DNA of 64,000 nucleotides from the NCBI GenBank assembly GCA_037043015.1, contig CM073323.1:14009758-14073757 (forward strand), given 5' to 3'. Positions 1 through 64,000 of the stretch are shown here, piece after piece. This stretch comes from Bryum argenteum. Lineage: Eukaryota; Streptophyta; Bryopsida; Bryales; Bryaceae. The position numbers and the translations under genes were made by a program. How positions within the stretch are numbered: position 1 is the stretch's first letter; each line of letters starts with the position of its first letter. The notes under the pieces are model-generated. The model did not search any database. It was not told the DNA's origin and saw only the letters and a list, made by a program, of their open reading frames with translations.

Positions 1-29
1 GCACCTTTTCAATAATGTAATGAAATCAG

Positions 30-399
30 TTAACCCTTAAACGCCCAAGCAAGCCCGAGGGGCATGATTCCAACAGAATCTTCCCTGTAGCTCTCACTGT
101 ACTCAACATTTCACTCATATTTTGATGTCAAACTGGTCACCTTCTTCTGATGCATTCAAAAAGTGAAATTTCACAATTCAATTCACAATTTGTATGAATG
201 ATTTTGTGCTTTGAAAGGATTGTGGTAGGTAGGTTGAGGTGGTACATAACCTTGTAGGAGGTTGCAAGCTCATCATTGATTGGCCTATTCATGATGCCCA
301 AGTTCAAAAAGTGCACTATTCATGATGCCCAAGTCCAAAAGATGCTGTAATCCAATTTTGGGCTGCCCGTTTCAGACCCCATGGGCGTTTAAGGGTTAA
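30..399. mobile_element. TTAA-flanked non-autonomous DNA element (370 bp subfamily), copy 1
   Basis: Starts TTAACCCTTAAACGCCC and ends with its reverse complement, so the TTAA is present at both ends and the inverted repeat proper begins CCCTTAAACGCCC. No coding capacity is seen. A second copy of the same 370-base length lies at 29620-29989 in the opposite orientation, with clearly matching interior. No duplication longer than TTAA is visible in the flanks, which fits a 4-bp TTAA target site. Confidence 0.75.
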
Positions 400-787
400 C
401 ACCAGTTTTATCGCACGATAGCATGCCGCCAAGCCTGGCGACAAAGCGAGAGAGCAGGAATGAATGGAACGGAACGGAAAGTCACTCCGTCCGTCTCCAT
501 GCGGAAGGAACACGGACTTTTCTCATTCATTCGTTCACTCGCAATTTTAGGATTCACTTTTCCCAGTCAGGCTTTGCAAGTGCTGAGGAATTTGCCATGC
601 AAGGTAGTTGCATCTCCTTCAGCTTTTGTTTTGTTTCTTCTTCTTCGTATGTCGGTAGCTGTCCAGTGCATGCTCCGAACCTACATGTTGTCGTTACTGG
701 GAAGATTGAGTGGTTAGATTATTAGCTACGACAGTTTTAGGGATATGATAATCAATGAATTTGCTTAATTTGCTTAATTTGACGACA

Positions 788-1402
788 TTAACCCTTAAGC
801 GGGCCGAATGTCGAAAAACGACATTTTGGATGACACCAACTTTGGAGAGCCATAACTTCTTCATCCGGACTCCGTTTTGGACGAAATCACTTGGGTTGGG
901 TCCCAAATCAAGTCTAGTTTATGTAATGAAAATCTCAGACCCATACAATGAAGTATGAATTAATGGCATGCATTTCAGTGACAGCAGCCTAGTTTTAGAC
1001 ATTTTTTCCTTTGTAAAATTTAGGGCAGTTTTCACCATTGCAGGGCCATAATTTGCACAAAGAAATATTTCTCATGGTTTTTTTTTGTTCAAGGATGCTA
1101 CTGAGATGAAGGTGAACAACATTCTAATTGGTGACTTTTTCATTGCAATAAGTCTAATGGTAGCATTTTCACTTTAAAGTGAAAATGATGAAATTATGTG
1201 ATCATTTTTGAGTATTAATACATTATGATCTCGCAATCTATGAAGCCTCATGACTCAAAATTTGACCCACATGATGTTCAATATGTCTACGACAAGATTG
1301 TACGGTTGAAATTTGGATAACACACTTTTACCTCCACCTATGACAATGCTTTTGAGGATGTGTTCATTTTACTACAAATGAGTCAAACCATTTAGGGGTT
1401 AA
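788..1402. mobile_element. TTAA-flanked non-autonomous element, degenerate
   Basis: Left end TTAACCCTTAAGCGGGCC, right end TTTAGGGGTTAA. The interior is related to the 977-bp elements at 40734-41710 and 58691-59670 (shared stretches around a cttcatcc..ccgttttgga motif and the gatctcgcaatctatgaagcctcatgac region) and it runs in the same direction as the 58691 copy. It is about 615 bases, so it is probably an older deletion derivative. Another isolated left end of the same type (TTAACCCCTAAAGGTCTA) lies at 1593 with no clear partner. Confidence 0.6.
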
Positions 1403-1814
1403 GTTCTCTTTCTGTTCGAGTTATGAACAAGATGCAGCAGGTGCTTCTTCGTTGCAGATCGATCATCCAACATTCCAACAGTTTTATCCCAATTCAGGAG
1501 CCGATCACTCGTTCAGGTCTCATCACAGTTTTATCCTAGTAATTTGGGTTTCTGATTCCATTTTCAAAATTAGATTCTGAAAAAATAAATAGTTAACCCC
1601 TAAAGGTCTAAGCGTGCCGTGGCGACCAGTAGAATACGGTGTATTTTGGTTGTATTTGGAGTGAATGCACACCTTTAATGGGTTTGAGTTCAAAGAAGAA
1701 GTTGACATTTGAATTAATGCGGTTTCAGTGAGCTATTACGATTCCAGTTTAGAGTTTCTTGTTGGTAGCAAATCCTAGTTAAACTTCCCAAATAAACACT
1801 TAATGATTTCAGTT

Positions 1815-1867
<53 letters not shown>

Positions 1868-2190
1868 TAACAGTATATGCTTTACTGAGGTTAAACACAT
1901 ACAAGAGGCAAAGCCAAATCCCGGTAGGATTTAACCAAATTCTTTTAAAGATTTTCTGAGACTAAACCATCATGCTAGTTTAGCCACTAAAAATCCACAA
2001 CCTCCACCAAGTGTTGGAGGTTCTCCACCAACCGCAACTCCCAAGCGATTCGCTCCTCCGCCTTTGCAAGCTCCTTCTGCTCCGTCGACGTGCTCCCGGT
2101 CCTTCATAATCTCCGATCAATCAGCTCCCTCCAGCTGGTCCTATCCTCGTGTCTCGCTGCAGGTTCTTGACTTGCAACTAGAGCCCTGCC
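1815..2190 (-). mobile_element. 5'-truncated LINE (L1-like) 3' end with poly(A) tail
   Basis: On the minus strand this is a short 3' fragment ending in an A-run of about 51 bases (seen as T at 1816-1866). It is flanked by a perfect 10-bp target duplication GATTTCAGTT at 1805-1814 and 2191-2200, the signature of target-primed reverse transcription. Near its 5' end the minus strand reads ..RTSWRELIDRRL and then a stop, which resembles the extreme C-terminus of plant L1-type ORF2 proteins, followed by an untranslated region. The long pure A-run suggests a fairly recent insertion. Assignment to L1 rather than another LINE is by resemblance only. Confidence 0.7.
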
Positions 2191-2832
2191 GATTTCAGTT
2201 TTTTTTAAACATGGATGTGTGAGACCCTTGCCTTGCTTTTTAGAGTTTCGAGGGTTTTATCCAATCAGATTTTGCACATTGATTGGTCACCATGACCATT
2301 CAAGGAAGTGAATATAATTCATGAAATGTCTCTCTTCTATCTGCATTTCACCACTGCATATCATCTAGACACAGATATGATCGAACTAAGTTATCTATTA
2401 TTTAATATTTTGTTCTCTTCAGGATTAATTATACTCCCATATGATCCAAAATTTGGTGCACCCACCACTTAAAGTGCCTCTACTCCAATTGAGAGTTTAA
2501 CGTAGTAGGCCACTCTAGTATGCCATGCGAATGACAAGCACCACTTTCAAGCTCGGGTGTGAAGCTCACTCAACATGCCTTTGAGCTATGCAACAATCAC
2601 TTTTTATGATCCACATACTAGAGTAGAATCCGCTCATCTCTTGCACATGGCTTGTGTGTTTGGCTACCAAGTACACTACTTTGTAGATGGGTCAAACAAA
2701 TTCTTTGAGAATTATGTATGTATTTTATAATTTGCTTGCTACAATTGACCAATCTATGTTTTCCTCTTAAGCGTGAGACACTAAATATTAGAATATAGGT
2801 TTCACTTGTTCACCCAACTTGTAGAGTGGAAT

Positions 2833-3237
2833 ACCTCAATTCCATTAGAATGATGTAATTTCTTTGAAAATGGCACATCTTGGGGGGCATATAAGCCACA
2901 AGAACTATGGGTTTTTGACCGTATTTTTTTCTCAAATGTTTCTCAAGAGAAGGGCAACAGGCCTAAACGACCGTTCAAAAACATTGCCCTTTGATGTTTA
3001 ACAACCGTTAGGAAACATTTGGAGGTCAAAAATGGTCAAAACATGTGATTTTACATAATTATTTGGTGATTTTACATAAATGAAGGGTTGTTTCAAAATG
3101 AAATTTATGATATTATGGAGGACAAGGAATGGCGCTAGAAAAATCGTGCCATTAAGAGGCATTACTAGATATGCCTCTAAACTCGCTCATTAGCCAACAT
3201 GACACATTGGATAACACCATTTTAAAGCAATTGATGT
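2833..3237. mobile_element. degenerate MITE, same family as 11629-12039
   Basis: The left end acctcaattccattagaatg matches the left end of the better preserved copy at 11629. Interior features are also shared: a gaccgttcaaaaacattg-like block, then a second inverted aaccgtt block, and 'gtgattttacat' stretches. The right end is eroded (ccattttaaagcaattgatg). No transposase is visible. Confidence 0.5.
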
Positions 3238-4199
3238 CGATGATACGCTTAGGAGTTCACCACATAAGTTCATAAGAGCCCAAATCAAGTTGTTATGACT
3301 TGAAACAAAAATATTGTTTTTACGAAACATGTTACTATTTTCGGTTATGTCTTAAAATTTGTACAACCAGATTTTAACATAACTTGACTGGTAAACTACT
3401 TGGGCAGTTTCAAAGAAGATCCTATGATTGAAATTCTCGTAACCAAGTTTGGAAATCTTAGAAAGAATAATTCGGGGTAGTTTTGGTTCACTTGCATTTA
3501 GGAATCATATGGTATCAAGATTACCAATGTGTGTCACATAAACAACATGCAATGTCTGAAATAACTTGCTAGGAGCCCGATCTAACTTGTTATGAATGAC
3601 GAGGGGTATGCATCCAGGGATAGGTCAAACAAACACTTTCTTCACGCCGACCTCAAATAAGGTTCACTTGGAATTCTCCTGAATGACAACCCAACTCTAA
3701 TGAGCCGAGTACTTTAGCCCCAAGGATTCTTCTTAGTGTTATCTTATCTACGGACGATTATTCTTTTAACCTGAAGTGGACAATGGGGTTACCACCCATG
3801 AGCACAAGTGCAAGGAGAATAACGGAATGATCTAGGTTTGCAGACATGTTTTATATTTTATTGTTTTGAAACAATCAAATGTATTCGTTGACATTTGGAT
3901 CAGCTGCATCAAAAGTCTTGCATAGATGTATAGGGATCACATTCCATTTAAATTTCGAGGAATAACAGACGTACACGTTCTTTTGATGATTTGTTTATGT
4001 TTCCACTTCCATAACTTATTCTTTGCATACTCATTATTTTAATACTAAGAAGAAGGAATGAAGCGGATAACAGGTTGAATTTTGAGTGTGCCATTTTTTT
4101 CTTCCATGAAACAATGTTCGATGATCCTATCCTCTTTGCCTTCGGCCACAAACCAATCTCTAAATGCTCATATTTCTTACTTTAAATACATCATTGTGC

Positions 4200-5330
4200 T
4201 TGGGGTGCCATTAGTGAAAATGAAAGTGAGTTATTTAGATCTTAATTGGACAATCTTGTAAAGACGTAATGTAAATCATGTGGGTTAAATTTTGGGTCGT
4301 GAGACTTCATAGATTGCGGGATTATAGTATATTAGTATTCAATAATTATTGTAAAACTTCATCATTTTCTCTTTTAGTGAAATTTCTACCAATAAACTTA
4401 TTGCAATAAATTAGGTTGTTTACCTTCATCTCAATAACGTTCTTGAACAAAAATGAAAGAAGAAAACCTTGAGAATATTATATCTGCTCAAATAATGGCC
4501 TTAAATGGTGAAAATCGCCTCAAAATTTATAAAGGAAAAAAAGTCCAAGATTAGACCTTTGCACTCAAATGCATGCCATATCTTCCTCACATCTTATATG
4601 TATTCCAAAGCTAAAGGCACCACAAGCCTTGGCTTGGTGGTTGGGGCTTAGGCCCCCAATGAGGAGGTCGTGGGTTCTATTCCCCATGCCGGCATGGTGC
4701 TCACCACTATAGTCCACCCAACTATTATGGGTACCTCAAAGCCCTTTGGGGGGATACTATGTCAAGTATCTTCAAGGCATTAGTAACTATGCTAAAAAGT
4801 AGCGTAGTTATAGTGTCCACCCTCGAGAGGGGGAAGTAGTATTGTTTCAATTTCCCCTTGTCCGGTGGCCATCGGGATATTAGCATTACGAACGGACACT
4901 TCATTCACGCCGGCCCCTTGGAAAGGGACCGGAGTTTCTATCTATCTATCTATTCCAAAGCTTTTACCACTAAACGTGGACTCTAGTTGGAATCCATCCT
5001 AAACAATAAAGTTGAAATCCAATGGTGGATGTAGGAGATATAGCTCCTTAAAAATCATCCATTTTTCACTTTTTTCCAGTGTAGAAACATCAAATACAAA
5101 TTCTATACCAACAATACTTGGATAAAATAATCTCCCATTTAGAAAGTTATGAGGAATTATCTCAGGATCATGAATATGTGAAAAGAAACTTATGAAACTA
5201 TTCTTGATTTCACATAATCGGCTTGCAATGATAAAACATGCCTAATATTTGAAAACCCAAAAACAAAAACTACTTTCACTAAAATGCATGTCATTACTTT
5301 CATACTTCATTGTACAGATCTCAATTGCAA
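4200..5330. mobile_element. old TTAA-family element interrupted by a SINE
   Basis: Both sides of the SINE at 4613-4950 match, in order and orientation, the interior of the 977-bp element at 40734-41710. Shared stretches include the 'gtgagacttcatagattgcgg' region, 'attgcaataaa..caccttcatctcaataa', and downstream 'gttgaaatccaatggtggatg..ggagatatagctcct'. The ends have decayed and the limits given are approximate. Confidence 0.45.
4613..4950 (+). mobile_element. tRNA-derived SINE, copy 1
   Basis: Flanked by a perfect 12-bp target duplication TATTCCAAAGCT at 4601-4612 and 4951-4962. The 5' part has a tRNA-like polymerase III promoter: an A-box-like TTGGCTTGGTGGTTGGGG and, about 30 bases on, a B-box-like GTGGGTTCTATTCCCC. 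The body is about 300 bases without coding capacity and ends in a short tandem tail (TCTATCTATC), as many plant SINEs do. A second, reversed copy lies at 15115-15448. The insertion sits inside an older TTAA-family element. Confidence 0.85.
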
Positions 5331-6661
5331 GCAACTTTCAGGACAAATATAAGATAGAGAGTTCCCGCTCTCTTTCCATGTAATATGGTATTTCATTCTT
5401 TAATATCCCCGAAAAGGGCTTTCAGTGTTGCTAGTCCTTCAGAAAGTGACTAAAAGGGTAATATTCTGGGGCTCCATATATTGCCTATGAACCCTGACAA
5501 CGAAAGTATACCATGTAAGCTTACACTGTATGCCGACCTTAGAATACGGTGGATGGGCGGTTGAAGATTCTCGGCAGAATCAACAGGGAAATGGTACTGT
5601 GGATGAAACGTTGGTCGTCCTGGAGCTTGCTCGCGAAGTAATTAGTGCGAATGAAATAGCTGGCAAATCCCCTGGTCCCCCCACTGATACTTGAATTTTT
5701 CCTCAAGTCACAGGAAGTTTGCACTTTGCACCCATTTTGAGTCTAGATTTTAAAGTAAGGTGCTCGAAAACCACACATGAGGCAAAAGGTAGGTAGTGAT
5801 GTAGCTTTCGACTTTAAACTATAATGTACTCACGGTATACATTTGAGAGTGTGTAGTTTCGAGTACACCTACCATCACCTTCCAATATTCATTATTCTAG
5901 ATAAATTCAAGATTACTCCACTCTCCTACATACTAAACAGATTCTTGTTGCCGCTTCCTAATCTGAAATTCCTGCGGATATGGAGCCTCCTACTATTATC
6001 AAAACAATGATAGTTACATTCATTATTGCTTCATGAAAAAGAATGAATATCTTATTAATCAGTGTGGCGGATGCCTTCCGATGGTGCTGGATGAAACGTG
6101 ATTATTATATTGCTTTCCATCGGCTTTGACAGCTTAGCTAAATATGTTTAAGGAAAGCGCGAGCTAAGCACGTAGATGGAAGGCATAGTAGTGCTATTCG
6201 TGGACGCTCGTTGACATTCATGCATAGACTCGTGTCACGAACTGGTAGCCGTCTCGTCCATCGGCTTCCTGTGACAACTATTGTTCCACATGGTCTCGGC
6301 TTGTAATTTGCCGTTCTAGAGAATTGGTACTCCTGCATCTTCCTTCTCATAACCTTCCTTGAATCTTATTTTCGAAGCAGATTAACAGAAGCTTCACTTT
6401 TCGCGTCCCGCGCTCCTGTCCTTATCTTGGTCCCCACTGTCGCTCACACGGCCCTATGATCGATGATCTTACTGTCGCAGCCAGCTCATTACACCTGCAG
6501 CACACCTTCTAACGGTGACTCGGGTTCGAAATCTCGCACTGTTTCACTGCTCGACTAGTCCATCTCTCAGGCTCCAGCTCCTGTCAATGCTAGCCTTCGT
6601 GCCACCATTGTTTGTGATGCTTTCGAGAGAGTAGAATAGTATTGAATTCGTAGCTCTGTTC
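5331..6661. other. intergenic and upstream region of the first WRKY gene
   Basis: No gene or repeat with recognisable ends. The last ~300 bases before 6662 rise in G+C and C/T content and probably hold the promoter and 5' leader of the WRKY gene. An in-frame TAG lies shortly upstream of its ATG. I could not identify a convincing TATA element. Confidence 0.3.
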
Positions 6662-8542
6662 ATGGATCGAGTTGCTGGATCTAGCGCGGATGAATCAACT
6701 CGCGCGATAGCAGAGTTAGAAATGCGGAGTGGTGATCAGAGCTGCTCCCCTCAACGACCTGCGTCGTCTTCGTTACCAGAAATTAGTAGTTCGTCACCCA
6801 GTAAGGGCGCGCGCAGGCTTGACGGATCCGAGCTCTGTGGGGGCATGGACAGAGAACCGAGCTGCCACCAACTTGGACTGTCCGACATGGATAATCTGCA
6901 GGACTCTTCGGAGATCTTAGCGCAATGGGCTCAGCTCCTGCCGGACACGACGGCATTTGAGCAATGTTTGCAATTCGACGACCTCGACTCGCTTCTAGAG
7001 AATTGTGCCGGTGTTATGGACTTCCCGGAGCAGCAACCGCATTTTGTGTGCACCCCGGATTCAGGGACTCCGGAGTACTCTTCAGGGACCATGTCGCAAT
7101 CCGTAAGCATTGGAGACAGGGACACCAGGGATGATCAAACTATGGCAACACATACTAGTAGCGATTCTGTCGGTACTTCCACTCGTAGGTCACCTGGCAA
7201 GAGAAAAAGCCACGAGCGGCACGTGGAAGCTGTCGCAGACGATTTCGAACCAGAACCTCGACCTAAACATACAATGTAAGCCATTCTCAAGCCTCAGACT
7301 GCATTTGGGCCTAATTTTGCTTCCAACTCCGAGATTGTGCACGAATCGTCACATTTATTTCTCGACCCCTGTTTCTATTGGGCCACGTCTCATATCCACA
7401 TTGTAGTAGCCTTTTATCGTGGCCCTAGTTCCATTGCCAGCCATTCATGGTTGATGTCGAACTACCCATGTTGATAGTGTAAAGTGCATCTGCAGGAATG
7501 CCGGTCTGCAAGGAAGGCACAACAAGAAAAGGCTCTCCAGTACGGAGAAATCTGATAGACTTGCAATTGAAACCACGACCGATGTCGACAATGTAGACGA
7601 CGGGTACAGGTGGCGCAAATATGGTCAAAAGCCAGTGAAGAACAGTGATCATCCCAGGTAGGTTTTAAAACCAATGCTTAATGTATTCGGTTCGCTTCAC
7701 CAGCAATTGAGGTTTTTCGTGATTCTTGCTTGCTTGTAAGCGACAAATGAAAATGGTTGTCTGATTATGAATTGTCGCAATGGTGCAGAAATTACTTTCG
7801 CTGTACGACTCCGAATTGCCCAGTTAGAAAGCAAGTGGAAAGGTGCACGGAGAATCCACGCAATGTGCTTACGACATACGATGGCAAACACAATCACCCC
7901 AGGAATCCAAGTCACAGCACGAGGGAATCAGTTCCGCAGGGTAATGGCGATGAGTTACACTCGTCAGCTCCAATGCGGCAGCCGCAACATCAACATGATG
8001 CTGCTCCCGGGTTGCCGCCAACCAATTACATGTCCCACTCACTATTAGACCACATGCTGACAGGGGCTCTATCAGATAGGACTCGTTGGCCTAAACCCCC
8101 GCCCCCGCAAGCGGCACCACCCTCTCTATCTCAGAGAAGTCTGTCTTTACTCAGAGCGCAACAATTGTTTATGTTACAGTACCAATCTCAGTACCCGTTT
8201 CTGTCTAGCATGCTAAACCTAATGCAGAATTATTCCCTAGCTCAGTCACCTTTTATGGACCCTAGCTTAGCACTACTGGCTGCCCAAAACTATGGCATGA
8301 GGATGAGGGCACATCATCAAGCAAGCTCCGAATCGTCGATCAGAGCCGCGGCCGCAGCTAATGCCGCTTTCAATCAGCAGCAGCAGCAGCAGGCGCAGGC
8401 AATGAGGTCGACGGCACCACCGTTGTCAAGAGCGCAGCACCGGATTTTGCGGATGCAGGAATTGATGGGCGAGAAGCATGGTTCAAGTCAACATCCTACA
8501 AGTTCGCAGCAACCTGAGAATCTAGATTTAGAAGAGCCTTGA
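6662..8542 (+). CDS. WRKY transcription factor (single C-terminal-type domain), 509 aa
   Basis: Three exons: 6662-7275, 7496-7657, 7789-8542; GT..AG introns of 220 and 131 bases. The spliced product is 509 residues. The WRKYGQK heptad is at residues 244-250 and is followed by a zinc finger of the C-X4-C-X23-H-X-H form (C264, C269, H293, H295), the pattern of group IIc and of group I C-terminal domains. The second intron falls in the conserved position after the PR dipeptide (residues 258-259). The N-terminal 200 residues are acidic and Ser-rich with a GKRKS basic patch. The C-terminal region is rich in Gln, Met and Ala with a six-Gln run near residue 455, plausibly a transactivation region. 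The protein should bind W-box DNA in the nucleus. The start is the first ATG after an in-frame TAG. A paralogue with the same layout lies at 16503. Confidence 0.9.
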
Positions 8543-10071
8543 GCACGGCACGTCTCTGTGAATATCAAATTCCAATTTTTTTTTGTTAATATTCATTCTT
8601 AATGACTTGCGAAGAAATTGTTGCCACTCTGCCCAGATTTTCATGCGCTTATTGAGCAAGCTTTTTATCAACTGTGTGCGATTTTCGCGCTCACTTGTCC
8701 ATCAATCAGAGGTGTCCAGTTTGTCAATGCTAACCCTACAGGATCATATCGAGATAATTCCTTGAAGATTTCGACCTAGAGTGTGAGACTTTCTTGACCG
8801 GATCATGCATCAGAATTACTGCATGCAGGACGGTGCTAGAGGAGAAGTGAAAAAGGATGAGGAATGTTAGAAAACGACGAGGCCCTGCCTATCATACAGA
8901 ATTGAAGCAATCGGTGGTTATGATACATGTGGGGTGATTGATCGTAAATTTTGATTTGCGGTCGAGGGGAATAAGACCAGTTGCTCTTTCATGTGCCAAA
9001 TCCGAAACATATAGCGTAGTCTAGGTCCTCTCCATTCCTCTGCTCAAATGCAGCTTCAATATCCACCATGTTACTATCTTTCTCCCATTTGCTGCGTCGT
9101 TCTCTTGTCAAATGCGAGATTGTGAAGTAGATAGGGTAACTGCCCATGTAAATCATCATCATATTGTCAAAAAGACCGTGCTACTGTAGTGCAGGAGTTT
9201 CATGAACCAGTCAGATTACATTCCCCTTTGTATGTGGGGGATGCCGACTTACAAACAGTAGAAGATAGCATATAGTAACAGTATTGCAATCAATTCAGGG
9301 GCTTTGATTCCCCTTCTTGTAGGGCAGGGCAAGCCACCAAGCTACCAAGCTACCTGGTGAGCACTCACTTGAAGCGACAGAATTTTCAAGGAAACGAACT
9401 GGGACTCAAAAGTCTTCGGCTTGAAATTCGTGCAAACTTCGAGAAGACCGTGACGCACTAGTGGCTCCCATCACCGACAGTGTCTAGAATACTCTTACTA
9501 GCTTCCTTGATCAGATACTCAAATTTGACCAAGTTTGACTCCAGTCTTTTCAATGATCTTGCATGGTGAGGCTGCCCATGTTTCAATGGCCGCAGAATAT
9601 CGTAAGGTAGTACTTGTTGAAGTACTTGTTGTGACAAAAGAAATTTTGAAGGTGACTGCACTCTCGAAGATAGAGCATCTCATTGTCGTTATATTTCTTT
9701 GTTTGGAACCGATTGTGCATGAAAGTGGAGCATTTAGAAGTGTGGTACGCATCAATATTGATATTCACAAGCTGCACTTTCGGTTTATAGTGTTAAAAAT
9801 GGTATCATTCTGCTTTTCAATCACAAATCACTCTTGAAAGTTCCTCCGAAAGTACCATCGAAGTATGGGGGTTGGTGGATTGATATTGTCGTTGGCCCTT
9901 CACTAATTAACATTTTTTGTATCACAAAGAGATAAAGGCATTGGACTTTTTTCCAGAGTCCTACAAGAATTTTGAGGCCAGAAGCGTATCAATTCCAGGA
10001 AGTTGATACAGAATTTTCACAGCAATAAACACTCTATGATTGTGCTTTCATGAGATATTTGTTAACCCCTA
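8543..10071. other. 3' flank of the WRKY gene and unassigned sequence
   Basis: The first part is probably the 3' untranslated region of the WRKY transcript. Beyond that I see no gene, tRNA or element with paired ends; short open frames here lack codon structure or homologous features. Confidence 0.3.
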
Positions 10072-10902
10072 ATGTCGTAAAGAGCCCAAAACGGGTCGTT
10101 TGATGCCTGGTCAGCCCCTTATTTACTTCTTTAGCTTGTATGAAATTGGAAACTTTTGCAGGTTGTAGAGTTTCTTCATACCTTTTCAAAAACTCATCTC
10201 ATGTCTCAAAATTCCTCACTCTTTAGGAGACATTCACGGTCAAATTTTAAAAACACTGTAAAAAATCTGCCCAAATTGCCCAAAATGTGGTATGTGCTCG
10301 TTTATACTCAAAATCTGCCCAAAATCAATAAGATTCGAAGAACTTCAAAAATTCACCAAAAATTGAGATTTTATTTTTTTCAAGTTTTGTTTTGTTCTAC
10401 TTGGGCTCAAGGTTCAAGGCATAATCTCACGGTTTGGATCTTTCATCCAACTATTCTTCACATGTCAGATTTATTATCAAAGAGGGGCCTTGGAAGTTGA
10501 AGTTCAGCATACCTCCATTTGAAGATTCAAGCATTTCTTTAGGTTTTGTGGGTTGCATGAGGGTAAAAATTGCATAAACATGTTACTAACTCACTTAGGA
10601 ACAAAAATTTGAAGAGCCTCACTTCAAATCTACTCTTGAAATTGGTTTTGTGGGCTCAAAAAGAACTTAACAAACCTTTGAGGGAAAAAAACTCTATTTT
10701 CAACTTTGAATGTTACGATCTCACAATTGGTAACAAATTTGAAACTAAGTTTTGGTACACACGTACATGAACAAGTTAGGTATAAGATCTTAGGGTTGTA
10801 TACTTAAGATAACATCAAAAGTTGAAATTTTTCATCTTGCATTGAAAGAATGTGTTTTGAAGAGCTTAGGCAGTTCTGGGGGCTTTTGACTTTAGAGGTT
10901 AA
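10072..10902. mobile_element. TTAA-flanked non-autonomous element
   Basis: Left end TTAACCCCTAATGTCG, right end GACTTTAGAGGTTAA, about 831 bases. The interior has the 'gatctcac..ttggtaac..' and 'aagatcttagggttg' motifs found in the elements at 13275, 28392, 31744 and 43346, so it belongs to that subfamily. Non-coding. Confidence 0.55.
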
Positions 10903-11628
10903 ACTTTACACATAACATAATCTACTAGGTTCGTCGGAATCCAATTAATCTAATTAGTGAAAACTCGCATTATATATTTTTTGAAATGATGCTAAACCCT
11001 AAAAGTCTAAGCAAGCATTTGGAGGGAATGTACCTACTTAAAATATTACAATGGTATAGTATTTATTGTTTTTTCCAGAAAATTGGTAGCTCAGCATCAC
11101 ATCCACGTCTTAGAACCTCATTTGGACTCAAGGATTTTTTACGCCAAGCTTTCACACACAAACAAGGCACGATTTGCATGATGATGAATAGCTTACTATT
11201 GCGAAACTGAATATATGGTACGCATGAGTCAGCTTTAGCAAGGCAGTGTTGAATTTCAATCTCCACGTAGGATTTTGTAAGATCTACAACACATGGGGCC
11301 AATTGGAAAAGACAGGTCTTACTTTTTCCTTTGAAATATGTTCAATCTGACGATTGTGTGGGGTACCCTTGATAGGTTAGCAGTGGTTTTTTATTTTAGT
11401 TTATTTTTTATTTTATTTATTTATTTAATTATTTATTGGTGATGAAACATTTCATTTGAGCCAATCGTATCGATTTTTTTACCACTAATATTCATAAGTA
11501 TATTAATTTCATTGAGTTTCCAAGTCTAGTTTTTGAAATTTATTAATCCTAAGTATATCCTAAACTCTTGTATGCATTTTGAAGAATGCAGTCGTAGGAT
11601 CAAATACAAAGACCGGGTTCTGACAATA

Positions 11629-12039
11629 ACCTCAATTCCGTTAAAATGGCGTAATTTCGCTAAAATGGTGCTTTTTGGGGTGTTTAAAATGAAAAAAATG
11701 ATATTGGTTTTTGTCGAGTTTTTTTCGAGTTTTGACATGATAGGGTAAATATTTCTCAACGGCCGTTCAAAAACAACAATGTTTCCGAACGGCCGTATAG
11801 AAACATTGACTTTTTACTCTGTCCAAAGGTCAAAAACCATAAAAAGTGTGATATTATGGAAATTTTGGTGACATTACGGAGTACATGTGTGATATTAATA
11901 AACATGCCATTTTGTAGGCATAAATACTTCTGAACTTCAGTTCACAAATATGCTTGTAAAATGGCACGTTTGCACAATATGGCACTTTAGCTCCGCTACA
12001 ATGGCACATGGAATAGTGCCATTTTAATGGAATTGAGGT
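11629..12039. mobile_element. MITE with ACCTCAATTCC inverted ends
   Basis: The left end ACCTCAATTCCGTTAAAATG and right end (reverse complement) ACCTCAATTCCATTAAAATG form a terminal inverted repeat of about 22 bases with one mismatch. A possible 4-bp duplication CAAT flanks it. The centre has a further inverted pair built on AACGGCCGTT. No open frame. A related, more degraded copy is at 2833-3237. Superfamily unassigned. Confidence 0.65.
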
Positions 12040-12289
12040 TCAATATAGAAGGCATATGGGAAAATCATTGGCTTGAGTATCCAAACCACGAGTAAATGTT
12101 TCAATACTACCTTCTTCAAGTACAAAAAACAAAACATGAAAACAAGTATTTGTTTGTGAATTTTTGAGTGTATGTGGATTACTTGTTTTTAAGGCAAATT
12201 TTGAGGAGAAAGTAGAGTATACCACAATTTCGAGCACATTTGAACTTCAAGTTGTGGATAACTCCTAAGGTCAAGGTTGTCACGTCAGA

Positions 12290-12446
12290 CAAGTTACTAT
12301 TCATCACATTAGACACATTGGACAAGTTCTATTTACCACTCTTAGATTGATCCAATCGTAAGGTCAAGATATAAAGTTGTCCAAAGTGTCCAATGTGATG
12401 AATAGTAACTTGTACAATGTGATGAATAGTAACTTGTCCAATGTGA
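12290..12446. repeat. inverted repeat plus 24-bp tandem repeat
   Basis: The arm at 12290-12328 (caagttactattcatcacat..) is repeated in reverse complement at 12374-12412. The right arm is extended by a tandem repeat with 24-bp period (caatgtgatgaatagtaact..) to about 12446. The RNA could fold into a hairpin with a stem near 38 bp. Confidence 0.7.
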
Positions 12447-12611
12447 TAACCATGCCTACAATATGAGAAATTTTGAAACATGAATGTTCAGTCCTACTAG
12501 AAAGATATGAGTTCTATTAAGTTCCACCTCCGTAGCCCAGAAGTGAATAAATGGAAGCATGACCAAAAGCAAAATGAGGGCATTTGGGCTTCACTTGACT
12601 TCAGGGGTTAA

Positions 12612-13274
12612 AGCTAGGATTTGTTTCAAGTGTTTGATCCTAGGGTACAAGCTCTATTTTTTTCGAAGGATAGATATCATTAGGTACAAGCGCTATTCAT
12701 TTTGAAGGATTGTTATTATTTTCTTTCAAACGTTGAGAATATTCCGCAGTCGCTGCCTTTATGAATGATCCAATATTTACGCAAGGCAGAACAAAAACTG
12801 AGTCAAGAATGGTGGTTTTATCATGCTGTGCAAAAGGTATCAAATGATACAGACACTGCAACATAAAGCTTTTTGAGGTCTACAAAACTGACTATTTTAA
12901 CCTGCAGTTTTTTGATGATTTTGCATCTGAAACTTCTGAAACATGGAAGGGGTATTTCCCCACGTGCTTCCCAAGTACATTCAAGCATAGTTGCATTTCG
13001 GACTGCACAATAATTTGGATTGACATGGTGTGCATGACAAATGTGTAAGGCGAACGTACTTCCATGTTTATGATTCCTCTGCAAACGTTCACATTGTGAC
13101 ATACTCTGTGACATGCTTTGCAAGGACGACTAGAGTTGCGTTCTTTGCACAATAATCTAGTGTTCATATGCTGGGTATGACATACAAAAGTTATGCCTGA
13201 CGAATGTGTTTGGTGAATATACCTTTTTATCTTGTGTATGGATAACACTTTGTCACACGTGGAGTTGATGTATC
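12612..13274. other. unassigned intergenic sequence
   Basis: Nothing recognised. Two overlapping minus-strand open frames of about 100 codons (12821-13248) have no domain signature and I do not treat them as genes. Confidence 0.3.
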
Positions 13275-13858
13275 TTAACCCCTAAAGATCCAAGAGGACC
13301 AAATCGGGCTTTTGCTATTTTGGGCAGCTTAGATGAATAGGTTATAAGTAATATTTTTGCCTAAATTTTTTAATGGGTGCTCCCTATACTGCAAAGTGTA
13401 TGTGGTAAAATTTACAAAGCCAAATTCCAATTTTTGAGTCTTCTACAACAATTCTTGGTTTGCGAGCCGAACTGGGGCAGTTTAAATTTAGTATTTTTTT
13501 GAATTTTTTTTTTGGAAATATGTTCATGACCAAATCACTACTTAAGTTCCAAAGGGCCCCAAGTCAAAAAGTGTACCAATTTTACAAGGGCAGCCTCCAA
13601 AAGTGTCAAAAATAATATCAACAATGCCCAAAAAAACTTCGTAAACAAACTTTGGATGTTATAATCTCTCAAATGGTAAACATCCAACGGTCAATTTTTA
13701 TATCAGATACTGAAAATTGGCTTAGGTACAAGATCTTACGGTTGGAAGTTAAGAAAAGAATAAAAAAATTGTTTCGCACCTTGAAGTGCATAGAGGTAGA
13801 GAATTGGAGTTTTGAGGTTTTAAGCTCCCAAAAACACCCAAGGATCTTTAGGGGTTAA
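13275..13858. mobile_element. TTAA-flanked non-autonomous element (584 bp)
   Basis: Left end TTAACCCCTAAAGATCC, right end GGATCTTTAGGGGTTAA: a perfect inverted repeat of 17 bases including TTAA. The interior is very close to the elements at 28392 and 31744 (shared GAGGACCAAATCGGGC..TTTTGC start, a 'tgtggtaaaattt' block, the 'catccaacggtc' and 'agatcttacggttgga' motifs). Non-coding. Confidence 0.8.
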
Positions 13859-15114
13859 GAGTGGGAGATACTTTTAGATCTTTCACTATATTATTGATTT
13901 CTAAGCGGTTTTGGGATTTTTGAAACCAACATTTTTTTGGATTTTGTAGTTTTCTACCTCTGATTGTCGAAATTGAGGTATGGTATGTTTCTTTGCACGT
14001 TCACTTTAGAATCTCAAACTTACCTACTATTTGTACTACCAAGGAAGATTTCAACCATTGGAACCGCACCATTTGTGAGATCGTATCGTTCAAAGTTGGT
14101 GTGAGGGTTTTTTTTAACATTGTTTGAGAAACATAGTCTACTTTGTGCAGATGGGGACTTGATGATTCCTACCCAAACATTTTGCTCATATTTGTTTCGA
14201 TGTAGAACCAAGTTCGGTATACCCATGCAAAATTTAGAGTCATATGGCTTTTCAAACCTTCATGCAATTTATTTTATAGAAGAAGGTAGAAAAGCGAATG
14301 CTTTAGTAAAACATGAATTACTTTGAGTAGGTACGTCTACAAGAATCAAAATTTTCTTTTCTTTTCTTTTCTTTTTTTAATTATGATTTATTTTTTTAAA
14401 AAATTCTCAATCCCAATTTTTGAAGGTGCAAGGATGAACATAGAGTAACAATGGGCATGAATGAATTGCTTTGTGATTAAACTGTATAACGTTGTCTCAG
14501 ACAATTGTTTGGCTTTTTCATACAATGCGGGCCATGGCCCGTGTAACGCACTCTACGCCCAAACAATTTCCTTTATTTGTGCTTAGTTGTGCTCTAAAGT
14601 AGTTGTACTCTAAAATGAATACTGCAATTTGAGATGTACACTTAACGAATTTGGATGAATTGAGGCTTACATGATGATTATCGGCACGAGATGAATATAA
14701 TACCCTCTATTGTAAGTCATCTTTGGAAAGCCATTTCATGTGCCAAGAGAACTGTGTGTATAAGGCTCTAACTCCAATAGGGTTTTAGTAGACCTGTGAT
14801 CGAACGAGCCAGTGGCGTCAAGAGCGGCGACGAACATGCAATAGACGAGGCATGCAACAAAGCAGAGTCGCCTCGGAGGGCAACTAAGAAGCGCGGAAAA
14901 GAGGATGGAGGGGCAACAGACTATCGTACACAGCAAGGAGGAGCAAGATAATCTCCTGCGACTAGAGATGGAGGAGAGATTGAGAGAATAAAGTAGGGAG
15001 TAGGCTGGCATAGAAGGAAAGGAGGAGCATGATAACCTCCTACGACTACAAAATAATTCAAATGACCCCACTAAGGTCCTTTGGAGCTAACATGGGGTAT
15101 GTCAACGGAAACCG
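13859..15114. other. A+T-rich unassigned sequence
   Basis: Includes a TTTTC microsatellite near 14353-14378 and a purine-rich stretch (14830-15040, gaggag/gagattgagag) whose complement gives a Cys/Ser-rich open frame. That frame is a compositional artefact, not a recognised protein. Confidence 0.3.
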
Positions 15115-15448
15115 AGGTAGATAGAAACTAAGGGGCGGACGTGAATGAAGTGTCCATTTGTAGTGCTTATATCCCGATGGCCACCGGACAATGAGAAAAT
15201 TGGAACAATTCTACTTCCCCCTTTTGAGGGTGGTGACTATGACTACGCTAGTTTCTAGTGCCTTGAAGATACTTAACGTAGTATCCCCCAGAGCGCTTAG
15301 AGGTACCCATACAACAAGGTCCAAGGACCCCCCACAATAGTTGGGTGGACTATAGTGGTGAGCACCACACCGGCATGAGGAATAGAACCACGACCTCCTC
15401 ATTGGGAGCCATGAGCCCTAACCACCAAGCCAACAATTGTGGTCCTTA
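15115..15448 (-). mobile_element. tRNA-derived SINE, copy 2
   Basis: Reverse-strand copy of the SINE at 4613-4950, alignable along its whole length with many substitutions. The 5' end (near 15448) carries TTGGCTTGGTGGTTAGGG and the B-box-like GTGGTTCTATTCC. Flanking AACGGAAACCG (15104-15114) and AACGAAATCCG (15449-15459) look like an eroded 11-bp target duplication, so this copy is older than the first. Confidence 0.75.
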
Positions 15449-16330
15449 AACGAAATCCGCCAGTATACTAAGGTAGCAAGGAGTTGTAAGAGTCTAGTTG
15501 CAGTAAGGTCTATTATTAAAAGCACAATGTGAATTTAACCATCCGCCAAGTAACTCGCTAATTTGGTTCACGATTATATTTCTCTCATTCAATTAATACA
15601 TCGATTAAAATACGAAACAAAATAGGAAATTATTGTACTTCTGAATGCCCTTTTCGGGGTGAGATTTTAATATTCTTCTATTCACACAAGGAAAATGAGC
15701 GCCATCTGATTTCAGACCATATGGGCAGGTAGTATAACGAGTTAATGAAATTGACAAAATAATTAGTAACATCCAAAATCATTTCTAGGGTGCCGGCATT
15801 GATAACTCAAGACTTTCCTCAATTGTTTAATAAATTGATTGGTTCAAAAATAAAATAAAATAAAATAATAGACTCTAGCCTTGTGCATAACGAAATAGGG
15901 CCAAAATAGTCAGATTAATATTGAAAATTCCACCTCAAGTTGTATTTGGAATCCTTGTGTTCCAGCATCCACACCGCAACTTAACTTGGATGCCCAATTC
16001 CCTCCTCCACTTGCGTAGCATTTGCATGTACCAAGTGTTATTCTTTTCTTATAAAGACGTAGGGAGAAAAAAATGCACAAAAAAATGAGATGGCGTCTTT
16101 ATCATGAATTCATGATCATGCCTCCATTGCAACTATTTCAACAATGGTATGATAATGGTGCATATAACGATTCAATATAAGATAGGTAAATTCTGGATAT
16201 CAGCCACCGCCAAGCTCAAAGGAAGAAGAGAGACGTCTTCGTTCCAGCCCAGCCGCGTTTCGTTTGAATCCTGGGCAAGCCCCAGATCTGGTGTCACTGT
16301 GCTCCGGAGAACGCTCGACCGGCGCCCCTC
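15449..16330. other. intergenic sequence upstream of the second WRKY gene
   Basis: A+T-rich with an AAAAT microsatellite near 15848-15868. G+C rises sharply after 16190. No gene recognised. Confidence 0.3.
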
Positions 16331-16340
16331 GGATATTTAA
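16331..16340 (+). promoter_or_regulatory. possible TATA element of the second WRKY gene
   Basis: GGATATTTAA sits in G+C-rich surroundings about 165 bases before the ATG at 16503, which would give a 5' leader near 130 bases. Position and sequence are suitable, but there is no other support. Confidence 0.3.
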
Positions 16341-16502
16341 GTGCTGCCCAGCGCAATCTCTCTTCAAAGGAGGGCGACACTCTAACCAAAATTCCCCTAA
16401 CGCTGTGGAATGATGCGCGCACGACAGTCCCACACCGAGCTTTAAGACCTTTTAATACTCACTCTCTGACTTCTGCACTCGCACGGTCTCGTTGGGCTCT
16501 CG

Positions 16503-18804
16503 ATGGCCCGGAAGATGGAGGGCGAGAAGATCACCAATTCCACTGACGAGCAACCCGCAGTGGCTTTGGAGGCTGCGGACTCGCCCAAGGATCCGTCAAC
16601 ATGGGCGCAGTATGTGCATGACGCTCAGTACTTCGATTTGAGTTCGTTTTCTCCCCGGGGTCTGACCGTGTCGCCCCGCGGTGAGATGGGTGGTTTCCCC
16701 GACCTGGGGATCTGCCCCTCGCCACTGTTCTCTGATCAGTTCAAGCTCTTTCAGACTTGGAGTACGGCAACACCCAAGGTGAACAATTCCGAGTCTTCTG
16801 CGGTGGCCAACCCAACACCGCTTGCTGTCACCGCGCCCCCACCCGCGCCTGTTGCACCAGCAGCTGATCAGGCGAAGGAAGCCCAGAACATGGAGTTGGC
16901 TAGGGTCACGAACTGTGATGGTTTATCAACGTGTTCAAGCGCTGACAGTGACCCTTGTGATAGTAGTGATCTTTGTAAGGTCGGTACTAGTGAATCCACC
17001 GGCTCCGGAGAGGATGCTGGGAAGGGACGCAAGCGTAAGTCCGTCGAAAGGGACACAGTGACTAATGATGGCAGCGAAGGCGAAGATGTCGAAGGAGAAG
17101 ACATAGAAGTCGAGAACCGAGCTCAGAAATCGTGAGTTGACTAGTTCCACTGCTTGGATCCCTCTGGAATTTGGGCCGCAATCGTACCTGTGGTTGTGTA
17201 GAAGACTGATTGGGTTGTTCATGGTAGTCTTTGCTGAATACTCACCTCCATCGATTTTGCTGTCGAATGTCAGGGTTAAGCAGCAGAAGATGAAGGGTCC
17301 AAAGAGGCTACGGGAGCCCCGTTATCAAATTAAAACGAGAACTGAAGTTGATATCATGGACGACGGCTACAAATGGCGAAAGTATGGTCAGAAGCCTGTG
17401 AAGAACAGCCCTCATCCAAGGTACTTTGTTCTTCCTCGTGCCGTGGCACCCGCATGTTCATGAGAGGAATTAGGGGCAAGCATTGAAAAGAGAATCTCTT
17501 TAGCGCTGGTATTAGAGTCCTGATGGTAGATCCATGAAAGCTGCTCAGTGTCGTTTAGCTGTCTGCAACTTTACGTTACTTCACCCGGCGAGAGCGGAGA
17601 TCGTAAGAGACGCGAGCCTGCACGAACCTGAAGTTCCGCCGTACGCATAGTAACATTATAGTACTTGTAGTCGTCTCCAAGTTGTTGAAGATGATCAAGA
17701 AGCAAGTTCATACGAAGATTCATCAATCTTGGATTCGTTTGTTAAGAGGTTCCAACAGCTGTTTAGAGCGTCGGCATGCAACGTTTCTCAGTTTTATCGG
17801 GAGTTGTAGATCGAAGTCGAAACCCGAAGTCGGCATTAACCGGTTGAGGCGAGTGCCTTCCTAATGGCTACAATACCCTGATGAGTAAGATAGTGCGAGT
17901 GTAGACCGGAGAACAGGCTCACAGTAACAGACTTGTTGCATTAGAATGTGGAGGAGAGGAATTGATCGAGAACGATCGTTTCGTGTGCAGGAACTATTAC
18001 CGCTGTACAACTACGAATTGCCCCGTGCGCAAACGCGTGGAAAGATCGACGGAGGATCCAGGCTTGGTAGTAACGAGCTACGAAGGCACGCACACGCACC
18101 CTAAAGTGACACAACCGAAGCGGACACCATCCGGCAATTACTCCACATACGAACCTGCAGAGAGCTTATCTGACGCTCTAAACCAGCTCAACAACAGACA
18201 ACATCAAGCTGCAACGAATTCGACCCCACCGATGCCGCCAGCTGGGTTGGGACTCCCCAATCTCGGCCAGCTCTTCCCAGGATGGGGTCAAATGATGAAC
18301 CGGCAGGCGATGCCACCCGTGGGACCATCTTTCAACGACAACGTGGGTCTGATGATGGCGTACCAAATAGTGCGGTTGCAATGGGAATTGCAGGCTAAGG
18401 TGCAGCAGTTCATGAGTTACAATGCGCAGCAAGGTTTCGGAGCCGGACTGCCGAAGATGAACCCTTTCATGAATCCCTTTCTGGATCCTCTGGGTTCGGC
18501 AATTCCAGATTTTAATGCCTTGCTCTCGAACTACGGGGAGGGATCGGAGGCCGAGGACTTCACTCAGGAGAGACCTAGTTTGCCAAAAGTTCCCGAAACC
18601 TTGACTAGTAGCCTTCTCTCTCGACGTGCCGCCATGCGATCTGGTAGTCCCTTGAATCCGAACTTGCAAAACGCTATGAAGATGCAGCAGTTAATGAGCC
18701 AGGCCATGGCTGGCTTCCATCAAGCAGCTCTCGATCAACAGGACCATAGCTTAGGTGAAATAGCTGATCAGGGCCTCGCCCCCGATCAGCGCCGCAATCA
18801 ATAG
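16503..18804 (+). CDS. WRKY transcription factor, group IIc-like, 529 aa
   Basis: Three exons: 16503-17131, 17274-17420, 17991-18804; introns of 142 and 570 bases. The product is 529 residues. A basic GKGRKRKS patch precedes the domain. [17 protein letters not shown] leads into [12 protein letters not shown], a context typical of group IIc. WRKYGQK is at residues 244-250 and the C-X4-C-X23-H-X-H zinc finger uses C264, C269, H293 and H295. The second intron again follows PHPR. The C-terminus is Met/Gln/Asn/Pro-rich (for example [13 protein letters not shown]). Compared with the gene at 6662, intron positions, phases and motif numbering are identical, so the two are tandem paralogues with divergent flanking regions. 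The expected role is nuclear binding of W-box promoters in stress or developmental control. Confidence 0.92.
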
Positions 18805-19408
18805 TTTTGTCACTAGGACTAGTTTGCAGAGAGCCTGTACATAATTTTTTCCGATCAAATGATATCAATTTTTTCCAAGCTCATGCACGTCTGTATGTCC
18901 CAACTCTTACCGGATGATCCTCCGAAACAAACCATGGTCCGATCTGCCGGGGAAAAACAGACCTATCTGGCTATATTATCGGCGTACATGGCTTGCTGGC
19001 ACGACAATTGTAAGCGGAAAGTGTGGATTCAAACACCGCTCGCATTCTGTTTCGGAACATTCGATTTTTGTAACGCACTCAGCACATATTGTGGATCTGA
19101 ACGCATTCTCCACGAGGCTTACTGCAATAGGAATTGCTGCAATGGGACCGGCCGTTATTTCACTGGCTCGTGGAACGGGACACTCAAAGCACTATTCTTA
19201 GAAAACGCTGAGATTGATTGCCGCTCCATTCCCCATGATTCTGTCCTGCGATGACTTGTTGACCCGATTTGTATAATTGCTAGCTAAGCTGACCAATAAA
19301 ACAAGAAGGGCTGACCACATTGCAGTTATCATTACTCATAAAATATTCTTCCTTAACAGTTATCCTACATTGTAGCTATGGCACCGTAACCTAAAAGCAA
19401 CAACAATC

Positions 19409-19708
19409 CAGCCCACAGCCGCCGCTACGCTGCACGACTCCTTCGTCCGAGTGTGGTGTCGTCACAACATTCTTGCCTCTCTCTCACCCTCTGGGGACAA
19501 AGTCAATTGGGTACTTGCAGGGCCCCTTGCTGACTACCACCCCCTCCGTAGGGTCCCTCTCCAATACAACCTCACAGATAGCTAGATTGCAGTCCTTTGA
19601 GTCTACGTCTAGTTGGCCCTGCGCCCTGGCCGGTTTCCGGCTGGGGGCCACCATGTCCCCTTTTTTTAATAGCAATTGAATATTTCAATTTGTCTCAAAA
19701 AAAAAAAA
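19409..19708 (+). mobile_element. retroposed sequence with poly(A) tail and 16-bp target duplication
   Basis: Perfect direct repeats AAAAGCAACAACAATC at 19393-19408 and 19709-19724 flank a ~300-base G+C-rich insert that ends in an A-run. The 3' part (..GGGGGCCACCATGTCCCC, a T-run, ..TTTCAATTTGTCTC, A-run) resembles the 3' end of a plant LINE. The 5' end looks truncated. It lies about 600 bases downstream of the second WRKY gene. No intact protein. Confidence 0.7.
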
Positions 19709-20240
19709 AAAAGCAACAACAATCGAAGCTTTCCGACTGTTTTGTTGTATTTTTACGCGAATGAATCAATGAAAGCTGATTTCGTTGCCCAGAATCATTG
19801 CCTTCCCGCTGGCGGACATTTCATTTTTAGTTTACGAGGTCACGTAAGTCGTCGGGCAGCACCAAGTAAATTATGCCCCATTTTCTGCGGCGGGTATCGA
19901 ACCTTTTTGTTTCTCTTGGAATTTGTATTGAATAGTTCGGTATATGTACTGTACTGTCAAGGACGCAGACTTAGGCGTCTACATCTGTCACCTAATCGGT
20001 AATACCTGTAGAATACTGTTGGCGGTAATATACTGTGTCCTGATTTCTTTCCATCTTTGGGATATTACTCCTAGTTTGGATTTTCTACCCCACATTTTTC
20101 TACAGGAATGCATTATTGTCCGGCTTAGAGAGTTACCATGACGTGCCTTAGTTGTTGCAAGACTCACATGAACTTCATCGTAATGTGGGATTCCCATGGC
20201 AGACAGTATTGTAAGGATGAATCTTCATAAATTTATGGAA

Positions 20241-20560
20241 GGGAGAGTGCTCAAAAATGGCTCAAATTTCAGATTTCCCCATCTGTGACGAAGATAATAA
20301 TGGAAGTAATTTCATGCATGGGAAAAATCATGTCATTCCACAATCATAGTGGATTCATGATTTTTGGACTCTTCTACAATTTGCTATGAATTTTTGAAAG
20401 CGGTAGATCACAGGTGTTTTTAAAATGGTGTCCCAATCTTGAACCCCATAATGTTTGCCGTGAGTACATGCTACTGTTGAGTGAAGAAGCTATTATGTAC
20501 ATGTGGGTTGAGAAGTCTAGTGCTCCATTGTTGATCCGCTCCAGTTTTGAGCACTCTCCC
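20241..20560. mobile_element. MITE with GGGAGAGTGCTC inverted ends (320 bp)
   Basis: Left end GGGAGAGTGCTCAAAAATGG, right end CCAGTTTTGAGCACTCTCCC: an inverted repeat of about 20 bases with one mismatch. No coding capacity. I could not find a clear target duplication, so the superfamily is open. Confidence 0.7.
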
Positions 20561-20630
20561 TTAAGATTTGTGTGATTGTTTCATTTCAAATGACATTAAG
20601 ACTTTCCAATCATGCAAGAGGCTTACTATC

Positions 20631-20866
20631 AACCCTTGAAGTGGAAATCGATTACAATCCACCACGAAAGATATGTTGTTTTTGCTAAAACTGAAACTTT
20701 GAGTTAATATGACTTACGATGAGTTGGTAAAATTTGATTAATTTTGATGAGTAGACTAATAGTCAATTATAAACAAGTTCCTACTGTTGGGTTTTCGAGA
20801 ATAGAATTCGAAATAACTTTGTTCTGAATGGATTTTAGATATTGAGCTTTTTCCTTGAGGGGTTAA
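20631..20866. mobile_element. possible small TTAA-family element
   Basis: Right end CCTTGAGGGGTTAA is typical of the family. The left end TCAACCCTTGAAG is a plausible, mutated partner. About 236 bases, non-coding. Pairing of the ends is inferred. Confidence 0.35.
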
Positions 20867-23800
20867 GACTTAGATTTTGTCATGATATGTCTACACTTGA
20901 AACGATCCCGCATGTGCATTTGCCCTAAGAGCTTGCACTTGCGAATAAATTTGTTCAATGTCCAATCTTTGAAAGTACTTGAGCAAGCATATATTCGCGT
21001 TTTTAGGAGATCAAAATCGCTAAGAAGCCCATTGCAAATGCACACTCTTATGCTATATCACATATAAGTATAATATCGTTCATGCGTACGTTGTAATCTT
21101 TTAGAAAGGTTATTAAAGAATGATAACCTTTCCTTCACTCTTCAATCATAGAACTAATTTGACAAATTAACTCGTTTAATTTGATACACTCGGGAATCAA
21201 CACCTCTAGATATGTATATATGGACATTATAAATTCCTTGAAAAAGCATGTACAGCTTCGTATGGTTATAATTTTCCCTTAAAAGCTTGGCACAAGAATT
21301 GAAAACTAGTAATTAGATTGTTTGTATGTTGCACAACAAAAAAAAATTATTGCAAAGTATTGCTTAGATTTAGAGAATCATTGTGTAAGGTGACATCAAA
21401 GTCTTCCCTTGTGGAGTACCTAACCTTTATAGTAAAGCACAAAAAGCTTGCAATCAATCAAGCCAGTTTCACAAGCTATCCATTAGAGTTATTACGTGTG
21501 GATCAAGGTATTTCAGTCAATGTAACCAACAAGTTATAAACAAGATACTTTTCATAGCATAGTATTGTCTTTTGGTATATCTATTGACTTCATCCCACGC
21601 TAAACAATTTGAGTTTCAAAAGTTCATTTGCTAGAATACCCAATTTCACATTGATGTAGATTTGTGAAAGTTTACTTTCTAGCTATCCATCCAAACAACT
21701 ATTACAGACAACTAGAAGATAGAGAATCACATTCTCTTTTTGTGTGCTAACTCTTACTGGAACATAGCTCTTTGAGATACTATTCCCCATGAATGATTCT
21801 AAAGTCATTGTGGTCATCATTTTCGAGTGGCTAGGAATTCAAGATTTTTTTTTCGTTTTCTTATTTTCTGGAACCAATTGTCGTAATAATCTATTGACGA
21901 ATTCAAGATTATTGAGCGGCATGCTGCAACACTTGTCTGATCTGGTGCAACATCATCATCAGGGTTCCTGAAGAACAGTAACTCGGTAACTTTCTGAATT
22001 ACGTGTTTCGAGTCCACTTTATCCAGCCAACGTCGGTTAATACCTGTAGAGCACACCAACAATGGATATCTTTCGGAGTAACAAATCTGCATCCAAGTAA
22101 AGTCAATGTCCGTGTCATTGAGTGTCAAGTCTCAAGGATGATGGGAAGAATTTTCTGGTTATTCATCCATACCCACTACTCAAATGGAGGAAATCCTAGC
22201 ACTTTTATGGATAACATTGTTTAATTGAATCAGCAACATTTTCAACTTCAAAATTATGAAAGTATAGCGGTCGATGTTATTGTGTGAAATATTTTCGTAT
22301 AAGGAGAATAGCCTTGCTTAATTTGTAGAGAACGACATCATGCTGCTAAAGCATGATTGGAACATGATGGCTTTACTTTCAGATTAACAATCAAAAGAAG
22401 TGTCAGTTGCTTCTTACTAGGTTCATTGATTGTTTTTATACCATTGTTGTTATGTCGTGTGGGCATATCATGAAGGGTATGATTCACAAACACGATATTT
22501 ACGCCAACCTAGTAGGGGTATGTTGTTATTCTTCTTCTTTTTCTTCATTCATTGTATAGAACGTGTTGTTCAAGTCTGAGGTTCATCATTGCTACTTAGG
22601 TGCTTAATTTGTTTTGTTTTTATCTACTTTGGTGTGAGGTGAGTATGATCTTCTCCTATCTTAAATTATGACATACATGTAGCTTATGATGAGGCATTCT
22701 TTTCCACAAATTCTATGAGTACAATATCAAGTTGGGCTTTGACAAGTTCCATTCATTAATGTGTGGACAAGTGTGATATCTCCACCAAGTTAAATGACTC
22801 GTTCCACCATAAATAAAGTCAAGTTTGGGGAAAAAAAGTCAAGCTCTCGTTTGGGCCCACAAACAACGAAGGATTAATACTTTTATACGAAGTAGGTGGA
22901 AGCGCAAGTCAATTTTACTGGGCCGTCTGCAAAGGTAACCGTGTCTCAGGCACAATAGACTCGCAGGTGCCGATCGCACGACAGAATTTACTAAACCTGG
23001 TGGCAAGTGCATGTGATTTCATTCATACGTAGACTCACTCGTTTCACATTCGCCTAATGTTGTCACAAAGGAGTCGGAACTGTGCCGAGAACCAACCTGA
23101 ATCAATCTCAAACTGAATAATTTATGAAACTACAGTATGAGTCGCAGAGAACATTGCTCCGTCAGGAAACTACCCCGCCAAGTATCATGCTACTTTTGGT
23201 TGGTTCGTGATTGTACTTCTCTCAGTAGATTAATGCATTGAATAGTTCTCAAAAATAAGGCTCCGTCAGTATGTATTTTTCTGAATTGATTAAAAAATAT
23301 ACTCCACCATGCTGATAATTTTGTTCTTTATCGTTTGCAAGTGGGTATATGTTCACGGTAGGCATATTCCAGAGCTGATACTTGTGCAGGAACCAGAACC
23401 GAACTTTCGTGTTGTCCGTCAAAGTCGTGTACTGCTGCAACTCGATCCTGCAAGTGAACCTGTCGGTTTCTTCATGATCGAATGGCGTGAGAGCATGTCC
23501 ACGAATTCGCACTTCCGGTTTTATTGATTGAGAACTCTGGCGAGCAACTTGTCTCCGAGCTTCATACCATATGTTTTAACTCCATCCGCCGATTAATTAG
23601 CGTGGATCAGGTTGCCTTGATCTTTTCTTGTTTGAAACGATCAGTGTATTGATTACTTGTGAAAGTGACGATACATGAGCTTGAAAAGGAACTTACTAGT
23701 TATCAGGTTTGAGCATGAGCTTCAGTTTGGACTGTATGGTATCATACGTTACCGATTTGAAGATCGCAAGATACAGTAACGGAGTGACGGACTAGTGGCC

Positions 23801-24662
23801 ATCCAAGCGAGCGCGAACTGACCACACGCCAATGCGCAATCGTCGGCACGTGATGAACAGTATAGAAGTGTACTTTCGGGGACATCGATGTATCTGTCCC
23901 CGGCTTGAATGTGAACCATCTAATAGTAGCATGATGGGAAGTTGCAGTAGATGCCGTGGACTGGCATGTGATCGACGTGGGGAGGTCCATTAAGGAGTGT
24001 AGGCAGTTGACTCTAGAATACTTTGTTGACAATAGGGTCAACTCTGATCAGCGGGGTAGCGATTTCGTATGTGTAATTCTGGTAAGTGATCGACCGAAAA
24101 TAAGGTCACTGATTTGGCTCGCACGCTCAGCGCCCTCCCAAAGCAGCTCGAGAGTTCAGTTGGATTGTAGCCGAGAGATCCAACTAATTATGGTTCGTTA
24201 CAATAGATTATTATTTTGTTGCAAAACCCGCCATGTGGCCAGCAGAGATTTATGGAATATTTGTGTGACGTCTGTGTCAAACTTATGGGCCCTGCTGTCC
24301 CGCTACCACTTCGTTCATCACCTGAATGGCGGTATTTCGATTGTTTTCTCACCCCCTGGTCAATGCATGATTCTTCCTGTCAGAGATTAGTCCACTCCTC
24401 GTGGAAAAAGGTTTAGGATTCCGGTCTCTCTACTTTGTGTTTGCCTTTTAATAGAAAATATGGTAAACTCAACTCTCTCTCGATTGATCGCCTTCCCGCT
24501 TGGCAGAATCAAGCAAACAGTAAGGTCCTCCCAGTCATGTGAAGACGAATAGGCTGTCTGTATTTCCTTTCTTTGTGCGAAAGGATGAAGTGGAGCGAGC
24601 GAATGGAGGCCCATGTCTTGAGTTAGCGTAAATAGAGTGTCGATTTTGTTCCTAATGATGCG
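20867..24662. other. long gene-poor stretch
   Basis: No gene recognised on either strand. A minus-strand open frame at 23249-23512 and a plus-strand frame at 23956-24390 have somewhat gene-like composition but no domain I can name. They could be relics of exons. Confidence 0.3.
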
Positions 24663-24743
24663 TATTGTGAGCACATGCTATGAGCAAGAAAGTAGGGATT
24701 TTGTATTGTGAGCACATGCTATGAGCAAGAAAGTAGGGATTTT
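24663..24743. repeat. tandem duplication, 41-bp unit
   Basis: The unit tattgtgagcacatgctatg.. at 24663-24703 is repeated without mismatch at 24704-24743. It directly abuts the MITE at 24755. Confidence 0.85.
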
Positions 24744-24754
24744 TTCTAGATTGA

Positions 24755-25320
24755 GGGCCGCTTCACACTATGGCCGTCCAAGCCGAGAGGCCGTGGAATT
24801 GAGAGTCCAAACTTTGTTGAGAGTCCAAAGAAATTTACTGAAAATAGCCAATAAAACATTGTAATTGGGGCCTTTGGTCGGGCATAGTTTGAAGCCTCCA
24901 AAGGCCAAGCCCAAAGTCAAAAGCTTTGGCCATGAACTCCCATGGCCTCTCACCTTGGACGGCCGTAGTGTGAAGCCTCCATAGGCCAAGCCCAAAGTCC
25001 AAACCCATATCACTTAATTCCTTGTCCAAGGCATCTTTTTGATCTAATAGCCAAGATCTTGTCAGTATTTGAAAATTTTATGAATAAAATGTGACGGCCT
25101 CTCGACCATAGTTTGGGCTTGCAAAATGCAAGACCCAAACAAATGCCTAGAGGCCATCACCTTGGTCAAAAAGCGTTGCCACATAGCCCATCTGGAGAGC
25201 GACGGCTGGTGGACTTTGGCTTTTAGTGTGAAGGCTCGAGAGGCCGAAACTAGGTTTCCTGCAATTTCATTGGTTGAAATTGACGGCCTCTTGACCTTCG
25301 GCCATAGTGTGAAGGGGCCT
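24755..25320. mobile_element. PIF/Harbinger-like MITE (566 bp)
   Basis: Left end GGGCCGCTTCACACTATGGCC, and the right end in reverse complement AGGCCCCTTCACACTATGGCC, form inverted repeats of about 21 bases. A 3-bp duplication TGA flanks it (24752-24754, 25321-25323). GGGCC-type ends with a 3-bp target are typical of PIF/Harbinger (Tourist) MITEs, though TGA is a departure from the usual TWA. The centre contains internal repeats of 'gaagcctccaaaggccaagcccaaag'-type sequence, which create meaningless Gly/Leu-rich open frames. Confidence 0.7.
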
Positions 25321-25329
25321 TGAGAATGA

Positions 25330-25642
25330 GAGAAGCCTTTCATGGGGAGGCAAGACCAACAAATCTCCAATCCAATTTACTCATATTTTGAGCCGAATTG
25401 CCTCCATGGGCCACTTGGAGAACACATTAAACAATTTATAGAGTGGGTCAATCTTCTAACTTATTGAGCGGGGGCGGTGTCATAACTTATTCACCACCCA
25501 TTATTATATAATTTTAGAAAATTGGCATTGACTCCCCATGTAGAGCTCCTCATGCCAATTTCAAGAATTTGACCAATCACAAGAGAGGACTTAGCCATGA
25601 ATTGGCCCCATCAATGGCTTGGCCCCTTGCATAAAGCGGCCC
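25330..25642. mobile_element. related PIF/Harbinger-like MITE (313 bp)
   Basis: The left end GAGAAGCCTTTCATGGGGAG and right end GGCCCCTTGCATAAAGCGGCCC match the longer element at 26985-27486, and long interior stretches are shared (for example 'aatttcaagaatttgaccaa' and 'gccatgaattggccccatca'). Target duplications are not clear. It lies end-to-end with the element at 24755. Confidence 0.6.
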
Positions 25643-26771
25643 TCAGAAAGGGCTGATTTCCTTAAACCTCCAAGATATTTCAAGTTCAATGCACCCATTG
25701 TGTAGATTCAAGAGTTTGTTGTTTGCTTTGGTACACCTACCACTCCTACTTCCAAATTCATAATTGATTCAATGATTTACGATTCAAGTTCCTATAAGCC
25801 TTGAGTATATTGTATACTTGGTACTAACAATATTTGCAGTGATTTCCTTTGTTTCAGTTTAAGAAGCTTGCTTATCCAAAATTCTAACTATTATTGGGCC
25901 TAGCGCAAGGAACATATTTGGGAATCCATATGTCAATTCTAGAGATTCTTTAGAATTTTCTTTCCAATTTTCTTCGATTGTGAGGTTTTTCCTTAGAAGT
26001 GTCGAAGGTAATAAATCATCTATCGTTGGGAAAACTAGTTTTTCCCATCTGAGACTAATTGAGGATTCTAAAAGACTCTAGAAGGGGCCTCCTTTCAAAT
26101 TTTAAATTTTGGCAAAGTGCCACCTGTTAGCCGGGTAATCCATGGAGATGCACAAGGTTGACTAACAAGATAAGTAAGAAGGGAGTATAGACAACGAGGT
26201 ATCAGATTGATTGGGTAGTACGTGAAGAGGGTACATACCATCAGGTTGTAGTCAAAGTATGAGGAAGTTAGTGTAACCCTCGGCCAGGGATACGGTCCTC
26301 GATCCAAGTACTGTAGGGAAACTTGATTGCTAGATACATAGTTACTATGGGAGTCCTCGGCCACGGTTTAAGTCTCGGTGGAAGATATTCATAGCCACCC
26401 TAACTAAGTCCGAAGACTACGTTAGTGCTTCCACAAAGTGATGGTTCTTTGGTGTCTCACGGCCAACTGTGTCCTGATGTTATAATACACAATATCTGTT
26501 TACGAAGCTCCTCTGCTCCTCTTATGGCTGTTGTCATAAAACCAAGGGAAACCCCACAAAGCAAAATACGACACGAGCAAATAAGGATGTGTTGTGCAGA
26601 GGACCAAAATACCAAGTGAGGGGGGAGAACGGGGAGAGAGAGGTAAAAACTAATATTTAACTAATTATGGACTTATTTCCAACTTATGGACTTTTGGCAA
26701 CTAATGAAGAATCTTCGTTTTATGACTTTTATCACCGGCCAGCCGATACATCCCCACATCTGCGACTTTCA
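25643..26771. other. unassigned sequence
   Basis: No gene recognised. The minus-strand open frame at 26095-26364 has no domain signature. Confidence 0.25.
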
Positions 26772-26904
26772 AAAGGCCATAACTCACTTAAATTTTGTCC
26801 AAATCAAACATATGAGGTGTTTTTTGACATGTACATTTTTGGTAAATGTCAAAAAACACTTCATATGTTCAATTTGAACAAAATTTGACTGAGCTATGAC
26901 CATT
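26772..26904. repeat. inverted repeat able to form a ~59-bp hairpin
   Basis: The arm at 26772-26830 (aaaggccataactcacttaa..) reappears as a diverged reverse complement at 26846-26904, with a 15-base loop. By eye about 50 of 59 positions pair. It could be the core of a foldback MITE or a source of hairpin RNA. Confidence 0.7.
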
Positions 26905-26984
26905 CAAATATTACTAATGGAGTCTTAAGGTAATATCGGCGGACAACCGACATTATTTCTGGATTATGAATTTGTTCATAATTA

Positions 26985-27486
26985 GGGACGCCTTACATGG
27001 GGAGTCAAGACCAACTAATCTCCAAGCCAATTCACTCACATTTTGAGCTCAATTGGCTCCATGGGCCACTTAGAGAACACATTAAAAAATTAATAAAGTG
27101 GAGGCCAATTCCCCCATGTGTAAAGTCCTTGGGTCGATTTCTAAAAGGAGAAACAAGGCCATGGGGCCAATTCGTATTATTAGCTACATTCCATGCTTTC
27201 GATTTGTTCACATTAAAGTATTTTAGTGAGATAATACTTTCAAATTAAAATCAAGAGACGGCCTCTAGGCCATGAATTGGCCTTCCATTCTTGTATCTCC
27301 CAACTTTTGGAGCGCGGGCCGTGTCATAACTTGTCCCCCACCCATTATAATATAATTTCAGAAAATTGGCCTTGACTCCCCATGTAAAGCCCTTCGGGCC
27401 AATTTCAAGAATTGGACCAATCACAAGAGAGGATTTGACCATGAATTGGCCCCATCAATGACTTGGCCCCTTGTGTAAAGCGGCCC
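26985..27486. mobile_element. PIF/Harbinger-like MITE (502 bp) with TTA duplication
   Basis: Left end GGGACGCCTTACATGGGGAG; right end, reverse complemented, GGGCCGCTTTACACAAGGGGCC. Perfect 3-bp duplication TTA at 26982-26984 and 27487-27489, the canonical PIF/Harbinger target. Interior shared with 25330-25642 but longer. Confidence 0.72.
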
Positions 27487-27489
27487 TTA

Positions 27490-28391
27490 GTTAAATATCA
27501 GTTTAGAGATGTACACGAGATGGAGAAAGAAGCAAGTTTGTGTTTTATTGTATAAATATTGAGTTCAAGGCCATGTGGTAGGAGGAATAAAACCCTTAAA
27601 TCCTCGGAGGCGTGATAACATTTAAACGAAGTTGTGTTGTGCATGTCCTACACTTAAACAAAACTATGTTGTTAGCTACCAACACACTTTGAATTTTGTG
27701 CAATATTGAAAGTGAGCTTTTCAATGCAAGTGTTTTGGGAGGCCTGCTAATACAACTATACAAGTAGTCTAAGTAAGATGTATCATGAACTTCTCTCATA
27801 ATATTACCTCATAGATGAGAGTGTTACATTTCTTAATGGGTCAGCATAGTGTTGATGTGACAAAGACTTTCGTCAACTATTATATATGCCTTGGATTAAG
27901 TGGCACCCCAAATATGCTCATCTTATTTAGAGAATCATAGATTGAAAGATAAGCTTAGTCGTGACAACTTTCTGCTAAGGTAAGCCACTAGGAAAACTAA
28001 CATGACCATTTGACTGATGACAGATTGTATCCTTCAGACCCTGCAACTATGAGACTACCAAGCTTTCGAACCGTACAACAATACGTAGAGTATCTATGTG
28101 AGAGAGAGAAGTATATGCTTGGGTATACAAAGTCGTTGAGGTCTTCTCACGTTGAAATTGGTGGAAGTAGTAAGCAATATAGTCAAAAGCATACTAGAGT
28201 GGAGAGCGAAGGGAGGATTGCATGCGCCAACTTCCATCGGAAGTTTCAGTCAAGAGAGTCAGTGCATTTTGCAACTACACATACAATTTGAATTGAATGT
28301 CAAAATTAGGAGCAAGGCGTATGTTCAAGGACAACATAGAGAGGAGTTGTTGTAGTTAAAGGTTGAAGTATAGGCTTTAGAGATCACTTGT
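27490..28391. other. unassigned A+T-rich sequence
   Basis: Nothing recognised. The open frame at 28010-28291 has no known domain. Confidence 0.25.
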
Positions 28392-29328
28392 TTAACCCCT
28401 AAAGATCCAAGAGGACCAAATCGGGCTTTTGCTATTTTGGGCAGCCTAGATGAATAGGCTAAAAGTAATACTTTTGCCCAAATTTTTTAATGGGTGCTCC
28501 CTATACTGCAAAGTGTATGTGGTAAAATTTGCAAAGCCAGATTCCAATTTTTGAGTCTTCTACGACAATTCTTGGTGTGCGAGCCGAACTGGGGCAGTTT
28601 AAATTTATTATTTTTTTGAGATTTTTTTTTGGAAATATGTTCATGACCAAATTACTACTTGAGTTCCAAAGTGAGCTAACTCAAAAAGTTTGTGAATTTC
28701 ACAAGGGCAGCCCTCAAAAATTACAAAAACAATCTTTACAATTTCTAATAATTTCTGAATTAACTCTTACAAAATTTGTCAAAATTTGAGGTTTTGGAAT
28801 TTTCCAAATTTTTTTTTCTCAAATTTCACAAACTCATAAAGGCACCTACTCCTCATCTGGATTTTTAATTAAACCAAATATATCGAAGGAAATGCATGTT
28901 TTACTATATCAATGTTTTTAGACCTTCTTCTAAGAAATAATTTGCATGAAGGTCATACAAATGGAATGAGTTTCCAAAATTTTGCATGAGCGTACCCAAC
29001 TTGATTATCTACATGGAAAAAAATATGGATATTATGTTTGGGGTAAAAATCTTCAATTTAACCTATGCTCCATGGAAACAATGTCTCACAAGCAATGCCC
29101 AAAAAAGCTTCTGCACCGACTTTGAACGTTAAGATCTCACAAATGGTGAAGATCCAACGGTTGAAATTTCACATGGTAGTACAAATAGTAGGTGGGTTTG
29201 AGATCTTACGGTTGAAAGTACAGAAAAACAATAATTTTTTTGACCATATCTCAATTCGAACAAGGTGGTAGAAAATCACAATTCTTGGTTTTGGAAGGCC
29301 AAAAAACGCTAGGATTTTTAAGGGTTAA
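28392..29328. mobile_element. TTAA-flanked non-autonomous element (937 bp)
   Basis: Left end TTAACCCCTAAAGATCC, right end GGATTTTTAAGGGTTAA. The first ~250 bases are nearly the same as the element at 13275, and the rest resembles the copy at 43346, so it is a longer member of that subfamily. Contains the 'gatctcacaaatggtgaaga' and 'gagatcttacggttgaaagt' motifs. No transposase. Confidence 0.75.
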
Positions 29329-29619
29329 GGATGTAGAAGCATGTGGCATACCATGACATAAGAAGGACTAAATCTAAGAAATGCGAGCTGGCACTACGTA
29401 CATGTCAAAATGACAGTGCGCAGAGAGGCTCACGAATATACGGTCAGCCTGCCTATTTCCGAGCGCCTTCCTAAAACCGAACTCTACAAGCCCATATTAA
29501 ACCGAGCATCCCACCACCCAAAGTGGAGCTCATTAATAACTTGTCTGTTACACAAATGCCAAGTGCTTTCCTCCCTTTGGGTGGTTCTTGTCCACATGTG
29601 GGTTGGTGTGTGATGGACA

Positions 29620-29989
29620 TTAACCCTTAAACGCCCTTGGGCTCTGAAATGGGCAGCCCAAAATTGGATCACAACATCTTTTGGACTTGGGCATCATGAA
29701 TAGTGCACTTTTTGAACTTGGGCATCATGAATGAACCAATCAATGATGAGCTTGCAACCTCCTACAAAGTTATGTACCACCCCAACCTACCTACCACAAT
29801 CCTTTCAAAGTACAAAATCACTCATACAATTTGTGATTTGAATTGTATAATTTCACATTTTGAATGCATCACAAGAAGGTGACCAGTTTGACATCAAAAT
29901 ATAAGTGAAAAGTTGAGTACAGTGAGAGCTACCAAGGAGATTCCGTTGGAATCAAGCCCCTCGCGCTTGCTCGGGCGTTTAAGGGTTAA
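29620..29989. mobile_element. TTAA-flanked element (370 bp subfamily), copy 2
   Basis: Inverted-orientation copy of 30-399. Ends TTAACCCTTAAACGCCC and GGGCGTTTAAGGGTTAA. Flanks differ from copy 1 outside TTAA, as expected for independent insertions into TTAA sites. Confidence 0.8.
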
Positions 29990-31554
29990 GGAATGAAACG
30001 CACGGTTTAATGCCCACCTATGCCCCATTATAGGAGTCTACTTGTCTCCCACTTTGGAAATTTATAATAAATGGAGAATTATTAAGAAAATTATGATTCA
30101 ACTTGGACTAATTTTCTACTGTATTTGCTAATCTGAGGGGAAAAGTTCATGTTCTAATTTTATGAAGAACTACAAGAACCCCTTAAAAGCTCGGGAATAG
30201 GCAGGTTGACCTTACATTAAGTAATTGGTTTGTGATAAAACTTGGGATCCATCTGGAGGTATGCACGAGAGAGTGCTTTTCATGATACTCTCGACAAAAT
30301 TTCAAGAGCTGTCATGTACGACATAAGAATTGTTTAACAACATTTGCTAAAGCACACTTCGGAAGTCGAATAAGATCTCATATTGAATTTAATTCAAAGA
30401 TATAAAGATATAAAGATATAAAGATATAAAGACACAACTAATAAATGCATATTTTATTATTAAAAATTATTGTTACAATAACAAGTGTTTTCTTAAAGGT
30501 CACTATATATGTAAGAAATATGAATCTTGAAAGGTTAAAACTCTTCATTCGATTCTAAAACTACTCTATTCACAGATTCGTAGATTCCTATCTAGTCCCA
30601 AAACCATTTGGCCTTTCTTGGCTTTATCTAAGTGTTTTTGGGATTAAATATTGAGTCAAAACAAGATACCTTTTTATACAACAACAAGTTGAAATCAACG
30701 TCTACTGTGAATAGAGTAGTTTTAAAATCGACGTAGGTATCATATTTAGTCTCAAAAACACTTAGACAACGCCAAGAAAGACAAAACAGACAAATGAACC
30801 CAAATCTATTTTCTATATATATACAAATTTGGTAGTCAATTGAGTTCCAAAATCCACCCACTATGAGTTTGGGAGGCTCAAATTGCCCCCAATTGACTAG
30901 TAAGGGCCTAGAGCTCTACACATGAGACAAAATGAGCCTAAAATACACTCAAAACCTCCAAAATCTACTAAAGACAACTACCACAACACAAATCCCAAAA
31001 TGCCAACACTAAAATGTTGTTGATGAATTTTTATGCAAACAAATTCAGCTCTCACAACACCCTAGGAACAACCTAGCAACGCAAACAAATTTGAGGGGTG
31101 TAGGGTTTTTCTAGGAAAAAAATGTATTTGACTCTCCTCTCTTTTATCCGGGTTACCAGATCTTGTTTTTAACCCAGTTTTGATCTGCTATCTATGACTG
31201 ATGTTGGTTTAGTTAAACCTATGTATAAACCTTAGAGGAATTCTCCCTTGGTTTATAAAGTGTTGGATTAAGACACCTCAATCTCCCTTTTATTTATGTA
31301 ATTGAAAATTTCACTCACTTTTTGTTCTCCTTCTTCTTTCATCCAATTGATTCTTCCTTCACAATGACCCTCTTATTTCGAGCCGTCACAACCCTACAGT
31401 AGGTCACTGCGGGGTAACCCGGTTGACCTACTTTCCATACTACAACAACTCTCTATTTAGGAAGACCGTACAAGGGTTTCTTCGTTTGGTTTTGTAATAT
31501 CTATCTAATTAATCCGGAGTTCACCACTCTACCTTTGATCTTTTTGTCCTCTTC
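29990..31554. other. unassigned repeat-rich sequence
   Basis: Contains an 8-bp tandem repeat (AAAGATAT units, 30396-30432) and a reversed pair, cgattctaaaactactctat.. (about 30550) against its reverse complement at about 30706. The part from 31100 to 31550 has the look of a terminal repeat of an old retrotransposon, but I found no partner or coding region. Confidence 0.3.
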
Positions 31555-31743
31555 TAACACTACAAGGAAATAGGGCCCGATATGACCAATAGTTGACAAG
31601 AAAATGTCCAAAATGACGAAGTCGCAGGCTCGCAGCCCAACTTCTGTCACTTTGGAAATTATAAATGTTTTTGTCAACTCCTTGTCAACTTCTTGTCAAC
31701 TTTTTTATTTTTGACCAGCGTGGAATTGCTAAAATGGGGGCAC

Positions 31744-32325
31744 TTAACCCCTAACCATCCTTGAAGCCCGAAATGGGTTTTTGCAATTTCGGGCAACCTA
31801 GATAAAGGTGTTGAAGGTAATATTTTCTGTCTAATATTTTTACTTGGCGCTCCTTATACTGCAAAGTGGGTGTGGTAAAATTTGCAAAGTGGAATTTCAA
31901 TTTTTGAATATTCTAGGGCAATTCTCGATGTGCGAGCCAAGATCGGGCAATTTAAATTTAGGATCTCAAAAAAGAATTGGAATTATGTTCATAACCAAAG
32001 TACTACTTAAGTTCCTAAGGGATCTTGGTCAAAAAGTTTACCAATTTTACAAGGGCAGCCTCCAAAGTTTCCAAACCAATCTTGACAATGCCCAAAAAAG
32101 CTTGGGAGACAAACTTTGGATGTTATGATCTCACAAATGGTAAACATCCAACGGTTCATTTTTTTGAACAGTAACTAAAAATAGTCTTAAGTACAAGATC
32201 TTACGGTTGGAAATTTCAAAAAAAGAAATAACTTTGGTTTACAACCTTGGGAATGCATAGAGGTAGAAAATCGTAGTTTCAAGGTTTTGAGCTCCCAAAA
32301 ACACACACGGACGGTTTGGGGTTAA
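31744..32325. mobile_element. TTAA-flanked element nested in the CACTA element
   Basis: Left end TTAACCCCTAACCATCC, right end GGACGGTTTGGGGTTAA; 582 bases, almost the same length and interior as the element at 13275. Its position inside the CACTA boundaries makes it either a later insertion or cargo carried when the CACTA element moved. Confidence 0.75.
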
Positions 32326-32454
32326 CAAAACTTGAAAAATACCCAACATTTACATGTCATCCTATAATTCACAGCCCAAGAACCATAATTTTCTCACTTT
32401 CTACTTCTAGAAGCCGCATGGGGGCGTGAAGGTCATTTAGGGATTTTAAAAAAA

Positions 32455-32806
32455 TCAGCAGACTTTAGCAAGAATTTTGTCATAGTAGAATAGTTTTTTT
32501 CAAAAATTGTTAGGATAAAAAAAGCTAGTAAACCAAGTAAAGTTTCATCTCCAAAAATTCGTTTGTCATTTAAAGCCTCCAATCAAAAGTTATAGACAAA
32601 ATTCAAAGAGGGGTAGCAAGGAATTTTCTTTTTTGATATTTTCAAACACCCTCTTTGAATTTTGTCTATAACTTTTGAATGGAGGCTTTAAATGACAAAA
32701 GGATTTTTGGAGATGAAACGTAACTTGATTTACCAGCTTTTCTTAGTCTAAAGGTTTTTGAAAAAAGTTGTTTTACTATGTCAAAATGGCCGCCAAAGTC
32801 TGCTGA
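32455..32806. repeat. long inverted repeat (~159-bp arms, 35-bp loop) inside the CACTA element
   Basis: Left arm 32455-32613 and right arm 32649-32806 are reverse complements with high identity; the inner ~60 bases (cattcaaaagttatagacaa..) are nearly perfect and the outer part is more diverged. A transcript through it would fold into a long hairpin, a suitable substrate for Dicer-like enzymes. Confidence 0.85.
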
Positions 32807-32864
32807 GTTTGAAAACAACAAGTCTATATAGTTGAAAAAAATTCCTTATTAGTTACCGAGTTGA

Positions 32865-33010
32865 ATGGAGGGTGGGTTGGTAAGGTAGTAGTATGGAAGT
32901 ACGAGGTCCCGAATTCGATTCTGGCGAGATTCGGGACTTCTGAAGTAATCGGCCTGGAATTGCTGGAGAGCTTTTTGAAAGTAACTTTTCCCGAAAAATT
33001 CGGGCAGCAA

Positions 33011-33041
<31 letters not shown>

Positions 33042-33053
33042 TCTTTTTTCCCT
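32865..33053 (+). mobile_element. SINE-like segment with T-rich tail
   Basis: TGGGTTGGTAAGGTAGTAG followed by GAGGTCCCGAATTCGATTC resembles the A and B boxes of a tRNA-derived promoter. The segment ends in a T-run of about 30 bases. I found no clear target duplication, so this is tentative. Confidence 0.4.
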
Positions 33054-33216
33054 AAACCATAAGAACTTGCTGACGTGTAGTCTTGTCCGATTTGACAGCC
33101 GAATCAACATGTTTTTGTTAATAAGTGACCGAATTAGGGTCTCCTAATTGACGGGACAGTTGACTGAATTACGTCAATGTTTTGTCAATCAGGTCACATA
33201 TATCCTTGTAGTGTAA

Positions 33217-34474
33217 AGTTCTAATACACCAACGACTAGGAGACAGCAATTTAGAGTTGAAAACCAGAATTTCTTATGATTTTTACATATTACAAAAAGT
33301 ATCATACGGTCATACACACCTACGTACCTACATATTACATAGAGTGACATACATAAATACCCCTAATAACAGGTAAACACTATTACTACACATGTTTTTG
33401 GCAAAAAGATAAATACAATAATACGTCCATACACACGTAGAGACCTATGTACTACATACACTGATATACATACATACCCCTAATACCATGGTAATTAGAA
33501 TTTTCCATCAAATTTGATCCAGTAGACCTCCTACTTTGACCAGGAAATAAACGGTTTTTAAATTTAATCAACATATGAGATATGAAATCATCACAGAATC
33601 AGGAGTTACGTAGTGAATGGAGAACGTACCTTTTAGGCAATCAACTGATGAGACTTCCGAGACTGGCGAATGATGGTTGCGCATTCAATGAATTTATCAT
33701 GACTCCGTTGCTGACGCAGCCCGTCTTCCTCGCAGTCTTCCTCACTTTTCTTCCTCTGGAGTTTTGTCGCTCTTGTTTTGCTGCTTGTTGTTTGATTTTT
33801 TGGTGTGTCCTCATTTGCTCGTCCTTGAATTAGCGCTCGGTCTTGCGGAGTTTGCAGTTGTGGCGCGTCGGTGGGTCTTTAGTTGTGTGATGCAGGAGTT
33901 TGTCGTAGGCTGTGAGAAACACGACTTCTTCAGCGCAAGTTGAGTCGTCGAAGTTGCAGAGGGTATCGGAAGTAGGTCAGTTCAGAGGGTTGCTGTTACT
34001 AATCGATGGTGCTACTTTGAGTATTCTCTGTGATGCTTTCGTTTACATCAGTTGCTAGCGAGTTCGGGAGTACAGACGGGAGGGAATACCTGTACAGGAG
34101 AGTTGAGTTTCGTCTTGTTTTTGAGTTTCTTCCGAGGTGGGAGCTGCTGGTGAGGGTGGTGACGTCGGAGTTGCTTGGAAGGGTGCATAGCAGAGTGTGA
34201 ATGAAGGTTTCTTGCGCTGGGGAGGTTTTTTGTCACGTCCACTGTTCCGTCTATTCCTCATTGGGTCATGTTTGTTTTCCTTTTAGTCTTCTCTCTTCTT
34301 CAAACTAGTTTCTGCTGCAGTGTTAGGTGGTAAGACTTCAGCGTAGTCGGCGTTTTAACCACCTAGGAAGTTGCTGTAGAAGCTTGGTTGAGCAAAGTAG
34401 AAATGTCCGAGAGCGGCAGAGGAAGTGGGGATGTTCCTGCAAGAGTGTGCATGAGTGTGTATGGCACATGACTG
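33217..34474. other. unassigned sequence upstream of the broken transposase-like gene
   Basis: 33290-33500 contains two diverged direct copies, about 120 bases apart, of a catacacac..acctacgta..atacccctaata sequence. G+C content rises after 33600, which may mark lost 5' exons of the downstream pseudogene, but I could not assemble a frame. Confidence 0.3.
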
Positions 34475-37400
34475 AATAGCAAGGACGATGGAGTGTGCAA
34501 TCTCAGAGTTAAAGAAGTAGATACGGTGTACAAGAAGACTGCTGTCCAGATGAGTGCGAAGCAGCCGTTTGCGACCAGGAGCCTCAAACCAACAATTGCA
34601 GGTATAGAAGCAGGGACGTCTGCAGGCTCAAAACAGAAGAAGAGGAAGAAGCAAGGAGGAGGACAACACCAAGTGTGGACGAAGAAGATAACGTCGACGC
34701 AGAACGATGAAGGGGAGGAGCATGAGACAATCTCGATGTACCTGCGGAGTGCGGACACCGTAATCGATGTCTCCATCAAGTCTCCTGCGAAGAAGAAGAA
34801 ATTATCGAGGCGCTAGTGCAGGGTGAGTGACTCTGCGACCTGTAATGGCACTCTTGAGGCAGGAACCACGCAATGCATGGCCTCCTCCGAAAAGCTCGAG
34901 GAGTTGAACTAGTCTGGACACTCCAAGCCGGATGTTCAGGAACGTAGTCCAACAGTGGAAGAGCACGCGGATAATTTGGCGTAGACGCAGTTACTGGATA
35001 CCAGCATCGAGAAGCCCGGGACAGAAGTAGCCCGACGCAGCTTGCACAAGATATAGGAAGCCGAGGAGCAGCCGCTTGTTCCAACACCTGCGACATGTTC
35101 AGCAGCTGCGGAAGGTAAGAAATTCTGAACCTTCATTTTCTCATGTAAAAATCCTAGACGTGTTTTGCAATTCATTGAATTGTCGCGTTGGCTCCAATTG
35201 CAGGGTTTAGTTTCCTAGGTGTTGACGCACAAACTGCCAACGATAATGTGGTGCCATTTCAACCGACATCAGAAGGCTCTCATGCACCTCCGGTTCAAGA
35301 CATAGCAGGCATTCATGCAGAAGAGGTGGCCGACGTTCGAACAAATCAAGAGCCTGTGAAATCCACAATGCCTGCAGAGGTCCATACACTTACACATCCG
35401 GAATTTGAGGGCCCAGCGGTGGCGAGGGACACATTGTCAGCAAATGAGCCCTCGCTCAACATTTACGCGGAGGACACTCAGGAAGAGGCGATCAAAGCGA
35501 TCAAACCTGCACCAATCCCTGAACAAGTCCAGGGCAGAGAACAGGGAGTTATAAGTACCCGCGAAGCGCAACTAAAAACTTTCCTGGCCTCGGACATTCG
35601 AACTGAAGCTGCGTTGGTTTCCACATATGAATTGACTAATGTGGATACTAATGACGCAGGAGGCTCGCAGTTGGTTTCTCTACCTGTAGAAGAAGAGACG
35701 GACAACGCCATGAGGGTTGAATTCCCTCCCTCGGAGGTAGTACCCGACCCTGTTGAAGTTGAAGCGCCTCGTGCAGCGGGAGTTCAATTCCCTCAAATGG
35801 ATGCGGAGATGGGGAGCCCTATGGTCCAGACGAAGCCTAAGCCATGTCAGCTCAGTGTAGCGGACTGTTTGGCGGAGTACAGGACGAGATCCAGAAGCCC
35901 ATCACCAATTCCGCAGTCTGCACTTCAGGGGGCTCCCAGCTCTCGCCCACCAAGGCACAATCAGAGTCGAGGGAATACGTCTCTTCCCGTGAAGAAGTTG
36001 GTTCCCACGGTGTCACCTTCAAAATCAACAGCAAAGGGAGAAAAGGCAAGGGAGCAGAAACTCTACCTCGACTCCATTCTCAGCAAACTCTCGCCTCTTG
36101 AACAAGCGAGATACCTGCGGGCCAAGGCAGAGGTATGGACACTTTTTTCCACTACTTCCTTTTTGGACTAGCAGTCATGCAAGGTCAGAAGTGTACTTTT
36201 AGAATTTTCCTTTCTTTCTAATAGTTTGTTTCTCACATAATACCCGGTACACTGCAGATGTTGGAGGAAAAACTGGGAGGAGCCGGAGCCGACGAAGGGC
36301 AGACTAGGAGTCCGCAAAAGAGTTGAAAATCGAGGTCTAAAATGCAGACAGCTGCAACACCGCCGGAGCCTACAGAGCAATCAAAGAAGGAGTTGAGGCG
36401 GCAGAGGAAGGCGACCGAGAAACAAGCCAAAATGGAGAGCATAGAGCAAGCTATGCAAGATTTGGAGAAGAAGAAGGCATTACTTGAGGCAGGAGGTACG
36501 AAGAAATCGAAATCCCAAGTCCCCTCCCCTCGAGAGAGCAGCAAAGGCCAGCCATCCAAGCGCACTGGTCACACAAGGGACACATCGAAGGAGGGCCTGC
36601 AGGTAAGCCCAATGACAGTGGGGAGGAAAAATCAATCCCATTCAATAGATTCCTCACCTCTTAGTTTGCCTAGCCAGAGCAACGTAATCAATGATTTCCA
36701 TTCCATAGGCGTATGGGATACTGTGAAGGATGTTCCTCCATGCGAGGTTAATGCGGAGGGCCAGCCGATTGGGAGATTCTAGAAGCATATGCAGAGTTAC
36801 ACGCATGATCGAGCTCCATGGATTTTCCCCTGGGACGTCTCTTGGCCATCGCAAGACAAGGCATTGAAGAGAACGTTTGTGAATAGGGTCATGTCCTTGT
36901 ATCCGGGTAATTATGACATTGACTATGTGTTAGAAGATGTAGCAACAAATACTAGGCAAAAAAGGCAAAGAACAAGAAATCATATGAAGAAACATAACTC
37001 AAAGAAGTTTACTCCCATCGCTCATGGTCTTACCGTCAAGGCCTGGAATAATATTTGGGCCTCCATTTCTAACCAGTCATACCAGGAAAAATCTAACAAA
37101 TGCAAAAAAGCGGCCAATGCAAGGACAGAAAGAATGGGATACACTCACCAACTCGGTTCGCTGGGAGTTGCAGGTTTGATCAAGAAATTCGTAAGTACTC
37201 TCATCCTTTTGCAGTTACAATATGCTTATGGTTTGATGTGTAGTATGTGTACTTCGAGTTCCAATATCTATTGTTTGCAGGATGGTGATAGGTGGGTATT
37301 CCAGAAGTAGGTGGTCATGTGTCGAATGGAAAGTGCCGCTATTTATATATGCAAAGATTTGGCCAGACATGTGACATTCTTTTATGGAGCTAAATGGTAC

Positions 37401-37931
37401 CTAGGGAGGCATGTATAAATTGGATATTGCCGCTGTTATGTATATAGAAGTCTGGCCTGACATGTGACAGCTCTGTTCAATGTGTAGGAGGACGAGTCCA
37501 AGAGGGTGCCTATGAAGGACGAGGTTATTATAGCAAAACGAGAAGGATTCTGTCCCCTCTTTGACATGACACGGAAGCGCTACAAACAGAAGGCAGGAGA
37601 CAAGGAAAAGGTTCTGGCAATTAAGGATGCATGAACTTCGAAATCGGGCCAGCATAAGCGTCGGACTCAGAAGACTCAGACTTCTGATGACACGGGGGAG
37701 GAGAGTGCGAGGACCTCGTCTGACGACGAAGAGGAGGGCGACAGCGTTAAAGAAGCTAGTTCAAGAGGTTCCGGGTCGATGAAGACATGTAGCAGCGAAG
37801 AGGATGGAGAGAACGACGGAGAAGATGGTGATGAGCAGTCCAAGGGCTGCGGGTCTGGCCGGGAGGAAGATACGCACAGAGAGGAGCCACACTCTTCATC
37901 GGATGATGGGATTGCCGACGATCGTGACTAA
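34475..37931 (+). pseudogene. broken multi-exon gene with a Ptta/En/Spm-type (Transposase_24-like) region
   Basis: A consistent frame runs through likely exons ~34475-35114, 35204-36132, 36258-37190, 37281-37310 and 37488-37931, joined by good GT..AG sites. In-frame stops interrupt it: TAG at 34814, 34910, 34982, 35054, 36780 and 37308, TGA at 36324 and 37632. The first half is low complexity with basic KKRKK patches. After a Lys/Glu-rich coiled-coil-like stretch (KELRRQRKATEKQAKM..) comes a region in which VNAEGQPIG, then a Trp-rich segment, SNKCKKAANARTERMGY and HQLGSLG..F appear in the order seen in the plant Ptta/En/Spm transposase family. The C-terminus is an acidic Ser/Asp/Glu tail. It may be a relic of a CACTA accessory protein or of a domesticated derivative. 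The start is not determined. Confidence 0.6.
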
Positions 37932-39832
37932 TCTCTGGTAGATATCAGTCTCCAATTTCCATATGTGAATCGTACGATGTGTATATCATTCTGTACATGT
38001 TGTAGTTATACAGAACTTACTGGCAGGTTCACAGACGTTTGCGGAGGACGCGGTAATTGCAAGTTTTTTCAATATTATTAACTTATCTTGCACTGCTCGC
38101 GGTATACTTATTTAAAAGCCTTACTTGTTTGCAAGATTTTGAATGTGTGTGCTCGTATTCTTTTCTGTCATATATCACAAGTACCGTGGGGACATGAGAC
38201 TGATATAATAGAACTACTTGCTACTCTTACTTCATACTCGATAATCAGCCCAATAAATAGACCCATTTCAGCCACTGAATTATGTGCACATCTCAAAACC
38301 TGAGCCCTTCCTAAATTACAAATTCCATGCGAATGACACCGTCGACATACACCAATCAGCACAACTTATATTATAAGCAGATGTAAATCTAATGAAAAAA
38401 AATTTACCATTTCGGAAATTATCCGGCTTTCACTCCGGCAAGTTATTCGGAAACAAAAAGTTTCACACTGTAATTGCAATTGTTTCCCGAAGTAAAACCT
38501 CTATTTTAACGCCACTAAGTAAATTAAATTCTTACTTTTAACCTGCCTAGATATCAACCTTACATTCTTACTTTTAACCTCCCTAGATGTAAATATTTTC
38601 AATAATATCTGCCATTACTGGGCCCACCATTACGTGTACTCTAACCGTCGGGAACCACGAACGCATGGGAACGAGCAATTTCCACGACTGCTAAATGCCG
38701 TAACGGCATCTACACCCCATCGACGCAAATTTTATAACTACGTATACCTGCGATAAAAGTTACGATTTTCGGGGACACATTTCCAGTTTGTCAAGTGTAT
38801 TTAGCTACAATACAGCCGTAGTTCAGAGTGATGATTCCTAGTAGCAAGGATATGTCGTTCATCAACTATTCCTCTCACAACCGGGACTCTTACTCTACAC
38901 CACACTGATATTTGGCTCTACTTGCCTACATAGCAAGGGACTTCTGTACTACCATACATGCTCAGAACTCAACACAAAAAAACAGAATACAAGAATATGA
39001 ATACAATATAGAATTAAAGAAACATACTTGTAACGACTAAATCAGAGTAGAACAATATTATAAAAGAGACCGGAAGAGCTTCACTTACTTCCGCTTAGAT
39101 GAAGAGGGAGAAGGGATTACAAATGGGGTCTCATCCAGGAGGACATGCTTACCCGAGAAGTGGCCAAGTTTGGCGGAGCTAATCCATGTCACCTCGTTTC
39201 CTTTCCATATTCCCTCCATGCCAAGTTTGAGTGTCTGACATGGGAAGAAAGGAGTAATACAAGTAGAAAGTGAAGGAGGAATTGAGTACCCTCCCCACCC
39301 ACTCACATGGCAACCTAGAACCGGGTAGCGATGAAGCTCAAGAGGTGGCTCTACCATCAGCAGAAACTCGTCGTTTGAGGTAGACAACAACGCCTCGGCT
39401 AGCTGAGAAATATATTCGAGTCGGAGCCCGACAACAACTCGAAGAAGGGGCAGAGCCAGCCCAACGAGGAGTTAATGAAGGTGTCCTTTCGACCGGATTA
39501 AGAAGAAGGGTACAATACCTACACGAGGAGAAAACAAACCACACCAGACGACAAGAGAAACCAAGAAGAGAGGGTTTGGGAGATGGATGCACAACTGCAG
39601 AGGAAATGAATCAAAAGAGGAGGGGGCAGGAGCCAAGAAGAAGAAGGATTCTCCCTGACGCTCCACCCGACAATCTCAGAGGCAGGCTCCGGTAGAAAAA
39701 GATACTCTCCCGGAAGAGAAGGAACTGGATTTGGATGGGGACCTACCCGTGCCAAACCCACCAGGAGAAGAGGACACATTTCCCCATAACTGCAGTTCAG
39801 GCAAAAATTATAGACGTGGCACCTCCCCATCA
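37932..39832. other. unassigned sequence
   Basis: 38540-38595 has a short direct repeat (ttcttacttttaacctgcct/ccct). From 39085 to 39700 the minus strand is moderately G+C-rich with overlapping open frames (for example 39085-39390, 101 codons) that I do not recognise. It could be a gene relic or untranslated sequence. Confidence 0.25.
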
Positions 39833-40149
39833 GGGATGTCAATCCGGACGTCTTTTGAGTTTTTTTGGTCGGACGGACGTCCGTCCGGGGGGATAAATTG
39901 GAATTACTACGACAATAGTACAATTTTCAACCATTAGATCTTTTTCGAGCTCGCATCTCAGCCGTTCAAATCTGATCTTCTTTAAAGCGACCGAGAAAAT
40001 TCGCTCCGACCGGCCCCCGGTCGAGGCGACCGAAGGTCGTTGTGACCATTAGATTTGATTCGGAGGTCCACAACCGTGAGATCGATAACAACAAACCGAT
40101 CGATCGGTCGGTCGGAACTGCAATTTAAAGGAAAAAATAAATAAAATAA

Positions 40150-40225
<76 letters not shown>

Positions 40226-40380
40226 GGCCGATGGCTTGGCCGTCTGAGCGATCATCATTGTCGACTGACCGTCGGTCGGCCGGAGCGACCGGATTCCAAT
40301 TTTAGGATTTTTTTTTTTTTTTTCTTTTTTTTCTTCAGACGGCTTGGGCGTCCAAAGCCGCCTTGGTGGGTAGCTAAGGA
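39833..40380. repeat. GGTCGG-rich repeat block with a (TA)n microsatellite
   Basis: Many CGGTCG/CGACCG words on both strands (for example gatcgatcggtcggtcgg) flank a (TA)n run of more than 30 units at 40155-40220 and a T-run near 40309-40331. No open frame of interest. The composition matches the block at 44550-44655. Confidence 0.6.
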
Positions 40381-40395
40381 TGGCGGCCACTCCTC

Positions 40396-40699
40396 TTAAC
40401 CCTAACCCTATTCTAATTTATTCCAACAACCATTTTGAATTTCTTAACAACTCCTCCCCTAAAGTTTTTCAAGATCCAGATTACACTATTTGGGGTTCGC
40501 GCGCAAATAAGATTCTCCCTGCTTTGAGCATTACGATCTCACTAATGGAAAAGAATCAACGATTTAAATTTTACAAGTGACTAAAAACTCAAGTGAACTT
40601 TAAGATCCTACGATTGGATCTTCTAAACATTGCTTCAATTGAGGCTTTACAAGCATGGAGAATTTAGGCAATTTCGCATGACGGATATCTAGGGATTAA
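40396..40699. mobile_element. TTAA-family element, degenerate (304 bp)
   Basis: Left end TTAACCCTAACCC, right end TAGGGATTAA. The interior has the family motifs 'cgatctcactaatgg' and 'aagatcctacgattgga'. The CCCTAACCC at its start is part of the element end, not a telomere repeat array. Confidence 0.5.
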
Positions 40700-40733
40700 G
40701 ATCTCTTTATTTTATCTAAAATTACAACCATAC

Positions 40734-41710
40734 TTAACCCCTAAACGTCCCAGCCTATTTTTAGCAGAAAAGCACATTTCCATAAAAATCGTCATAGATG
40801 AAAATGAAGAGAAGCTAATAAGATCTCAACCGTACAAACTTGTAATAGACTTATCAAAGATCATGTGGACCAAAATTTGAGTCATGAGGTCTTATAGATC
40901 CGGAGATCATAACATAGTAATACTAAAAACAAACTCCAAAATTTCATCATTTTCACTTTGAGGTGGAAATGCTACCAATATACCTATTGCAATGAAAAAA
41001 TCACCAACTAGAAAGATGTTCACCTTCATCTTAATAAGTCCTTTACCCAAAAAAATTCATCAAAAAATTTCTTGGATCAAATAAAAGCCATGCAATGGTA
41101 AAAACGCAAAAAAATTTACAAAGGAAAAATAGTCCAAATCTAGACCCTTTGCATTCAATTTCATGCCTTATCTTCAAAACATCTTCGATCTTGTTAAGGT
41201 TTCTACCACTTAGACTAGACTCTAATTGGAGGCCATTCCAAAAATTAAGTTGAAATCCAACGGTGGATGAAGGAGATATAGCTCCTCAAATATCATCCAT
41301 TTTCTCACTTTTTCTCATTGACAAAACATCATTGCAAATCCAATAGCAAAATCATTTGGATCAAAAAACTTCTCACTACAAAGTTGTTAAGAATCACCTT
41401 AAAATTATGACCATGAAAAAAAAATCATGTAAAACTATTTTAAATTTCACATAATTGGCTTGCAATGGTAATACATGCCCCATGCTTGGAAACCCAAAAA
41501 CAAGAGCTGCCTTCACTAAAGTGCATTCCATTAATTCATACTTTATTGTATGGGCTTGCAAAATTTACAACACAAACTAGACTTGATTTGGAACCCAATA
41601 CAAGTGATTTCATCCAAAACGGAGTTTGGATGAAGGCGTTATGGCTCTTCAAAGTTTCTGCCCTCCATCCAAAATGTAGAAAAACGACATTGGGGACGTT
41701 TAGGGGTTAA
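40734..41710. mobile_element. TTAA-flanked element (977 bp subfamily), copy 1
   Basis: Ends TTAACCCCTAAACGTCCC and GGGGACGTTTAGGGGTTAA form an 18-base inverted repeat. The copy at 58691-59670 is reversed and so similar that an 81-codon open frame (41465-41710 here) translates identically in both. That frame runs into the terminal repeat and has no known domain, so I regard it as incidental. The right TTAA is shared with the next element. Confidence 0.85.
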
Positions 41711-41948
41711 CCCTTAAACGTCATATGCTTTCCTGATACCACACCCAAAATCTCTTTTAAACTCCATTTTTAGCATTATTCTATTTTTAATTTGCTTGAG
41801 CTCTATTCTAAGAAAGTATAGATCTCTTTAAGGTGCTCAGTTTGGAATTCTAAAAATTCCATTTGGTATAATGGAGTGTAAGTTATGAGCAAGATTCTCT
41901 CAAAAAAAAACCCAACCCCTCGGGCTGGGTCTGACGTTTAAGGGTTAA
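41707..41948. mobile_element. small TTAA-flanked element abutting the 977-bp element
   Basis: Left end TTAACCCTTAAACGTCA, right end TGACGTTTAAGGGTTAA, 242 bases. Its left TTAA (41707-41710) is the same TTAA that ends the preceding element, exactly what an insertion into a pre-existing TTAA would leave. Confidence 0.8.
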
Positions 41949-43345
41949 GTTACTTTTGCGAATTGATTGATGATTCATTGAATCTCATTATCATGGTCCG
42001 GAAGATGTTACTTACTTTGTACTACTTATGGCATGTTGATGTTTAACAACTAAAAAGAGAAAATAGGATGATGTTCATGTGTTTTCTAGTTTAAATTATG
42101 TATTTTTCTTCAATTCTCAAATTGCAAACTTTAGGAACAAGCCTAATGTCTTAATTCACCGTGAAGGGCATTTGGTATTTTGGGGGTGTAAGTTCTTAGT
42201 GTCATTTGCCAAAAACACATAGCATCATAAGGATCAAATAAGATAAATATAAAATCTTTACTTGAGGATAAGAAGACGCTTCCACAAAGATTACTTTTAT
42301 TCAATACAAATTTTATTGCCATATAAATTAATATCATCAAATCGCATCTTAAAATCATATATCATTGTATATTTGATCTGTAGTATTATGAATTACTATA
42401 ATAAGATATTGAAGATACATCACTTTCTACAAAAATCAAAAATAATATACGCCATAAACGTGGACATGACTCATATTTATTCAGGAGTTATGAACATCTA
42501 CCAAGATCAATTAAATGAAAAATCTATATTTACACATTACCACTCCGTAACTTGTTAAATGATTAGGAACATCTTATAGAAATATAATCTTTATACTCGC
42601 ACATACACTTGAAAGACAAATATTAGCACATAAAACTTTGTACCCATGTACTTCTCAATTTGGGTTGCATGAATTTGTATTGCAAGTTTGATGTTATATG
42701 TCTTTTTCCTTCACATATTTATATATTTATATGATGCTAATAGCCTTTAAATATAGTACATGATTGGATATTCACTCTAACGCTCAATCACTAAAGGCCC
42801 AATCAACCATTTTGTGCTCTATAATTCCGAATTTTGACAAGATGTATCTGATTTAAAAAGGATTCTTGTTGGACTTATTTTTTACCTCCGAGATGTAAGA
42901 TGGGTTGAAAACCTCATTTACATTACAAAACCTAGTTTGGAATCATGTATTGTTCACACCAACCCTTCAATCACAAACATGACAAGGTTTGCATAATATT
43001 GAATAACTTATTATAAAAGGATTTATTATGAGGATTTCAATTATAACAATTTAATCTAAGCATTAAGGTTTTTATAATGTCTTTGGGGAGAAAGTTCACA
43101 AGAGTTAGAAAACTCACATTTCTTAACACATTTATTTTTCCTTCAAACCCCCCCCCCCCTAGCCTTTAGGGGTTAAATAAACAGCCACCCATTTGGATTC
43201 AAATAAAATTTGCTTAGATACTTAGATCCGTAAATGGTTAGTAACTATGATATTCTTCATTATCATAAGTCAATGTGAATATATTGCAAATTCTATCAAA
43301 GCATGACATTGTACCCCTAAAGAATTCCAAGTGATTCATGGATAG
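41949..43345. other. very A+T-rich unassigned sequence
   Basis: No gene. A C-run of about 12 sits at 43148-43159 next to a lone family right end (CCTTTAGGGGTTAA, ending 43176), so an old TTAA element may be hidden here. Confidence 0.3.
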
Positions 43346-44290
43346 TTAACCCCTAAAAATCCAGGAAAGCCGATTCGGTTTTCTGAGATTTCGGGCAGCT
43401 CATTTTAAGCATTTAAACTGATATTTTTGCCTAAGATTTTTATTGGGTGCTCCACATGCAGTAATGTGTATGTGGTAAAATTTTCAAAGTCAAATTTTTA
43501 TTTTATAACCTTCATCTAGAAATTTTAGGTTTCAAGTCCAAATCGGGCAGTTTAAAATAATTTTTTTAATTTTTTTTTTTTTTTTTTAATATGTTCATTA
43601 CCAAATTACTATTCAAATTCCAATGTGTCCGAAGTCAAAAAGTTTACCAATTTTACAAGGGCAGCCTCCAAAACTTTCAAAAACAATCTTCACAATTTCT
43701 AGTAATTTTACAATTTTTCTTTCAAAAATTGCCAAAATTCGAGATTTTGGATTTTTTCCAAGATTTTTTTTTCAAAATTCACATTATCATAAATGCACCT
43801 TCTCACCGTCGAGATTTTTCTCAAACTAAATATATCATACGTGGTGCTTGTTTTACTATATGGTTGTTTTTAGACCTTCTTTCATAAAATATTTTACATT
43901 AAGGTCAAAAAGTGGAATTGGTCTCTAAAATTTTGCATGAGCATAACCAACTTGAATACCTACATGAAAAAAAATGAGGGAAAAATATTTGGAATAACAA
44001 TCATCAAGTTGCCCTTGGCACCATTTAGACAATGCCTCTCACGCAGTGGCAAAAAAAAAGTGTTGGTCAAACTTTGATTGTTATGATCTCACAAATGAAA
44101 AACATCCAACGGTTGAAATTTTGACCAGTCCTTTGTATACAAGTTAGGTACAAGATCTTACGGTTCAAAGTCTAAAACCAGAAAAAAAAGTTTCTCCATT
44201 TCCCCATCTCCCAACGAAGGTGAAAAATGGCAGTTTTTGGTTCTGGAGGTCGAGGAACAATGAAGGATTCATATGAACAATGAGGGGTTA
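43346..44290. mobile_element. TTAA-family element (~945 bp), right end mutated
   Basis: Left end TTAACCCCTAAAAATCC; the right end reads GAGGGGTTAT, one base from TTAA. The interior aligns with 28392-29328 over most of its length, including the 'tacaagatcttacggttcaa' block. Confidence 0.65.
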
Positions 44291-44549
44291 TTCATAATAA
44301 GTTCTATTTTTCATGTGTGTCCAAGCCCATAAGATCTTTTGATTAAAACATTCCCTTTTATGAAAAGAAGATCTTCCCGACATTCCCCCGACAAAATCGG
44401 CATGTGGATTAATGCCCTGATTTAGGTTGTAGGTACAATGTCAGGTACCTAAAAATAGACAATGCTTAAATGCAAGCAAGAGGAGGAAGAAGAAGTGAGA
44501 AGTGGAGAGACGAGGGAGTGTTGGTGAGTGAGAGAGGAAGAGAGGAGCG

Positions 44550-44655
44550 CAAGACACCGACCGGGATGTCGACCGATGTCGACTGGTCGCTCGGTTGACC
44601 GATCAGTCGGTCGCTCGGTCGATCGCTCGCTCGGTTGGTGGGTTGCTCGGTCGAT
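44550..44655. repeat. GGTCG/CTCGGT-rich tandem block
   Basis: Degenerate short-period repeats (ggtcgctcggttgaccgatc..) just 5' of the polyphenol oxidase relic. Resembles the block at 39833-40380. The Ser/Arg/Asp-rich translations of it are artefacts. Confidence 0.6.
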
Positions 44656-44710
44656 ACGACGACATGGGTCATTTCCAGTCACGACAACATGGGTCATTTC
44701 CAGTCGCGCC

Positions 44711-45678
44711 GCTTATGATCCCATCTTCTATGCTTACTATGGTATGGAACTTGTGGCCGGACCTGCCCAGCCCAGCGAAAGAGTATCCGGAGGACCCTGT
44801 CTTCTTGGCTACACAATTTTACATTCTACGACCAAGACGATAATCTGGTGAAGGCGAACGTTTCATAGTTTCTCGACATCAAAAAACCAAGGTCAGTAAT
44901 TATACTTATCGATGTACCACCTTAGCTTATCTTTTGGTTTCAACATTTGAGTTGTTGATGAATGTGTGCAGGTATAAATGTGAGAAATTGCTGATACCGT
45001 GTGTGACGAACGAAGTGGTAGCAACATCCAGCGATCATTTGTGACATCAGCGGGTGACCCATGGATGGAGTGGATGAAAAAAGAGATAAATGGAGTACTG
45101 CAGGTGAGGACGAGGGGTGAGCATCTTCAATGGATGAGAAGTGGCGTGAATGAGGGTTGAGCAGTAGATGAAATTGCGTCACCCGGAGATTCTTAAAGTT
45201 ATGGCGACCTCGAGCTCGCTAGCACTACAAGTGTCCCGCTGAAAGGCAAAATTCCGCGTTGCAGCCCACCGTCGAAGACAGCAGTAGAGGCTTTGATCAG
45301 CCGGACACCGAAGCACAAGGAATCGAGGGTGCTTCCTGAAAAGTCGGTCACATTCAGAGTGAATCGCGGACCTAGAGATGTCGGGAATTCCAAACGCTTT
45401 TTTGCAAGTTCATTGGAAGTTCTATCTCATCTTCCCTGGAGCGAATTTAACCAACAGCGGCCTGACTTGAATTGATCCCAGTTTGCAGGCACCTTCAACT
45501 TCATCAATCCCGTCCAGAGTCAGGCTACATTAATCCCAAAAGGGTGTGGAGAGTGGCCATTGGACCCGAAGTGCAGCACCTCGACTTGGACTACGCCGAC
45601 AGCATTGGCGGTTACTATCAGCATGCGACTTACCACACCAAGATCGTTTACGACACAAGTGCCAACAAGGCACTCTAA
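44711..45678 (+). pseudogene. polyphenol oxidase (tyrosinase-type) C-terminal relic
   Basis: AYDPIFYAYYG matches the start of the copper-B motif DPxFYAHHxNxDR, but both His codons now read TAC TAT (Tyr-Tyr) and the NxDR part is missing. In the next frame VWNLWPDLPS..YPEDPVFLATQFYI and then YDQDDNLVKANVS resemble the DWL domain. A kept splice pair (donor 44892, acceptor before 44972) leads to RYKCEKLLIPC. Downstream, weaker matches to the KFDV domain include SQFAGTFNF (about 45480) and RVAIGPEVQHLDLDYADSI (about 45550-45610). Frameshifts and stops (TAG after VS near 44865, TGA near 45474) make it non-functional. The N-terminal copper-A half is absent. Functional members oxidise phenols to quinones. 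Confidence 0.6.
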
Positions 45679-46622
45679 GTTGTGGTGGTGGACGTTAATA
45701 TTCAATACTTCGGAATGAAGACATTCCGTGCACGAGTAGTAGGGACTTTAACTGTTAATGATATTCAAAACAGGAAGTGGAACATAAACGCATGCTAAAG
45801 TGTACTCAGTGCTTGCTGCTTAGACCTCGAACTGCTTGATCAGCTGCACAGTTTGAGTTCTTGACCGCGTACTATATGAATTATGTTCATAACTTTGCAA
45901 ACAGATGTTTGCTCGCAACACTCCTTTTATTCATGTGTTTTTGAATCTGATAAGCGCAGTTTGGAGTTTGCTTGAACCAGCTGATTCTTTCTTGCTCCAG
46001 CAACTTTGCATGAAAGCAAAACACAGAGGAAATAGGCGTTGAACCGTTTGGAGATTCGATACTGGTTGACAAACTGTGACAATTGTTGTGTACTTTTTGC
46101 ATGCAGGTACATACCATCTTGTTGTCGGTAAAATCCGAATTTGTGAATGGGCGTCACATACAGTGATTGCGCTATGAAGTCAAATAAAATCCAGAGACAC
46201 GCTATCAACTCATAAACGCCCCAGCACAAGCGTGATCTATACATTGATTGGTTGAAAGAGTTTTTTTTTTTTTTTTTATCACTTTCATTGGGACCATAGA
46301 GAGACTCACACATTTCCTGCTCCCCTCGAATCATCCATTCGTTGACTTTCTTTGCCTCTCGTGCTACTTACGCAACATCTGGACAACTCAAATATTTCAA
46401 GGTGCCTCTTATTTTACGTCTGAATATAACAAGACTTCTCTAACAACTTCTTTTTTCTATCACACTTTTCAACCCTCAAATTTAACTCCTATTCGTCCCC
46501 GCTTATTTCTGGTGGAAGAAATATTTCAAAACAGTGACAGGAATCTAATGCCAAAAGTATTTGAATTTGAGATTTTCCAAGTAGAAATTTAATGAAATTT
46601 GTTCTAAGATCACACTTCTGTA
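45679..46622. other. unassigned sequence downstream of the polyphenol oxidase relic
   Basis: No gene recognised. A T-run at 46260-46277 is the only simple repeat. Confidence 0.25.
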
Positions 46623-47179
46623 TTAAGCCCTAGACATCCTTGCCATTTTTTAATCAGAGAACATTGTTTTTTGAAAGCTTCCTAAACACAAATAAAATGA
46701 AGTTTTCAAATCTCAACCGTACGATCATGGAGAACACTAAGTGTGGTCATGTGCATCAAATTTCGAGTCATGAGGATTTGTAGATTGCGAGATCATAATG
46801 TACTCGAACTTAGAAACAATTGTGAAATTTTGAACATTTTCACTTTGAACTGTTTGAAGTGGAAATATTTTCAACAAACCAATTGCAATCAAAATTTCAC
46901 CAACAAGAAAGTTGTCTCAACCTTTATCTCAAAAATACTCTTGAACATATAAAAACATTGCAAAAGGTTTCTTGGCTCAAATAGTAGCCTTGCAATGGTG
47001 AAAATTGCCTCATAATTTTTAAAGGAAAAATATTCTAAATCTAAGCCTCTTGCACTAAAATCCATGCCATGTCTTCAAATGCATCGCATGACATTAAGAT
47101 GTCTGCACCAAGAACCAGCCTTGAATTGAAGTCCAACCTAGAAAATAATATTGAAATCCAACGGAGGATATAGGAGATA

Positions 47180-48512
47180 CACTAGTAGAAATGACAATAA
47201 AAGTGATGTCTATAGTAACTTGTCCCTAGTGATGTAGAGTGTTAGATGTTTCAATCTGACCTTTTCGGGAGGACAGGAGTAAGGACTTGTCACTCATAAC
47301 ACAACAATGGTTCTGTCTTTTCATAGGATCATGTTGCATCTTTCCTATATTACACTCATACACTCACATATTGAAAATCGAAAAGATGTTATAAAAAATC
47401 ATATTGAAATTAATAAAATGTATAAAAAATCTAGACCTAGGTATAAAATAAATACGAGTTGGAGGTATTTGATGATGTTGAAATTATGGGATATGCAATC
47501 AATATACAGGTTCCCTACTTCTCGGTTCTTCATGTTGTTTAAGATTTATAGCATGTCCTCCGTTACCGTCTTTTTTGTTCCCCGTGTTTTTTGAGGTTTG
47601 TAGTATGTCCTCCGTTCCCTCCTTCCATTGTTCCCACTTCCCCGTCCTCTAGTATGGTTCCATTTTTTTCTTGGTATTTCTCTACTTCCAAACTCTAGTT
47701 CATGGTTCTCATCTTTTATTCCCAATTCCTCATCCCCAAACTTCCCTTATTGGTTTCCATCACTCATTCCCGGTTCCTATCATTTGTTCCGAGTTCCTAT
47801 CATTTGTTCCCAATTCCTATCATTTGTTCCTAGTTCCCATCATTCATTCCTAATTATCATCAGTCATTCCTAGTTCCCATCCTTCGTTCTCAGTTCCTAT
47901 CCTTTCTTCCCCTTCCTAGATCCCCTCCAATGATCCCTTCATCCCCCCTTCACTTCTCCTTTGCTCTCATTTTCATGTTTCATATTCTTGGTCCCTTTGC
48001 CTCCTTGTTATATTCTTAAGATTTAATAAACTATTAATAGAAATCAAATATCACTTATATGAATACTCTCCAAAATCTTTAGAACCGTTTATACCATGTA
48101 TACATGACCATATGATGATCACCATGACCATGCATCGCCTAGGATGGACAGATAGGGAAATCCCAAATTGTATTCTTCTATATATAAAGATTTCGAGACA
48201 CAAATTATGATAAATATGATTATGTTGTGTTTTGAGTGACTTCAAGGCACGAACTACCTTTCAATTCGTGTATTTTAAAACCTTTTATTGAATTGAAGAT
48301 CTGTAAGCGGGCTACAATCCTCCTACATACCCTGTTTAGTTTTTCCAAAGTCTCGTCCTCATATGTGAGATATTGGATTCAATTGGTTCGGAAGACCAGA
48401 ATTCTTCATTATACTTCAATTCCTTCACTAGAATATTGGTTGTTAAAGATGCACATTGTGTCACTAGGGACAAGGCACTAGAGATTACTTCTTGTGCCAT
48501 TTTCTATTAATC
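47180..48512. mobile_element. degenerate CACTA element with ATA duplication
   Basis: Left end CACTAGTAGAAA (47180-47191); right end TTTCTATTAATC (48501-48512), its reverse complement with three changes. The inverted similarity goes on for about 50 bases, including the block CTTGTCCCTAGTGA. A perfect 3-bp duplication ATA flanks it (47177-47179, 48513-48515). It carries no transposase and contains a 20-bp tandem repeat at 47766-47905. Confidence 0.75.
47766..47905. repeat. tandem repeat, ~20-bp unit
   Basis: About seven units of the form ttcctatcatttgttccNaN, the first three nearly perfect and the later ones diverged. Produces Pro/Ser/Phe-rich artefact frames. It lies inside the degenerate CACTA element. 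Confidence 0.8.
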
Positions 48513-49333
48513 ATACAACCCCTTGACGATCATGCAATTTTTGAGTTCACTTTTTGGACCCAAGGACACTTAGGGGTTAACAATTCATGAAAAATTATCA
48601 TAATTTTTAGATAATTGGCTTGCAATAACAAAATATGCTTAAAGCTTGAAAGCTTGAAAACAAAACTTGCTATTTTCTAAAATGCATGTTAGTATTTCAT
48701 ACTTCAATTTATGGGCCTGCAATTTTTACCATACAAACTAGACTTGATTTAGAACCCAACCCCAGTCAATCCGTCATGAACGGAGTTTGGTTGAAGAAGT
48801 TATGGATCTTGAAATTTCCATACTTTCATCCACATTGTCACTTTTTAATATTAAGGACGTATAGGAGTTAATGACCATACCGTGTTAAATGTTTTGTATC
48901 CAACATGAACAACTTTTGAAAACAAACTCATGCCACGAAGGATGAATTCAATTGAGAACCACTCCAATTTTAATGATCAACTCTATTACAATGAAAAAAA
49001 TGAAAGGCTTTCAATGGGACAAAAGTATTATTTTTTCCAACTCCTTTGCAACATCTTGGCATAAGTGGGTTACGGAGTGTGCGGGATTCAAGCGTACCGG
49101 TACAGAGAACGTCCCAACCAAGAATGGATGAGAGACGAATGGAAACAAGTGGATGAATGACAGCACACTGGAACATTGTCAAAGACTGCGCCATGAAGCT
49201 CCAGATCAGGGCCTGCGCGGAACGAAGAAGCAAGAGGAGAAAGCAACGATCTGACGACCTTGCATTGCTCATATTCCTCGAAATCCCGTAGACCCAATTG
49301 ATTGCTTGATCGCTTGTATTCAAAAAAATCATC

Positions 49334-52300
49334 ATGTCGCAGAATCTGAGCATTCTCGGAAATCGGCAGACAGGCCAAGATGTCCGCTCTCAAAATGGTG
49401 CGTACCTTCACATCACTTCAATCTTAACTTTAGGGTTCCAATCTAACTTTCTCTTTTCTCGATAATCAACTCGAAGCTTGATGTTCTTCTTTAAGCTCCG
49501 ATCGGGGTACAAAAGTGGTTGCAGGTTACGATTAGGGTTAATTAATATGGTGATGGTTGCATTTCTGCAGTTATGGCGTGCCAGGCCATCGCCAACATTG
49601 TAAAAACTTCACTGGGGCCAGTTGGTCTTGATAAGGTGCGTGCATTTCAAATCGGGGACAATGTAGCTACTTCTTGACAAAAGCTTATGAATTTTATTTA
49701 TTTGTGAGCAGATGCTTGTGGATGATATTGGCGATGTGACTATAACTAATGATGGAGCCACCATTCTAAAAATGCTCGAGGTGGAGCACCCTGCTGCCAA
49801 GGTGAGTGAGTCTCTCAAATACATTTTAGCTCAATTATTGCTCTATTGTCAAAGAATAATTGTAGGCATGAGGTACGGTAGGCTTGCATTGAATGTATCT
49901 GTTACAGAAGGTTACGAGTGCACATAATGATTGAGCTTGGTGAGTCTTGCATCAGGTACTTGTGGAATTAGCCGAGTTGCAAGATCGGGAAGTTGGTGAC
50001 GGGACTACCTCTGTTGTTATTATTGCTGCTGAGCTTCTCAAGGTCGGGTACATACCTCATTGAGCTGGACCGTTGTGTTACTAAGCTGGTGTGTAGGCAG
50101 CTTTTGTAAGGAGTTTCTCTATAAATGATTGATGTTTCTGTTACTGACGCTATTGATATTTGGGTAACAGAGAGCAAATGACTTGGTTAGGATCAAGATA
50201 CATCCAACTTCTATTATCAGTGGTTATCGAGTAAGTCTTCTGTCCTCTCTTATGCCGGTGTCTTTTGACTAACATGTGAAAATTCGGTTTCTAGTTCTGA
50301 TTCAGTTTTCCCAATTGACTTTGTTTGTGTTGCCAGCTTGCTATGCGTGAGGCGTGTAAGTATATCGATGAGAAGCTTGCCACCAAGGTATCAATCTGCA
50401 ACTAACAAGGGCCGTAATTGAGATATGGTTATGTTTGGCGGAGGGCAGGAATTGGGGTGTTCTTTTATCAGCATGGAATATCAAGTTTTTCTTCTTTGCT
50501 TACAAACTTGGTAACTTGCAGGTTGAAAAGTTGGGAAAAGATACTTTGATCAACGTTGCAAAGACAAGCATGTCTTCAAAGATCATAGGCCCTGAATCTG
50601 ACTTTTTTGCGAAGATGGTTCGTACCAACACTCGCTCCTTTGACCACAAAATTGAATGGGTCATGCTTCTGTTATGAAGTCCGCCGAATGGGATTGAGAG
50701 TTCGTGAGTGCCAGGAAGCGTATTTTCATTCAATCCTGAGGTTCTATGCATCGTGAGAAGATGCTCTACTCTCTGGGACGTGCCTCGTATGTGAATCATA
50801 GAGTTCTAATTTTCTCTGCATACAAGAATAATACTCATAGGACAGAAATCATTAAAAGAAAGAAATATACAGGTTCCTCTCTAGGAACAGTACTTCACAT
50901 TGTTCACCAGTAATCGGTAGATATCCTAACTTTCTTTACCTTTGATTACTCGGTAAAAAGATAAAAACTTCCTTCTTTTTCTGTCGGGAAGTTTCCTGTT
51001 CGTCCTCATATGCTGAAATAACCATATTGCAATTCGATTTATCTTTTTCTCTCAGGTAGTTGATGCTGTACAAGCTGTCAAGGCTACATCCGAAAGGGGC
51101 GACGTCAAGTATCCCATTAAGGTGCCCCAACTTATTCCCGTATTCCTGTGCCTCTTGATGCCGAAATCATTTCAATTTTCCTGCTTTTAAGAATTGGTAG
51201 TCGGAAAAGCATCGACTATATACTAACTGCTTCGCTTTGCTGGTAATCTGACAGTCTATCAACATTCTGAAGGCTCACGGGCAGAGTGCTAGAGAAAGCT
51301 ATCTTCTTAATGGTTACGCTTTACCAATAGGGAGGGCTGCTCAGGGTATGCCCAAGCGAGTGGGACCAGCTCGCATAGCATGCTTGGATATCAACTTGCA
51401 AAAGACAAAAATGCAAATGGGGGTCCAGGTCCTTGTTACAGATCCTAGAGAATTGGAAAAAATTCGTCAACGGTGAGATTGCCTCAACTTATTTGTTGTG
51501 TGTCGTTGAGAATCTTTCAACTGCTCTGGAGCGTCGTTTACCTTCCAAGGCTCTTATAATTCTGGCAAGCTGCCACTTGATGAGATTGCCTTTACGAACG
51601 CTATTCTTTCCGCAGGGAAGCAGACATCACTAAAGAGCGAATTGAGAAAATTCTGAAGGCAGGGGCTAATGTGATTCTTACCACAAAGGGTATTGACGAT
51701 ATGGCCCTGAAGGTGTGTATGCTTAAACTAGTAATTCTGTGCGTAAAGTTCCTGCTAACAACAATCTTGTACTGTAGCTAGATTAGAGGGTAATTTCCCA
51801 GGTTGGCTAATTGTTATGTATTATTCGGTGTATGCAGTACTTTGTAGAGGCCAATGCTATTGCAGTGCGGCGTGTAAGTAAGGAAGACATGCGTCACATT
51901 GCGAAAGCCACAGGTGCCACCCAGGTAAATTGAGGACGCTCCTAATCTGCACTTTGTGAACCTGTTTCTAATGTTATTTATTCCATATTCTTGTTGATTC
52001 ATAGCAGATGTTGCCTTGTATTTTGCACACACCAAGTATGCTAAGATTGGCTTATTACATGCTGATGCAGATTCTTACTTTTGCTGATATGGAAGGGGGT
52101 GAGACATTCGATAACTCTTTACTAGGAAATGCGGAAGAAGTTGTTGAAGAGCGAGTGTCGGACGATGATGTCATCCTCATCAAGGGTGCGAAGAGTTCAA
52201 GGGCGGTAAGTGATAGTTTCACTCTTGTTACCTGATATCATCATTTGAAACCTTCTTTTCGCCCCTGTTCTTACTGGTCGTCCCCCACATCTTTGTAACA

Positions 52301-53520
52301 TTTATGAGAAATTGATACCGTATTCTGTTGTGTGGCAGGTTTCAATCGTGTTGAGGGGAGCCAATGATTACATGCTGGACGAGATGGAGCGCTCCATTCA
52401 TGATTCGTTGAGTATTGTGAAACGTACTTTGGAATCAAATACTGTAAGTAGTTATCAAACCGGTTGAACAGTCTGGGTACGTTTCTTTTACAGTATCGCT
52501 TCAGTACGACATCTTGTAACATTGGTCTTGACTTCTTCAGGAATGTTCCTGAGCATGCTTCACTTTTTTCTCTGGCAGGTGGTAGCAGGAGGAGGTGCAG
52601 TGGAGGCAGCATTATCAGTTTACTTAGAAAACCTGGCCACCACCCTAGGGTCACGTGAGCAACTTGCTATAGCTGAGTTTGCTGAGGCTCTGCTTGTTAT
52701 TCCTAAGGTAAGCTCATACTTATATTTGTCCTTGCAGATATTGTTGTTCTCTTCATTCATAGAATGAGAACCTGCTATCTGATAGATTGTGTTGTTTTCT
52801 TAGTACTTTATGATATTTAAAGAGATTCCTGTTATTTACTGCAGTAGTTTATTTCTGTCAAGCTCAAATCAGCTCTAATGCTTAACCCCTGAAGGACAAT
52901 GCATGCCCCAGCGGCATTCTTCTCAGTGATATATGTCAACAAGCTATGACGTTTAACACATTGTGGGACAAGTAGGTTCTGGCTGTGAATGCTGCGAAAG
53001 ATTCAACTGAACTGGTCGCTAAACTTCGTGCATATCACCATAATGCTCAAACAAAAGCCGATAAGCAGCACCTTGCTGGGTACGTGCCTGCCTAGGTTGT
53101 TTGAGTTTACAGATATCTCACGCATTTGTCAGTTGCAATCTTTGGGACTTTTCACTTCATTGGGAGTTGCTATGCATGCGCTCGCCTGGTGACAACGTTG
53201 TTGTGTGTACAGAACTGGGCTAGACTTGATCAAAGGCGTTGTAAGAAACAATATTGAAGCCGGTGTCGTTGAGCCAGCTATGAGTAAAGTTAAAATCATC
53301 CAGGTACATCTTCTGTTTCGTTTTTCATGACTTGAAAGTCTTTGTTTGCTAGTCTAATCCAGGCAGCGGTCTACATCAGTTTGAAATGTATAAAGGGGTT
53401 GAAGTCCAGTTCTCTGTTCTGATTCTTTTCACATTGCAGTTTGCAACGGAAGCTGCAATCACAATTCTGCGAATCGATGATATGATCAAATTATACAAGG
53501 AGGAAGATAGCGAACAGTAG
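49334..53520 (+). CDS. CCT1: T-complex protein 1 subunit alpha (CCT1), 541 aa
   Basis: 17 exons: 49334-49397, 49571-49635, 49712-49801, 49956-50042, 50171-50230, 50337-50387, 50522-50617, 51056-51121, 51255-51472, 51616-51712, 51838-51924, 52071-52205, 52339-52443, 52579-52707, 52976-53079, 53213-53303, 53440-53520. The frame closes to 541 residues, close to the ~545 of plant CCT1. Group II chaperonin motifs are intact: [11 protein letters not shown] (52-62), the ATP-site GDGTTS (87-92) and VVAGGGA (408-414). The N-terminal [12 protein letters not shown] is characteristic of the alpha subunit. It is one of eight subunits of the cytosolic CCT/TRiC ring, which folds actin, tubulin and other proteins with ATP. 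All introns are GT..AG. Intron 14 (52708-52975) contains a single TTAACCCCTGAAGG, like one end of the TTAA family. Convergent with the S28 peptidase gene. Confidence 0.97.
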
Positions 53521-54482
53521 TTTTTTGGTTTCATTAAATCTGGATTAGTTGTTACTAGTGGTATTTTTAAATCTGCCCCCAAGAGACATTTACGTAGCTA
53601 GAGACCGAAGTGTCCGATCCGTAGGGGGCTACCACGTGAGAAATGAAGGCTGTGATACCAGGAGGTATTTTTTTCTGTGAACTTTTCTATCATGTCACTG
53701 ATGAAACAGGAATCTCAATTACCGTTCAGAGTGTAGTGCTCTCAGGTTACGACATGTTTTCCAGTTATCAAGTGTCTCGGAAGGCAAGACATAAACAACT
53801 AAGATCATTGACGAAAGGACACAATATTGTCATCGTATAGTAGTAATGGCAAAGTTCTATGCGTCAGCAGTTTATGTGGCTTAGCTGAGGTCCTTGATGT
53901 TGTTTGGTGTTAGTATAATACTTTCATTTCGAGAAATAATGTTCCTGGAACCACTCTTTATGTGAGAAGGGACGGAGGCACGTGGAGTAGGATTTCTCTT
54001 TCAGTCGAGTCAGGTGTGCACCAACATAATTATCCATTGTGTGTGATATGTATTCACGTTACCTTTGTAACGGCATGTTGTACACTCTCGTTGAGTACAA
54101 ATAAATCATCACTTAATGACATATTTGAACTTCCACAGGATACGAAGGCTATTCCTTACTACTTGATAATCTGCTCCGTACAGCCGATCAGCCTCATTAC
54201 CTTGGACCATTCCTTCAGCTACATTATAATCCTACTAGGAAATCAATCTTTCTGTCATTCGTCTTTCCAATAGTGGTTGTGAATTTAAATGTCTTCAGAA
54301 ATTTGAACTTTATGATTTCTTGATTTAATCGAAGATACAGGTTAAAAGATAGTCTGACTTGCAAGAGTGATTGATTTTTTACATCTGGAGTATGTATTAC
54401 ACAGACTCCATCTCTCACTTATCTATACACTTATTATACTTTCATCCAAAGTTGGACCGAACTATCCTCTCATCAGGTGATT
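53521..54482. other. intergenic region between convergent genes
   Basis: Should contain the 3' untranslated regions of CCT1 (+) and the S28 peptidase (-). No other gene recognised. Confidence 0.4.
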
Positions 54483-57400
54483 TCATTCGCTCAGAATGTT
54501 CCACTTTCTATTTACAGAGTCGCTGAAATTCGGAACCTTGTGCAGCAGCTTCTTGTCACGCATGTAGTCTGCAATCCATTTGGCAATGTGCTCAACCTCA
54601 GTCGTGCGTTGCTCGATTAACCAATCTGGATCGATGTCGGTGGAAGCTCTTAAATCCAAGTGGTGAGCACCTGCAGAAAGCACACATTCAAATATTTCAA
54701 GGCTATTTACCAGCACCTGCCTTACGATATTTCAGACCCCAATAGTTTGTCAAGAAGAAAATCGGCGTGGACAGGACATCCCCCAAGCTGGGACCTTACC
54801 ATGCCTCGAGCCTTCTTTCCCTACTTTTTAAAAAAAGAGCCTGCGGCCCTATTTTATTTTTTCTGAGTTTATATTTGGAATCAGAGACCCCACATTCAAG
54901 GAGTTCAAGGAGTCTCATTTTTCAAAAAAATAGGGGGCTTTTACCCCTCACCCTTGCGGGCCCGGACAAGATTCATCCAAGACCCCACGCCTGGTAAGTC
55001 CCAGCGTGGGGGATATCCTGCCAAATCGGAAGAAAATTTATAACATTCTGTATGGAAGAGAAAGTGAGTACCTTCAGGAGCCACCAATGCAACGATGCTA
55101 CTTGATATATTCTCAAGAACCCTGCAAGCAATGCAAGGTCAGCACTAAAGTATACTATCGTCCAAAGCACTAAAATCAAACCACCTGATTGTTGCTCTTT
55201 TTGACTTTCTGCACATTTTTCTGGGATTATATTGTATTGCTTTTCCTAGATTTGATGCCCCATACAGAAGAATTGGGTGGTCGCAGCTCACCCTCCTCCA
55301 CTCCAGGGATCCAACAGCCCGTTTGAGAACACAATGTTGCTTCCGAAGTTCTTCAGAACATCCTTAATACTCTGCACAAAAGGGATATCAGACATCGTTA
55401 CAATGAGGAATCAAATTGTTGGTACACAGTAGCTTGCTTAAACATATTCAGAGCGCACATTACCTTGCCACCGTAATTTGTTGTGATCCAATTCGGTCTT
55501 GATTCAACTCCATAAGTCTCCGAACAGGAGTCGACAAAAGCATCCAAGTCCCAGTCATAGGGCGGAAACATGCTGTTCTCGGGATTACTACTCATTGGCA
55601 TTACCATTTCTGTACAAGCCTGCCAAGCTCACCCAGAAAGTTGAGACACAATCCAAAGAGAGCCAAAACTGCGGGAGGCAAAAAGAAAAGTGCCAAAAGA
55701 ACTCTGTAGTAGAGTTGAAAAATGACCTGCCAATCCCACCCAGTCACTCCGATGTCCTCGTTGCCTGGGTCACTAGGTTGGAAGCAATCCACCTGGCCAG
55801 TATAATTGTAGTACACACTGGCTCCCGCAAAAATGCGAGACAGCAGATCAGAGTCGTTTGGTAAACTATCCACAGCTCGACATATCTGCACATATAGATT
55901 ACCATCACTCAAACCCGCAAATAATAATCTAGTCGGTGATTTCTAGCTAATAATATGCATAAAAATAATCAGAACATATGGCACAGTAATTAAACTGAAC
56001 AAAAGGCATACCAAAGAAAGCGAAAGCGGAGAATCCGGCTTGTTGTGAGTTCCAACATTACCTCTCGTATGGGATAAGCTGGAAGTGGCGTCATGAAATT
56101 TGTAGGAATTGGGTAATCAACCATTGCAACGTAGGAGTAGGCTGATTCTAACCACGCTTGCAACTCCCATGATGCGTTTAAGTCTCTGCAAGTGAACCAC
56201 AACATCAAACTCTCAGTCATCGTTCTACTAGCAACGGCTTTGTTGGTTTTTTTTTCCGGAGGGGAAGTGTACCTGCACATGTGAAATTGGGTGCTGAGGT
56301 CATGCAGTCCACCGTTTTGAGAAGCGACTTTGTCGATCACATCCCATGATTTCCGGATGTTCTCGAAACAACTCGAACTCTCTCGCTGCACACGACCAAC
56401 TTTTAGAATACTAGACATTGAAACAGTTTTAATTGAAGTAAACTTGAGAGAAGAAGATATTGACCTTAAAATCTTCGCTCACTATCCTGTAAAATGTGTC
56501 AGTAGGGATGATGTCCTCGAATTGCAAGATCGGCGCTGAAGCAGCCACTGCCCCGATCGCTATGTGAGGATACTTGAGTCGCATCCAAGCTGCTAACACT
56601 GGAACAAATATACACAAGAAAGTAAGATAACTCTCCAAAGTCTTGTACAATGACTACATTCAAAGTTAAAAGAATAAAAACTTCTGTCGATCGATATGGA
56701 AACTCTCATGACTATTGCAGACTTTGATGCGTAAGGATCATCAGTAGTGGTATCTGAAGATACAGGGTGCAAGCAAAATGAGGTAGTGACCTACTTCCAC
56801 CATACGAGCCTCCGAACAGGACCACTGGAGAGGCTTCGGCCGATAAGTTCCGCTTTAAGTCGGTGACGAGAGTGGCAAAATCGGCCAGCGCTTGCTCGGA
56901 TGTCAAGGCACTCAATGTATCTGCATTTTTGTACGAGGCTTCCATGGTTCCGTATGGCATGGATTTCCCATAATAACGATGCTGCAAACACCAAGTCTTA
57001 TCAAGTCAAGACATTGCTCCGAGGGGGTTGCCCCGTTTCTCTAAACCAGTAAAAACTATCATTTTACCTTCCCGATTCAAGTAAAGGTTTCTACGAACAC
57101 TTTAGTATATGTCTAAACAAAAAGGGAATTCTGTCACATTGAACAAAAAATCCATCGCAACATTAAGCTAATTGGTGATGCGATGACATTGGATCAAGTC
57201 ACAAGGGTTGCTGCTTGCACAGAAACCCTGAAAATCTTAGCTCAGCCTGAATTGTGAGAAGAATTGGGTGCGGACCTCAGGGACGAGGATGAGGGCGCCA
57301 AAAGCAGGCGCGATCTCCCAAAGAAAGCCAGAATTGTGAGCAAACCACTCGACATCGCCCTCATTGCCACAGTACATGAAAATGGGTCCATGCTGCTGCG

Positions 57401-57659
57401 GCTTCCAGAAGCGCGTCTCGATCAAGTAGCGCTGCTGAAAGCGGCTCTCGCGGCGAAAGCTGAAATGGTCGATGACCTGCGTGAACCACTCCACCGTGTA
57501 CGTCACGCCCGGCGAGCGCAGAGAAGTGGGGGGAGGCGCATTGCGTTGAGCCTGATGGTGGGGGAACCTGGTGGTTGGTCTCCTCCGCGCTGTTGCTTGG
57601 GCGCCATGAGCGAGCAGAAACACGCACAGGCACACCCACAAGACGCGCGTCGTGGCCAT
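54483..57659 (-). CDS. S28 family serine carboxypeptidase (lysosomal Pro-X carboxypeptidase-like), 524 aa
   Basis: Ten exons, in transcript order: 57659-57276, 56981-56795, 56598-56465, 56385-56273, 56185-56062, 55885-55727, 55619-55464, 55371-55292, 55121-55072, 54670-54483. The frame closes to 524 residues. The N-terminus ([22 protein letters not shown]) is a clear signal peptide. The S28 core begins at TQVIDHF. The HRYYGKS box is at 129-135, the nucleophile Ser187 lies in GGSYGG, the acid Asp440 in [10 protein letters not shown], and the His in EGAHHLDL (465/466), so the triad is complete. NYTG is a likely glycosylation site. Family enzymes remove residues after a penultimate proline in acidic compartments; a vacuolar or secreted location is inferred. 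An upstream in-frame ATG at 57686 exists, but starting at 57659 gives the better signal peptide. The last intron holds a MITE. Confidence 0.93.
54766..55022. mobile_element. MITE inside the last intron of the S28 peptidase gene
   Basis: Inverted ends CAGGACATCCCCCAAGCTGG and (reverse complement of the right end) CAGGATATCCCCCACGCTGG extend about 30 bases. A 7-bp direct repeat AAATCGG lies at 54759-54765 and 55023-55029, so a hAT-like origin is possible. It leaves the splice sites at 54670 and 55072 untouched. Confidence 0.7.
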
Positions 57660-58690
57660 GGTGGGATGGTGGAATTGGAGCTGCAAGGGACGAGTAGAGT
57701 ATCATGAATACGCCATCGCCATAGCTGCTGCTGGCAATCTGCAACAAGGTTTGCACTGCAAGATAGCTTCAGTGGTGATCTAGCAAAGAGGCCAAGACCA
57801 GCCCCATCATTCCATGTCGACCCATAGAATTGATAAATGTCGGAACTCCCAATTTTTGCAAAGTATCCTTTTTCTTTCTTTCCTACTTTCTTTCTTTTTT
57901 TCTCTTTTTTTCTTTTTTTTTAGTTTATTTTAAAGGCACAGAACATTTGTACGGAAATTACATTTAACTATTTAACTATTTCTAGAGTGAAAGCATCAGA
58001 ATTAACACATCGCCGTTCTTTCGATGGTTTTGTGAACAAGATACAATCTAAATATGGAAATGTAATTTGTAAAAAGGGATTCGTAAAAATTTCAAAAACG
58101 CTCAATTCCCACAATGTAAAGTTTCAATTTAGAGGAAAAAATGACTTTTAAAGAGAAGAAAATTTTGAAATTTCTTCTAGTCCAAATTTCTTAAATGGGT
58201 CTGGATCTAGTTAACTTTGGCAGATTACCATGTAAATATAAAAAGGGCCCAAATATGGAGGAGGAGTTGTGTAGAGCAAGCTCATGAAAAGACTAATGTA
58301 GTTAAATTTAAACCTTTTAACTCTGCATATAAACAAGAATGCATACAACCTCTTTTAGTTACTAGATGTTACTTAGTTATTAGAATTAGTAAGAAGTTGA
58401 GATAGGAAAAGTGAAATTAACACATGGAAAACAACAAAAGTGGTAAGATCATCTCTCCTTTTTGTAACCCATGTGCAACAATAAGAAGAAACAAACCTCA
58501 TTTCAACTACTATGTACACATACCCCCTAGGGTTAAATTCATGGAGGTATTTGCATAAATATCTAATCTGGAAAAGAGTCGTTGCACAAACCAAGTGCAT
58601 TCTTAAATTGGTCAATATGTAAAGTATGAGTACCTCACAAGAAAAAACTCTAGATATTTCAATAAGTGGTTAGTTATCCCAAAGAGGACT
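57660..58690. other. upstream region of the S28 peptidase gene
   Basis: Contains a C/T-rich microsatellite (57868-57922). Promoter elements are not evident and no other gene is recognised. Confidence 0.3.
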
Positions 58691-59670
58691 TTAACCCCTA
58701 AACGTCCCCAATGTCGTTTTTCTACATTTTGGATGGAGGGCAGAAACTTTGAAGAGCCATAACGCCTTCATCCAAACTCCGTTTTGGATGAAATCACTTG
58801 TATTGGGTTCCAAATCAAGTCTAGTTTGTGTTGTAAATTTTGCAAGCCCATACAATAAAGTATGAATTAATGGAATGCACTTTAGTGAAGGCAGCTCTTG
58901 TTTTTGGGTTTCCAAGCATGGGGCATGTATTACCATTGCAAGCCAATTATGTGAAATTTAAAATAGTTTTACATGATTTTTTTTTCATGGTCATAATTTT
59001 AAGGTGATTCTTAACAACTTTGTAGTGAGAAGTTTTTTGATCCAAATGATTTTGCTATTGGATTTGCAATGATGTTTTGTCAACAGAAAAAGTGAGAAAA
59101 TGGATGATATTTGAGGAGCTATATCTCCTTCATCCACCGTTGGATTTCAACTTAATTTTTTGGAATGGCCTCCAATTAGAGTCTAGTCTAAGTGGTAGAA
59201 ACCTTAACAAGATCGAAGATGTTTTGAAGATAAGGCATGAAATTGAATGCAAAGGGTCTAGATTTGGACTATTTTTCCTTTGTAAATTTTTTGGCAGTTT
59301 TTACCATTGCATGGCTTTTATTTGATCCAAGAAATTTTTTTGATGAATTTTTTTTGGGTAAAGGACTTATTAAGATGAAGGTGAACATCTTTCTAGTTGG
59401 TGATTTTTTCATTGCAATAGGTATATTGGTAGCATTTCCACCTCAAAGTGAAAATGATGAAATTTTGGAGTTTGTTTTTAGTATTAATATGTTATGATCT
59501 CCGGATCTATAAGACCTCATGACTCAAATTTTGGTCCACATGATCTTTGATAAGTCTATTACAAGTTTGTACGGTTGAGATCTTATTAGCTTCTCTTCAT
59601 TTTCATCTATGACGATTTTTATGGAAATGTGCTTTTCTGCTAAAAATAGGCTGGGACGTTTAGGGGTTAA
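58691..59670. mobile_element. TTAA-flanked element (977 bp subfamily), copy 2, reversed
   Basis: Near-identical to 40734-41710 in reverse complement, including the same 81-codon incidental frame (58691-58936, minus strand) and perfect TTAACCCCTAAACGTCCC ends. Flanks outside TTAA (..gaggact and agtgtcc..) are unrelated to those of copy 1. Such high identity implies recent movement of one or both copies. Confidence 0.88.
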
Positions 59671-60303
59671 AGTGTCCATAAGTTAGTTTAGCAAGTTTGT
59701 GGCTAAATTGAAACATGATATCTCTTCACTATCTATATTGATTTTCAAAAGTACAAATGGAGAATTTGGGAGGACCTAGCCATCCTCCTCTTATGGAGAA
59801 ATCTGCTCACTACTGTGTATGATATAAGCCTATGTGATTCTTAAGTGATTTCTTGTGCCTCAATTTCTAGACTCAAGGAATGATGCTATGAAATTCCATG
59901 CATAGGAAGCCCGAAATGGCAAAATAGCAATATAGACTGTTGGTACTGTACCAATATGGTACTTGCAATACTGCTGCGACTCAATAGCACTCATTAGCGA
60001 CAGAAGGGAGCGAAGCAATTTGATAGATGTGAATAGACATTCAGGTTTTATTATGCAGATGCCCATATGAAGGTTTCGGCATTATAAATGAACTGATATA
60101 TACATGCCAAGTATGGCGTAAGTAGTATCCTAGAATGGGTGCTGACCAAGGTCCAAGAAATCAACTGAATGGATCTATAGAGGGTGTGGACCATAGTCAA
60201 AAAGGGTGATTGAATGTATCTAGTATAAAGAATGTAGTAATGAACTGGAATTAGAGAATGTAGTAATGAATTGGAATTAGAGATGAGATGATCTATAACC
60301 ATA
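59671..60303. other. 3' flank of the DAHP synthase gene
   Basis: Should hold its 3' untranslated region. No other feature recognised. Confidence 0.35.
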
Positions 60304-62157
60304 CTAGCATACATTGGTAATCTGGGCAACGAGGGAGGTGAGAAACGAAGTGTTTCCGCTCGCCAGGCGCCGCTTGCGTAGCCGTTCGGCGATGATGAAG
60401 GAGAGCTCCAGCGCCTGCGACGCGTTGAGGCGCGGGTCGCAGTGCGTGTGGTAGCGCGAGCTCAAGTCCTCGAAACTGACGTTGTTGCCGCCGCCCACGC
60501 ACTCCGTCACGTCCTGGCCCGTCATCTCCAGGTGCACGCCACCCGCATGTGACCCCTCCTGCTCGTGCACGTCGAAGAACGCGACCAACTCCTCGCGAAT
60601 GGCGTCGAACGGGCGCGTCTTGGTGCCCGACACTGGCGCCTTGATGGTGTTACCGTGCATGGGATCGCTCACCCATGTCACCGTGCACCCCGCGTTTCGG
60701 ACCGCGCGCACCAGCGCCGGCAGCTTCTCCCGCAACTTCACCGCTCCCATGCGCACTATCACTGTCAACCTCCCTGGCTTGTTCTCCGGATTCAGTGTCT
60801 CGCAGAGTGTTACCAAATCCTCCGGCTTCATCTTGTCACTCACCTATTCGCACCCAATTGAACATTCCCTCAGTACATGTGACCGGAATTTGCATGTATT
60901 GCTGATTCAATTTAATGGAATGTGGGTTTACCTTCACTCCGAGGGGGTTGGCGACGCCGCGGAGAAACTCGATGTGCGCGCCGTCGAGCTGACGGGTGCG
61001 CTCGCCGATCCAGACCATGTGCGCGGAGCAGTCGTACCAAGCGCCGGTGGTGGAGTCAATCCGAGTGAACGCCTGCTCGTACGGAAGCAAGAGGCATTCG
61101 TGGGACGTGTAAAACTCCGTGGAGGTCATGATGGGGTGATCCAGGGTCAATCCGCAAGCGGCCATGAAGCCCAGGGTTTCGTCCACGCGATTCGCAAGCT
61201 CACGATAATTCTCGCCTTGCTCGCTGTGGGCCGCGAAGTCCAAATTCCACTGCGTTACGCGCTGCATGGCCGCGAACCCACCGGTCGCGAAAGCACGCAA
61301 CAGGTTCAGCGTGGCCGCAGCCTGGCTGTACGCGCGTACCATCAAAGACGGGTCGGGGACACGCGCCTCCAGAGTAGGCAAATCCTGATTGATTATGTCG
61401 CCTCTGTAGCTCGGAAGATCCATCCCATCCACGCTCTCCGTATCCGAAGATCGGGGCTTCGCAAACTGCCCCGCCATTCTTCCAACCTAAACAAAAACCA
61501 AATTGTTCAAAAATATGCTCTAATCTAGCGATCGATCGATCGAATCCATGATCATGGGTGGATCTATAACCTTGACGACTGGCATTTGGCCGCCGAACAT
61601 GAGCACAGCGCCCATCTGCAACAAGACACGAAACGTATCCCTGATGTTCACAGCGTTGAATTCCTTGAAGCTCTCAGCACAATCGCCCCCTTGCAACAAG
61701 AAAGCCTTGCCCATGGCGGCATCAGCAAGCTTCTCCTCCAAGCTGCGGGCTTCTCCGGCAAACACGAGCGGCGGCAAGTTGGCGAGCGTGCGCTCCACCT
61801 CCGCAAGCTTCTCGAGATCTGGGTAGTTCGGCTGCTGGAGCGCCACTTTCTTCTTCCAACTATCGGGAGACCAGTCACTTGCCTTCACCACTTCTGCCAC
61901 CAAATCCACGTTAACCCTCGATCCATTTAACAAAAAACGATTTCTCACTCACGGTCGATGTACCAAATCAAATCAGTAGTACCTAGCGGCTGAAGTGACT
62001 TCTTGTCGATAGCAGCAGGCTCAGCGGCGTGAATAGCTCTAGTGCAGGGAAAAGCTCGAGGTTGGAACTTGATGGAGCCTGTCTCTCGCGAGACACCATG
62101 GCTGCTACTCAAAGAAGTGATCGGAGCAACAACTAAAGAACGGTTCACGAGCGCCAT
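60304..62157 (-). CDS. class II (plant-type) DAHP synthase, plastid precursor, 540 aa
   Basis: Four exons, in transcript order: 62157-61953, 61893-61571, 61486-60932, 60843-60304; the first intron is only 59 bases. The product is 540 residues. The first ~55 are Ser/Arg-rich and acidic-poor, a chloroplast transit peptide ending near the conserved AIHAAEPA. The core shows [32 protein letters not shown] with the metal-binding Cys140, [18 protein letters not shown] with His424, HLEMTGQ with Glu467 and [10 protein letters not shown] with Asp497, so the four metal ligands are present. It joins phosphoenolpyruvate and erythrose 4-phosphate, the first step of the shikimate pathway to aromatic amino acids and phenolics. 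The C-terminal tail after ERLRKRR is lineage-specific. High G+C creates long empty frames on the opposite strand. Confidence 0.96.
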
Positions 62158-62210
62158 CTCTCTCGATCGATCACAGCCTTGTCTGCGTTTCAGTCAATGG
62201 CCTGTCTGTT

Positions 62211-62218
62211 ATTATAAT
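62211..62218 (-). promoter_or_regulatory. possible TATA element of the DAHP synthase gene
   Basis: ATTATAAT (reverse strand ATTATAAT) lies about 55 bases upstream of the ATG on the minus strand. Spacing would give a very short leader. Support is sequence and position only. Confidence 0.3.
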
Positions 62219-64000
62219 CGTCCAATTCCACGCACACATTGCATGGCTCGATCCAATGATAAGGACTAATACATGCATATGGTGTCGGAATCATTCACAA
62301 GTAAACCCCAATTTCCTCGAAGAACTGCAAACCCCGTGATCATCATGGAAAGCACTTACCCTGTTTCTTGCTCACGATCACTACTACGACTTCACCGACA
62401 GTCACGGCCTGTGCGATAGAGGAATGCCAGGGGGTGATATTTGTGGCAACAAAAGGATGAGCAATGATTTATAAGTGAAGGCGCATGCAGAATGAACTCA
62501 CACGGTTTTGTGTCTGCGAAGTGTAAAAGACATGTGATTCTTGACCCACTCGGCGACTGGGGTGGCGGCCGAAAGGATTCTGGGCTGGTCAATGCCAGGT
62601 TTGCTTCTCCTCGTCGATTGTAGACTTGACACCCCTAAAGGGTCAAAAAGTCCGATGCCCAGTCAATCCGGGGCCTCGCCCTCCTGTATAGACCAACCCT
62701 CCTTTCCTCCAGTTTTGCTAAAAAACTGCATTTGAGTTACCGAGATTTTATTTTTTCTCCCTGTGTTTTTGGAAATAGCCGTTCGCTGGGAACGTGGTGG
62801 TAATAACTTTGCCTAGAATTTGGTCTGCACTATTTAAATTATTGCATCAGTAATCTGGTGTTTTAGTGACGTACGAAATGTTGCATCTATATTACGTTGT
62901 TTAGTAATATATGCTAATTAGTGTAATTAGTGAGATGATTCTTCGTTTTGCTATATTAAGGAGTACAGTAGCTCGATATCCAAACTTACTTTGAGGCTAT
63001 TTTGAAGAGAGTGTTTATTCGACCTATCCTTGTATGTTTTCACTTGAAGGTCATAACATCAACGGTGAGACTACGAACCCCTCTCGAGGTGAACACTATG
63101 ATAGGCTTTGGCTAACCTTTACATTGTTGGGCTAAATTAGTGTCCCACAACAAATAGTGTTTAATTTACTATAGACGATTCAGTGTAGAGACATAAATAG
63201 TATCAAGGTTTGATATAGAAGGTATTCTCAAGCATGCTTGACAATGTGCACCACTTGAACATCATTCTTATTAAATTGGAGAATGCCAATATCATGAGAT
63301 TCCAAGTTATTTAACTCAACTATAACCAAAGTAGTGAGATCAGAGTATTAGAATATTTATGACTGACGCCACGATTAACTGAATCCAGACTTATTTAGGA
63401 TTCTAGATTGAAACAGTTATTGCAATTTTATGTTATTTTTCTGAAATGAATATCATGCTAATTGGAATTTTACATTGGGAGATTTCAGTACTTTAAAATT
63501 CTTGACAAATATCCCGATTTACAATCTCCAATTCAGATTGTACCTTGTTCACATGGCCATGGGGATATCTGTCAAGAATTAATTTGTTAACTTCACTACA
63601 AATTTCCCATTCTGAAACTTGAGTCATTATTGAGCACTCTTCCCTAGACTCAGCAACACCGCTCTGCTCCTTTTTCCTTCTACAATTCAAACAGACGCTC
63701 AAAGTCAATCACTGCCGAGCAGCATTTCCTGCATAGGTACAAAATGCATTGTTCTCTTTTCCATTGACCTTTTCAAGATACAAGAAACTGAAAGACTTCG
63801 CCAATCCACAGCAAACGCTGGCAACGATATCATGACAGACCCCACTCCACTCAACTTCATGGCAACTTCAAGGCAAAGCCCAAGCACTGGGCTGTCAATC
63901 AAACGTCCCCAAAGTGGTTTCCCATGTCAAAAGAAAAGTGCCGCTTACATTTCAGTGTCAAAATTTTTACACTGTAGTCTTCATTGAGCCCTTGACACGG
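62219..64000. other. unassigned right end of the window
   Basis: No gene recognised. Minus-strand frames at 63493-63708 and 63705-63902 have gene-like composition in part (SEWEICSEVNKLILDRYPHG) but no family I can name; they may be exons of a gene that continues beyond the window. Confidence 0.25.

Follow-up and report, generated by a model that had tools for sequence, protein, structure and literature searches.

The 64,000-nucleotide stretch of moss DNA analysed here (the window) carries twelve short segments with closely similar ends that are bounded by TTAA, raising the questions of which transposon superfamily they belong to and what mobilises them. The best explanation, held with very high confidence, is that these segments are short non-autonomous derivatives of moss piggyBac cut-and-paste transposons, which full-length relatives at other places in the genome move in trans. 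The initial annotation placed the elements in a plant, and the host is identified as a moss by its LEAFY gene. The DNA-binding domain of this gene is of the moss type, with 4bhk, presumably the Physcomitrium patens LEAFY structure, as its best PDB match (244 bits; others at most 174); D312/C345 is taken here as the moss typing of LEAFY.

TTAA-bounded elements of the window

The 12-mer TTAACCCYTAAA occurs 18 times in exact form in the window, nine times per orientation, against a mean of 0.08 and a maximum of 1 in 200 first-order Markov copies of the same stretch. All twelve elements named in the initial annotation exist (Table 1), seven with the exact 12-mer at both ends and five with imperfect ends, but several of their coordinates, ends, and sizes need correction. 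The true left edge of the element placed at 10072 lies 10 bp away, the 615-bp size of 788–1402 was missing from the series of lengths, and the “cg” said to follow TAAA at every start is absent from some ends. As claimed, the 8-bp outer flanks do differ beyond the TTAA, except that 40734–41710 and 41707–41948 have one TTAA in common. Six further end-like motifs (1593, 12611, 20866, 43176, 48580, and 52882) have no partner end that could be found in the window.

Table 1. Elements and related features of the window
Position	Strand	Feature	Ends and remarks
30..399	+	Non-autonomous piggyBac, 370 bp	Exact 12-mers; clade-B-type ends; orientation by left-end palindrome
788..1402	+	Non-autonomous element, 615 bp	Left end with one mismatch
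10062..10902		Older TTAA-bounded element, 841 bp	One mismatch per end
13275..13858	+	Non-autonomous, 584 bp, clade-A internal-deletion derivative	Exact 12-mer at both ends
27082..27085		Empty TTAA inside host repeat	Other repeat copy carries the 4.95-kb piggyBac L009
28392..29328	+	Non-autonomous clade-A derivative, 937 bp	Exact 12-mer at both ends
29620..29989	-	Non-autonomous, 370 bp	Clade-B-type ends; exact 12-mer at both ends
31744..32325	+	Non-autonomous clade-A derivative, 582 bp	1 and 2 mismatches at the ends
40396..40699		Old TTAA-bounded element, 304 bp	Both ends weak
40734..41710	-	Non-autonomous element, 977 bp	Exact 12-mer at both ends
41707..41948	-	Non-autonomous element, 242 bp	Exact 12-mers; one TTAA in common with 40734–41710
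43346..44290	+	Non-autonomous clade-A derivative, 945 bp	Right TTAA decayed to TTAT
58691..59670	+	Non-autonomous element, 980 bp	Exact 12-mers; near-identical inverse copy of 40734–41710
58711..58727	+	17-bp imperfect palindrome, putative CRD-dimer site (example)	Bp 17–33 of left end; 5/6 arm match; common register

Elements 40734–41710 and 58691–59670 are 99.2% identical, and 30–399 is 92% identical to 29620–29989 in inverse orientation. The 28392–29328 element is 74–75% identical to L025–L027, elements of 5.7 kb, over their terminal ~410 bp, and 40396–40699 has 50–102 bp in common with clade-A ends. In line with the initial annotation, which saw no transposase in the window, the frames of 13 full-length elements, described below, gave no transposase or ORF1 match there.

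Superfamily, target sites, and recent movement

Exact TTAACCCYTAAA ends number 23,184 genome-wide (11,520 + 11,664), versus 401 (207 + 194) for a reversed-pattern control, and suffice for about 11,000 elements in one moss, alongside hundreds of transposase candidates. A genome search with PF13843 (DDE_Tnp_1_7) returned 776 candidates; all 116 that were scored lie above the cut-off, with a best E of 7e-82. Thirteen full-length elements of 4.5–6.5 kb that bear TTAACCCYTAAA ends were delimited around PF13843 matches, with boundaries picked by eye. The transposase frame is unbroken (867–915 aa) in six of them and split into at least two frames, by introns or damage, in the other seven. In a phmmer search, the L019 transposase has piggyBat (9c0f, 1e-26) as its best PDB match and also matches T. 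ni piggyBac (6x67, 6e-26). The piggyBat alignment of this one protein pairs TIDE with LDE, MDNY with MDNY, and MRGVDVSDQ with MKGVDRADQ; the aligned LDE, MDN, and GVD contexts are presumably the sites of the three catalytic aspartates. A C-terminal CxxC…CxxC…C…C…H motif, a putative zinc domain (the cysteine-rich domain, CRD), is present in clades A, B, and C. The elements also have short inverted repeats beginning CCY. The full-length elements combine TTAACCCYTAAA ends, a DDE transposase with a C-terminal cysteine cluster, and exact TTAA duplication.

The assignment to piggyBac, originally made from the TTAA target and CCC-type ends, is upheld by these full-length partners, since longer copies with the same ends encode transposases that match the DDE_Tnp_1_7 model. 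TTAA duplication by itself cannot tell piggyBac from Sola3. Ownership of these elements by Sola3 or another TTAA-using superfamily is nonetheless exceedingly improbable, given that the 13 full-length elements were delimited around PF13843 matches and that the L019 transposase, the single one compared, can be aligned to piggyBac transposases of solved structure. Sola3 was dropped as the main reading because PF13843 transposases lie between the same ends.

Empty sites within the same genome bear out the expected target, a single TTAA with exact duplication. Joined-flank matches among 40 scored genome places comprise 25 for 29620–29989 and 15 for the 40734/41707 pair; one exact TTAA is present at all 20 places read, ten for each. 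These sites are most simply uninserted paralogous copies. The reverse arrangement is seen at L018:1315–7683, a copy of 788–1402 that carries a 5,758-bp autonomous piggyBac at its TTAA. Its flanks align with the window element without gaps, with three mismatches and a single TTAA (window TTAA at 1215), and 788–1402 therefore represents the empty site. The L009 piggyBac likewise has its matching empty site in the window (Table 1).

Some of the families have moved recently. L026 and L027 are 99.8% identical over 5.7 kb, and 58 ORF1 copies, counted by hand, have equal scores. Among 6,693 candidate copies of 40734–41710, the 40 scored are all full or near full-length at 93–100% identity, with 12 of them, query included, at 98–100%. 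Because such near-identical copies exist, the sequences support recent movement of some families.

ORF1, end sets, and the cysteine-rich domain

The full-length elements encode a second conserved domain, ORF1, upstream of the transposase. The moss families provide a collection of plant-derived transposases and ends, together with this additional domain. The first 20 transposase loci include 18 with ORF1; for the remaining two, ORF1 matches lie 5–6 kb upstream, outside the searched stretch. Its dN/dS is 0.08–0.26 in the nine of 18 comparisons with estimable dS; L024 and L025 carry disrupted or incomplete versions of it. Pfam (E ≥ 0.03) and PDB (E ≥ 0.3) gave only chance-like matches and no convincing relative, and IMG/VR contigs gave no relative. 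With no such relative in Pfam or PDB, any function assigned to ORF1 is guesswork; it probably serves the transposition machine in DNA binding or assembly.

The organization of ORF1 varies by clade. In clade A, it occupies its own frame, overlapping and +1-offset relative to the transposase, while in L028, L031, and L032 both lie in one continuous frame. These three elements, together with in-frame three-exon models for three of the four clade-B elements tested, would fit an ORF1 that is never separate and forms the N-terminal part of the transposase in every clade via splicing or frameshifting. Such a universal fusion is somewhat doubtful, however. The clade-A transposase begins at an ATG in the +1 frame, 7 nt past the ORF1 WPD codon, a conserved clade-A intron leaves the frame unrestored, and the clade-A ORF1 frame stops shortly past the junction, with dissimilar tails; L010 passed no fusion model.

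Past the first ~8 bp, the window ends split into sets. Elements 13275, 28392, 31744, and 43346 match clade-A ends, and 30 and 29620 match clade-B ends. Element 41707 matches none of the 13 full-length elements, with a left end nearly equal to that of the B-like L057. The ends of 40734 and 58691 found no match among the 13, and 788 shows a single 40-bp match to them in a comparison that used 1732 as its right end instead of the correct 1402. The analysis turned up no autonomous partner with the 40734, 58691, or 788 ends.

The left end further contains a covarying 17-bp imperfect palindrome at bp 17–33, the arms of which differ between families. At least five of six arm positions match in 32 of 70 distinct ends, versus 6.3 in shuffles, and many left ends pair at only 3–4 of six. 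The set comprises 84 ends, including five (L031, L032, L016 twice, and L013) that miss the 12-mer rule and were added by hand. Of the 11 palindromes that are perfect, four come from this hand-added group, leaving seven without it. A transposase dimer would bind both tips (bp 1–16) and a CRD dimer the palindrome, which may produce an asymmetric complex at the left end, as in T. ni piggyBac.

The initial annotation held that one transposase probably mobilises all window elements. The outer CCCYTAAA is indeed common to them, and related ends of DNA transposons can be cross-mobilised. A single enzyme is nevertheless distinctly unlikely and was rejected, as subterminal sequence and palindrome arms differ by set, matching clade A versus clade B, and the CRD residue varies together with the arms inside clades B and C. 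Several transposases probably serve the elements of the window.

The CRD residue in question, three positions past the second cysteine, tracks bp 20 of the left end: K goes with A, and V, I, or S goes with G. Of the 49 usable elements, all outside clade A, whose cysteine loop has different spacing, 48 follow this pattern. Seven of 56 elements were dropped: L033 and L093 (left end absent), L035 (no CRD), L067, L069, and L071 (neither), and L037 (palindrome one base out of register; S paired with G). Five others were added by relaxed end-finding after the CRD had been seen: L131 and four elements whose TTAA is damaged (L041, L055, L079, and L129). In a test set of 30, 28 fit, one differs, and one is without an end. 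L077, with R and C, falls outside both classes. Bp 30 of the right half-site is T, not C, in three of 21 distinct V/I/S rows, which limits strict tracking to bp 20.

This covariation suggests that a single transposase residue reads one base of the element's end, with the residue at +3 after the second cysteine recognising bp 20 (K–A, V/I/S–G); families with different CRDs would therefore recognise different ends. Shared ancestry could also produce the match, as elements of one lineage have residue and base in common, the shuffle statistics ignore relatedness, and the tree holds only 15 rows, three of them K. Ancestry as the sole cause is unlikely, though: both classes occur in clade B and in clade C, a CRD-free tree needs three changes (two forced by starred branches), both clades contain cysteine loops that are nearly alike save for K/V, and the rule was written first and then held on elements fetched later. 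The CRD/bp-20 link amounts to a hypothesis in which one residue and one base govern end specificity. If true, it would explain how many piggyBac families can coexist in one genome without cross-mobilising copies. The broader reading of the moss lineage is evenly balanced between right and wrong. It proposes a bipartite machine, with the extra domain separate or fused by clade, plus a +3-residue/bp-20 code (K–A, V/I/S–G, perhaps R–C) that would separate family ends within the insect-piggyBac architecture.

Comparison with known systems

The literature consulted describes piggyBac mainly from animals. Its occurrence in plants is stated in one paper (PMC10140906), another reports 1,230 PiggyBac-annotated pieces totalling 122 kb in the fern Ceratopteris (PMC6890710), and a 2008 grapevine survey does not count piggyBac among plant superfamilies (PMC2528002). 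None of the publications returned by the literature search examines how a moss piggyBac family is built, its transposase, or its copies.

T. ni piggyBac has CCC-type ends, a likeness to the moss elements that extends to the TTAA target, the DDE domain, and the C-terminal cysteine-rich domain. In the T. ni structural report (6x67/6x68; PMC7351741), a CRD dimer binds a palindromic left-end repeat at bp 17–33 with its two-fold axis near bp 25, and the moss palindrome lies in the identical register. The piggyBat transposase (Myotis lucifugus, 9c0f) shares the DDE domain and is the top PDB match of the L019 protein. According to the piggyBat report, an imperfect palindrome is found on its left end, as in moss, and is absent from its right; the CRD fold is unlike that of T. 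ni piggyBac and the palindrome is unrelated (PMC11707139). The same report gives the piggyBat left end three motif-palindrome repeats, a difference from the moss ends (PMC11707139). The moss elements also differ from T. ni piggyBac in that their frames reach at least 867 aa, compared with a 594-residue chain, they possess the extra ORF1 domain, split or fused, their palindrome arms vary by family, and their copies number in the thousands.

Target site and transposase of the TTAA-bounded elements

The genome searched spans 258.8 Mb in 25 contigs. The window has 18 copies of the pattern TTAACCCYTAAA where 0.08 would be expected; across the genome there are 23,184, compared with 401 for a reversed control pattern. 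All twelve TTAA-bounded elements delineated in the initial annotation were confirmed, some with corrected boundaries.

Integration at TTAA can be read from occupied and empty sites (coordinates are collected in the table). An autonomous element at locus L018 is nested in a copy of window element 788; rejoined with one TTAA, its flanks give a gapless alignment to the window copy, 3 of 615 bp being mismatched. Seven joined flanks were used as a query, and 40 places of 296 candidates were scored: 25 match element 29620 at 95–99% and 15 the 40734/41707 pair at 95–97%. None of these 40 belongs to the other five elements, a result that does not establish absence. Exactly one TTAA stands at the junction in all 20 empty sites read (10 of the 25 and 10 of the 15), with 119–123 of 124 bases identical. 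An insertion at locus L009 occupies a host repeat whose empty counterpart lies in the window.

A genome search with the PF13843 (DDE_Tnp_1_7) profile returned 776 candidates; all 116 that were scored exceeded the curated cut-off, and no PF13843 match was found in 14 control genomes. Among the first 20 loci fetched, 13 full-length elements with TTAA-bounded ends were delimited. Both L015 and L016 show paired variant ends (TTAACCCCTCAAGG, TTAACCCCAAAG); the remaining five loci have one clear end or none. The transposase is an unbroken frame of 867–915 aa in six full-length elements (L010, L014, L018, L019, L022, L023) and is split into at least two frames in seven; loci beyond these 13 have frames of 908–1,331 aa. 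Clades A and B are about 35–40% alike, so the elements form a lineage that has diversified and do not stem from a single arrival. Five transposases of clades B and C (L010, L017, L022, L031, L032) share a conserved FWG...FYGPWGTF...VPE-like stretch N-terminal to the DDE domain, which is possibly a small beta-barrel; Pfam scans of two clade-B proteins (L022, L010) gave no match for it.

Window elements, host and distribution

Elements 13275, 28392, 31744, and 43346 have terminal stretches of up to ~410 bp in common with clade A and, judged from these sequences, look like internal deletions of clade-A elements. Elements 30 and 29620 share only 34–45 bp per end with clade B. Compared with the 13 full-length elements, 788 has one 40-bp match and 40734, 58691, and 41707 have none; the left end of 41707 is almost the same as that of the B-like element L057. 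Two adjoining element pairs have a single TTAA in common, consistent with insertion of an element into the TTAA flanking an older one. Partnerless TTAACCC-type ends in the window are probably decayed or truncated elements.

Coordinates of features, in the window (C3:14009758-14073757) unless a locus is named
Feature	Position	Remarks
Element 788	788-1402	
Element 29620	29620-29989	
Element 41707	41707-41948	
TTAA common to an adjoining pair	41707-41710	
TTAA common to an adjoining pair	L016:1413-1416	
Partnerless TTAACCC-type ends	1593, 12611, 20866, 43176, 48580, 52882	no partner found
Autonomous element	L018:1499-7256	5,758 bp, 910-aa frame
Tandem repeat in full-length element	L010:2266-2765	open in several frames; encodes short repeated units
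Dispersed host repeat	25320-27490	copies in window 86–87%; carries L009 insertion elsewhere in genome
Empty counterpart of L009 insertion	27082	
WRKY gene	6635-8542	~10 kb from the other
WRKY gene	16470-18804	

Window genes include a class-II DAHP synthase, an S28 peptidase, and two WRKY genes, for which a local duplication is possible. One LEAFY locus with two exons was found in the genome, and a LEAFY exon scores 244 bits to 4bhk, against at most 174 bits to the other four LEAFY chains. The host is assigned to the mosses because this best match, 4bhk, is presumably the P. patens protein.

Near-identical copies indicate recent movement. Loci L026 and L027, on separate contigs, are 99.84% identical across 5.7 kb. 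A search with element 40734 gave 12 copies at 98–100%, the query included, among 40 candidates scored. A search with ORF1, a coding domain upstream of the transposase, gave by hand count 58 equal-score matches among 150 scored of 324 candidates, an equal score not proving identity. None of these 58 is on contig C1 (44.1 Mb), against 9.9 expected (P ~2e-5 if scoring was even across contigs). C1 carries 5 of the 116 scored transposases, and 100 exact ends are listed in its first 6.9 Mb (~14 per Mb, against ~90 genome-wide). C1 thus looks depleted.

ORF1, a second coding domain

ORF1 is conserved over ~82–102 residues and has WPD at its end. Its substitutions are commonest at third codon positions, and dN/dS is 0.08–0.26 in 9 of 18 comparisons, synonymous change being saturated in the other nine. 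At 18 of the initial 20 loci ORF1 was found, with the copies of L024 and L025 being broken or partial. L013 and L021 have a same-strand match located 5.9 and 5.4 kb upstream, respectively, outside the fetched stretch.

In clade A, the transposase starts 7 nt downstream of the WPD in the +1 frame, and the ORF1 frame stops 0–29 residues further on (six elements shown). The transposase N-terminus comprises a MPPRR...KR.KQ-like peptide, a conserved predicted intron of 77–94 nt, and then MEWDGIPVRRS or similar. In clade B, gene modeling yielded putative three-exon ORF1–transposase fusions for L009, L017, and L022 and no such model for L010. ORF1 and transposase form one frame of 1,331 aa in L028, and single frames of 1,056 and 1,059 aa in two further loci picked because the two seemed to be in one frame.

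Element ends and the cysteine-rich domain

The base at bp 20, counted after the TTAA, varies with one residue of the C-terminal cysteine-rich domain (CRD) in clades B and C, namely the residue three positions past the second cysteine: K occurs with A, and V/I/S with G. This rule was recorded from the first element set and then tried on 30 further elements. A first pass found 26 with an end at register, 25 of them fitting; relaxed end-finding recovered three more, all fitting, for a final 28 fits, one exception (L077, R with C), and one element without an end. Overall, 48 of 49 usable elements among 56 fit, many being near-copies; the 35 distinct rows (L131 left out) comprise 13 K/A, 21 V/I/S with G, and one R/C. 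A strict two-sided reading is disfavoured because bp 30 is T instead of C in 3 of the 21 V/I/S rows. When CRD columns were scanned against six half-site positions, this pair ranked top (z 18.2; next 9.6), the z-scores coming from shuffles that ignore relatedness and the scan including the misplaced L131 end. On a tree built from the sequence outside the CRD (15 rows, 3 with K), three class changes are needed, two of them forced by starred branches.

The left ends also carry a palindrome. The 84 ends examined (five hand-added, four of these perfect palindromes) include 70 distinct ones. A perfect 6-5-6 palindrome occurs in 11 of the 70 (shuffles: 0.4 expected, maximum 3), and an arm match of 5/6 or better in 32 (shuffles: 6.3 expected, maximum 14). 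Of these 32, 24 start at bp 17 after the TTAA. In these ends the arms vary among families yet remain complementary.

Literature searches, with subscription journals and Repbase outside their scope, returned no study of moss piggyBac elements, an ORF1-like domain, or the CRD/bp-20 rule in the material consulted. Among known systems, piggyBat and T. ni piggyBac align with ~400 residues of the L019 transposase, the one moss protein compared, and the catalytic contexts are covered. According to Chen et al. 2020 (PMC7351741), a CRD dimer of T. ni piggyBac sits on bp 17–33, narrowing a groove centred near bp 25, and bp 1–16 are bound by the remainder of the protein. The CRD-dimer site described there has the same register as the left-end palindrome of the moss elements.
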